From: Salminus brasiliensis
Taxonomy: Eukaryota; Chordata; Actinopteri; Characiformes; Bryconidae
Reading direction: 5' to 3'
Length of the DNA stretch: 64,000 nt
Assembly (NCBI RefSeq): GCF_030463535.1
Contig: NC_132901.1
Location: forward strand, 645,480-709,479
This document shows, in pieces, positions 1 through 64,000 of the stretch (positions are counted from its first letter, which is position 1; every line of letters begins with the position of its first letter). The translations under genes were made by a program, and so were the position numbers. The notes under the pieces were generated by a model, which searched no databases, was not told the DNA's origin, and saw only the letters and a list, made by a program, of their open reading frames with translations.

Positions 1-305
1 CTCACGGTTTCATTTACAGTGTACCCTCCTATCGTTTGGTTCAAGCTCCTTTTTAGTTTCTCCCCGGTTAGTCTCCCCTTTACTCCCGCTTTGCTCCCAA
101 CTCCTCCCAGTCCCAGGTTGTGTTTTGTTCGCCATTTCATTTGTCACTTTTGGGTTTTGTTTTGTCACCATTGCTCACTGTTTGCTGCTTGTTTTGCCCC
201 TGTTTGTCACTTGCCCCTTTCTGTTTCTCCTGGTTGTGTTAATAAATCTGCTTGCTTTGATACCTGCAAGCGTTCATCCCATCTTGGTCTGGCCTAACAT
301 GCTGT
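1..305 (+). mobile_element. LTR fragment, truncated at window edge
   Basis: The last part, around 270-300 (CATCTTGGTCTGGCCTAA), matches the end of the complete solo LTR at 26218-26943 read on its minus strand. An AATAAA lies at about 240, as expected near the 3' end of an LTR. The left part runs off the window. No coding function is seen; the short open frames here are not genes. Confidence 0.45.
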
Positions 306-1020
306 TTTGTGAAATTTTGAACCAAAGGGAAATAATAACTTAAATAACTCAGGTTCCACAATAGACCTGTTTCAACATATTGCCAATGCATTATGACCAT
401 ATAACCTTTAATATAAGGTGAACATGGACGCATGATATCCTTATATTCGGATATGAAGACCAAATTAGCGTGGTTCTGCAGTGCACCTGCACTACTTCAT
501 AATGCCTTTCATAGTACAAACACCTTTGCAGCCTGTTCAAAAGGGGTAGGCCTCTTCCTAGTGGTTATACCGAACAGTAAGTTGTTCATACGATACAGTG
601 TGCACTAATTGGATGGAGTGCACCTTAGGCCAGCGCCTGGGCATCAACAGGGCAGAATTCGTTCTCATTACACATGCCATTACACTAAGAAGGTTTTTAA
701 AGTATTGTCATTTTAAACAATTGCTTTGTTAATACTACTGTTAATAATGTCCATTTGAGGCACCTCTACAACCTTTACAGTATATATGAAACATAACCAA
801 TGGACTTTGTATACCCAAGCCATTAAACCATGCCTGAGATCTACATCACATTCTGCTTTGCATTTGCATTTACCACTTCATTTTAAAACCACGTATAATA
901 TTTAATATTAAATGTTTAGCTCCATAAATCTACCCCATATCATTTAAAGCAGCCAACTGACTCCTGGACAGTTATTAACTACAAAGCAGTCTCAAACTTA
1001 GGAACAGTGCATTTTCAGCA
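306..1020. other. Intergenic, no gene seen
   Basis: AT-rich DNA without a recognisable exon, RNA gene or known repeat. It lies between an LTR fragment and the first copy of the locus-specific upstream element. Confidence 0.4.
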
Positions 1021-3530
1021 GATCTGAGATCAGTCAGTCAAGACAATCAGGGTGAGGTGTCCTGGCATGGCCTGAGCTGCAGAGCCTCGCTGTGGTTTTC
1101 CTGTTTTGCATGTCTGAACTGCTACTGGTGAGCTCTCGGACTCAAGAGGAGATGTGGTGAAGATAGAAGATCAAACGTCTTGGTTTATCTGATGTTACAA
1201 TCAGAAAAACAACAATGTTTCCAAAGCATTTCAGCATGAGCATGTGATTGGGTACAGCTGCTTCTGTCTTGCATCTCGTTTTAATGTCCAGGAATTCAAC
1301 GAAGACACTAATGACCAGTATATGTGTTTCCCTATATATATAATAAATGGTATATGTTTATTAATGCTGCTCAGTGTTAATTGTGCATTACTTTACTGTT
1401 CATGAAAGGCCTATGAAGGTATTGTTTAAAACAGATACTGGGTCAGATCTTCCTCCTAACCAGGTCTAAAAAAAATTAGCCTCCCACAGTGCAGAACTGA
1501 TGTGAGATCAGTCAGTAAAGACAGCAAGCATTTGGTGGTCTGATGTGGTCTGAGCTGTAGGCCCTCACTGTGGGTTTCCTGTTTTCGTGTGGGGGAGGAG
1601 AACTTCACTTTGACTAACCACATACCTCTCCTTCAAACCCCCCAAAGCATTCTGGGAAATGTATACAATCTAAAACACAAGTGGACTCATGACTTCATGC
1701 TTGCTTATTTGATGACCCTCATCTTTTCTTCTGCCTAACTGAAGGCCAGATTAGGTCTTATTAGAGCATCTCTTCCTGTTTTTAGTTGATGCACTAAGAG
1801 GACCTGGGAGGGGCAATGGGAGGGGATAACTGAGTTTTAGTGATGTTGGCTGGAACTCAAGTTGGAGCTCACCAATATACACTGAACTGTTGCGCTCAAT
1901 TAGGAATGGCAGTTGGGGTGTTGCTGAGCCTAAACGGCATCACGTGTAACTGTTAGAGTCCTCAGCCAATTGTGAACATGATGTGTTGGCCTGGTTGCTG
2001 ACACAAAATCCCCTGCAGGCACCAGCAAGGTGGGATGAACCAACATCAGATTCATGCAGAACCACAGGAGGCTCACTTCTAGACAATTGGGTTTAAAGGC
2101 CCAAGTCTCACTCATCTCTCAATTCGTCCACATGGAATCTTCTATGGATGAGTCTCTTGGAGAGATTCAACAAGGACCCAGTACTGAACATCAAATGAAT
2201 AGTTTCTAAACAAAGCTCTAAATCTGTGAGGTGCAGCAACTTTCACCAAAGAGCCCCGAGAGTGGTTCTTTAGCTCGTCATCTAAGAAACTGAGGCTGGG
2301 AGACTGGGGTGACCATCCTGATCTAGCCTAGCTCATTGGATTACTGAACTCAGAAGATCTATCACTATCATCAGTAACATGTATAGCTCTTTGAAGTCAA
2401 GCTGAGTAAAACTATATGTTTGATCACTTGGTCAAAATGTTCATAAATAGGTCTCAATGTGAAGGATAGTTGGTTTTAAATGTGAGATCAGTCAATGTGG
2501 CCTGAGCTGCAGGGCCTCGCTGTGGTTTTCCTGTTTTTGCAGGTCTGAACTTTGATGCTGCTGTGCTCTCAAGCTTGTGATCATGTTGGGGAGGGAGGTG
2601 TGGGGGAGGTGAATCTTCACATATATTTGTATAGATGCATGCCAGTCAGAACTAAGCCTGTATGTATATTCAATGTAGTTGTAGCTATAAGGGTGCACTT
2701 GCAGCACATTGACCTGCAGGTCATCAACTGATTAACCTGTGTGCTCAAAAATAACATTACGTAACATTGCCTAATATTGTGAAGGTCCATCTTGTGCTGT
2801 CAAAACATCTCTGACCTGTCAAGGCATGAACCTCATAAGCCCTCTGAAGGTGTTCTGTGGTATCTGGCATCAAGACATTGAGCATCAATGAGTCTTGGGT
2901 TCACCAGTTGTCCTTCTTTGGACCATTTATGGTAGGAACTGTCCACTGCATTCCAATGACATGTCACAAGACCTCCCTGATGTTTTGGAGATGTTCTGAC
3001 CGTCATCTAGCCATCACCATTCTCGTCAAAATGGCCCTGATTCTTATGCTTGACCATTACTTTTCTTTCCAATGCTTCAACTTCAAGAACTGACTGTTCA
3101 CTCAGATAAGATAAGATATCCACCCCTTGACGGGAGCCACTGGAACCAGATTGTCACTGTATTCACTTCACTTGCTAGTGGTTTTAAAGGACATGGCCTG
3201 CACATGTATGGTTGAGGTGTCTATGCATGGTGAGTTGCTGTTTGACACTGCATGTTTATGAGGTGGCCATTGTTAACCACAGATGTTTCCATGACTCAGT
3301 GTGAGTGTTTCTGGGGGGGACAACTTCTTAAGTTCTATATCACTCATCACATACCAGTTTCATATGGCAGTGAAATCATATATGTGCACATATATAGTCT
3401 TGGATCAGTTTTAAACAGGTGTGAAAGTTACCTCTGCACAGTGCAGAACTGATGTGAGATCAGTCAGTAAAGGGAACCAGTGTGGTGGTCTCAGGGCCTC
3501 ACTGTGGGTTTTCTGTTTTAGTCTGTGCTG
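1021..3530 (-). repeat. Four copies of the receptor-locus upstream element
   Basis: Copies at about 1021-1140, 1500-1603, 2480-2580 and 3450-3530 share GAGATCAGTCAGTAAAGACA, then CTGAGCTGCAGGGCCTC and GTGGGTTTCCTGTTTT on the plus strand. In receptor orientation the core is AAAACAGGAAACCCACAGTG. Elsewhere the element lies upstream of receptor promoters, so these copies suggest that a receptor gene once lay, or still lies, to the left. A Tc1-like relic sits inside the interval. Confidence 0.5.
2740..3190 (-). mobile_element. Tc1-like transposon relic
   Basis: The sequence resembles the common teleost Tc1-like element: a CCTAATATTGTG end, CATGTCACAAGACCTCCCTG and AACTGACTGTTCACT, then GTATTCACTTCACTTG. 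Reverse-complemented, these encode parts of a Tc1 transposase helix-turn-helix region. Large internal deletions and stops show that it is dead. Related relics lie near 4345, 36300 and 44935. Confidence 0.6.
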
Positions 3531-3834
3531 CAGAGCTAGCACAGGATGCATACAGCTACTGAGCTAGCATGACTAACTTAAATGCATTGTTTAGATGAAG
3601 CTATTTTTGTAATTCCTCTTTATATATCTTTAAGCAAACAGCCACCAAAAAAACATGGTATAGAGTCCAAAAATCCAAACAACAGAGAAACAAGGGGAAA
3701 AAATGGAAATTGGAAATTTGGGGGCAAAAGAACACAAAATGTGGGGAAAAACACAACATATTTAATGGTCCAAATGATGTAGTCAATCTGTTCAGGTTTA
3801 ATCCATCCAAAATGATTAGTATGGTTAATGATTG

Positions 3835-5350
3835 TCCTCTTGATCTCCAGAATCCCCAGAAGAGCAACATTCTGTTGACCTCAAAATATATGATATCAGA
3901 GCCCTCCACCTTCTTCTTCTTCTTCAAACATTTCTGTCCAATGAGATCCAATGAAACATAACACACATCATCTTCTCCAAACTGCTGCTGAATTAAGCGA
4001 CATTCACAAAACGTAACGCAGGGAGATCTCTTCAGATGTTTGAATGTTTGAGATGTTTGAGTTGTCATGGGTCTATATGCAAGCCTTTGAGAAAGAAACT
4101 ATGAAGAACCAATACAAATTCTCATCATTGATGGAGAGAACCTTTGTATATGGTTCTTCAAAGTAATGGTTCCTAACCCTGGCCCCACGCTGTTCCATTT
4201 CCTTCTCACCTTTTCTGCTTTTCCAATTCATATTCCTCCTATTCCTGTCATCATTAATCTCCACTGTCGATAAAATGAAACAAAAAAAAAACATTCATAT
4301 CAATGTTGGAACAGTGGTTTAAACTCAGAAGGTTGTGGGTTCAAACTTTTCTGGCACCAAGACATTGAGCATCAATGAGTCTTGGGTTCGCCAGTTGTCT
4401 TCCTTGGAACCACTGTTGGTAGGGACTGTCTACTGCATACCAGGGACATGTCACAAGACCTCCCTGATGTTTCGGAGATGTTCTGAACGTCACCTAGCCA
4501 TCAAACTTAGTTCAAACTGAGTTCCATGGAGTAAAAAAAAAAAAGTACCATCAGTTCTGCAGATGCCCACAGAGGTATACAGAGGTTGAGGACAGCAGTG
4601 AGGAGATACGAACACACCCAGGACACACACTGACCAGCAGTATCCTGCAGACACTACAGTCTGATATCGGAGGGAAGGTGCTTCTGAAATAAGAGAACTG
4701 GGTAATCAGGTGATTAAGCCCAGGGTGCAAAGCCTGTTTTACACAGTCCACATGGCTATTCAGGACATTCTTAAGCCGAAAATGGTTTAGCGATGGAAAC
4801 GTCTTGAAAATGGTTCCTTTTTCAGTGTTCTATAGCGTCTCCAATTTCCATGCCCCTTTAAAGAAACATTCTGGACATTTCTTTGGGAAAATGGCTTTAA
4901 TATGAAAGTAAAAACAGTAAAAGAAAGACTTGTAGATCAGAGTTAGTGATCTCACCATGCAAGGCAAGTCAGGTGGTCAACTGTTTTCATAATTATAAGC
5001 ATCCTCATAGTGAATACCTGTACTGGTATAGACCCAGGTCTGATTCAGAGACGTTGACGTTCTTCAGCAGCAGATCACAGGTTTGGTTTTAGGGATCCAA
5101 ACAGCTGTGAAATAAAATTTCATGCTGAAACAATGAGGGAAGGTTGATGCTCATGTGAGCAGTTTCCAAATTGAATTCTATTGAATTATCTTCTGAAAAA
5201 CAGTCACTGTAGAGAGTGACAATTCTGGTGTGACTCTCATCTCCACATCTCCTCCAATGATCCTAGAGAACAAAACACCTGAAACACCTGGTAACGGTCT
5301 TTATAGTGGATGCACAGATGTCTGTGTTGAGTTGTGATTGGTCCATGTCA
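3835..5350 (-). pseudogene. VR-psi1: decayed V-set/ITIM receptor
   Basis: Four receptor exons can be traced. The V exon starts near 5278 (VLFSRIIGGDVEMRV), then frameshifts before the VTLYSDC strand, has in-frame stops and has lost the Y-Y-C cysteine. The TM exon at about 4550-4683 reads SDCSVCRILLVSVCPGCV and then hits a stop. A possible exon 4 lies at about 4178-4263. The tail exon near 3985 keeps G-E-D-D-V-C-Y-V-S-L-D-L and I-I-Y-F-E-V but has lost the usual stop. The signal exon is missing: the promoter-like CCAAT motif (5337-5341) is only about 60 bp from the V exon. A Tc1 relic splits the gene. I judge it non-functional, though the tail ITIMs are strikingly intact. Confidence 0.75.
4345..4510 (-). 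mobile_element. Tc1-like transposon fragment
   Basis: Shares GACATTGAGCATCAATGAGT and CAAGACCTCCCTGATGTTT with the relic at 2740-3190. It is a transposase-coding fragment inserted in the decayed receptor psi1, between its exon 4 and TM exon. Confidence 0.55.
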
Positions 5351-5479
5351 GTGGAAAATACAATATCAGCATATATATAACCACATGTAAACACAGCCCA
5401 AGCCGTCTTATTGGTCAATTGTTTTTATGAAGAATCTTCACTGAGGTGGTGGGTTACACCTGATTGGTCCATGTGACTG

Positions 5480-7480
5480 AAGCTACATTAAGTGGTCAAT
5501 TTAATCTTTCTTCCTTAATCGTTCTGTACAGAATAAAGGCATTACATTCTACCCTAAGTGGCCAAGTGGTTAGTTCTGGAGACCCCCTTAACATAAATCA
5601 TCTGAAATTCCAGTTTCCCAGACTGCACCCAGGCCTACACTGGAGATTATTCAATGCTCAAAGCAGTGCAGCACAACAATGCAGTTTAAATCTGATGCAT
5701 GACCATCACATGATATTTGACATCACCTTCAATCAAATAAGGCACCCTTGAGAAGTCATAGACTGTTGCCAAACAAGACTGTTGGCATTTCTGTAAAAGG
5801 TATAAAGCTGATTGGGCAGATTTGGGGGATGCCATATACCTCAAGTCAGTCTTATATGTTTACAAAGAAAGAGCCTCATTGTGGGATTCCAGTTGCAGGG
5901 TGGCTAGACTATGGAGGTAGAAAAGGAGGGGTTCCCCATTGTAGATTACTATACGACTCCAATTCAGTCCACACCAGAAATGGCTCTGACTTCTGGAAAA
6001 GCCCTATTTAACCCAGATGACCTACCATTTCTGTCTGTTCTGAATTACTGGTGACTATTCTGTAGCATCAGGAGGATTTTGCTGACTCAATCAGACCATG
6101 GGCGAGAATCTATTCTTGTGAGCAGCACAGAATTAGTGTAGAATTACAAAAGGTTCCTGGAGGATACCAGTCCACCCCTGCCGAAGTTTGCCATGTTTGA
6201 GGAAGCACAGGCTTGGGAAGATCGATCAAATCAATGTATAGTCTTACGTCTTACTTGTGTAAACACCACCTGGAGCTTCAAAAAAACTACAAGGGTCACT
6301 TTTAGTGTTTCCTTGTGAAAGTCATTGGGTCTCCACCAGAGATCCACAGATTTCCCTAGAGATCTTTCTGGAGGATGGATTCCCACAGCAGGCCAGTGCT
6401 TATAGCAACTCCAGTAGTCTTGAAGAGACACACCATGGCACCTTGGGATGTAGAGCCTCTGGAAACTGCTCCCTGGCTGAGGGCTGACATGGTTATTATA
6501 TATTAGTGGACATCGTGGCTCCATTGAGTCCCTTTGTGCTGTTAAACCCAGGGGTGGTGTTGGAGTCAATTGGTGACCATTAGTTATAAATGCATGGATA
6601 TTAACTGGATATTGCAGCTGCTTTACTTTATACATAACTGTACGTTTGCACCACATCAGTGTTGATGCATATCGGTGTCAAGGTCTGAAAATCTTGCGCT
6701 AGTATTGTGGGTTCACTCTGGGGCAGAATAAGCAGATACTCTTGATTAACTCTGACTTTAAGAAACTTATTTCAATAATAGAGCACAAAATAACAAAACA
6801 GATGTACTGCTGGTACTCATCACCTACATCTATACCATACATGCCATCACATCAGGCATCTGCTCCAGAGGCCTGCATGTGGCCATGAAGAGGCTTTCGA
6901 TGGACATGCCTTTAAGGCCAGTTGAACACATCCAAACCTAGTCCATAGATGAAATCTGACGATTTAATATGCTTGATTGATGATTATGCTTGATTGTACC
7001 AACTGGTTTCAAGCTAAATTGTAGCAGTTCTGGCCATCTGTGGTCCAGAAAATACAACCCCAGTACTCCATCAGTGCCCCAACAGGTGCTTTGGTGGATT
7101 GTTATGAGCAGGTTGATCCCTTCTCTCTTCAGAGCCTGAAGAACCTCCAGGCTTTCATGAGCCTTCATTTTTTTTTTGGTTCAGGAAAACACCTGGAAAA
7201 GATAAGAGGACCTACTGGAGAACAGCTCTCTGTATGTTCAGGCAAGAGGATCTGTTTGCTCAGTGCCTAGATACTTTGGTCCACAGCTTCCAGCAGACCC
7301 TACAAGCTGAGAGATGGGAAAGAACTGGGGTGTCCAGCATCCAAAATCCGAAACCAACCACAAACATAGGTGCTCAAACAGGCCAGAGTGAATGATCTGA
7401 CCAAGACAACCAAGTGACTCTGCTTCCATAATGATGAATGTTCTGAAGGATTGTAACTGTTATCTTTGGTGCTTCTTTTT
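5480..7480. other. Intergenic, no gene recognised
   Basis: Two kilobases between the two decayed receptors. The longest open frame (141 codons on the minus strand at 6231-6656) has no domain I recognise and no flanking splice signals that I can support. The stretch is probably old repeat DNA. Confidence 0.4.
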
Positions 7481-7499
7481 CTTTCATGTAGACCTTAGT

Positions 7500-8215
7500 G
7501 ATATAGACCCAGGTCTAATTCAGAGATGTTCTTCACCAGCACATCAGCAGTTGTTTGGAATGATTCCACATAACAGAATAACATGGAAGAACTCCATGTA
7601 ATGATGCTCAAGATGCTCATGTGAGCAGTTCCTAAACCAAGCTGGTCTGATTCTCATCTCCACATCTGCTCCAGAGATTCTGGAAAGTGGAAAAACAACA
7701 TTTCATTAAAACTCTGTTAGAAACTCTGACCAAAGCTTTGGAGATGCTCCAAGCTTCTCCTTCCAATGTCACATTGTATACATATACTTACCTGGACATC
7801 TACCTTCTACGTCTTTTTGACTTCTAAGTTCTTACATCCCACCACCTCCACATCTCCCCTGGTTCTGATCATTCTGGAAGTCAGATCTCCAGTCCATGTT
7901 CCCGGAGTTCTTGTCTTTCCCATTTTCATCCATTCTTTCAATTTCAATTTTGAAGTCATAGTCCAAAGGTGTTGTGAGTCTTCTTGTACAGAAAGTCACA
8001 ATAGCAGATGTTGTTTCTCTGTAAAACACTAAATAAAGGTATAAAATAGAAGAAAACTTTAGAAGATTACATCAAAGAAGCAGATGTGGAAGTTTACTTA
8101 CACATGAGAGTGACTCTTGATCTCTCCATCTCAGAGAGCAGTGCTGGGTGGCTGGCGGTGGTGAGGGTGTTTGAAGCGGATGTGTGTGCTGAGCTCTGAT
8201 TGGTCCACATCAGCC
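7500..8215 (-). pseudogene. VR-psi2: receptor pseudogene (signal and V exon remnants)
   Basis: The signal exon (8102-8129) begins MERSRVTLM with a good GTAAGT donor but is nine bases shorter than the 37-nt exon of intact genes. The V exon remnant (about 7500-7680) keeps ISGADVEM and AWFRNCSHE, but a deletion removes the B-strand cysteine region between them and stops follow. The TM and tail exons are not found. Upstream, the promoter has CCAAT (8199-8203) but a changed CRE (ACATCA at 8207-8212 in place of ACGTCA). It lies between psi1 and VR1. Confidence 0.7.
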
Positions 8216-8554
8216 CACCCCTGAGAATCACCAGTTTCCTGGCTGGCCTGTTTTTAAAAAAGATCATCTTATATTTGGAGGTGTGTTTTTAGTTTTCTCA
8301 CATTTTGAGGAAACTGTTGGAGCACAGTAACTACAGAGGTTTACCTGGGCTCAGAACATCAGCTAATCATCAATCAAGTCAATAAACGAGTTGATTTTAA
8401 TGTTTCAAACCAGGGTTATTAATAAAATATCCAGAAATCCAGACCTCCAGGAGTTGAAATCCACCACTCCAGTGCTTTACCAGTAATCAGTAAGTAAGCA
8501 ACTGTCTTGCAGTTAAGTAGGCCTTGCAGTTTTTAAGGATAGCCTCTTATTGGA

Positions 8555-8940
8555 TGTGAGATCAGTCAGTAAATGCTTTCAGTGTGATCTGACCTGATCT
8601 GGTGGTCTCGGCAGCAGGGCCTCTCTGTGGGTTTCCTGTTTTCGCAGTTTAGTCCTCAAGGCCCCTCCCATGCGATTCTTCTCTTGTCTTAGTTTATCTG
8701 ATGTCATTACACTCTGGACATAGCTTCTGTTTGTCTCTGTATATCTATGACTATGACAGACTTTGCAAACAAACCACAGACGGTTCCATGACTATCTGTG
8801 AATGGATTGCTGATGTAGTGCCATTTGAGCTCAGTTTTATCATCTCCAATGGCTTTTGACCTTACTGTCAAAAGCTGTCTTACTGTGGGTTTCCTGTCTT
8901 AGTGTGGCTATCAGAACTTCAGTGTGGGGGAGGAGAATAA
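8555..8940 (-). promoter_or_regulatory. Locus upstream element, two copies (above psi2)
   Basis: Copy one (8555-8645) has GTGAGATCAGTCAGTAAA, GCAGGGCCTCTCTGTGGG and TTTCCTGTTTTC. Copy two (about 8860-8940) keeps TTACTGTGGGTTTCCTGT and GTGGGGGAGGAGAAT. It begins about 0.35 kb upstream of the psi2 promoter, the same side as in the intact genes. A regulatory role is inferred from this recurrence only. Confidence 0.4.
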
Positions 8941-9564
8941 TCACTGCTCACATTGACATCACAGATTTCACATGAACCCACCCCATGTTTCCCTAACTGC
9001 TTAAACAGGTATTGCTAAGACAAACAAGCAGCTTTTCCCATTGATCAGGCCTTCAGGAATTGGACTGAATGTTTTAGGTATCAGATTAACCACTAACATC
9101 AGTAGGACATCACAGAGGAATCAACTAATCCCATTCTGATTTACAGGTGCTGGAGTACCTAGACACTGGAGGTTCTAGATGTAGGCTATTAGTATAAGCA
9201 GGTTTCGTTCAGTTGTTCGAAGTTCCTTGTCTGGACTCTTTACTGAAGGAGTCAAGGTAAAACTGCAACAGACCAGCTTTTACAAGGTTTCAATCCAGAA
9301 CCACAGAGTTAGTTAGTCTCTGTCTGTGGTGCTGAAACCACTGCAGACACTATATGTATGTAAGAGCCATATGCCTTATGTCCCTGTATCAGGGAGATGG
9401 ACCACAGTGACAGTTTGAGGTCCAGTCCAGTCCAGTCCAAGTTAGCAGTTGGGCTAAGAGGTGGTTTAGGGCAAGCGTTGGCCTTGTAGTAGAGATTTGA
9501 TGTGAGAAAATTTGAGCAGCACCTCAAACAGTTCAAACAGCAGCATTCAGGAGTTCGATTCAGC

Positions 9565-9570
9565 TTTATT
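9565..9570 (-). terminator. VR1 poly(A) signal
   Basis: AATAAA on the minus strand, about 280 bp after the VR1 stop. It sits in the context CAGCTTTATTAGATTTCAGT, which is shared with VR3 and largely with VR2, VR4 and VR5. Confidence 0.5.
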
Positions 9571-9847
9571 AGATTTCAGTGAAATTATCAAACATTATCG
9601 AACAAAACTCCTTAAAATACATAACCAGCACTGTCAAAGGTCCTACAATTGCTGACTTTCATCAGATAAGATGTTAACATCTGCGAGAGATAATGCCATG
9701 CAGATAGAGTACACATGCTTCTCAAATCTCAAAACTCAAGAACAAACGACATGACATGAAGCTAACATTGAAAACAGACCTGAAACTAAATCAAACTCCA
9801 ACACTGCTGACCTTCTGAACCCTGAAAGAATGCTCTCCTCAGAAGAT

Positions 9848-11373
9848 CTACACTCTCTCAGTTTTAACCTCAGAATAAGTGCTGACATCAGAGCTCTCAA
9901 CGTTCTTCTTCTTCTTCTTCTTCAGACGTTTCTGTCCACTGTTTGGGAGATCCAACGTAGCGTAACAAACATTCTCACCTCCGGCCTACAGAGATGTAGA
10001 AGCATCATATTAATGAAGCACACTGAGATCACTGTAAGTGCTGGTAAAGTGCTGTAGACTGTAGAGTAAGTGTGAATGCATGCTGTACCTCGTTACTCTT
10101 CCTCATCTTCATGTTCTCTCGTTGTTCTGCTCTACAGTCAGCTGTTACGATTAGGAAGAACATGAGGATAGTCAGATAGGCTCACGTTACGGTGACTACG
10201 ACTCTACCATGCATTCAAATCAGAGAAAGAGAGAGAGAGAAAGTACCTTTGGTTCTGGTTCTGCAGATGCAGTACACACAGGTGGAGGAGATCAGTGAGG
10301 AGAGGAGAACACACACTGGACACACACTGACCAGCAGCTTCCAGCAGATGCTACAGTCTGATACAGGAGGGCAAGGGCTGGGTTGGGGTTGGCTGGTACA
10401 GGGAACGGTCATGTCTGAAATAATTGAGAAAGAAACTAAGTTAATTAGCATCCAAATCTGTTTGAGGCACTAATGAATGATCTAACAGTATTTGGCTTTA
10501 ACTTCGAGTCCAAGACTATGAGAGTCCAGACCAAGTATACCCAACAGCAGAGACCACGTCAAGCCCAAATATTATGTCCAAGTTCACTAAAACTGTGGAA
10601 GAACCTTTTAAGATACTTTGAGGTCCTTCAAGAAAATGATTTTGGAAAGAAAATGTTCCTTGAAGGTTCCTCAAAGCACTTTAAGAGAATCTTCCACAGT
10701 TTCAAACTGAAGAACCTCCAAAGGTTCCTCAATGATCGTATACTTTTAACAGTGTACAAATACTATGTAGACCAACACATGTCTGAGAGATTAGACAAAG
10801 CATGGTGCATCCAAGGCTGACTGTAAAACAACAGCACTAGAATGAGAGAGTAAAACTGAGTAATCTTACCAAGGAAAGAGAGAAAAGTGGTTCTGTTTCC
10901 ATCCTGATAAATATCTTCATTGACCTTATCTCCACTTCTATTCTTGCAGACCTTTGTCTGATGTAGAGCACAGTAGTACAGACCCAGGTCAGATTCAGAG
11001 ACGTTCTTCACCAGCAGATCGTAAGTGTTGTTGGATTGATTCCACACTACAGAGTACTGTGAAGAAAAATCAAGACCAGAACTATCTGCTGATATGACGA
11101 GAGGTGGTTGATGATCATGTAAGGATTTTCTCAACCACTTTAATATAAATCTAGCTTTCCAAACACAGTCGCTGTGGAGAGTGACATTGTCACCTGGTCT
11201 CACTCTCATCTCCACGACTCTTCCAGAGGTGCTGGAGAACCGAACACCTGAAACACCAGCAACACTTTAGATGAAGCCGTTTAAGGTATTCCTAACCAGG
11301 TTCTGTTGAACGGGTATTACTGGACAGTTTACTTACCCAAGAGAACGAGGAGAACAGCATGAAATCTCTCCAT
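9848..11373 (-). CDS. VR1: V-set Ig, ITIM-bearing inhibitory receptor
   Basis: Exons in coding order: 11337-11373, 10870-11247, 10247-10414, 10089-10141, 9848-9985, giving 257 residues. All introns have GT-AG ends and the phases agree. Residues 1-21 are a signal peptide (MERFHAVLLVLLG). The V-set domain (about 22-137) has VTLHSDC, the C-strand tryptophan in KWLRKS, ESDLGLYYCA and a J-like G-N-R-T-T. Exon 3 codes a short Pro-rich stalk and a Cys-rich membrane segment (about 165-188) without a buried charge. The tail has two ITIMs: VCYATL (Tyr220) and STYSEV (Tyr249), joined by a lysine run. Known ITIMs recruit SHP phosphatases, so an inhibitory surface receptor of leukocytes is inferred. The family name is not known to me; NITR or NILT relatives are possible. 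Its near twin is VR3. Confidence 0.82.
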
Positions 11374-11437
11374 CTCAGAGACTGGTGCTGGGGGGCTGAT
11401 GGTGGTGAGGGTGTTTGAAGCGGATGTGCTTGCTGAG

Positions 11438-11485
11438 ATCTGATTGGTCCACGTCAGTGGAAATTTCTATTTTCGATTACGCCTT
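11438..11485 (-). promoter_or_regulatory. VR1 promoter: CRE + CCAAT module
   Basis: On the minus strand TGACGT (11451-11456) is followed after three bases by CCAAT (11443-11447), about 75 bp above the ATG. The flanking TGATTGGTCCACGTCAGTGG and the adjoining TTTCTATTTTCGATTACG are shared by most genes of the array. CREB/ATF and NF-Y binding is inferred. Confidence 0.55.
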
Positions 11486-12139
11486 ACTCTGTAGTGGTTA
11501 ATACTGCTGTTTAAACAACTCACCAATGAGAGCCATGCAAGCTGATCACATGCTTCCTGACTGGTCACTCCTTAGCAGTGTGGTCTCTGATTTAGACAGT
11601 ATAACTTTTTTGTTCTATTCAGTTGTCTGACTCTGGGTGAGAACCAAAAATGTCTCATAAAGTAAAGATGATCATATTCAGAAGCATTGACACTGAAGAC
11701 GATAGGAGGAAATATTTAAATCAGACCACATGACTTAACGTGTCTACCAGATCCTCAATGAAACTTGCTACAGCAAATTAGCTCAGCCAGGCATATCGAA
11801 GGAGAACTTACTATAGGATTCAGGCCTACTTGACACCTGACCCAGTGTTTCCATCAGTAATTCTCAAACTTGTCACAAAACAATCCAGGCAATTCAGTTT
11901 TTTTTTTTATGTTAATGTATCCTTAAGGAAAACTGTGGGTGGTTTAGGAGGTACTGAGGACTGCTGTAAAACTCCCTGCCTTACATTAGCAGATCACTGT
12001 TTACAGTGACATTTCTGACCCTTTGAACTCGAGCTGTGTGAGACTGTAAGACTGATCATTTCAGACTATAAACTCTAAACTGATTCTATGAACAGTTAGT
12101 TCATAATTCAGTCCCGAATTTAAGAACAGAGAGGTGTGA

Positions 12140-12580
12140 ACAGATCTGAGATCAATCAGTAAACACAGTCAGTGTCAGGTGGCCTGGTTTGGCCTGAGCT
12201 GCAGGGCCTCATTGTGGGTTTCCTGTTTTGCTCACAACTCTGAACTTTGATGCTGGTGAGCTCTCAGGTTTGACGAAGTGTGTATGTGAGGGAGGTGGTG
12301 CAGACAACGAAGCAAAGATGCTGCAGCTTTGAAGGGTTTCATATTTTTCATCATCTTACTGAACGTTCATCTGTCTGAGATCTCTGTGACAGCAGTGCTT
12401 TCTTTAACCTGACGTCAGGTCCTGGGTCAGTTCCTGGGTCAGTTCCTCCACTGTAACCAGGTCTGAAAGTGGTTTCTACACACGAATTAAGGACAGTCTG
12501 TGTGACCTGAGCTGCAGGGCCTCACTGCTGGTTTTCTGTGTCAGCATGGTCGTCAATCCTTCAGTGGGGGAGGAGAATCA
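12140..12580 (-). promoter_or_regulatory. Locus upstream element, two copies (above VR1)
   Basis: Copy one (12143-12270) carries GAGATCAATCAGTAAACACA, CCTGAGCTGCAGGGCCTC and TTGTGGGTTTCCTGTTTT. Copy two (about 12490-12575) is shorter and diverged (GAGCTGCAGGGCCTCACTG). Copy one starts about 0.7 kb above the VR1 promoter. In gene orientation the core has an ETS/NFAT-like CAGGAAA and a RUNX-like CCCACAG. Function is inferred only. Confidence 0.45.
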
Positions 12581-13045
12581 TTGTACTGTAGTTCATTTGA
12601 TTTCACTTTACCCCTCAACATGACAGACCTAGTCCCTGTCTGTGGTGCTGATTCTACTGCTTTCAGTAAAAGCCTTTGTACTGTTCATTTGCTGTGCTCT
12701 GATTTCAGAAGCTGCTGGGAAACTGAGAATTTCTATCATTAACCAAACAGATCAACTTTTCTTAGAATGCTGGGTGGGCTGTCAAAAAGACACACTGCAG
12801 TCTCTTCTCTAGTGAGAGTCCATGATGGCTCAACTCATGGTCCTTCCACAGGCTGGACAATAGTGGCTGGGATTTTATTTGGGACTTGAGTCCAGACTGA
12901 GGTTTGGCTAAGAGCTGGTTCAGGGTAAGTATTGGCCTTGGCTCACTGTTGGCTCTTTGTGGGATGGGTAATGGATTTGGTATTTGAGATGTGAAGTGAG
13001 AATGTTCTCAATAAACACAATCAGTTCAGAAACTTGTAAATAAAC

Positions 13046-13051
13046 TTTATT
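13046..13051 (-). terminator. VR2 poly(A) signal
   Basis: AATAAA on the minus strand about 400 bp beyond the VR2 stop, followed by ATTAGATTTCAGTG-type context shared with the other genes. Confidence 0.5.
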
Positions 13052-13452
13052 AGATTTCAGTGAAATGTGAGAACATTCTCTAACAAAATCATTGTCAACA
13101 CCATTGTAGGTATTTTTAGCTGCTTTCCTTACATTCAACTTACATTAAAATACACATCTGATAAATTCACCTCAGTTTTCTCCAAATTTTAGCTAAGGCT
13201 TAACCTAGAAGCTTAACTCAAACACAAAAACAGTTCGAACTTCTGTAGACCATCTACAGGAGCTATCTAAATGAAGTCCACTCCCATATTTCAATCTGTA
13301 AAAACATGCAAGTGAAGCAAACGACACAAACAGAGCAATAATAAGAATGCTATCTGAACAGGATGAACTGAAGAATGGTGAAACATAAGAAAAGTCTAAA
13401 CTTAAAAAAAACGTCTGAACCTGCTGAAGATCCAGAAAACTTCTCAGAAGAT

Positions 13453-14998
13453 CTACATTCTCTCATATACTACTTCGGAATATATGTGTTTCTTCTTCAG
13501 CCAATCCAGTCCTTTGTGCAGGAGATCCAACGAAGTGTAACAAATGTCCTCATGTCCAACCTGCAGACCAAGCTTCTCTTTTAGAAAACTAATAATGAGG
13601 TGCAGAAGCATCATATTAATGAAGCACACTGAGATCACTGTATGTGCAGGTAAAGTGCTGTAGACTGTAGAGTAAGTGTGAATGCATGCTGTACCTCGTT
13701 ACTCTTCCTCATCTTCATGTTCTCTCGTTGTTCTGCTCTACAGTCAGCTGTTACGATTGGGAAGAACATGAGGATAGTCAGACAGGCTCACGTTACAATG
13801 GCTACGACTCTACCATGCATTCAAATCAGAGAAAGAGAGAGAGAGAAAGTACCTTTGGTTCTGGTTCTGCAGATGCAGTACACACAGGTGGAGGAGATCA
13901 GTGTGGAGAGGAGAACACACACTGGACACACACTGACCAGCAGCTTCCAGCAGACGCTACAGTCTGATACAGGAGGGCAGGGGCTGGGTTGGGGTTGGCT
14001 GGTACAGGGGATGGTCACGTCTGAAATAAGCAAGAAAGAAATTGCTTTAATTAGGTGATCAGAATTCCCTTAATAATAATAATTAATAATATACTGTTTC
14101 ATTCACACAGTAATGTTAATTAATTACTCCATTTGGCTTTAACTTCAGCACAGTCAAGAAGCCTTTCTTGAGTTGAAAACCATTCAAAAACTGAGTAGTC
14201 AAAACTGTCTAAATGAGAGTAGAGATCATGTCAAGGTCAAGTCGAAGGGAATTTTGAGACCAAGTCCAAATACAAATACTTGGGAGACCTGAACAAGTCC
14301 AAGGATAAAGAAATTCTGAGATTAGAGGTATCTTTGAATTATTAGTCCATTCAAACTAGGTACTACCAAATAGAATGAATTCCAATACAATTCTGACAAT
14401 AAGACAAAAGATCTCAAGTTCAAGACCGACTTGTGAACTGCAGCGGGAATCAGAGGGTAAAATCTTACCAAGGAAAGAAAGAAGTGTGACTCTGTTTCCA
14501 TCCTGATAGATGTCTTCATAGACTGGATCTCCACTTTTGTTCTTAACCATCTTTTTCCTATGTAGGGAGCAGTAGTACAGACCTAGATCAGATTCTGTAA
14601 CATTCTTCACCAGCAAACTGTAGCTTTGGCTGGAGATATTCCACACTACGGAGTACCGTGGAAGAACATTCTGGCCCAAATCCTTTGCTGATACATTGAG
14701 AGGTGGTTGATGATCATGTAAGGGTTTTCTGAACCACATTATTCTATATCCAGTCGTCCAAACACAGTCACCAGGGAGAATGATATCATCTCCAGGTCTC
14801 ACTCTCAGCTTCACAAATCTTCCAGAGGTGCTGGAGAACCAAACACCTGAAACACAAAATGAAATCCTATTGAAGCAAAGACACACACACAACCAAGCCC
14901 TTCTCACAGCTTTGTGATATCGCAAGATATGCCATGAGATGAAGTTAGATGGTTTACTTACCCAAGAGAGCGAGGAGAACAGCTCTAGATCTCTCCAT
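13453..14998 (-). CDS. VR2: V-set receptor with ITIM and YxxM tail
   Basis: Exons: 14962-14998, 14469-14846, 13853-14020, 13695-13747, 13453-13560, giving 247 residues with consistent GT-AG splice sites. The signal peptide is MERSRAVLLALLG. The V domain has the B-strand S/G-D-C, MWFRKPLHDHQPP, ESDLGLYYCS and G-N-R-V-T-L. The stalk and TM exon is almost identical to that of VR1. The tail differs: ITIM one is ICYTSL (Tyr220), but the second tyrosine is in HIYSEV (Tyr239, not a consensus ITIM because His is at -2), and the chain ends in YERM (Tyr244), a YxxM motif of the kind that binds PI3-kinase p85. A mixed or altered signalling output is inferred. VR4 is its twin. Confidence 0.8.
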
Positions 14999-15060
14999 CT
15001 CAGAGACTGGTGCTGGGGGGCAGATGGTGGTGAGGGTGTTTGAAGCGGATGTGCTTGCTG

Positions 15061-15110
15061 AGATCTGATTAGTCCACGTCAGTGGAAATTTCTATTTTCG
15101 ATTACGCCTT
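15061..15110 (-). promoter_or_regulatory. VR2 promoter: CRE kept, CCAAT box mutated
   Basis: The module matches VR1 almost base for base, with TGACGT at 15076-15081. The CCAAT position (15068-15072) reads ATTAG on the plus strand, so the box is CTAAT. Its twin VR4 has the intact box. Confidence 0.55.
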
Positions 15111-15424
15111 ACTCTGTAGTGGTTAATACTGCTGTTTAAACAACTCACCAATGAGAGCCATGCAAGCTGATCACATGCTTCCTGACTGGTCACTCCTTAG
15201 CAGTGTGGTCTCTGATTTAGACAGTATAACTTTTTTGTTCCACTCAGTTCTTTGACTTAAGTGAGAACCAACAATGTTCAATACAGCAATGATGATTACA
15301 TCCAGAAGCAATGACTCTGAACAGGATAGGCCCAAAGGCTCATTGAAGGCCCAAATTCTTGCTCATCTTTCAAATCTTCTACTGAGCTTCCCAACATATT
15401 GCCAGCATAGTCTCTATGTGGCAA

Positions 15425-16060
15425 TGTCTCTATGTGGTTCTTAATAAAAATTAAAACTAGAGATTAATCTCTTCATCTTAGCAGTTGGGGTTGGCTGACT
15501 CTTGACAGTGAGGGCCTTCGTACATTGAGCTAAAAAGCCAACCCACAACTAAAAAGCACATGGTTCCTGATTGGTTCCTGAATACATGTCGCAGTCCTGG
15601 AGGACTTGACTGTACTATTTTTCAACAAATCAGATCATGTTTAAAACTAGCTACATCAAAAGAGCTCAGTCAGGTATATTAATGGTCAATTAACTATAGG
15701 GTTCAGGCCTCCAAGGCCCCAGGACTAGACCTGTCCACATGTGCGTTAAAACTGGTCCTCAGAGCCTCACAGATATTTCACCTATTTGCCCATGAGATAA
15801 AGCAAAATCTAGATGGTCAAGTCTAGGAAGTCTTGAGGACTTTCATTTCAGAATATAAACTCTAAACTGACTCTGGAACTGTTAGAGCTCATACTTCAGT
15901 CTAAAAGTTAAGAACAGAAAAGTGTTTAGTCATCAACATGATGACTAAATGAACTCAAGAACAAGACCACTGTTAACAGTAAGATGCATAACTAGATGTT
16001 TGATCGCTTTATTAGGCAATAAACTGACTCAGGTCTCAAAGTTAAGGATAGACGGTTCTT
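15425..16060. other. Intergenic spacer VR2-VR3
   Basis: No gene is seen. The parts at about 15440-15485 and 15725-16065 recur downstream of VR4's promoter (about 22608-22960), marking the right arm of the duplication unit. The segment 15485-15720 is private to this copy. Confidence 0.5.
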
Positions 16061-16607
16061 CGATCTTAGATCAGGCCTTCAGGCATCAGATTAACCACTA
16101 ACATCATTGGGATGTCACAGAGGAATCAACTAATCACATTCTGATTTACAGGTGCTGGAGTACCCCCTGGAGGTTCTAGATTAAGGCTGTTAGTGTGAGC
16201 AGTAGTGTAAGCAGATTTCGGGCAGTTGTTCGAAGTTCCTTGTCAGGACTCTTTACTGAAGGAGTCAAGGTAAAACTGCAACAGACCAGCTCACACATAC
16301 CATACAACATGTGGAATGACATGACTTTTACAAGGTTTCAATCCATAACCACAGAGTTAGTCTCTGTCTCTGGTGCTGACACCACTGCAGACACTATATG
16401 TATGTAAGAGCCATATGCCTTATGTCCCTGTATCATGGAGATGGACCACAGTGACAGTTTGAGGTCCAGTCCAGTCCAGTCCAAGTTAGCAGTTGGGCTA
16501 AGAGGTGGTTTAGGGCAAGTGTTGGCCTGGTAGTAGAGATGTGGTGAGAGAACATTTTGCAGCTCCTCAAACAGCTCAAACAGTAGCATTCATGAGTTAG
16601 ATTCAGC

Positions 16608-16613
16608 TTTATT
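16608..16613 (-). terminator. VR3 poly(A) signal
   Basis: AATAAA on the minus strand in the same context as the VR1 signal, about 300 bp beyond the VR3 stop. Confidence 0.5.
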
Positions 16614-16912
16614 AGATTTCAGTCAAATGTGAGAACATTAGCGAACAAAACTCTTTGTTAGAAATTAACCATCAGAACAAAGGTCCTACAACTGCTGACT
16701 TTTACCAAATAAGATGTTAATTGTTTGAACATCTGCAAGAGATAACGCCATACGGATAGAGTACACATGCTTCTCAAATCTCAAAACTCAAGAACAAATG
16801 ACATGACATGAAGCTAACATTGAAAACAGTGAAGAATCTCAATGACCTGACCTAAATCAAACTCAACACTGCTGACCTTCTGAACCCTGAAAGAATGCTC
16901 TCCTCAGAAGAT

Positions 16913-18423
16913 CTACACTCTCTCAGTTTTAACCTCAGAATAAGTGCTGAAATCAGAGCTCTCAAAGTTCTTCTTTTTCTTCTTCAGACATTTCGGTCCA
17001 CTGTTTGGGAGATCCAACGTAGCGTAACAAACATTCTCACCTCTGGCCTACAGAGATGTAGAAGCATCATATTAATGAAGCACACTGAGATCACTGTAAG
17101 TGCTGGTAAAGTGCTGTAGACTGTAGAGTAAGTGTGAATGCATGCTGTACCTCGTTACTCTTCCTCATCTTCATGTTCTCTCGTTGTTCTGCTCTACAGT
17201 CAGCTGTTACGATTAGGAAGAACATGAGGATAGTCAGACAGGCTCACGTTACGGTGACTACGACTCTACCATGCATTCAAATCAGAGAAAGAGAGAGAGA
17301 GAAAGTACCTTTGGTTCTGGTTCTGCAGATGCAGTACACACAGGTGAAGGAGATCAGTGAGGAGAGGAGAACACACACTGGACACACACTGACCAGCAGC
17401 TTCCAGCAGATGCTACTGTCTGAGACAGGAGGGCAGGGGGTGGGTTGGGGTTGGCTAGTACAGGGAACGGTCACGTCTGAAATAATTGAGAAAGAAACTA
17501 CGTTAATTAGCATCCAAATCTGTTTGAGGCACTGATGAATGATCTAACAGTCTTTGGCTTTAACTTCGAGTCCAAGACTATGAGAGTCAAGACCAAGTAT
17601 ACCCAACAGCAGAGACCACGTCAAGCCCAAATACTATGTCCAAGTTCACTAAAACTGTGGAAGAAACTTTTAAGATACTTTGGAAATGATTTTGGAAGGA
17701 AAATGTTCCTTGAAGGTTCCTCAAAGCACTTTAAGAGAATCTTCCACAGTTTCAAACTGAAGAACCTCCAAATGTTCCTCAATGATCGTATACTTTTAAC
17801 AGTGTACAAATACTATGTAGACCAACACATGTCTGAGAGATTAGACAAAGCATGGTCCGTCCAAGGCTGACTGTAAAACAACAGCACTAGAATGAGAGAG
17901 TAAAACTGAGTAATCTTACCAAGGAAAGAGAGAAAAGTGGTTCTGTTTCCATCCTGATGAATATCGTCATAGACTCGATCTCCACTTCTATTCTTGCAGA
18001 CCTTTGTCTGATGTAGAGCACAGTAGTACAGACCCAGGTCAGATTCAGAGACATTCTTCACCAGCAGATCGTAAGTGTTGTTGGATTGATTCCACACTAC
18101 AGAGTACTGTGAAGAAAAATCACGACCAGAACTATCTGCTGATATGACGAGAGGTGGTTGATGATCATGTAAGGATTTTCTCAACCACTTTAATTTAAAT
18201 CCAGCTTTCAAAACACAGTCGCTGTGGAGAGTGACATCGTCACCTGGTCTCACTCTCATCTCCACGACTCTTCCAGAGGTGCTGGAGAACCGAACACCTG
18301 AAACACCAGCAACACTTTAGATGAAGCCGTTTAAGGTATTCCTAACCAGGTTCTGTTGAACGGGTATTACTGGACAGTTTACTTACCCAAGAGAACGAGG
18401 AGAACAGCATGAAATCTCTCCAT
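16913..18423 (-). CDS. VR3: V-set Ig, ITIM-bearing inhibitory receptor
   Basis: Exons: 18387-18423, 17920-18297, 17309-17476, 17151-17203, 16913-17047, giving 256 residues. It is the duplicate of VR1 with the same signal peptide (MERFHAVLLVLLG) and TM exon. The tail has VCYATL (Tyr220) and STYSEV (Tyr248), with one lysine fewer in the linker. The V domain differs from VR1 at about nine residues, in two clusters: around the B-C strands (SDCVLKAGFKLKW, where VR1 has SDCVWKARFILKW) and after the YYC strand (DRVYDDIHQ against DKVNEDIYQ). Flanking introns hardly differ, so the V exon has changed faster. Role as for VR1; ligand unknown. Confidence 0.82.
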
Positions 18424-18487
18424 CTCAGAGACTGGTGCTGGGGGGCTGATGGTGGTGAGGGTGTTTGAAGCGGATGTGCTTGCTGAG

Positions 18488-18535
18488 ATCTGATTGGTCC
18501 ACGTCAGTGGAAATTTCTATTTTCGATTACGCCTT
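18488..18535 (-). promoter_or_regulatory. VR3 promoter: CRE + CCAAT module
   Basis: CCAAT at 18493-18497 and TGACGT at 18501-18506 on the minus strand, identical to VR1 in the core and in the TTTCTATTTTCGATTACG flank. Confidence 0.55.
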
Positions 18536-19189
18536 ACTCTGTAGTGGTTAATACTGCTGTTTAAACAACTCACCAATGAGAGCCATGCAAGCTGATCACA
18601 TGCTTCCTGACTGGTCACTCCTTAGCAGTGTGGTCTCTGATGATTTAGACAGTATAACGTTTTTGTTCCATTCAGTTGTCTGACTCTGGGTGAGAACCAA
18701 AAATGTCTCATAAAGTAAAGATGATCATATTCAGAAGCATTGACACTGAAGACGATAGGAGGAAATATTTCAATCAGACCACATGACTTAACGTGTCTAC
18801 CAGATCCTCAATGAAACTTGCTACAGCAAATTAGCTCAGCCAGGCATATCGAAGGAGAACGTACTATAGGATTCAGGCCTACTTGACACCTGACCCAGTG
18901 TTTCCATCAGTAATTCTCAAACTTGTCCCAAAACAATCCAGGCAATTCAGTTTTTTTTTTCTGTTAACGTATCCTCAAGGAAAACTGTGGGTGGTTTAGG
19001 AGGTACTGAGGACTGCTGTAAAACCCCCTGCCTTACATTAGCAGATCACTGTTTACAGTGACATTTCTGACCCTTTGAACTCGAGCTGTGTGAGACTGTA
19101 AGACTGATCATTTCAGACTATAAACTCTAAACTGATTCTATGAACAGTTAGTTCATAATTCAGTCCCGAATTTAAGAACAGAGAGGTGT

Positions 19190-19630
19190 AAACAGATCTG
19201 AGATCAATCAGTAAACACAGTCAGTGTCAGGTGGCCTGGTTTGGCCTGAGCTGCAGGGCCTCATTGTGGGTTTCCTGTTTTGCTCACAACTCTGAACTTT
19301 GATGCTGGTGAGCTCTCAGGTTTGAAGAAGTGTGTATGTGAGGGAGGTGGTGCAGACAACAAAGCAAAGATGCTGCAGCTTTGAAGGGTTTCATATTTTT
19401 CATCATCTTACTGAACGTTCATCTGTCTGAGATCTCTGTGACAGCAGTGCTTTCTTTAACCTGATGTCAGGTCCTGGGTCAGTTCCTGGGTCAGTTCCTC
19501 CACTGTAACCAGGTCTGAAAGTGGTTTCTACACACGAATTAAGGACAGTCTGTGTGACCTGAGCTGCAGGGCCTCACTGCTGGTTTTCTGTGTCAGCATG
19601 GTCGTCAATCCTTCAGTGGGGGAGGAGAAT
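19190..19630 (-). promoter_or_regulatory. Locus upstream element, two copies (above VR3)
   Basis: Duplicate of the pair above VR1: copies at about 19194-19325 and 19541-19627, beginning about 0.7 kb above the VR3 promoter. Confidence 0.45.
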
Positions 19631-20096
19631 CATTGTACTGTAGTTCATTTGATTTCACTTTACCCCTCAACATGACAGACCTAGTCCCTGTCTGTGGTGC
19701 TGATTCTACTGCTTTCAGTAAAAGCCTTTGTACTGTTCATTTGCTGTGCTCTGATTTCAGAAGCTGCTGGGAAACTGAGAATTTCTGTCATTAACCAAAC
19801 AGATTAACTTTTCTTAGAATGCTGGGTGGGCTGTCGAAAAGACACGCTGCAGTCTCTTCTCTAGTGAGAGTCCATGATGGCTCAACTCATGGTCCTTCCA
19901 CAGGCTGGACAATAGTGGCTGGGATTTATTTGGGACTTGAGTCCAGACTGAGGTTTGGCTAAGAGCTGGTTCAGGGTAAGTATTGGCCTTGGCTCACTGT
20001 TGGCTCTTTGTGGGATGGGTAATGGATTTGGTACTTGAGATGTGAAGTGAGAATGTTCTCAATAAACACAATCAGTTCAGAAACTTGTAAATAAAA

Positions 20097-20102
20097 TTTA
20101 TT
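20097..20102 (-). terminator. VR4 poly(A) signal
   Basis: AATAAA on the minus strand about 400 bp beyond the VR4 stop, in the twin position of the VR2 signal. Confidence 0.5.
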
Positions 20103-20504
20103 AGATTTCAGTGAAATGTGTGAACATTCTCTAACAAAATCATTGTCAACACCATTGTAGGTATTTTTAGATGCTTTCCTTACATTCAACTTACAATAAA
20201 ATACACATCTGATAAATTCACCTCAATTTTCTCCAAATTTAAGCGAAGGCTTAACCTAGAAGCTTAACTCAAACACAAAAACAGTTTGAACTTCTGTAGA
20301 CCATCTACAGGAGCTATCTAAAAGAAGTCCACTCCCGTATTTCAATCTGTAAAAACATGCAAGTGAAGCAAACGACACAAACAGAGCAATAATAAGAATG
20401 CTATCTGAACAGGATGAACTGAAGAATGGTGAAACATAAGAAAAGTCTAAACTTTAAAAAAAACGTCTGAACCTGCTGAAGATCCAGAAAACTTCTCAGA
20501 AGAT

Positions 20505-22049
20505 CTACATTCTCTCATATACTACTTCGGAATATATGTGTTTCTTCTTCAGCCAATCCAGTCCTTTGTGCAGGAGATCCAACGAAGTGTAACAAATATC
20601 CTCGGGTCCAACCTGCAGACCAAGCTTCTCTTTTAGAAAACTAATACTGAGGTGCAGAAGCATCATATTAATGAAGCACACTGAGATCACTGTATGTGCA
20701 GGTAAAGTGCTGTAGACTGTAGAGTAAGTGTGAATGCATGCTGTACCTCGTTACTCTTCCTCATCTTCATGTTCTCTCGTTGTTCTGCTCTACAGTCAGC
20801 TGTTACGATTGGGAAGAACATGAGGATAGTCAGACAGGCTCACGTTACAATGGCTACGACTCTACCATGCATTCAAATCAGAGAAAGAGAGAGAGAGAAA
20901 GTACCTTTGGTTCTGGTTCTGCAGATGCAGTACACACAGGTGGAGGAGATCAGTGAGGAGAGGAGAACACACACTGGACACACACTGACCAGCAGCTTCC
21001 AGCAGACGCTACAGTCTGATACAGGAGGGCAGGGGCTGGGTTGGGGTTGGCTGGTACAGGGGATGGTCACGTCTGAAATAAGCAAGAAAGAAATTGCTTT
21101 AATCAGATGATCAGAATTCCCTTAATAATAATAATTAATAATATACTGTTTCATTCACACAGTAATGTTAATTAATTACTCCATTTGGCTTTAACTTCAG
21201 CACAGTCAAAAAGCCTTTGTTGAGTTGAAAACCATTCAAAAACCGATTAGTCAAAACTGTCTAAATGAGAGTAGAGACCATGTCAAGGTCAAGTCAAGTG
21301 AATTTTGAGACCAAGTCCAAATACAAATACTTGGGAGACCTGCACAAGTCCAAGGATAAAGAAATTCTGAGATTAGAGGTATCTTTGAATTATTAGTCCA
21401 TTCAAACTAGGTACTACCAAATAGAATTAATTCCAATACAATTCTGACAATAAGACAAAAGATCTCAAGTTCAAGACCGACTTGTGAACTGCAGCGGGAA
21501 TCAGAGGGTAAAATCTTACCAAGGAAAGAAAGAAGTGTGACTCTGTTTCCGTCCTGATAGACGTCTTCATAGACTGGATCTCCACTTTTATTCTTAACCC
21601 TCTTTTTCCTATGTAGAGAGCAGTAGTACAGACCTAGATCAGATTCTGTAACATTCTTCACCAGCAAACTGTAGGTTTGGCTGGAGATATTCCACACTAC
21701 GGAGTACCGTGGAAGAACATTCTGGCCCAAATCCTTTGCTGATACATTGAGAGGTGGTTGATGATCATGTAAGGGTTTTCTGAACCACATTATTCTATAT
21801 CCAGTCGTCCAAACACAGTCGCTGGAGAGAATGATATCATCTCCAGGTCTCACTCTCAGGTCCACAAATCTTCCAGAGGTGCTGGAGAACCAAACACCTG
21901 AAACACAAAATGAAAGCCTATTGAAGCGAAGACACACACACAACCAAGCCCTTCTCACAGCTTTGTGATATCGCAAGATATGCCATGAGATGAAGTTAGA
22001 CGGTTTACTTACCCAAGAGAGCGAGGAGAACAGCTCTAGATCTTTCCAT
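20505..22049 (-). CDS. VR4: V-set receptor with ITIM and YxxM tail
   Basis: Exons: 22013-22049, 21520-21897, 20905-21072, 20747-20799, 20505-20612, giving 247 residues. It is the duplicate of VR2. The signal peptide is MERSRAVLLALLG. The V domain differs from VR2 in several places (FVDLRV against FVKLRV, SSDC against PGDC, HRKKRV against HRKKMV). The tail again reads ICYTSL, then HIYSEV and a terminal YERM, so the tail change predates the duplication. Unlike VR2 its promoter keeps an intact CCAAT box. Confidence 0.82.
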
Positions 22050-22113
22050 CTCAGAGACTGGTGCTGGGGGGCAGATGGTGGTGAGGGTGTTTGAAGCGGA
22101 TGTGCTTGCTGAG

Positions 22114-22160
22114 ATCTGATTGGTCCACGTCAGTGGAAATTTCTATTTTCGATTATGCCT
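22114..22160 (-). promoter_or_regulatory. VR4 promoter: CRE + CCAAT module
   Basis: CCAAT at 22119-22123 and TGACGT at 22127-22132 on the minus strand, followed by the conserved TTTCTATTTTCGATTA flank. Confidence 0.55.
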
Positions 22161-22479
22161 TACTCTGTAGTGATTAATACTGCTGTTTAAACAACTCACC
22201 AATGACAGCCATGCAAGCTGATCACATGCTTCTTGACTGGTCACTCCTTAGCAGTGTGGTCTCTGATTTAGACAGTATACATTTTTTTTCAACTCACTTC
22301 TTTGACTTGAGAGAGAACTAACAATATTCAATACAGCAATAATGATTACATCCAGAAGCAATGACTCTGAACAGGATAGGCCCAAAGGCTCATTAAAGTC
22401 CCAAAGGCTCGCTCATCTCTCAGATCTTCTACTGAGCTTCCTGACATATTGCCAGCATAGTCTGTATGGAATAATAAAC

Positions 22480-22544
22480 ACTGTTACTGTAGTGAGCAGC
22501 ATCGTCTCCTGGTCTAACTCCAGGAATCCTGGAGAACCAAACAC
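22480..22544 (-). pseudogene. Fossil V exon 5' end
   Basis: A TTTCAG acceptor is followed by GTGTTTGGTTCTCCAGGA, coding the V-W-F-S-R-I-P-G start of a receptor V exon. A degraded stretch reading roughly V-R-P-G-D-D comes next, after which similarity stops. Only about 65 bp remain. It is absent at the matching position of duplication copy 1. Confidence 0.6.
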
Positions 22545-22954
22545 CTGAAACACATGATCAAACATCTGAAAAGTCATACCGATTGTAAATGAACACAGGT
22601 TAAGTTGTTCTTAAAAAAATCAAAACTAGAGATTAGTCTTTTCATCTTAGCAATTGGACTAGACCTGTCCACCTGTGCATTGAAGCTGGTCCTCAGAGCC
22701 TCACAGATATTTCACCTATTTGCCCATGAGATAAAGCAAATTCTAGATGGTCAAGTCTAGGAATTCTTGAGGAATTTCATTTCAGAATATAAACTCTAAA
22801 CTGACTCTGGAACTCTTAGAGCTCATATTTCAGTCTAAATGAACTCAAGAACAAGACCACTGTTAGCAATAAGATGCATAACTAGATGTTTGATCGCTTT
22901 ATTAGGTAATAAACTTACTCAGGTCTCAAAGTTAAGGATAGACGGTTCTTAGAT

Positions 22955-24478
22955 ATGAGATCAGTTAGTAAAGACAGTCAGTCTGTGGTGGTCTGGTGTG
23001 GCCTGAGCTGCAGGGCCTCACTGTGTGTTTCCTGTTTTTGCAGGTCTGAACTTTGATGCTGCTGAGGTCTCAGGCTTGTGATCATGTAAGGGAGTAAGGG
23101 GGTGGGGGGGAGGTGATTCTTTACATATACATGTATTAGTTTATATGATGCTACAATCAGCAATTAATGTGATTTAGCTTTAGTTTGCTGTAGTTGTAAG
23201 GGCGCACCTGCAGCTCATTGTCTAGGTCTATGCATGGTGAGCTACTGTTTCGCCTTTGCATGTCTATGAGGTGGCCGATGCTAACCACAGATGTTTCCAT
23301 AACTGTGTATGTGTGTTTCTGGGTGCAGGGGGGTGGTTCAAACTACAGGTTCTTAAGGACAATATCACTCAGCAGTTTCATATTGCACTTCTTTTCAGTG
23401 CACTCCTATAAGCGTTGTCAAGTCTTAATCAGATCTCGGATCAGTTCCTCTACCAAGTCTAAAAGGTGCAGAACTGGAGTAAGATCAGTCAGTAAAGACA
23501 GTCAATGTGTGATGGGCTGATGTGTCCCTTGCTGCAAGGTGTCACTGTGGGTTTCCTGTCCTAGCATGTGCAGCAAAACCAAAACAAGGCTACAAAGAAT
23601 GTTGTTTGAAGTAGGGTACGTTTATAATGGCACTTTATTAATTACCATGCAAAAGCATTGCCATGTCTGGGAGCACCACAGCAGTGTTGCCTGGGGAATT
23701 TTAGTGTAAAAAAGGCCTCACTGGTTCACATTGCATACAATTAGGCTACCAGCCACCTATAGTTAGCTTCCTGTTAGGTTAGGGTTGGAGTCCTGGGAGA
23801 ACCTTCTGGCTACAGGCTCACATCTCTTGTCTCCAACCCACCCATGTTAAGAATATGTTTGGGGTTAGGATTAGTGTCAGGCCCAAGCTTATGGTTAATG
23901 CTTATTGTGGTTTCTGTCAGGCCCTCGTCATCGCGCCCTCCCCTGGTGTGATCCTTATTGCACATTGTCTGTTCATGTGTTTCACCTGGGACTGGGAGTA
24001 CTTAAGGAGCGTAATCCTCTTTGGTCACTGCCGTGAATTCAACAATACTGATCCAGACTTAACCTTACCCAACCGTTTTGGTGGTCATGGTATCTCGGTG
24101 GATCGCTTTGTGTCTCCACGACTCACTTTGTATCACTTAAGCTCTGGTAGAATCTCCTAGAAGCTCTGCGATTCCTCATGCGACGACGGCGTGTACAGGT
24201 TGGCAGTGTTTAGCTCATAGTTAGGTGTGTTCAAGGGTCTTTTCTTAAGGCAAGTGAGTTACGGACGCCTCCTGTTCATGTCCCTAAGCTACCTCTCCTC
24301 TAACCAGTCTCTGCTAGTTCAGGTCAGATCTGAAAGTTGCATCTGCAGTGTGCAGAGATCGTGTGAGATCAGACAGCATAGATAGACAGTTTGTTGTGGC
24401 CTGATGTGGCCTAGGTTTCAGGGCCTCGCTGTGGGTTTCCTGTTTTTAGCGTGGCTCTGTCAGTGTGGGGGAGGAGAC
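22955..24478 (-). promoter_or_regulatory. Locus upstream element, three copies (above VR4)
   Basis: Copies at 22955-23075, about 23475-23575 and 24362-24478 share GCCTGAGCTGCAGGGCCTCA-type and TGTGGGTTTCCTGT-type blocks. The nearest begins about 0.8 kb above the VR4 promoter; the farthest is closer to the 3' end of VR5. Confidence 0.45.
23915..24200 (+). mobile_element. LTR fragment
   Basis: Starts TGTCAGGCCCTCGTCATC and continues with CACCTGGGACTGGGAGTACT, matching the start of the complete solo LTR at 26218-26943 (reverse strand). The far end is lost. Confidence 0.5.
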
Positions 24479-25160
24479 CCATTGCTGTTTATCTGATTTT
24501 CTCACATTAACCCACAATGTTTCCATTAGTCAGTGAACAGATGAATCTAATTCTGATTTTAATTCCATTCTGATTTCCAGTGGATGGGGACCAGTTTTGT
24601 GAGTAAAGTTTCACTCTAGACTTAAGGGTCTATAAGGGTCCTACATAGAGGCTGTGAGTGGGAGTGGCAGGGTAAGCAGGTCTTATTCAGTTGTTAGAAA
24701 TGGAGAACAGCAGCAGCACTCACATTCAATCTCAATCTCACATTACATGCTGGTGTCTATGACAAGGTTCAAATACACGCACCAGATGGACTTAACCCCT
24801 GTCCAGGGTGCTGAACCCCTGCTATTACTGCCTATAAGCACCAGTCTTCTACTCTTCTGTAATACTTTTGTACACCAATTGTAGCCACTGGTGGGAAAAC
24901 TGGTGGATTTCTCTCATCACAGAGCAACACTACAGTATTTTCTCAGGTAATGGCCCATAAGGGGAAGGTGCCAGCCATTCCCATTTCAAACTCAGAGACA
25001 AATTAATTAAAGTGGTGGGCAGCATTTGCTTATAATCCGAATGATCGGTTGGCTTTAGTGTTGTTCTTGACTACCTGTTGTGGTAGTAGAGATGTATGTA
25101 GTGATGTGAGACCAATCTTCACCATTCCAAACAGTTCAGTAGCATTTTTTAAAAATACGC

Positions 25161-25166
25161 TTTATT
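25161..25166 (-). terminator. VR5 poly(A) signal
   Basis: AATAAA on the minus strand about 380 bp beyond the VR5 stop, in the TTTATTAGATTTCAGTG context shared by VR1 to VR4. Confidence 0.5.
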
Positions 25167-25545
25167 AGATTTCAGTGAAATCTGAGAATGTTGTCTAACA
25201 AAACCATAAAAATCATAATCAGTACTGTCAGCAAAAAGTACTAGAAGAAAATAAGTCCTAAAATTGCTCAAAAGATGCTAATAGTTTGAAAATCTATAGA
25301 CGATCTACCAAATAGAGTCAATCCCCTTATTTTTATACTCAAAAACAAATGAGGTAAAGCTAACTAAGATAAACAGCACAAGAACAAACAAAGATTTATA
25401 TAATATATAATAATAACAGTCTGAATTCAGCAGATTTATGACCCCCTGAACTTAATGACCTGAAGCTAAATCAAAATCCAACCTCGCTGCCTGTGATCCC
25501 TCAACTCTTCAATGTAATAAACATCCAGAATCTTCCTCAGAAGCT

Positions 25546-27615
25546 CTACATCCTCTCAGTTTTAACCTCAGAATAAGTGCTGAAATCAGAGCTTTCAGCT
25601 CTCCTTTTCTTCTTCAGACATCTCTGTCCACTGTTTGGGAGATCCAACGTAGCATAACAAACATCATGTTCTCCAACCTACAGTAGAGGTGTCCCATTAA
25701 TGAACTACACAACGTTCACCATATGTGCAGTGTAGAGTAGGTGGAAATGTGTACTGTACCTCATCATGGTTGCTTATTTTTACGTTTCCTCGTTGGTCTG
25801 CGGTCATGATGGTGAGGAACATAAGAACACAGTCACACAGACAAAGAAAGGGATTTGCAGAGACAACCATGGGATTATTATATGCCGGATTAACCAACAT
25901 TATTTCATATTTTACAGGTTTTAGAATCATCAGGGACTGTACCTTTGGTTCTGGTTCTGCAGATACTGTACACACAGATGGAGAAGATCAGTGAGGAGAA
26001 CACACTGACCAGCAGCATCCAGCAGATGCTACAGTCGGATACAGGAGGGTGGGGGAGGTCTAACAGTGAAGGATAACCGCAACAGTGGACGTTATTTATT
26101 ATTCAGCAAACCAAGAGAGTTTATGGACCAATAAGCACAAGGTCCAGATCATTAGCAAGCTTAGACTATCTAGGAATTGGTGAATTCAGCTTCATAATTG
26201 GTCATCTTGCAGCTCATTGTCATGGCGTGCTAGGCCAGACCAAGTTGGGAAGAACATTCACAGAGATGGTCTCAAACCAAGGATAAAACGAGGCAAACAA
26301 TGCAGCAACTATGGGGTACAAACACAACACAAACCTGACAAACAAGAGGGTGAACCAAAAACGAATCTGGGACTGGGGGTTGAGCTGGCGTGAGCAGTTA
26401 TTGCTGGGGGGGAAACCAAAAGGGGACCAGAAAGGAATCCTGCAGGCAGAGCTTGGGCTAAACAGGGGTTAACGTTAACTGCAGTTGAACGGTGCTATAA
26501 CGACAAAGGGGAGAGAGCTGGGGGACCAGCTACTGAGCAAAAACTGCAAGGCAGACCAAACCTGGAACCACAGTGTGCTGCCTTGAGTGAGGGTCGCCTA
26601 GCTGGGATGTGGGTAGCCATAGAAACCAGACCGCGAGCGAGCGAGCTATGCTGATAATGTGGATAGCAGGGTGACCTGCTCCTGAATGAGGACACAGAGC
26701 AGAAACTGGCCTCAACACACCTCTAACAGTACGGGGAACCTCTCGGGCGACCTCAAGGTCCCAAACGATACAATTCTCGGCAGGTGTCGAGGCTCCTTAA
26801 GTACCCCCAGTCCCAGGTGTAACTCATGAAATGAGACACTGAATCAAACACATGAATGAAAACAAGCCGGAAGTCCTTATTTGGGCCTGTGGGCAGCAGC
26901 TCGGAATCGCCCCGGGGGAGGGCGTGATACCGAGGGACTGACACTCATGAGCAATCAATTCCAGTCTGAATGTTTATGTAGAGAAAGCATTGTATAAAAC
27001 CATATCCATAAAAAGAATTTGAGATTTGATATTAATTTCATAAATCAGCAGGTCTAATGAATAGGTCACAAGACTCAGCAAGTCAGAGAGAGTAAACTTA
27101 CCAATGAGAGAGAGTCGAGTCGTCTGTTTTCCAAAATAATAAACACCTCTGGATTGTGTATCATTGGTCTTTCTCTCCTGCCAAGCGCAGTAGTACACTC
27201 CCAGGTCTGCCTCAGAAACGTTCTTCACCAGCAGATCAAGAGATAAGTTGGAGGAATTCCACTTAATAGAGTAACGTGGCAGCAGGCTTTCAGTTGTCAT
27301 AATGAAGGGAGGCTGATGGTGGTGCGAGCAGTTCCTAAACCAAACGGTCTTAAATCCAGTCTTCCAAACACAGTCGCTGTAGAGAGTGACGTTGTCTCCT
27401 GGTCTGACCCTCATCTCCACATCTTCTCCAAAAGTCCTGGAGAACCAAACACCTGAAACCCCTGAAACCCAAAAGCTTGCTTTAGACTTGCTTTATTTGG
27501 AACCTGTGTAAAAACACACCTCCCAAATCCTAAATTACTCAACTAGATCAAAATGAGCAGATGTGAAAGTTTACTTACACCCGAGAGCCAGGAGAACAGC
27601 TCTTGCTCTCTCCAT
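25546..27615 (-). CDS. VR5: V-set Ig, ITIM-bearing inhibitory receptor
   Basis: Exons: 27579-27615, 27102-27452, 25943-26059, 25760-25797, 25546-25677, giving 224 residues, the shortest member. The signal peptide is MERARAVLLALGC. The V domain has VTLYSDC, VWFRNCSHHHQPP, EADLGVYYCA and G-K-Q-T-T-R-L. The stalk is very short and the TM reads SDCSICWMLLVSVFSSL. Exon 4 codes only about 13 residues. The tail has VCYATL (Tyr189) and STYSEV (Tyr216) and ends K-T-E-R-M. Intron 2 carries a 726-bp solo LTR insertion. Function inferred as for VR1. Confidence 0.8.
26218..26943 (-). mobile_element. Solo LTR with 5-bp target duplication
   Basis: The element runs from TGTCATGG to GACTGACA, so its ends are the inverted TGTCA/TGACA typical of LTRs. 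It is flanked on both sides by CTCAT (26213-26217 and 26944-26948), a perfect 5-bp target-site duplication. No internal retroelement sequence is present, so it is a solo LTR. It sits in intron 2 of VR5. Fragments of the same family lie at 1-305 and 23915-24200. Confidence 0.8.
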
Positions 27616-27672
27616 CTCAGAGAATGGTGCTGGAGGGCGGAGGATATTGAGGGCCTTTGAAGTGTCCGTAAG

Positions 27673-27720
27673 CTCTGATTGGTCCACGTCAGTGGAACAT
27701 TTCTATTTTCGATTACGTCT
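27673..27720 (-). promoter_or_regulatory. VR5 promoter: CRE + CCAAT module
   Basis: CCAAT at 27678-27682 and TGACGT at 27686-27691 on the minus strand, with the conserved TTTCTATTTTCGATTACG flank, about 65 bp above the ATG. Confidence 0.55.
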
Positions 27721-28249
27721 CACAGCACAGTGGTTAGCGTTGAAGAATGAACCTGATCTACACCAGCGAATCTATGTTGACTTGGTGGGTTTTGGTTTAG
27801 GATTTGTTAGCAGTCAAGTAAAGTCAAATACAGTAAACATGAGTAGATATAGAAGAAACTGCTTTGCTGCTCTGCTGTGTTTCTAAACACAGTGCTGGCT
27901 CTAGAGGCCTCCAGGATTACCACTGTGAACCAGTTCTCTCAAATAAACTAAACTTTTATAGGCACTACAGTTTGCAGATCACTGATATCAGATGCATTTG
28001 AACCCATTTAAACTTCAACTTGTGCTTTTGGTCATGTCAACTATTAACTGATTCTGGGACAGTGTCCAACGGGCTAATGTTCAGTAGATCGATCATTACA
28101 GATTGTTAAATTTGTTGCTGGTGAGCTTCCAGATTTCATTTTCTTTTGTATGTAGGTTTGTGAAATTAGGTTGACTGATCATGGCTGAATCAGTAGACTG
28201 TAGAACAGTTACCAACTCTAACTCAACATTAATTGCAGCCAATAGTAAG

Positions 28250-28640
28250 TGAATGTCAGTCATTAGAGGCAGTCAGTGTGGAACGTAGTTTGGCCTTATA
28301 GCTGTGGGTTTCCGGTTTTTGCATGTTTGCACTCTGCTGTTGAGCTTTCAGGCTGCAAGGTTTTGTGGGGGGAAGAGTGTGAAGAGCAGTGCAGTTGTAA
28401 GGATGCAACAACCAGAGCATCAACCTTTCATCATCTTTCATCATCACCATCAATTTCTTGATATTCAGACTCGGATTGCAGAGACCAGTGACCAAATACT
28501 AGAGTACCACTGTAACCAGGTCTGAAAGTTGCCTCTACACAGAACAGTAGAACAGGTCTGAGATCAGTCCATGTGTGGAGGTCTGGAGTTTCCTAGACTG
28601 CAGAGCATGACTGTGTTTCCTGTTTTAGAATGCCTCTCAA
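28250..28640 (-). promoter_or_regulatory. Locus upstream element, two copies (above VR5)
   Basis: Copies at about 28254-28352 and 28556-28632 with GTCATTAGAGGCAGTCAGTG, CTGTGGGTTTCCGGTTTT and GACTGTGTTTCCTGTTTT. The first begins about 0.55 kb above the VR5 promoter. Confidence 0.4.
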
Positions 28641-28814
28641 ACTCATAGAAATCATAGATTTATACAATGCTAAACAAGTAACAATATACAATGGCATACA
28701 TTTGGACACCCCACCTTTCTTTTTTTTTAGTCTTGTTTTCCCCATTGGTTTTGCCAATTGACCCACCCATTCATAGCTCCCACTAGCACAAGCAATGCTG
28801 ATCTCATCTGATTC

Positions 28815-29320
28815 ATGTCAAGTCAAGTCAAGTCAGATTTATTTGTGTAGCTTTTTACAACTGTTGTCGTCACAAAGCAGCTTTACATAATTAGTAATTA
28901 ATAAAAGACAGAGACAAAAAGAAGAAAGAAGAAATGACGTAAGACATGATGGATCAAAGACCCCCCGTGAGCAGCCAACGGCGACAGTGGCAAGGAGAAC
29001 CTCCCTCAGAGCTGGAGGAAGAAACCTTGGGAGGAACCAAGACTCACTGGGGGGACCCGACCGACCTCCTCTGATCAGAACTATTTAAACATTATTGATA
29101 AAAATTATCAAACCAGAAACAACAGATAGTTAATTAGAGTCCATTTAGGTTTAACATGGTCATTGAACAGGTAGCAGTGGTAGGAGGGTGTGCCGCTGGT
29201 CTGGCATGGGTGGTGGTCGGGGGCCTGCTGGTCGGACTGGTAGGTGGCAGCTGGTCTGACACAGGTAAAAGGGACCTCAGCGGGCAATCTTCCAGCAAGT
29301 CAGGCTGGGTGGCCATTTAA
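28815..29320. repeat. Teleost interspersed repeat
   Basis: Starts with (TCAAG)n, then AGATTTATTTGTGTAGCTTT, AAAGCAGCTTTACATAAT, GGCAAGGAGAACCTCCCT and AGAAACCTTGGGAGGAACC. This is a pattern common in ostariophysan genomes. A partial copy starts near 39838. No gene. Confidence 0.5.
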
Positions 29321-30004
29321 TCAGAGAAGGTAAAAAGAGAAAGTTAGTTCTGAGAGGATTTTATAGAGAGCAGAGAATGTTGAGCAGTAGCCAATCAAGC
29401 CAGTCACTGCCTCTTTTTCAAACTGTTGCCATAACTGGTTTCCAGCTCCATCACAACAGCAACACAAATGCCTGTGCCAGCCAACATTGCTTAAGACTGA
29501 AAATCTTAATAAATGCTTGATACATGTTGGTATGAGTCCAGTTGAGGTCTGGAAGACCAAGTAAAACTCGTTGAAACACTGTTCTAGTGTGCAGCAATAC
29601 CTCCACAAATACGATCTTCATGCAGGAGTCTTCTAAACACATTTCCTGTGTTTCCTTCGCGTTCAAATGAAACGTCTAGAGAACAACAACTGTCCGTGGT
29701 GCTGAAATCCACACAGGCCCATTTACCCTGATTTGAGGTTTTCAGTGCTTTGTGGAGACCTGTCTACAGTCAGGAAATGAGACAACCCATGTATTAAAAG
29801 TCAGAGGTTCAGTATTTCACAATGAACACTAATACCATGATTGTCAGTTTATTGTATCCAACTTTGACTATTTATTCAGTCAGTCAACATATCAGAACAC
29901 ATCAGTGATTCCCAGCCCTGGGCTTGTTAAGTTGTCCAGCTCTAGCACACCGATTTAAACAATTTAAAAGGATGGTAATCTTAGTGATTTGATTGGCTGA
30001 ATCT

Positions 30005-30300
30005 GGTGGCCTAGAGCAATGGTCAAAAGCCGATCTGCACCAAGAGCTCTTCCAGCTTCAAGTACGGCTCGGCTCGACCCGCCATCCCTTAAGATCCACG
30101 GAAGACGAGCGTCCAGACTTTTTACTGTCCTGCGCCAAAGTGGTGGAACGAACTTCCCCTGGGTGTCCGAACAGCAAAGTCCAACGCTCGCTGTCCTCAA
30201 ACCCAGACTGAAGACCCTCCTCTTCTGAGAGGACTTGGGTGAAGAGTAGAGTATTATGGTCTCCATATTGACTCCAAATGCCTTAAATGTAAATTCTTTA
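30005..30300 (+). mobile_element. L2-like LINE 3' end
   Basis: Translates in broken frames to the C-terminal end of an L2-type reverse transcriptase (R-L-D-P-P-S-L-K, then L-K-P-R-L-K-T-L-L-F) and ends in a CCTTAAATGTAAA tail. It is dead. Its close relative is at 31015-31312. Confidence 0.65.
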
Positions 30301-30388
30301 AAATTGTTGGGAACCAGGGTTGGGAAGCATTGAATTATACACCACATTTTGGCAAGCCAGCCAGGAGTCTTTTCAGATTGTCCATAGT

Positions 30389-30394
30389 TTTATT
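30389..30394 (-). terminator. VR6 poly(A) signal (candidate)
   Basis: AATAAA on the minus strand about 170 bp beyond the VR6 stop. Others lie farther on, beyond the LINE fragment (29848, 29871). Confidence 0.35.
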
Positions 30395-30561
30395 GTGGGT
30401 TTTGTTTTAAATTCATAAACCATAATGGACCATGTTTGTAATAGAAATATGTAAATGAAAAACATTTAAACATAATTTGATGTAAAGGTAGCATGCCACT
30501 AACATAGCAAACCCATTTCCAAGAGGTGCACTAGAGGGAATTTGCAGTAATACAGCAGTGA

Positions 30562-32303
30562 TCAGAAGATCTCCACTCTCTCAAACTTAACCTCAGAATA
30601 AGTGCTGAAATCAGAGCTCTCAACTCTCTTCTTCTTCTTCTTCTTCTGACGTTTCTGTCCTCTGCTTGGAAGATCCAGTGAAGCATAACACACACCATCT
30701 TCTCCAGCCTGCAGGAGATCCAGAAACATCTGACTTACAGAGAACTGTACATATAAGTGTAACACATGGGTGGGTGGGTGATTGTGCTCTGCTACCTCTT
30801 CACTTCTTCTCTCTTTCTGATTCTCTTTTGTCTTCCCATGATTGGGTTTCTGCTCCACTGCAAATGAATAAGAATGGAAAGCTAAGCACAGCAAGCTAAA
30901 TCCAAGAGCATTAGCACTCCATTCATTGACCTCTTTGTCCAACTACAAAGGCTGCCCAGGTCATCAGATTCAGGACTACAAAGCCAAGACTGAACCAGCC
31001 AGCCCCTCCGTACTTGATGGCGATGATCAAAAGCTGATCTGCACCAAGAGCCCTTTCAGCTTCAAGTACGGCTCGGCTCGACCCGCCATCCTTTAAGATC
31101 CACGGAAGACGAGCGTCCAGACTTTTTTCTGTCCTGCACCGAAGTGGTGGAACGAGCTTCCCCTGAGTGTCCGAACAGCAGAGTCCAACGCTTGCTGTCC
31201 TCAAACCCAGACTGAAGACCCTCCTTTTCTGAGAGGACTTGGGCGATTAGCAGAGTGTCTAAGATTAGTTGCTCTGGATAAGAGCGTCTGCTAAATGCCT
31301 TAAATGTAAATCGAGAACCTCTAATAGACAATGTGAAGAACCTTTACATCAATTGAAGCTTTTTAGAATTTTAGAAGATTCTCCAAAAGTGGCTCTTCTA
31401 TCACATCACTCAAAAGAACTCTTTGTAGAACCTTTATGTTCAAGAGTGCAAGAGTGGATCTGTGGTTGACTGACCAGTGAAGAAGATATACTGTTTGATT
31501 GCATCACATAGAAATATCTTCAGTGATTAAAGCCACTTTCTCAGACCCTGATTAAGCCTAAAGTCAAACTAAGAAGAATCTCCAATGGTGATTCAGCTGG
31601 CCTTGAAGTTTAGTCTACGACTAAGCTTAATCCAGCAAACAATTGATAATCAATACAATCTTAAAACTTGAAGGTAAGAAAGTGCTCAGTGGTCAGTACC
31701 TTTGGTTCTGGTTCTGCAGATGAAGTACACACAGGTGGAGGAGAGCAGTGAGGAGAGGACAACACACAGAGGACACACACTGACCAGCAGCTTCCAGCAG
31801 GTGCTACAATCTGCCACTGGAGAGGTGGAGGTGGTCTGGGGGAGATCAGTATTTGGCACGGTCTGGGTGGGGTCAGCACATGGGGTCATCACTCCTGCAT
31901 CAACTAGTGAAGCAACACTCAATGTTCAGGGGCAGAATGAGTGACAAGATACATCTTTACCATCAACACAGGGTCAACATTCCACACATTCCAAACTGAA
32001 TTCTTTACCTATCTGTTAAGCATGGTGGTGGTAGCAGCTTGCTGTGGGTCTGTTTTCCCAGTGGACAGATGGACTACCTTAGTATTCTCAAGTATAACCT
32101 CAAACCATTAGCTAGTGTTGCAACAGGACAATGACCCCAAACACAAAAACTTTTTTTAGTGGTCTCTTTCCAAAGTCCTGACCTCAACTAGAAGGACTTT
32201 GCATTAAAGGTCAGGAAACCAACACATGTAACTGAACTCAACCAAAAATCCAACCAGAATTCTGACAGACGCTTGTTGATGGCTACCAATAGCATCTGTG
32301 CTG

Positions 32304-32362
<59 letters not shown>

Positions 32363-33119
32363 TTTTGGGGGAAATGTGCTAATGTTCAATACTGGGCAGA
32401 TGGATTAGGAATACTGACAACTGACCAGCTATTTTGGTCATTTTTTAGTACATAGCTCTTTAACTAGCTGGAGAAAAATGGCAGTTGCCTTATTTAGACA
32501 GGTGCACTCTCACAGATTTGGCGTTATCAAAAATAAAGCAGCTAGCTTGATGCTAGCAAATATTTCACTGCAGTCGTAATGGTGGTGAAACTTGCAGTTC
32601 TGGATGTTTTTAGAATTCAAGAATCAGAAGGCCGGAAAGTGTGAACTTACCAATGAGAGAGAGTCGAGTGACCCTTTTTCCAAAATGATAAACATCTTTC
32701 AATCGTAGTGCGCAGTAGTACACACCCAGGTCGGATTCAGAGACGTTACTCAGCAGAAGATTCTGGGACTGGTTCGTGTAATTCCGTCTAAACGAGTAAC
32801 GTGGCATCAAACGTTCTGTTATAATGAGAGGAGGCTGACCCTTGTGTGAACAGTTTCTAAACCAAACTGTAGTAAATCCACCCTTCGGAACACAGTCGCT
32901 GTGGAGAACAGCATTGTCCCCTGGCCTGACTCTGGCCTCCACTTCTGCTCCAGAGATCCAGGAGAAGCAAACACCTGAAACCCCTGAAACCCACCAACCT
33001 CACTTTAGACTCAATGCAGAAGATCAGCAGATGTTGGAAATGCTCGAGTTGAAGGTATCAAGAGTGTAAAGGTGTACTTTACCCAAGAGAGCGAGGAGAA
33101 CAGCTCCTGATCTGTCCAT
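30562..33119 (-). CDS. VR6: V-set Ig, ITIM-bearing inhibitory receptor
   Basis: Exons: 33083-33119, 32651-32974, 31700-31894, 30796-30857, 30562-30708, giving 254 residues. The signal peptide is MDRSGAVLLALLG. This is the shortest V domain of the set, with AVLHSDC, VWFRNCSHKGQPP, ESDLGVYYCA and G-K-R-V-T-R-L. The stalk is the longest (two TD/ADxPQT-like repeats: CADPTQTVPN and TDLPQTTSTS), then SDC-type TM sequence ending in FICRTRTK. The tail has VCYASL (Tyr214) and STYSEV (Tyr243) and runs on to V-E-I-F. The first residues after the signal read V-C-F instead of V-W-F. Intron 3 holds an L2 fragment and intron 2 a (TA)n tract and a Tc1 relic. The role is inferred as inhibitory. Confidence 0.8.
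31015..31312 (+). mobile_element. L2-like LINE 3' end in VR6 intron 3
   Basis: Contains GATCTGCACCAAGAGCCCTT and ends with GGATAAGAGCGTCTGCTAAA and TGCCTTAAATGTAAA, the typical tail of fish L2 elements. It is inserted in the intron between the TM and exon 4 of VR6. Confidence 0.65.
32005..32250 (+). mobile_element. Tc1-like transposase relic
   Basis: AGCATGGTGGTGGTAGCAGC and GGACAATGACCCCAAACACA correspond to the G-G-G-S and D-N-D-P-K-H region of Tc1 transposases. It is degraded and lies in VR6 intron 2. Confidence 0.5.
32307..32361. repeat. (TA)n/(CA)n microsatellite
   Basis: About 48 bp of alternating TA followed by a short CA run, in intron 2 of VR6. Confidence 0.9.
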
Positions 33120-33185
33120 CTCTGGACTGAGACTGAGACTGGGCTGATGGTGGTGAGGATGTTTCAAGCGGATGTGCGTGATGAG

Positions 33186-33235
33186 CTCTTATTGGTCCAC
33201 GTCAGTGGAAAATTTCTATTTGCGATTACGTCTCA
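33186..33235 (-). promoter_or_regulatory. VR6 promoter: CRE + CCAAT module
   Basis: CCAAT at 33191-33195 and TGACGT at 33199-33204 on the minus strand, with a slightly altered flank (TTTCTATTTGCGATTACG). Confidence 0.55.
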
Positions 33236-33797
33236 CTCTGTAGTGGTTAATGTTGTTGCTCAGGCAATTCACCAATCAGAGCCATGCAAGCTAATCACAT
33301 GCTTCCTGACGGGTCACATCAACAGTTTGATGTTTGATGTGAATAAGCTGATTCACACCAACTGATCTCTGCTGACTTTCTGGGTCTTTAGGTGTTGTTA
33401 CCAACCAGGTAGTGTCCCATACAGTTGCTTACAGTATTGCCTATAAAATCCTGAGTACAAATTTTCATCCGACCACTCGAGTTCAGTGCTAAACCACAGT
33501 TGCAATGCCCCATCCAGATAGGTAAAGCAGGGAAATCAGAGATCTCCTGTTCTGCAATAGTGCTTTTAGTGATTAGCCACTTTTATTGCAGGCCCGGAGG
33601 ACCAGTGTCCAGCACAGTTTGTGGATTTTCCCACTCAAACATCCCTGATTTCCCTCATTGTTAATTGCCTGGTTCAGTAAGTGTGTATGAAAAGGGAAAT
33701 CACCAAACTTTGCTTGACACTGAACCCCATCCCTCCTAGGACTGGAATTGAAGAACCCTGAGGCAACAGCTCAATGAATCACAACCAAGAGCAAGTC

Positions 33798-35235
33798 GAT
33801 GTCAGTCATTAGAGGCAGTAAGTGTGCAGCGGCCTGAACTGTGGGTTTCCTGTTTTTGCATGTTTGCACTTTGTTGCTGGTGAGTTCTCAGGCTGTGTGG
33901 AGAGTAGTGCAGTTGTAAGGGTGCGCCAACCACAACTTTGACCTGCATGTCCTTACCGGATTTGTTCCAATTTTTAGGAATTCAGAGAGATCCCACTGAC
34001 CAGCAACTAGAGACCAGAAACCAGGGGCCAGAAGCCTGTTACCAGCAACCGCAGACTAGAGAACAAAGACCAAAAACCAGGGACCAGTGGCCAGATGCAA
34101 CCAATAAGTTAGATCTCTGCAGCTCTGAAGCTGACCAGAACACTGACAGATGGAGAGCGCATAGTAAGATCAGAAGCCAGCCCATAGTTATCGTTTATAG
34201 CTTAAGCAGTAAAAACAGAATGCCCTGTATGGTTGCATGGCTAACATCTGTAGGCCTCAGAAGTTGAGAAGAGTCAGTTGTTAGCAGATCTTAGATCAGA
34301 TATTAAAGGCAGTTGCTGTTCAGGGCTCAGATGTTGGCCTGAGCTGCCAGCTTTGATGTGGGTTTCCTGTTTTTGTTCATCTCAGGCTTGGTTGCTGTAG
34401 TGTGTTGGGGGTCTAGGCAAGCTTGAATCTACATATGTACACTTAGCAAAACCACAGTTTTCATTCCAGACCAAACTGGACATGTGTCTGTACAGCTTTT
34501 TTTCAACTGTTTCAGCTGTGATCTAGAAGCTAGCTAAAGTATCAGCTTCTGGATCTCCTGCAGGGAAACTGCCGGCTCTACTTTACAGGGATTTCCACTA
34601 GTATATATATCGAACCCAAGGACCAATCAATAGGTCAAAACTTTTATTACACACTTCTATTCCATAAGATATGAAGATAAGCCTGTTCATTTGTATTGGA
34701 TCTTCATGGAGTCAAAAATGGTTCTTCTATGGTATGAGTATAGGCCATGTTGGGTATACAGGGGGAAAACAGGGGTTAATTTTGGTTAGAAAGATTCAGA
34801 AGGTCTCAAAGGGTCCTGATCTGGACTTGTAGGAGGTCAGTGTACCTAGGCCTTCTCAGAAACTGAAATAAGCTTCTGTTCATCTCTGTATATTTATAGA
34901 CGGCCATCTCTAACCACATATGTTTCCATGAGTGTGGGCAAGTGTGTGTGTGTGTGTGATGGTGTGTGTTTCAGACTCTAGTTTAATTTTCTTTATCATT
35001 TCTAACACTTGAAGAACTTTGGTCTTAGATCTAAAAATAGGCCTTTCTCACTTTCACATGCTGTTACCCTCAGATCCTGGATCAGCTTCTCCACTGAACC
35101 CAGGTCTGAAAGTTGCCTCTACACAGTGCAGAGCTGATGTGAGATCAGGGAGTAAAGAAGGCCAGTATGCGGATGTGGCCTGAGCAGCAGGGCCTCTCTG
35201 TGGGTGGCTGGTGCTCTAAAACTCTCAGGTTTGGA
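33798..35235 (-). promoter_or_regulatory. Locus upstream element, three copies (above VR6)
   Basis: Copies at about 33800-33895, 34288-34395 and 35138-35235 share TGTGGGTTTCCTGTTTTTG or GAGCAGCAGGGCCTC. The nearest begins about 0.6 kb above the VR6 promoter. Confidence 0.42.
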
Positions 35236-35239
35236 GAGA

Positions 35240-36060
35240 GCACTGTTGGCCCGACTTTTCTGATGAATTGTAAAACTGTGGGTCCGAGGTAGAGCCCATA
35301 TGTGCACATCCAGAAGTAGGTCTACAAGCCTTCGATTCCCATCCATATGTTCACATAGTTACTCTGCAGACAAGACTAGGGTTCATAGAGAATTGCAGAG
35401 CTAGGAGGGCTGGTGAGCCTCTTGTACTGTCCATGGTGCTGAAACTCATTTTGGCTCATCTAGGCCTTACAAAACATCTCTTGAACATCAGATATTAAAA
35501 ACAGTAACATTTTCTCAATGTGACAATACTGTAAGCCAGTTTAACAAAAAATAGCTGAAGTAGTGGAAATCCAGGAGGTCATAGAGTACATCTGCTCTAC
35601 CCAGTTGGTGGTTTCCCTATTCTAACACATTTCAATTAAGGAAGGTAATGGTTAGATTAACATTGTGTGGGATCAGAAGTAGGAAAACACCTAAATATAC
35701 ATTGCGGATGTATATTATATATATTCCGGATATTTCAGGGGTTTTTTTCCTGGAAAGCAGTCAAGAGCCATGAACCACCTTTCTAAGGAAGCTTCACTGT
35801 TCCCAGATGAGGAACCCTTACCTTAAAGCAGTTAATTGGGTCTAATTACTAAGATTCTGAAGAAGTAACTGCTCTGAGAATGCCTACCATTGCAAAACAG
35901 GGCAGCCTGAGGCTGAACAGTGGGTGTTGCTCCTAGGTCTCAGAACACAAGGAGGATATGAAGAATGTGATTAGGCCTTTAAACCATTTCCATTAAGAAA
36001 GCTGTGTCTGTTTTCTTATTCCAAATAATCCTGAAACTTCACCCAGTCAGATTGCTCAGT
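35240..36060. other. Intergenic, between VR6 and VR7
   Basis: No gene is seen. A TACTGTCCATGGTGCTGAAA motif near 35430 is the copy of a short element that recurs downstream of most receptor genes. Confidence 0.4.
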
Positions 36061-36067
36061 CTTACTC

Positions 36068-36073
36068 TTTATT
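36068..36073 (-). terminator. VR7 poly(A) signal
   Basis: AATAAA on the minus strand about 590 bp beyond the VR7 stop. Its surroundings (CTGAAACTTCACCCAGTCAG) resemble those of the VR8 signal. Confidence 0.4.
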
Positions 36074-36299
36074 AGATCAGATGAAGCAGTTCATAAAATC
36101 ATAAAATGTGTAGAAATATGTTCAGAAATAAGCAACAATATTGCATTAAAAAGAAAAATCACTTTGTAAGAAAAGTTCCTGAATCCAGTAAAAAGTCTGC
36201 CGAGTAGATGGCTGACAATGGTCAAATTATTTGATTCAGTTTCAGTACTTTCCCAGATTAGTTTTCATCCATTTAGAAGCTGCAACATCTTTATTCAGC

Positions 36300-36600
36300 C
36301 TGCCATAACATTAAAACCACTGCCAGCTAAACCTGAATATTAAACTGGTTCCAGTGGCTCCTGACAAGGGTGAATAAATTAGGCAGCAAGTGAACAGTCA
36401 GTTCTTGAAGGTGATGAAGGTGATGAAAGTTCTGAGACATGAACCAAGCTGTGATGTTTTTGACGACTGGGTCAGAACATCTCCAGAACATCAGGCAGGT
36501 CTTGTGAGGTGTTCTCTCCTGGTATGCGGTGGTCAGTATCTACCAAAAAAAGTGCCCCAAAGAGGGACCAATGCTCATGAAGGTCCCACCCACCTCACAA
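36300..36600 (+). mobile_element. Tc1-like transposon relic
   Basis: GCCATAACATTAAAACCACT, then TAGGCAGCAAGTGAACAGTC and GACTGGGTCAGAACATCTCC match the 5' end and transposase start of the same Tc1-like family as 2740-3190. It lies in the VR7 3' region. Confidence 0.6.
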
Positions 36601-36660
36601 CTTACAAGACTTGGTGCTCCAGATACCACATCAGTATGAAGAACGTCCTCCTCAGAAGAT

Positions 36661-39600
36661 CTACACTCTGTCAAATTTAATCTCAGAATAAGTGCTGAAA
36701 TCAGAGCCCTCAACTCTCCTCTTCTTCTTCTCCAGATGTTTCTGTCCTCTGCTCGGGAGATCCAGCGAAGCATAACACACCTCACCTTCTCCTCCATCCT
36801 GCAGAGATGTTAAGGACATTTGTTATTTAGAAAGCTAATGTTTGAACACAAGAGCATCATTTACAGCAGTTTATTCTGTACCGTACCTCACTACGCTTCC
36901 CTGTTCTCTCCACATTCCCTCGTCGTTCTGCTCCACCATCAGCTGCTACAATCAGAAGGACATGGCGTGATGTTCAGAGAGGCAGACAGCACAATTAAAC
37001 CATACTGCTGCACCTTTGCCTCAAAGGTTCTTCAAAAGGTTCTTTGAATGCCACGGTTACGGTGTAATGTGGGGTTTAAATGATACTACCCCTTTTTGGG
37101 GGGTATTATTTTATGGCGCATGTAACAGATGGTGAATGTCCTAAGTCAGTACCAGATTGGTGCTCGGTGAGACTGTTGCGGTAATGGGAGCCCAGTGCAT
37201 TTCCACTACACCACCACATCTGTGAGGGGTGGCAGTATAAACAAAATAAAAGCTATATAGAAAAAAGGGCGGGAAAACAAACAAAAGGAGATACCAGGAA
37301 TGGTGTTTACTCAAACAAAGGACAAGCTAAAAACCTTTATCAGTTCAAACCATTTTCTTTTCGCCACCAATTACAACTAACTCTTTCTTTTACCTTCAGC
37401 TCTTCTTCACTATTCACAACTCAAACGCTTTTCTTTTAACTTCAGCTTTTCTTCATTATTTGTAGCACAAACTCTTTTCTTTTTCAGCTTCTGCATTTTT
37501 TTTTTCTTTCCCAACTGTTCACAACTTAGACCCACTGTTACCGTTCACCCCTCTACAAAGGTGTGACAGGGAATTGTGTTTGGCTTGGTGTATTTATACC
37601 ATGCCACACAGGTGGGTCTGGTCAGCATTGATTACCGCTTTGGCTTCTGGGGCTTGGAGTTCTTTGCTCCAGCTTCACCAGTGGTCCTACTGTGCTGGCC
37701 AGGCCCCCTGCTGGTGGCTGACGGTACATGCTGCCTGCTTACAGACACCATAGAATCCTAAGAAGGTTCTTAAATTAGTTTTTGAGAAGGTCTAGATTCA
37801 GATTCATGATCCCAAATAAGAAAACATTAGTGAATGCTTTGGGGCCTTGGGGTCTGAAGCTAGAGTTACAGGTTGGGCCAGCCTTGGGGTCTGGAGCTGG
37901 GGTGAGAATTGGGCCAGCCTTAGGGTCTGGAGCTGGGGTAAGAATTGGGCCAGCCTTGGGGTCTGGAGCTGGGGTAAGAATTGGGCCAGCCTTGGGGTCT
38001 GGAGCTGGGTTTAGGATTGGGCCAGCCTTGGGGTCTGGAGCTGGGGTAAGAATTGGGCCAGCCATTAAGGTTTGGAGCTGGGTTTTTTAAGAATGGACCA
38101 GTCTTGGGGTTTGGAGCTGGGGTTGGAATTGGGCCAGCCTTGGAGTCTGGAGCTGGGGTTAGGATTGGGCCACCCTTGGGTTCTGAAGTCAAAGGTTGGG
38201 CCAGCCTTGGGGTCTGGAGCTGGATCTAGGGTTGGGCCAGCTTTGGGGTCTAGAGCTTGGGTTAGGGTTGGGCCAACCTTTGAGCTTGGAGCTATGGATA
38301 GGGTCTGGCCAGCTTTGGGGTCTGGAGCTAGGGTTGGGCCCCAAAAATCTTGGTGAAAACTGATTAAAGAGAACTTCCTTCTTAATGGTGGTGAATAAAA
38401 CTTGTTGTTCTTTTTGTCTCCAAAAGTGTTTTTGGAGACTTTGATTAAAGAACCATTTGAAGTACCTTGATTGTTTAGAGTAAATACCTCATTTTATCAA
38501 TATTACATATCAAACAGCGAGTACCTTTAGTTCTGTAGCGGTAGACGCAGTACACACAGATGGATACAAGGAGAAAACACACAGGACACGCACTGACCAG
38601 CAGCTTCCAGCAGATACTACAGTCTGATACAGGAGGGGTGGAGGTGGTCTTGGGGAGGTCAGCAAACGGGGGTGTCTGGTCTGATATTAGTTAGAAATTG
38701 GTGTAAATAAGACAGCATTTAACACAGCATTTTATAGGAGAGTTTTTTGAGTGACCTCACCATGGAGAGAGAGTTGGATTGTTCTGTTTCCTCTATCATA
38801 AACATGGGATTTATCTCTGCCTTTGGAAATTTTCCTCTGTTTACTGCAGTAGTACAGACCCCGGTCTGATTCACAAACGTTCTTCACCAGCAGATCATGA
38901 GCATTGCTCGAGGAATTCCATACAAAAACATAGCGTGGATTAAACATCTGCAACGTATCTTCAGTCAGTACAGCGGGAGGACCCTCGTCTGAGGTTTTTT
39001 TAAACCAGGCTGTTTTAAATCCACTCTTCCAAACACAGTCGCTGTAGAGAGTGACATCATCTCCTGGTCTGACTCTCATCTCCACTTCTTCTGCTCCAGA
39101 GATCCTGGAGAACCAAACACCTGAAACCCCTGAAACCCACCAACCTCACTTTAGACTCAATGCAGAAGATCAGCAGATCTCTGATGCCAGAAAGCCTGGT
39201 CAGAATTTCAAAAGTAATTAAAAGATGAACTGATCTCTAAAAGGCAAAAAGTGCAAAATACTGAAATATTTAAAGCAATATCAGTGTATTATTTTGGTTT
39301 TGTACATTTTAAGAGCAAAAAGGGGGGCACACCATGGAAACATTTGGACACCTCAAGCAAATTGAGCTCTTGAGCTCCAGGACTGAGGACTTGGCTTGTC
39401 CGCAGTCACTGTTCAGAAAGGCCAGCTAATACAAGCTTCTACAGCAGGATAATGGTCCTACATCTCAAACTCCATAATGGACTACCTCATAAGAAGCAAG
39501 CTGAGGGTTTTGCCATGGCCCCTTACAGTAACCTGACCTTAACATCCTCAAACATCCATGGATAGACCTCAAAAAAGAGCAGAAAAGCAAGACCACCCAA

Positions 39601-40108
39601 CATCCTCACAGATCTATAACCTCCTGCAGGAAGAATGGGTAAATAAAATGCCTCCAAACAAGGACTAAAATACTCTTAGCTGCCACAAAAAGCATCACAG
39701 CTTGGAAACAAAGTTTTTTTAAGTACAGGAGGTCCATTTCTTTATGTTTTGTTATTTACAGAAACTGCAAAACATGGAAATAAAGAATCAGTAACTTCAG
39801 AAGATCTTCTACTTACTTAGTTGGGAATCAAATCAAATCAAAAATGACTTTTCAACGGTTAATCTCACAAAGCAGCTTTATACAATCAGTAATTAGTAAA
39901 AACACAACAAATCAGCAACATCTCAGCCTAATCTCAACCCCAAACTCAAACCTAAACCTAAACCTAAACCTATTCCTAAGTCTACACTACTGAGACTACT
40001 CAGGTTCACCAGCATATGGATTTATCCAACAGAGGAATAATGAAGATGACCGAATGTAAAAGTTTACTTACCCATGAGCGCAAGGAGAATAGCCCTTGAT
40101 CTCTCCAT
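36661..40108 (-). CDS. VR7: V-set Ig, ITIM-bearing inhibitory receptor
   Basis: Exons: 40072-40108, 38761-39120, 38525-38680, 36887-36942, 36661-36798, giving 248 residues. The signal peptide is MERSRAILLALMG. The V domain has VTLYSDC and AWFKKTSDEGPP (no Asn-Cys-Ser-His here). An extra cysteine lies in NVCESDRGLYYCS, and the J-like strand is G-N-R-T-I-Q. The stalk reads FADLPKTTSTPP and the TM region SDCSICWKLLVSACPVC. The tail has VCYASL (Tyr212) and STYSEI (Tyr240). Exon 4 has two adjacent acceptors (TAGCAG), so one residue may be optional; with the upstream one the exon begins at 36945. Intron 3 contains a long minisatellite. The first intron is unusually long (about 950 bp). Confidence 0.78.
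37842..38340. repeat. Minisatellite, about 35-36 bp unit
   Basis: More than ten diverging units of GGGCCAGCCTTGGGGTCTGG plus GAGCTGGGGTAAGAATT. It lies in intron 3 of VR7. Both strands are open in places, but only because of the repeat. Confidence 0.9.
39300..39975. repeat. Degraded repeats in VR7 intron 1
   Basis: Contains a degraded Tc1-like stretch (CAGGATAATGGTCCTACATC), part of the AAAGCAGCTTT interspersed repeat from about 39838, and a short (CCTAAA)n run at about 39950-39972. No exon is seen. Confidence 0.4.
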
Positions 40109-40170
40109 CTCAGACACTGGTGCTGGGTGGCTGATGGTGGTAGGGGTTTTTGAAGTGGATGTGTGTAGAG

Positions 40171-40200
40171 GTCTGATTGGTCCACGTCAGTGGAACACAT
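40171..40200 (-). promoter_or_regulatory. VR7 promoter: CRE + CCAAT module
   Basis: CCAAT at 40176-40180 and TGACGT at 40184-40189 on the minus strand, about 70 bp above the ATG. Confidence 0.55.
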
Positions 40201-41049
40201 TTATTTTTCATTACGTCTCACAGAGCAGTGGTGAAAGCTGTTCCGACACCTCACCAAAGAGAGACGCGAAATCAAATGACATACTTCCTGGCTGGTCACT
40301 TTGTAGCGTGATGGTTGGCTTTACTCCTGTGAATATGCTGATAGATCCACATTGGTGGATTGGTTAGGTGTTTAAGCTTACCAGTTCTGGGCCTACCTGT
40401 ATGATTACAGAGCTCAAATCGTTAAATCAGGGAAACTCCTCAGGACATTCGAACTGTATAGAAAACTGTATTTAGCTTAGCATAGTCGAATAACGAAAAT
40501 TCAGTACCTCAACCTCAAGCACCGTTGTTCGTCTTTCAGAAGCACCTCCAGCAGAACCAGAACAGCGCTGAAAAGTAGACCAATCCCAAATCCTCCAGAC
40601 TGTTACATCACAGTCTTCATTTGGTATATTTACACTCCCAAAATGTACATAAACCCCACCCACTAGAGAATGAATGCAATGGCTACTTCAGGAGAATATC
40701 AAAGCCATTCTAAAAAAGCTTGACAGGACTCAAAAGATACAGGCAGACTACCACACCTGCTACGACTCGGGAATAGCTACAGTAAGTTCTTGGCGCAGGC
40801 TAGGCTAGGCTAGGCTAGGCTAAACGGTGCGGCTGTGGGCTGTTGCAGTGACACAGTGAAATAGCCAATAAATGCAGGGCTTATCATGCAGCAGGGTTTC
40901 CACAAGCCCTCCAAAAAGGAAACGCTGTGTATTTCATTCTAAAACAAAGTAACAGGGTGGTAAACAGGCTTGTAAAACCTACATTTAAAAGATGCACATG
41001 GGCATGGGTGCACAAATGTCAGTACAGCTCTGACCTCAGGGCTAGGTTT

Positions 41050-42405
41050 GAGCAGACCTGAGATCAGTTAAGGCAGTCTTCTGTGGATTTCCTGTTTCTG
41101 CATGTCTGAACTTTGGTGCTGGTGAGCTCTCAGAGATGCAGTTCAGGAGCTCACCATCACTGGAGTTTCACTTCTGGAGCTCGATAAACTTGAAATTCGA
41201 TATTCAAGTCTATAATCTGGCACTATGATTAAAACTTGTATTTAATGTTTAAAAAAATCCAATTACTAGTAAATCTCGATCCATAAATGGGCAGTCAGTG
41301 GAGGTGGCGGCGGTGGGGGTGGGTCTGATGTGGCCTGAGCTGCAGGGCCTCATTGTGGGTTTCCTGTTTTTGCATGTCTAAACTTTGATACTGGAGAGCT
41401 GTCAGCCTATACACCCACGGTTGCATTACTATCTCAAGTTTAGTCAAGTGGGTTTTATTGTCATTTCAACTACAGAGTACACAGTGAAACAAAACAACGT
41501 ACCTTCAGGACCATGGTGCAACATAGACAGTGCATACAACACAGTACAAGTGCAGACAGACAACACAACACAGTACAGACAGAGAATAATAAATAATTTA
41601 GGGGTAGTGTGCAAATTATGCAGTGTGTAATAAATATTGAGTCCAGTGAGGTAGTAAAGTTATTAGTGCAAAATGCTTCCCATTTTATCTGGGGTAAATG
41701 GTCTCTGGAGTTGAGAAGTCTGATGGCTTGTGGGAAGAAGCTATTGCAGCGCCTGGTCGTGTTGGACCGGATGCTGCGGTACCTTCTTCCAGATGGCAGG
41801 AGGGAGAACAGTCTGTGTGAAGGGTGGGTGGAGTCATCCACAATGTTGGTTGCTTTGTGGATGCAGCGGGCAGTGTAAATGTCCTTGACGGAGGGGAGAG
41901 AGACTCCGATGATCTTCTCAGCTGTCCTCACAAGTGGGCAAGCGAGTGATGTTAGGGTGACCTTTACATTCAGGGCCAATGGTGGAGTTGAAGGTCAGGT
42001 CTAATCTGTGTGTAGTGTAAAGGAACTAGGCGATGTCAGTTAGTCTCTGCCTATTGATGAGGTGGGTGTCACTAACCACAGATGTTTCCATGACTGTGTT
42101 TGTTTGTTGTGCAGAAGGTGCAGAGCTTACACTTCAGTTGCACTTCAATTCCAGTTTCACTTTCGTCCCCTGAACTCTCTGAACCCTGGTCTAACAGTTA
42201 GAGCTGCCCTGGATTTGAATGGCAGCAGCAGTAGTCATCCACATGCCACTGGAGGTACATTCTAATGTCAATCAGACCTCAGGTCAGTTTGACCACATTA
42301 ACAAGACCAGAGACGTGCATCTACCCAGGGCAGAGCAGATCTGCTGAGGTGTCATTGTGTGTTTCCTGTGTTAGTGTGGGTGGGTGATGTTTGCTGCTGT
42401 TAAAC
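41050..42405 (-). promoter_or_regulatory. Locus upstream element, three copies (above VR7)
   Basis: Copies at about 41055-41133, 41310-41405 and 42330-42405. The middle one keeps GGCCTGAGCTGCAGGGCCTC and ATTGTGGGTTTCCTGTTTTT. The first begins about 0.85 kb above the VR7 promoter. A LINE fragment separates the second and third. Confidence 0.42.
41430..41990 (-). mobile_element. Non-LTR retrotransposon ORF2 3' fragment
   Basis: The minus strand codes L-L-P-S-G-R-R-Y-R-S-I-R followed by N-S-F-F-P-Q-A-I-R-L-L-N, the signature of the reverse transcriptase C-terminus of fish LINEs. A degenerate low-complexity region follows. Confidence 0.7.
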
Positions 42406-42639
42406 TAACAGGTTGGGGGTGTTGGGGGTGTTGTCACTGTCACTGATCAACATGATTGCAGATTGCAGAACGAACCACACAGCTGCCATGTGACCATATA
42501 TACAGGACAACAGCAATGAGTTTTCTAGGACCAGGACTGTGAACCCTGCAAAGTTGCTGAGCCAGCCAGGAGAAACCTGTAATCCAGGATGAAGTCAAAG
42601 TGATCATGTCCTTGAAAAAGGGCCTTTAAACACCATCAG

Positions 42640-42900
42640 AAACACCATCTTCTATATCCACCCATTCCTGGTCAGTGTTACGGTGGGTCTGGAGCCTTAT
42701 CGCAATCCCTGGGAGCAAGGCAAGAATGCCCCCTGGACAGGGTTCAACAAACACCCATTCACCCACATACTTAGGGGTACTGCCAAGAATTTTGGATCCC
42801 ATGAAAAGAGATTACACTGGAACACTGGGTCAGTCACAGGCCCCTGGAATCACCCTAACTCCACCCCCATATAGTGCCCATGCATACACCCATACCTCCA
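42640..42900. repeat. Common teleost interspersed repeat
   Basis: CACCCATTCCTGGTCAGTG, CGGTGGGTCTGGAGCC and CCTGGACAGGGTTCAAC form a pattern seen across fish genomes. Partial copies occur near 48015 and 60520. Confidence 0.45.
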
Positions 42901-43230
42901 TGCACTTGAAAATGGCCAAATTATCCTACTGTGTGATTTTGTGAAGTGCGAGGAAAACAGATTATCTGAGGGACACAGGAAGAATAATCCATATTTTATA
43001 GATTTGGATTAAATTCTTCATATATTTTGTAAGATTATTTTGTTCTGCCTTGCAAAACAGAGTAGCCCGAGGTGGAAGCTGTGCCGGCATAGATCTTGAA
43101 TGTTGTTGTTAGATGGCAAATATGAAGATGGATCTGAAACATGTGTCTGAAACATGTCAAACATTTTACAAAGCATCTGTTGGCTCATTCCAAACAATAC
43201 TGAAACCTCAGCCAATCGGATGTGTTACTT

Positions 43231-43236
43231 TTTATT
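43231..43236 (-). terminator. VR8 poly(A) signal (candidate)
   Basis: AATAAA on the minus strand about 960 bp beyond the VR8 stop. Its surroundings resemble the VR7 signal region, which makes a long 3' UTR plausible. Confidence 0.35.
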
Positions 43237-43639
43237 GTTACAGTTAGAAAACATGCTGTAAATCAATCAGAGAAATTAACCCACCCCTGTGCCACCAGTG
43301 CAGCCAACCCTCTTGGGTGAAAAGTGCTGGCTCCCCAGCTCCACCACACCAGCAAACAGATATCCTGATATTAAGAGCACCATCTACCCACCTGGAGATA
43401 ACACGGCCTGTAACATAACATAACTGTGCTCTCTCAAACTCCGGCCACCAATGTCAAAGTGGCATGGCTCGGCATACAAACTCATGACCTGGCCTGGCGT
43501 ATGATGGTAGTGCATTACTGCTAAACCATTCTGAGCCTGAAATTTCAGTGAATTGTATAATATGATGGTATATATTTATGGTGTTGCTTATTTCTAGTTA
43601 TAAATACTGGTTATTAGTCAAATTAAAGCTGTCTATTTC

Positions 43640-43935
43640 TGAGGGTTTTCTGGATCAACAGGGTTTAAAATACCCATACATCCACCAAGACTAGTAATTC
43701 AGCGGTGCTGAAAAGTTTTAAAGTGTATTTAAACTTTCTGAGGCCAATGACTCTTAACTTCCTGCTAGTGATCATGATTGGCTACAGCTGGCAGCTTCTT
43801 TGTGACCCAAAAAAAGGGTTTGTTTGGCCTGAGATCTGATATCTGAGAAGGGTGATTGTAGATTTAGGAGGTGTGGACACATTGTCAATGTCTGGAGAAA
43901 GACCTGAACTGATTTGATTTGATCTGAATCTTCCT
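43640..43935. repeat. Direct repeat, copy 1 (3' of VR8)
   Basis: About 290 bp beginning GAGGGTTTTCTGGATC and containing CATCCACCAAGACTAGTAAT and CTACAGCTGGCAGCTT. It recurs at 45365-45635 in the same orientation, on the other side of VR8 exons 3-5. Confidence 0.75.
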
Positions 43936-44198
43936 GTAACAGAACATAACTGTGCTCTCTCAGATTCCGGCTGCCGATGGCAAAGTGGCATGGCTCGGTA
44001 TACAAACTTGTGACTGCTAAACCACTCTGAGCCCGAATTCAGTGACTAGATGTTGAAAATGGTCACACTGTATGATTTGGATAATATGATGGTATATATT
44101 TATGGTGTTGGTTATTTTGACTGGATATTAGTCAAATGAAAGCTGTCTAAGAATGCAGGAAAAACACTGAAACATTTGAAGGACCAACAAATAGGTTA

Positions 44199-47100
44199 TT
44201 AGTTCCTAAACTCTGAGAGAACGTCCTCCTCAGAAGATCTATACTCTGTCAGTTTAACCTCAGAATAAGTGCTGAAATCAGAGCCCTCAACTCTCCTCTT
44301 CATCTTCTTCAGATGTTTGTGTCCTCTGCTCGGGAGATCCAACGAAGCATAACACACCTCATCTTCTTCTTCAACCTGCAGAGATATGAAGGACATTTTT
44401 ATTTTAGAAAACTAATATTTGAACACAAGAGCATTGTATAGATAAATGAAGTACACTCCATACAATCAATGCTCAACAGATTAGTATATCATCAGTATAT
44501 ACTCTACTGTACCTCATTACGCTTCCCTGTTCTCTCCATATTCCCTCGTTGTTCTGCTTCGTCATCATCAGCTACAATGAGAAGGACATGATGTCATGTT
44601 CAGATTTGGCTAGAATTCATTTTCTTTATTATTAATATCATAAGACAGACTGTACCTTTCTTTCTGTAATGGCAGATGCAGCACACACAGCTGGAGAAGA
44701 TTACGACAAACACCGGACACACACTGATCAGCAGCTTCCAGCAGATGCTGCAGTCTGATACAGGTGGGGTGCTGGTGGTCTGGGGCAGGTCAGCACACGG
44801 GACGGTTGAGTCTGACATCAGTGGAGATGCGTTAATTAAGGCAGATTAGCTTTGCCATCCTGTTTCAGTGAGTTGTTTAAAAGGTTCCTTGAATGTGGCA
44901 GATTATGATGAGTAACATCATGCACTGATGCAGCCATGACATTAAACATTGATTATCTGGTTGCAATGGCATCTACATATTAGGCATATGTAGGTCATGA
45001 GGTGGGACCTCTAAGAGCATCAGTGAGCCGTGGGCATTGATGACCCTATCAGCTGTCAGTTTTCCGTTTTTTGGAATGCACTTTTGGTAGGTACCGACCA
45101 CTGCATATACTAGAGATGTTCTGACCCAGTTGTCTAGAACATCACTGTTTGGTTCTCAGATTATTATGCTTCTTCATTTGTCCTATTTTCAACATTTCAA
45201 AATTAGCTTTTCTTTACTTGCTGCCTAATATGTAGATTCGACTTTTTGGCAGGTGCCATTGAACCAGATAATCAATGTTATTCACTTCACCTGTATTAAT
45301 GTTTTCAATATTATGGCTAAGTGGTGTACATCTTTAATAAATAAAAAACAAGTTTTAATTTCTTAGGGTTTTCAGGGTTTAAAATATCCATACATCCACC
45401 AAGACTATTAATTAGTGGTACTGAAAGTTTTAAAGTGTATTTGAACTTTAACATCCTGCTAGTGATCATGATTGGCTACAGCTGGCAGCTTTCCTGTGAA
45501 AACCCAAAAAAAGGGGTTGTTTGGCCTGAGATCTGATATCTGAGAAGGGTGATTGTAGATTTGGGAGGTGTGGACACTTTGCCAATGTCTGGAGGAAGAC
45601 CTGAACTGATTTGATTTGATCTGAATTTTTAGCTGAAAGGAAACTGGTTTCCCATAAACTGGAAGCTGCTTGAATGCCAATCAGATGGGTCAGATGAGAC
45701 AATGATGTTTTAAAGCTAGTAGAATTTTAAACCATTAGCTAGAACGTTAAAACTCAAATCCAAAAGGACAATGAGCCCAAGTCCAGGGTTGTAGAATGAC
45801 TGAATAAAGCAGGCTAACATTAAGCATTTGAAATGCAATCACAAAGTCATGACATCAACCCTATAGAACCCAACTGCGCTTAAAAAAAACAACAAATTTA
45901 ATCAAATTCATTTGTAGAAGAGTTGCCAAATATCCAATCAGAATTCTGACAAAAACTTACTGAGGTTCTGGTCAAGGTGCAACTTGTTAAAAGACATTTA
46001 ACCAAATATAGACCCTGGGGTTGACTTCAGAAACCCCCAAACAATAAAAATACGTTCACTAAATTGTTGTTTATTTCCATTAAAGATGTGTGATGTCGGT
46101 CATTCTGCCCCAGAAAAAGAACAGTTCAAAGAAATCACTCATAGCCCAACATTGCCATGACATTCATGCCCATAATGAGTGTGTAAAAGTCTCACGACTA
46201 CTGCAACTGTAACTTACTACACCTAATACACTCATGCCCCAAAACAAAGCCAAAATGAGCGAACTTACTGAGGAGAGAGAGTCGAGTTGTTCGGTTTCCT
46301 TTATTGTAAACTGGGCGTTTATCTGTGGAAAGAACTCCATCCTGCAGAGCGCAGTAGTAAAGTCCCAGATCTGATTCAGAGACGTTCCTCACCAGCAGAT
46401 CATGAGTTCGGTTAAAGTTATTTGACACAAAAGAGTAACGTGGAGACATCATGTCTCCAGTCATTACAGTGGGAGAATCCTTGTGGGAGGAGCTTCTAAA
46501 CCAAACGGTCTTAAATCCAATCTTCCAAACACAGTCGCTGTAGAGAGTGACGTTGTCTCCTGGTCTGACTCTCATCTCCACTTCTGCCCCAGAGATCCTG
46601 GAAGCCCAAACATCTGAAACCCACCAAACTTACTTTAGACCCAAAAGGTCAGCAGGTCAGCATGTCTTAGATACACTATATGACCAAATGTTTGTGGACA
46701 CCTCTTTTAATAAATGTATTCAGACACTTTAAAATGTGCAAATGCACACACACAGCTTGTCTAGGCCCTGTAAAGAAGTATTGCCAATAGAATAGGACTC
46801 TCTGGAGCAGATCAACATCATGACCCTATTGGCTCCATGCTGCCTAATGCCAGGCGTGGGCTAGAGGGGTATAGTATAAAGCCCCCCAGCATTGAGGAGC
46901 TGTGGAGCAGTGGAAGAACTGTGTTCTCTGGAATGATGATGGTGGAGCTCCATCCAGTACTTTTGAATGGGATGAGTTGGGGAGTTGATGATCATCATCC
47001 AACATCCTGATCTCACTAACATGGCTGAATACAATTAAATCCTCACAGCAATGCTCTGAAATCTAGTGGAATGCTTTCTTCTCTGGACAGTAGAGACAGT

Positions 47101-47202
47101 TACTCAACAGTGAATGCCGAGGTGTCCCACAAGATCAAGGTAGACTAGTGTAAAAGTTTACTTACATACGAGAGTGAGAAGAACAGCCCTTGATCTCTCC
47201 AT
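44199..47202 (-). CDS. VR8: V-set Ig, ITIM receptor with extended tail
   Basis: Exons: 47166-47202, 46269-46613, 44656-44811, 44513-44571, 44199-44375, giving 257 residues. The signal peptide is MERSRAVLLTLVY. The V domain has VTLYSDC, VWFRSSSHKDSP, ESDLGLYYCA and G-N-R-T-T-R-L-S. The stalk reads CADLPQTTSTPP; the TM region has I-C-W-K-L-L-I-S and ends in CHYRKK. The tail keeps VCYASL (Tyr208) and STYSEV (Tyr236). Just after this, one base fewer than in VR7 shifts the frame, so the usual stop is skipped and about 14 extra residues ending S-E-F-R-N follow. Whether the extension is used is unknown. Confidence 0.78.
44935..45320 (-). mobile_element. Tc1-like transposon relic in VR8 intron 2
   Basis: GATTATCTGGTTGCAATGGC, CACTTTTGGTAGGTACCGAC, CTGACCCAGTTGTCTAGAAC and GCAGGTGCCATTGAACCAG match the ends and transposase start of the Tc1-like family. 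Heavily deleted. Confidence 0.6.
45365..45635. repeat. Direct repeat, copy 2 (VR8 intron 2)
   Basis: Matches 43640-43935, including CATGATTGGCTACAGCTGGC and GATTTGATTTGATCTGAAT. Confidence 0.75.
46672..47140. mobile_element. Short DNA transposon with imperfect TIRs
   Basis: Begins ACTATATGACCAAATGTTTG and ends near GTGTCCCACAAGATC. The interior (GGAGCAGATCAACATCATGA, TCTCTGGACAGTAGAGACAG) matches copies around STIM2 in opposite orientation. Non-autonomous; in VR8 intron 1. Confidence 0.6.
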
Positions 47203-47264
47203 CTCAGAGACTGGTGCTGGCGAGCAGATGGTGGTGAGGGTCTTTGAAGCAGATACGTGTTAAG

Positions 47265-47300
47265 CTCTGATTGGTCCACGTCAGTGGAATATTTCTTTTT
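47265..47300 (-). promoter_or_regulatory. VR8 promoter: CRE + CCAAT module
   Basis: CCAAT at 47270-47274 and TGACGT at 47278-47283 on the minus strand. The outer flank is diverged. No copy of the upstream element is seen in the following 3 kb, unlike most genes of the array. Confidence 0.55.
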
Positions 47301-47309
47301 TAAATTACG

Positions 47310-48770
47310 CCTCACTGCACAGCGGTTAAAGCTGTTGTTCTGACACCACTGAGTGATGTGGTTTGTTTTACATCTGTGAATATGCTGATTGATCCACGCA
47401 AGTGGATTACTGTCGATTAGGTGGTGGTTTAGGCCTTGTTTAACAGTCTGGTCATGAATATAGACTCTTTATTAAACCAGTTCAGTGCCCATCTGTATGG
47501 TAACAGAGCTCTGCCTCAAATCAATACAGCAAGAAAAGTACTATACTGTTCAAGACTCTGGGCCTTTCAGTAAATTATTTTATAAAACAGAAAAAGTGAC
47601 CCTAGCATGGAGAACTGAGTTCAGTACATGAAACTGACAAACTGTAAACCCCAAACACTGCTGTTCCTCCTCAAAAAGAACATCCAGCACAACAACAGAG
47701 CAATAAAATGGGCCAATTCCAAATGTTACATCACAGTCTTGAAAAGCTATAGCCTCAGAATTTACATTAAACCCACCCATTATAGAAAGTCTGTAGAGGC
47801 TAAATGTAATGGCTACTTCAGGAAAATATGGAAGCCAGGCAAAAAAGGCTAAAAGCTAATGCTAACTTGGGTGGGTGAAGTACCACTCAGAGTCGGGCTG
47901 ACTGGACCTGTACGATGGCCTGTTGGGAGGCCAATAAAGTTATTCAAGTGCTAGACTAGAGCTAACCTTTCCAGCCCCGACTACAGTCTCTTCAAGTAGC
48001 TAATCACTTCTTTCATATCCATCCATCCATCCTGGTCAGAGTCACGGTGGGTCCAAGCCAACCTGGAATCCAGGTAGGATTCCATGACTGACCTCCTCCT
48101 CAGAAGATGTCAATTTTCCCAGTTTTCACCTGAGAATGCAGTCAGTGAAGAGAACTGAAAAATGTAAAAATTGAGACCTGTGTGTTTGTTCTCTGATACC
48201 TTCATACCTGATTCTCTTTTCTGTGCCTCTGCACATCTTGTCCTGTGTCTTTAACCCATCAAAGACAAAATACCAGCCCCATTCAATGGTGTTTTAGTCA
48301 GGAGCAGGGTTGGAGACCACTGCTGTAAACAGATGGGCTCTTTTTTATGATCAGGGTCACCTTTTTATAATATCATTTCTGAGAATACGATGTAATGCCC
48401 TTTGGCTTGAACAACGCTCCTTACACCTTGTTAAGAGTCATGGAAGACAGGGGAGAGATGGAACACAAGGCGGGTAAAATATATCCAGACAAGAAACTGA
48501 TCACTGAGGAAGGTAGGTATGGGCCACATCGAGGTATGGGCCACTATGAGTAATGACTCATACATAAAGGCTCAAACTAAGATTGCGTTGGTCACAACAC
48601 AACCTTCTAACTAGGTGAGCTACCATGTACTGGTGGGTAATAGGTCCCAAAAGACAGGAGTTGACAGGACTAAAAGCAGACAAAGTCAAATAGAAAGAAA
48701 AGAGTTTGTCTACAGCAGTGCCTGTACTGAGCAGGTGCCAGGATCAGCTCTGCAGAAGTGGGTCCAGAAT
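47310..48770. other. Intergenic, between VR8 and VR9
   Basis: No gene is recognised. The part near 47620-47790 resembles 40480-40650 (above VR7), so it belongs to the shared upstream flank of duplicated genes. Confidence 0.4.
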
Positions 48771-48772
48771 GT

Positions 48773-49880
48773 TACATTTACATTTACATTTAAAGCATTT
48801 AGCAGATGCCCAGAGTGACTTACAAAAGTGCTTTACTGTTTACTCATGAATAACCTCAGCTAGTTTGAATAGGCTAAAAATTCAAAGCTCCTCTAATCTT
48901 AGACTCTACTAAACACAAGTAAATATGGAGCCCATAATACTCTTCTCTTCGCCTGAGTACTCTCAGAAGAGGAGGGTCTTCAGTCTGGGTTTGAGGACAG
49001 CAAGCGTTGGACTGTTCGGACCCCCCGGGGAAGTTTGCTCCACCACTTCGGTGCAGGACAGAAAAAAGTCTGGACGCTCGTCTTCCGTGGATCTTAAAGG
49101 ATGGCGGGTCGAGCCGAGCCATACTTGAAGCTGGAAGGGCTCTTGGTGCAGATCGGCATTTGACCATCGCCATCAAGTACAAAGTTAATTGGGAAACAAT
49201 TTTGTGAAGTAGAACAACAAAGGACGATGGGAAAGCTGGCTAGCCCAAGAGGGAGGGAAAATGGAGAACCAAAGTAGAATGGGTTTCCCAAATCAAAAGG
49301 GAAGAAAGGACTCAAGCGTCCTAAAAGAAACAAAGATGAAGGGGACACCAAAACCTCTCAGCCCTCTACCATCACTGGCTGTTATCTTGTGGCCCAAACT
49401 GGAGAAAGACACAGCAATGTGTGTCCAAGTATTCCCCTTATAAAGCCCTTCACCCAGGTGTTGGGCATTGGGCTTGATTGGCTCCACGTTGAATCCACCC
49501 ATTGCCTCCCTCTAGTGGCCAGAGGCAGCTTAGCCCTGGAGTCAGCCCTTGACTAGCAACACAGATAGGAACAAATAAAACACAGTCAAATGGGAACAGA
49601 ACCACTGACTGGGAGAAGGCATAGGTAAAGCCACCAGTAGCTGGGCAGTCTTGGCTTTGTAGGCCAGGGTCTTGAATCTGATGACCTGGGCAGCAGCTAC
49701 AGGAAGCCAGTGAAGTGAGAACACAGCAGTGGAGAGACATGGCTGAATTTAGAAACGCTGAAGACGACCCGTGCCACTGCATTCTGGATAAGTTGCAGGG
49801 GCCTGATGGAAGACCAGCCAGAAGAGAGCTGCAGTGGTCAAGTTTTGAAGTGATGAGAGACTGAACGAGCACCTGGGAGA
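48773..49880 (-). mobile_element. L2-like LINE 3' part, interrupted
   Basis: Starts with TTACATTTACATTTAAAGC and GCATTTAGCAGATGCC (the tail), followed up to about 49180 by the C-terminal reverse transcriptase region. From 49500 to 49880 the minus strand codes L-V-Q-S-L-I-T-S-K-L-D-H-C and S-L-L-A-G-L-P. About 300 bp of other DNA separates the parts. Confidence 0.6.
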
Positions 49881-50831
49881 CTCTCTAGAGAGGAAGGGTG
49901 ATCTTTGTCCCCACCTTCACCTATGATCAGAAACTTTGGGTAATGATATTAAAGAACAAGACTAAGGATACAAGCAAGTGGCAGGGCTCCCTCTTTGCCA
50001 CAGGATTAGTTATTTGGAAGAGGCTTGGAGTAGAGGTGCTTATCTCTTGTATTAAGAGTAGTGTGGTGCTTGTGCTTTGGGCATCTGAAAGCCTTGACTG
50101 GACTCTGTTGGAGGTTGGTGGGCCTAAGGAAGATGCAGAAGAAGACCCAGGACTCATGAAAGCGATTTTGTCTCCTGGCTTACCCGGGTGCAGCTGGTGA
50201 AAGTGTCTGGAGACAGGGATGCCTGGGTTTCCTTGCTTGCTTGGTGTACATTACTAAAGCTCAGGTCTGATGAAAGAGGGAGACACTCAAGCTTGGTATA
50301 GATTCACCAGTTATTCACGGCATAATCTAAATCTAAATTCTAAATTCCCAAGAAATGCTTTGGACCAGGGAATTTTTTATATTAATCAAGAACCACAGCA
50401 GCTGGTTCAACACACTGTCCATGGTGCTGAAACTTTTGATGTCAAACTATGTCTAAATGTAACGGTTTGGGTGTGTTTGAAGGTGTGTTGAAGGTGTGTC
50501 TGAATGATCTCAACCTCTTCAACCCATCATTTAAACAGCTTTCTCTGACACATAAACACCAGTATAAGTTCAACTTCCAATGCAACTGTGGTTGGTGTGG
50601 CACAACAGATAACACCACTACCTGCCAGTGAGCTACCATACCATGTGGGAGACTGGGGTTCAATTCTCGGTCTGGGTGACTATGCAGCCCCTACAATAAG
50701 AGTCCTTGGGCAAGACTCCTAACACTGCATAGGCCCTCCTCTGTAATATGAGCTAAATCCCATAAATGTAATGTAAAGCAATGAAAGAAAACAGTGAATT
50801 TGTGCTGATCAGTAGTCAGATTTTATAACCA

Positions 50832-50837
50832 TTTATT
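50832..50837 (-). terminator. VR9 poly(A) signal
   Basis: AATAAA on the minus strand about 180 bp beyond the VR9 stop. Confidence 0.45.
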
Positions 50838-51012
50838 AGCAACATAAGATCAGGTTGTTCTGGATACAGTTTGAATAAAGAACAAAGCTAACAGTACTGA
50901 CAAATTACTGTAAAAGAATGTAAACAAAAAGTCCAGGACATAAGATCTAGTAATTCAAACAGTATTGCAATTTAAATGAACTGAAGAAATCCAGAATTCT
51001 AGGAAATCAATT

Positions 51013-52653
51013 TTAGCACCCAGAATTCTCCAAATGAGTAATCTGCACCTCAGAATAAGTGCTGAAATCAGAGCTCTTTACTCTTCTCTTCTTCTTCTTC
51101 CTCAGATGTTTCTGTCCTCTGCTCGGAAGATCCAACGAAGCATACCACACCTCCCCTCTTCCAACCTGCAGTCAATTTTAGAGACAGCTCTTTCCACTAA
51201 ATATTTGGCATCGTATTTCGAGAAACTCAGAAATGTAAATGTGGACCCAAATGATGAGAATGGACCAAATTTCTATTATATTTTCTATAATATTTATTTA
51301 CTTCACTGTGGATCTGAGTAAAAACTCATGATGAGTACAATGATGAGCATTGAATTATCCTTAATCCTTTATCCCATTTGCAACCTGTTTAACCCCTTAC
51401 ACTATACACTAAGGTGTATAACTCAGTAAACGGCTGGGGCTCTTCTTTGGGAACAGAAGTTTACAATAACACATTTGGGTATAAGCTGTTTAAGGGGATT
51501 TTGCAGATTTACCATTTTCCATGTTCTTTATAAACAGATAAATTAATAATGTTTGGGTTTACTGCAGCGTTGGTTCCCACTTTACTATTTGAAGCTTAAA
51601 TGCACAAACATCACAAATATTAATATGCCATATAAATGATATTGTACAGTACAGTTTACAGTATATAGTGTGTTGTACCTCATCCCGTTTTATCTCCTCC
51701 AACCCTCCTCGAGCATCAGCTACCAAATCTGCAGTAAAACACACAAACACAGGTATGATAAAACAAAACTGAAGGTGACACTTTCTGCCAGTCGGCGGAC
51801 CACAGGCTGTTCAAAAAGGGGTTAAGAAAGAAGACTCTTTAGACTAAGAGTCGCTATTCGATTTCGGGAGTACCTTTGGTTCTGGTTCTGCAGATGCAGT
51901 ACACACAGGTGGAGGAGATCAGTGAGGAGAGGACAACACATACAGGACACACACTGACCAGCAGCTTCCAGCAGTCTGGTACAGCAGGGGTGGAGTTGAG
52001 ACACGAAGAGACAGTCTCTGAGGAACACAAGCATTTTAACTACAGACCTTTTAAATGCACCTATTTGGTAGGTGTTTCCAATAAAGTGCTGAAAAAGCAC
52101 AAGTACAAGACCAGGCCACAAATCAAGAGACGGCATTCTCACCTCTGTAAGAGAGTCGCCAGGTCAGGTTTCCGTAACGGTACACGGTCCTAGCTCCCTT
52201 GCCGTCGGCACTGATCTTTCTCTCATGCGTAGCGCAGTAGTACAGCCCCAGGTCGTTCTCAGTGACGTTCCTCACCAGCAGATCGTACGCCCCCCCGGAC
52301 GAGTTCTTCACGAAAGTGAACCGCGGGAACTTGTTTTTGAAAATCTCTGAATGTGTGATTACGAGAGGAGGCTGATGCTGGTGAGAGCAGTTCCTGAACC
52401 ACGCGATGTACAATCCAGCAGGTATAACACAGTCGCTGTAGAGAGTGACGTCGTCTCCTAGGCTGACCTTCATCTCCACTTCTTCTGCTCCAGAGATCCT
52501 GGAGAACCAAATGCCTGAAACCCCTGAAACACACCAGCCACACTTCAGACTCAACAGAGCAGACCAAGCAGATCTTTACGGTCAGAAGATCTAGGTATAA
52601 AAAATTGTGTGCTTACACGTGAACATGAGGACAACTTCTCCTGGTGTCTTCAT
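51013..52653 (-). CDS. VR9: V-set Ig, ITIM-bearing inhibitory receptor
   Basis: Exons: 52617-52653, 52143-52514, 51874-52017, 51679-51728, 51013-51165, giving 251 residues. The signal peptide is atypical for the array (MKTPGEVVLMFTC). The V domain has VTLYSDC, AWFRNCSHQHQPP, ENDLGLYYCA and G-N-L-T-W-R-L. The stalk has CLNSTPAVPDC; the DCSIC of other genes is shortened to D-C-W by a 9-nt deletion. TM and TRTK follow. The tail has VWYASL (Tyr209) and STYSEV (Tyr238) and ends after ITHLENSGC. The upstream acceptor for exon 3 was chosen because it keeps the stalk homology; an in-frame acceptor inside the exon is also possible. It is the array member nearest to STIM2. Confidence 0.78.
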
Positions 52654-52723
52654 CGCTGGTGAGGCTGGTGCTGGGGGGCTGATGGTGATGGTGAGGGTCC
52701 ATTGAGCGGATGTGTGAGATGAG

Positions 52724-52760
52724 CTCTGATTGGTCCACGTCAGTGGAAAATGTCTGTGAC
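52724..52760 (-). promoter_or_regulatory. VR9 promoter: CRE + CCAAT module
   Basis: CCAAT at 52729-52733 and TGACGT at 52737-52742 on the minus strand. The AT-rich outer flank of the other genes is not conserved. Confidence 0.55.
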
Positions 52761-53281
52761 CAATGAAAAGATGCACAAACAACTCCTCCGTTTTCCGTTT
52801 GCCACTTTTTTGTAAGCAGGGGGGAGGGGGGACCTTTGCGGTAGCTGCAAGGTCTTGCTCTACATCACCAGTGTCAGTATTTAGGTGGGGTAGGACCAGG
52901 TTCACATTTAGGGTTCAGGGTTAGGGTGACAACAAGGACGGTTTTTGGGGTTAAAAGGAACCAAACCAGAAGCTGAATGAAGATGCTTACATGGTTCTGC
53001 ACAATGGCAGTTTCTCATAGTAAGCAAGTGCCCCCTAACCTCTGGGTTGGCCAGTGCCCAAGCTCAGTTGGCAAGGTCATGCTTCCATATGTTGGGTGGT
53101 CATTCAATTCAATCAACACAGAATCCAAATGAAGACGGTCTTCATGAAGAATCACCGTGGGTCTGGAGTTAGCTTCAGTGTTACTCAGAGGAGCAGTGTG
53201 TCGGCTCCGTACAGAGAGCAGGTTCGGTGGGAAGTTGATGCCACTAGGCCTGAACATCGTCCCTGGTCGAAGGGCAGCGGC

Positions 53282-53346
53282 GAGATGAGTAAGTAAAGAC
53301 AGGCAGTCTGAGTTGCAGGGCCTCATCTCTGGGTTTCCTGTTTCCT
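53282..53346 (-). promoter_or_regulatory. Locus upstream element (above VR9)
   Basis: AGTTGCAGGGCCTCATCTCT and GGGTTTCCTGTTTCC, about 0.55 kb above the VR9 promoter. This is the last copy in the window; none is found near STIM2. Confidence 0.4.
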
Positions 53347-53349
53347 ACA

Positions 53350-54120
53350 GAGTGTGAACCCTGTAGCTTGCACGCTCTCAGAGTCTGGTGGGAGGAGGGG
53401 CACTAGGGTTGTGTACAGACCTGTTGGAAGTTCAGTAGGCGCATTTATCTTGGACTTACATTCACTGGTCATTTTAGTAGAAACACCTACCGTTCAGACC
53501 CCTTTTGCAGGTATGCGATGACGGTAGTCCTGTGTATGTTGAAGCCCAATTTATGAGCCCACCTCTGGTCTCAGGAAACATTTGTGGTTAAGCTTCAGAT
53601 GCAAGACCTCACCCTTACACCAACCACACATAGCTGTAGCTGCTCCTCTGCACTGCTTGGTTTAGTTTCATTTTTGCAGAGTCCCAGTCGAACTCACAAG
53701 GTAGCACAGTGGGTCTCACAGTTGTCATTCCAGCTTGAACGTTGGCTTGATGCCTTTGAGAAACATTGATTTTCATGAGAACATCCAGGTTTCTCCATGG
53801 AGAACCTCCATTGTTCAACTGGCATTGGTCCCTCTATTGGTTAATTGATCATTCCTACAACTAGACAATCTTGAGGTACTTGAGGTTGAGGCGAACAACT
53901 GGTAAACCATAAGGAGGCTCCCTGGTGAGGTACAACCTGGGATGACTGCTTACCTAGTGGTAAGAGAGGTGAGCTAGCAACCTGATGGTCATTGGGTTGT
54001 GTCCTAGAACTGATAAGGTATTCCTAGTTGGGCTGGGCTACAGACCAGACCAGTTGCTTGTACCAGGGTGCTATATATGAGCAGTCTGCCATTGGCCACT
54101 GGACAGACCATTTACAATGA
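53350..54120. other. Intergenic, between VR9 and STIM2
   Basis: No gene, RNA or known repeat is recognised. This marks the right edge of the receptor array. Confidence 0.4.
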
Positions 54121-54128
54121 TAGATGAA

Positions 54129-54620
54129 TGTCTAAATGACAAAAGTATTGGGACACCTGCTTAATCACTGTTTCTTCTGAAATCAAGGGTATTAAAAAGA
54201 GCTGATCCTGCTTCTGTTGGAGTAACTGTCTCTACTGTCCAGAGAAGAAGACTTTATTCTAGATTCTGGAGGAGGAGCATAGCTGTGAGGATTTGATTGA
54301 TTGCATGAGTGAGGTCAGGATGTTGGATGATGATTACCACCCCACCTCATCATCCCCAACTCATCCCATCCAAAAGTACTGGCTGAAGCTCCACCACCAT
54401 CATTCCAGAGAACACAGTTCTTCCACTGCCTCACAACTCAATGATGGGGGGCTTCTTCAGACCCCTCTACTGGCCCACACCTGGCATTAGGCAGCATGGG
54501 GCCAATAGCTTCATGATGTTGATCTGCTCCAGAGAGTCCTATTCTATTGGCAGCACTTCTTCTCTACAGGGTCTAGACAAGCTGTGTTTGCATAAGGGGT
54601 GTCCACATATTTGTGTTTGT
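54129..54620. mobile_element. Short DNA transposon copy
   Basis: GACAAAAGTATTGGGACACC at the left and GGTGTCCACATATTTGTG at the right form imperfect inverted ends. The interior has GAGTAACTGTCTCTACTGTC. Confidence 0.65.
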
Positions 54621-55048
54621 TCATTGTTCTCCTGGTCAGGGTGCTGGCTACTCCCCTTTGTAAATACCTCAAAGCTAATCAAAGAGAAGGAAGAAGAGAA
54701 AGTTGATCAGCTGGAAAAAGTCAAGATTTTATTTTCAAATAAATTCAGTTTTAATAAGATAAAAGTAAGATCAATAAATAATCCATTTCATCAGATGAAT
54801 CAACAGAAGGAGAAGCTCTAAACTGAGCAGTCTGACAGTCTGAGCTCTGTACTATACCTCTTCACCTTCAAATTTAAATATTCAAATTAAACTGACATGC
54901 AGCCAACAGTAAATAAGCAACCAGCTTAATATAAATACAAATGTACAGTAAAAGGTCACCTGCCCTGACCAGTCATAGGTCAACACAGCAGTGCAGGCAC
55001 ACTGAGGGCTCCAAGAGAAAAGTGCCTCTGAACAGTGCATCGATTGAT

Positions 55049-55054
55049 TTTATT
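55049..55054 (-). terminator. STIM2 poly(A) signal (candidate)
   Basis: AATAAA on the minus strand about 900 bp beyond the STIM2 stop. It would give a 3' UTR that includes a short transposon copy. Confidence 0.35.
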
Positions 55055-55284
55055 AAAACAAACAAAAGGCAAATGAGAATAATAAAAGCTTATTAATATT
55101 AATTAATGACCACAACTTCAGTCAGATACCAGACATTTCGCTCAAGGCCAGCAATCATTAAGACTTTTTTTTTCAGTTAGCCATGTCATACAGACCCTGC
55201 ACCAAGGCCTTGCAATGCTGACTAAACACAAGCGGTTAAAGAAATCAGCCATGACTATAATCCAGAAAAAAATAATATCACACA

Positions 55285-55607
55285 TACACTAAACGGACAA
55301 AAGTATTGGGCACCTGCTCATTTATCGTTTCTTCTGAAATCAGGGGAATTAAAAAGAGTTTATCCTGCATTTGTTGGAGTTACTGTCTCTACTGTCCAGA
55401 AAAGAAGACTTTCTATTAGATTTTCACAGCATTGATGTGAGGATTTGATTCAGTATTGGATTGAGCACCATCCATCATTCTAGAGAAAACTAGGGACTGG
55501 ACAAGCTGTGTCAGCAATTGGTGCAACTTGTAGCTACAAAGTAGCTAAATGCTTAAATGCAAGTATTAGAATCTGGGATGTCCACAAACTTTTGGGCATC
55601 TAGTGTG
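55285..55607. mobile_element. Short DNA transposon in STIM2 3' region
   Basis: Left end ACGGACAAAAGTATTGGGCA and right end GATGTCCACAAACTTTTGGG. It probably lies inside the 3' UTR. Confidence 0.6.
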
Positions 55608-55958
55608 TAAATGACCAACAGCCTACAGGGCACATTTCTCTGCTTTAAGTGCAACAAGACTGAATGTAAAGACATTCTGGCTGATTCAATATCAGCTCTG
55701 ATGCCAAACATGAAACCCAGCCTAAAGTTTGCAGAAGGCATCACAATGGGGTTTGGTGACATCACAAAAGTTCTACTAGCCAGAGAATCAAATAAAAGAC
55801 CTACAGGTAACAAGGCGTCTTCCTACCAACTAGACCAAAGGTCTACAAAGGCACTCAGAATGCACTTCAAAGCATCGCTTGTATCTTGGACGTCTCCATT
55901 AGAATTAGTAGTGCTTAAGTATGCACATAGAGTTCCTCTTGTAATTGCTTCCAACTTG

Positions 55959-63652
<7,694 letters not shown>

Positions 63653-64000
63653 CTGCAAGCACGCCTCTAGGGTCAAAGGTCACACACAGCGGTCACTAAA
63701 AAAAAAGCCCGGTCAAGTCACTGAAGGTGTGTTTACCTGTGAAAATCATAATAGCATAATTCATCCTTAACTCAGGTGCAGTACAGGTTTCTGACACTGT
63801 ACGACTCTAGATGGACAAAAGTATTGGGACACCTCATTGCTCATTGTACCAAGCACCATGCTAATTTAAGCACCATGCTAATTACTTTGGTAACTGTGTT
63901 GATCTTGCCAACAATAACGACAATGGCAAAACGTCCGCTACATGACAATATCCACAGACTTATTGATGACTAACAGGAAATAGCTTCATATCTCAATAAG

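Follow-up and report, generated by a model that had tools for sequence, protein, structure and literature searches.

We consider it probable that nine genes in the window (the whole stretch of 64,000 nucleotides of Salminus brasiliensis DNA analysed here) belong to one large, germline-encoded family whose products are type I inhibitory receptors with a single V domain; the proposed mode of action, growth and cysteine shift of this family are set out below. Nine complete five-exon gene models (g1 to g9) lie on the minus strand at positions 9848-52653 (Table 1). As a sequence-only reading of this DNA had described, the models have matching phases: in 9/9 genes the first exon measures 37 nt and is followed by the V exon, the TM exon, a short exon 4 and the exon for the tail, all introns are GT-AG and the phases are 1-1-1-0. 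Exon 4 of g6 (near 30828) is divergent in sequence, yet AG/GT are present and its phases are correct. Each gene contains one V-type Ig exon, one Cys-rich TM exon and one two-tyrosine tail, which bears out the description as single-V receptors with a Cys-rich TM, and a six-frame reading of the nine genes revealed no second Ig exon. Two of the genes are near-copies of others, g3 of g1 (the product of a 7.05-kb duplication) and g4 of g2.

Table 1. Positions in the window of the nine receptor genes, the relics and the neighbouring STIM gene
Feature	Position	Strand	Details
Broken tenth copy	3877..5285	-	V pieces, TM piece, tail piece; frames interrupted
V relic with internal stop	7471..7684	-
g1	9848..11373	-	SP exon 11373-11337; V exon ~11247-10870 (SDC, without C' Cys)
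g1, membrane side		-	TM exon 10414-10248; exon 4 ~10141-10089; tail exon 9985-9848
g2	13453..14998	-	Five exons; V core 14853-14467 (GDC, without C' Cys); tail ICYTSL + HIYSEV
g3	16913..18423	-	Five exons; V core 18304-17918
g4	20505..22049	-	Five exons; V core 21904-21518; tail ICYTSL + HIYSEV
V relic, N-terminal part alone	22474..22551	-
g5	25546..27615	-	Five exons; V core 27459-27100 (SDC + NCS); AlphaFold2 model made
g6	30565..33119	-	Five exons; V core 32981-32649 (SDC + NCS)
g7	36661..40108	-	Five exons; V core 39127-38759 (SDC, without C' Cys); second tail motif STYSEI
g8	44228..47202	-	Five exons; V core 46620-46267 (SDC, without C' Cys)
g9	51010..52653	-	Five exons; V core 52521-52141 (SDC + NCS); first tail motif VWYASL
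STIM gene, right-hand neighbour of array	55962..63679	-	EF-hand exon 63679-63524; SAM 61749-61597; SOAR 60226-59924; last exon 57560-55962

These nine genes make up the rightmost third of a larger array (C28:542-698 kb; 26 V and 30 TM exons), which continues for ~103 kb to the left of the window, so that the count of nine given earlier is limited by the window. Likewise, the statement that all copies share one strand applies to the nine window genes, but two array copies left of the window lie on the opposite strand. The leftward extent of the array and the three relics in Table 1 had been missed by the earlier reading. The array is bounded on one side by an SRCR gene and on the other by a STIM gene, in which EF-hand and SAM were matched in Pfam and the SOAR region matches STIM1 structures; the earlier placement beside STIM2 is thus upheld as to a STIM gene, which we take to be stim2 by recognition of its sequence. 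Outside the array, the same genome contains a single family relative, located on C1, among whose neighbours no gene was recognised. For L020, a copy outside the window, no tail was found in the 2 kb examined.

Alignment of the nine window V exons gave 28 invariant columns, and their meaningful Pfam matches were to general Ig models only, V-set being the top match in 8/9 and above cut-off in 6/9. As judged from pooled dN/dS by strand (0.10 for F, 0.17 for C and 0.30 for B), the V framework strands are evolving under constraint. Among 27 V exons (the 26 of the array and that of the C1 gene), the canonical B-strand cysteine is replaced by Ser or Gly in 23, and all 23 have a cysteine two residues past the canonical site. 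The displacement is probably derived, because both B-strand cysteines persist in the C1 gene and in a pair of near-identical array copies; the canonical cysteine would have been lost once or twice, since the position of L023 relative to g9 is unsettled in trees. Several cysteine states are found side by side in the array, namely C-D-C with a C' cysteine (likely the ancestral two-cysteine state; one C-D-C copy lies at C28:644179), a C-D-R variant, and S-D-C with or without the C' cysteine. The V exon carries two cysteines in g2 and g8 and three in g9. The S-D-C motif, which had been called invariant, occurs in 8/9 window V exons (GDC in g2), and its Ser occupies the canonical cysteine position; it is thus more than a family tag, marking the loss of that cysteine. 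Two other motifs proposed as common to the family are less general than stated, WFRNCSH being present in 3/9 (g5, g6 and g9) and G-N-x-T in 5/9. We tentatively propose, without leaning heavily on it, that the inter-sheet disulfide of this V-type family has shifted by one beta-strand register, Cys 23 being replaced and the +2 cysteine (C25) taking over in most copies, with the F-strand cysteine (C104) as its most likely partner, a pairing that we infer from the sequence. In the open-access literature searched we recognised no description of a displaced B-strand cysteine in this receptor family, nor of the array family as such.

On the membrane side, the first tail motif follows the pattern [VI]-x-Y-x-[ST]-L and the second is STYSEV in 6/9 genes, STYSEI in g7 and HIYSEV in g2 and g4. 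The earlier claim of ITIM-type tails is supported, but HIYSEV departs from the ITIM consensus. No charged residue was found inside the TM cores inspected, in line with the claim of uncharged TMs, but a Lys sits at the outer edge (CWKLL) of most TM exons. TM exons of the family type were found nowhere else in the genome, and the tail exons in the C28 array only. The receptors would act in the manner of inhibitory NITRs, NILTs or KIRs. The CDR-like loops of the V domain would bind a ligand, either soluble or on a cell surface, and phosphorylation of both tail tyrosines (the second within S-T-Y-S-E-[VI] in 7/9) is predicted from the motifs to recruit SH2 phosphatases, which may then damp leukocyte activation. 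Expression and splicing of the array genes, like their ligand binding and signalling, are predictions of this kind.

In our reading the array V domains belong to an inhibitory receptor family that is NITR-like but separate, and we assign it to no named family on the sequence evidence. PMC2442602 gives the NITR exon plan as L, V, (I), TM, C1, C2, with ITIM or itim, and defines the J or J-like strand as FGXGTXLX[V/L], FGXG or TXLX[V/L/I]. The L-V-TM-C1-C2 plan of single-V NITRs recurs in g1-g9, which further resemble the inhibitory single-V forms in their tandem clustering and their ITIM tails; a last strand that may be J-like (T-x-L-x-[VLI]) is present in 3/9 window V exons, g5, g6 and g8. Among the 50 structures listed for the modelled V fold of g5, catfish NITR10/11 had the highest identity and were the only entries not of antibody or TCR type by title (the title of 6mwr is not explicit); CD300, TREM, PD-1 and CD28 structures are absent from these 50, an absence that excludes nothing. 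PDB sequence searches were dominated by antibody fragments and did not place the family. The earlier verdict that no named family fits remains right in that no clean match to one family emerged, but given the NITR exon plan and the catfish NITR10/11 match it is too flat.

The same observations, together with a score of 40.3 bits for the NITR-like exon L041, the second-best non-member against the family profile, would also suit a divergent, relocated branch of the NITR family itself, which we regard as unlikely. In an unrooted V-exon tree from this genome, the ten family rows group in a single clade (92/78, and in 98% of the 200 bootstrap trees), a result that depends on removal of a CD226-like row; 13 NITR-like rows (C9/C19 loci, named by motif) fall outside it and TCR-like rows adjoin it (87/85). 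This tree was rebuilt with more NITR-like rows, and L042 (C19) and L082 (C29), which yielded no reading frame, were dropped. An earlier tree with single representatives was distorted by long branches, placed the CD226-like row inside the family and recovered the family on one side of a branch in 0/200 bootstraps. In the profile search, moreover, C29 scored above the NITR-like loci and C2:58 about equal to them. The array family thus differs from NITRs in forming a clade apart from the NITR-like exons of this genome, in TM and tail modules confined to it, in its displaced B-strand cysteine and in having no second Ig exon in g1-g9.

PD-1 has a five-exon plan like that of the array genes. An expansion of the CD28 family, of PD-1 or CD28HL3 type, would also account for one V domain, a stalk with TM, and an inhibitory tail; PD-1 is described as having a single V, a TM and a tail with both ITIM and ITSM. 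CD28HL3 is reported in cypriniforms and siluriforms, with [I,V]xYxxL followed by VTYxxV in the tail, which the array tail resembles with S replacing V. The second array motif, STYSE[VI], is near this and the TxYxxV of PD-1 but identical to neither, even though an ITIM is present. The CDR3 proline motif of CD28H-like/CD28X kind is absent from the nine window V exons and from the C1 gene (YYCAKVRPIM), but PD-1 itself is described as lacking it. The CD28-family paper describes named members in conserved synteny groups; the genes here form a large tandem array. We judge a CD28-family origin very improbable. Derivation from NILT, CD300 or TREM-like receptors is, in our estimate, the remotest of the readings weighed. 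NILTs share with the array genes their clustering, a single V domain with ITIMs, and phase-1 introns with a final phase-0 intron ahead of the ITIM exon; but they are described as having six exons, one of them devoted to a connecting peptide (phases 1,1,1,1,0), and an extra CX3C, CX6C or CX7C pair. A connecting-peptide exon is missing from g1-g9 (five exons, phases 1,1,1,0), their tails carry two tyrosine motifs versus four or five, and no extra pair of the NILT kind occurs in the nine window V exons, the CX7C of g1 and g3 beginning at the F-strand Cys; the CX3C of L020 lies far from the C-C' region. The CD300, SITR and pIgR-like receptors are also V-type Ig receptors of fish leukocytes, but the nine window V exons showed neither the WCR motif nor the second disulfide (two Cys pairs being given for CD300/pIgR-like receptors in PMC3031540). 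The CD300/pIgR-like locus on C27 reached 7.5 bits with the family profile, among the lowest scores of the panel. The proposed resemblance to NITRs, NILTs and CD300 survives for the single-V NITR exon plan, but there is little support for kinship with NILT or CD300.

The array genes are mosaics in which the TM exons are homogenised and the V exons old and divergent (Ks 0.33-1.33 between unlike genes). We read this pattern as the outcome of growth by tandem and segmental duplication next to the STIM gene, with divergence of the V exons and homogenisation of the TM-side exons by recombination. One tandem block of ~53 kb may be genuine or a haplotype artefact. Recent duplication might also keep V exons open in an array consisting largely of non-functional relics, as could be argued from the relics in and near it, a broken V exon (C28:620681-621051), a frame shift in the last strand of the L017 V exon and a stop codon in 2/21 tail matches. 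Framework dN/dS well under 1 over this old V divergence, and splice sites and tails retained in all nine window genes, make that very improbable.

Fish possess several fast-expanding families of inhibitory Ig receptors, among which the array family is large and compact, running from the SRCR gene to the STIM gene, with the C1 gene as the lone relative elsewhere in the genome, retaining both B-strand cysteines. In its mosaic genes the membrane modules have been homogenised and the V modules have stayed distinct, and the displaced cysteines offer a natural series on how an Ig domain survives the loss of its most conserved cysteine. If the proposed shift is true, rewiring of the core Ig disulfide would be directly testable, since all states coexist in one tandem array.

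Nine V exons, all on the minus strand, were found by six-frame reading of the 64-kb window (C28:645480-709479), and the signal-peptide, TM, exon-4 and tail exons could be placed for each of them (g1 to g9). Examination of the splice sites confirmed the nine five-exon models on one strand that the sequence-only reading had proposed: first exons measure 37 nt and intron phases run 1, 1, 1, 0 in 9/9 genes, and exon 4 of g6 is divergent in sequence yet has its acceptor and donor in the correct phases. When the genome (1.07 Gb, 103 contigs) was searched with the g9 V domain, contig C28 yielded at least 26 V exons with an open core between 542,415 and 698,000 (2/26 on the plus strand; one, L017, with a frame shift in its last strand), at least one additional V exon split in two pieces (620,681-621,051) and a few weak pieces. 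The sole other strong match was a lone gene on contig C1 (39% identity, E 2.2e-13). Conversely, a search with the C1 V domain gave 27 matches within the C28 array, each with an E of 6.1e-7 or lower, and no further match in the genome below 1.3e-4. A TM exon query hit 30 places in the array and one on C1, with no match outside these at E <= 10, and a tail query hit 21 places, 21/21 inside the array and two with a stop; the C1 tail, missed by this query, reads VYYASL and FSTYSEV by eye. On the basis of these genome-wide V, TM and tail matches, the nine window genes form the right-hand third of the array, so that the earlier description of a nine-gene array stands in its main point but set the count too low, the array having at least 26 open-core V exons.

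Features in and around the array and other V loci of the genome
Feature	Location	Strand	Remark
Relic of further copy	window 3877-5285
Relic of further copy	window 7471-7684
Relic of further copy	window 22474-22551
Minisatellite, 36 bp x 13.7 copies	window 37844-38335		g7 third intron; several frames open
Similar open frames containing SLGLRTASVGLCCSDTQGK	window 29967-30389, 30926-31246	-	between genes; six-frame reading
Piece resembling opposite strand of the SLGLRTASVGLCCSDTQGK open-frame piece	window 48877-49239	-
STIM gene, last exon	window 55962-57560	-	right neighbour of array
SRCR exons and Ig-like domain exon (L064)	C28:531000-540914		left of array; Ig-like exon under Pfam cut-off
Unnamed V exon cluster (L038, L081, L083)	C29:1.59-1.63 Mb		last strands FSNGTRL-like
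Unnamed V exon set (L055, L084)	C2:58.21-58.28 Mb		last strand FGKAxRLxF
NITR-like loci	C9:24.33-24.63, C19:32.58-32.76		V-type plus Cys-rich exons

The SLGLRTASVGLCCSDTQGK-containing frames and the piece resembling their opposite strand are probably a mobile element. Left of the array, L064 is a possible SRCR-Ig receptor gene. The STIM gene, which we, like the first reading, take to be stim2 from its sequence, carries several repeats of a '[SRT]RK[ILV]SR[DE]E'-like motif in its last exon; human STIM2 has about one, and the series looks like an expanded phospho-site repeat. Elsewhere, the genome, which we judge to be that of a teleost, carries IgH-, IgL- and TCR-like V loci and NITR-like loci, and the closest non-member by family profile is the C29 cluster (42.7 bits). 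We assign these locus names, as well as MOG, CD226-like and CD300/pIgR-like, by our own motif recognition rather than by database match, and we likewise take the Cys-rich exons of the C9 and C19 loci to resemble NITR I domains. Comparisons drew on PMC11599192 (CD28 family), PMC3022915 (NILT), PMC3031540 (CD300/pIgR-like) and PMC2442602 (NITR), and PMC5340972 mentions that NK-like cells of zebrafish have numerous V-set receptors yet to be characterised.

Nine copy pairs within the array are spaced 52.6-53.2 kb apart and are 94.7-99.6% identical over the longest aligned piece of each pair. This regular spacing and identity argue that a block including g1 to g3 is duplicated in tandem, either as a true duplication or as a haplotype artefact. 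Individual genes are mosaic: g1 and g2 share 92-100% identity in promoter and first exon, about 75% in the V exon, as little as 37% in intron 2, 96-99% from TM exon to exon 4 and about 74% in the tail. Ks was lower for the TM exon than for the V exon in 35/36 non-independent gene pairs (exception g1-g3; three TM pieces partial), and the V alignment rejected the TM tree (p-AU 2.4e-25), while the TM alignment weakly rejected the V tree (p-AU 0.024). Recombination or gene conversion among copies is the simplest reading of these sequence patterns. Pooled from seven dissimilar genes, dN/dS values for strands F, C and B were 0.10, 0.17 and 0.30, and those for the FG and BC loops 0.63 and 1.28; at 0.70, strand G is without constraint in the dN/dS sense.

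A disulfide between strands B and F is present in most canonical Ig domains, CD2 being among the exceptions (PMC12051499). In array V exon L018 (C-D-C), the G-D-to-W segment shows a gap-free alignment with antibody VL domains, and the first cysteine of L018 therefore marks the canonical B-strand site; since 14 aligned array V exons share this spacing (downstream of it, the C1 gene has one residue fewer), the serine of S-D-C occupies that site. Among 27 V exons (26 on C28, one on C1), a census that counts near-copies repeatedly (e.g. L018 and L019, 98.7% identical), the site is cysteine in 4/27 (L018, L019, L023, L036), serine in 21/27 and glycine in 2/27; the cysteine at +2 is retained in 23/23 V exons without the canonical one, and the C' cysteine (W-F-R-N-C and similar) is present in 4/4 with and 12/23 without it. 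L023 (C-D-R), the sole V exon of the 27 that lost the +2 cysteine, retains the canonical one, and 0/27 lack both. The C1 gene and L018, which have all three cysteines, branch outside the remaining members in the tree, which suggests that C-D-C plus the C' cysteine is likely ancestral and the displaced state probably derived. Cyprinids presumably have related C-D-C proteins.

In derived copies the +2 cysteine would bond to the F-strand cysteine. In two-cysteine V exons (g2, g4, g8, L032, L034) it has no other partner within the V domain; the TM-exon-encoded stalk also contains cysteines, i.e. potential partners outside it. Pairing of the +2 and F-strand cysteines would release the C' cysteine to drift. 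In canonical geometry position 25 is not opposite 104, so a 25-104 bond would require a bulge or register slip. An AlphaFold2 model of g5 built from nine sequences (pLDDT 80.4, pTM 0.75) predicts strand at residues 24-26 and 31 of the B region and non-strand at 27-30 (including S28, D29 and C30), which fits a B-strand bulge but does not prove it. Displacement of the cysteine is genuine in most copies, and the family itself falls within an already known type of system, the expanded inhibitory Ig receptors of fish.
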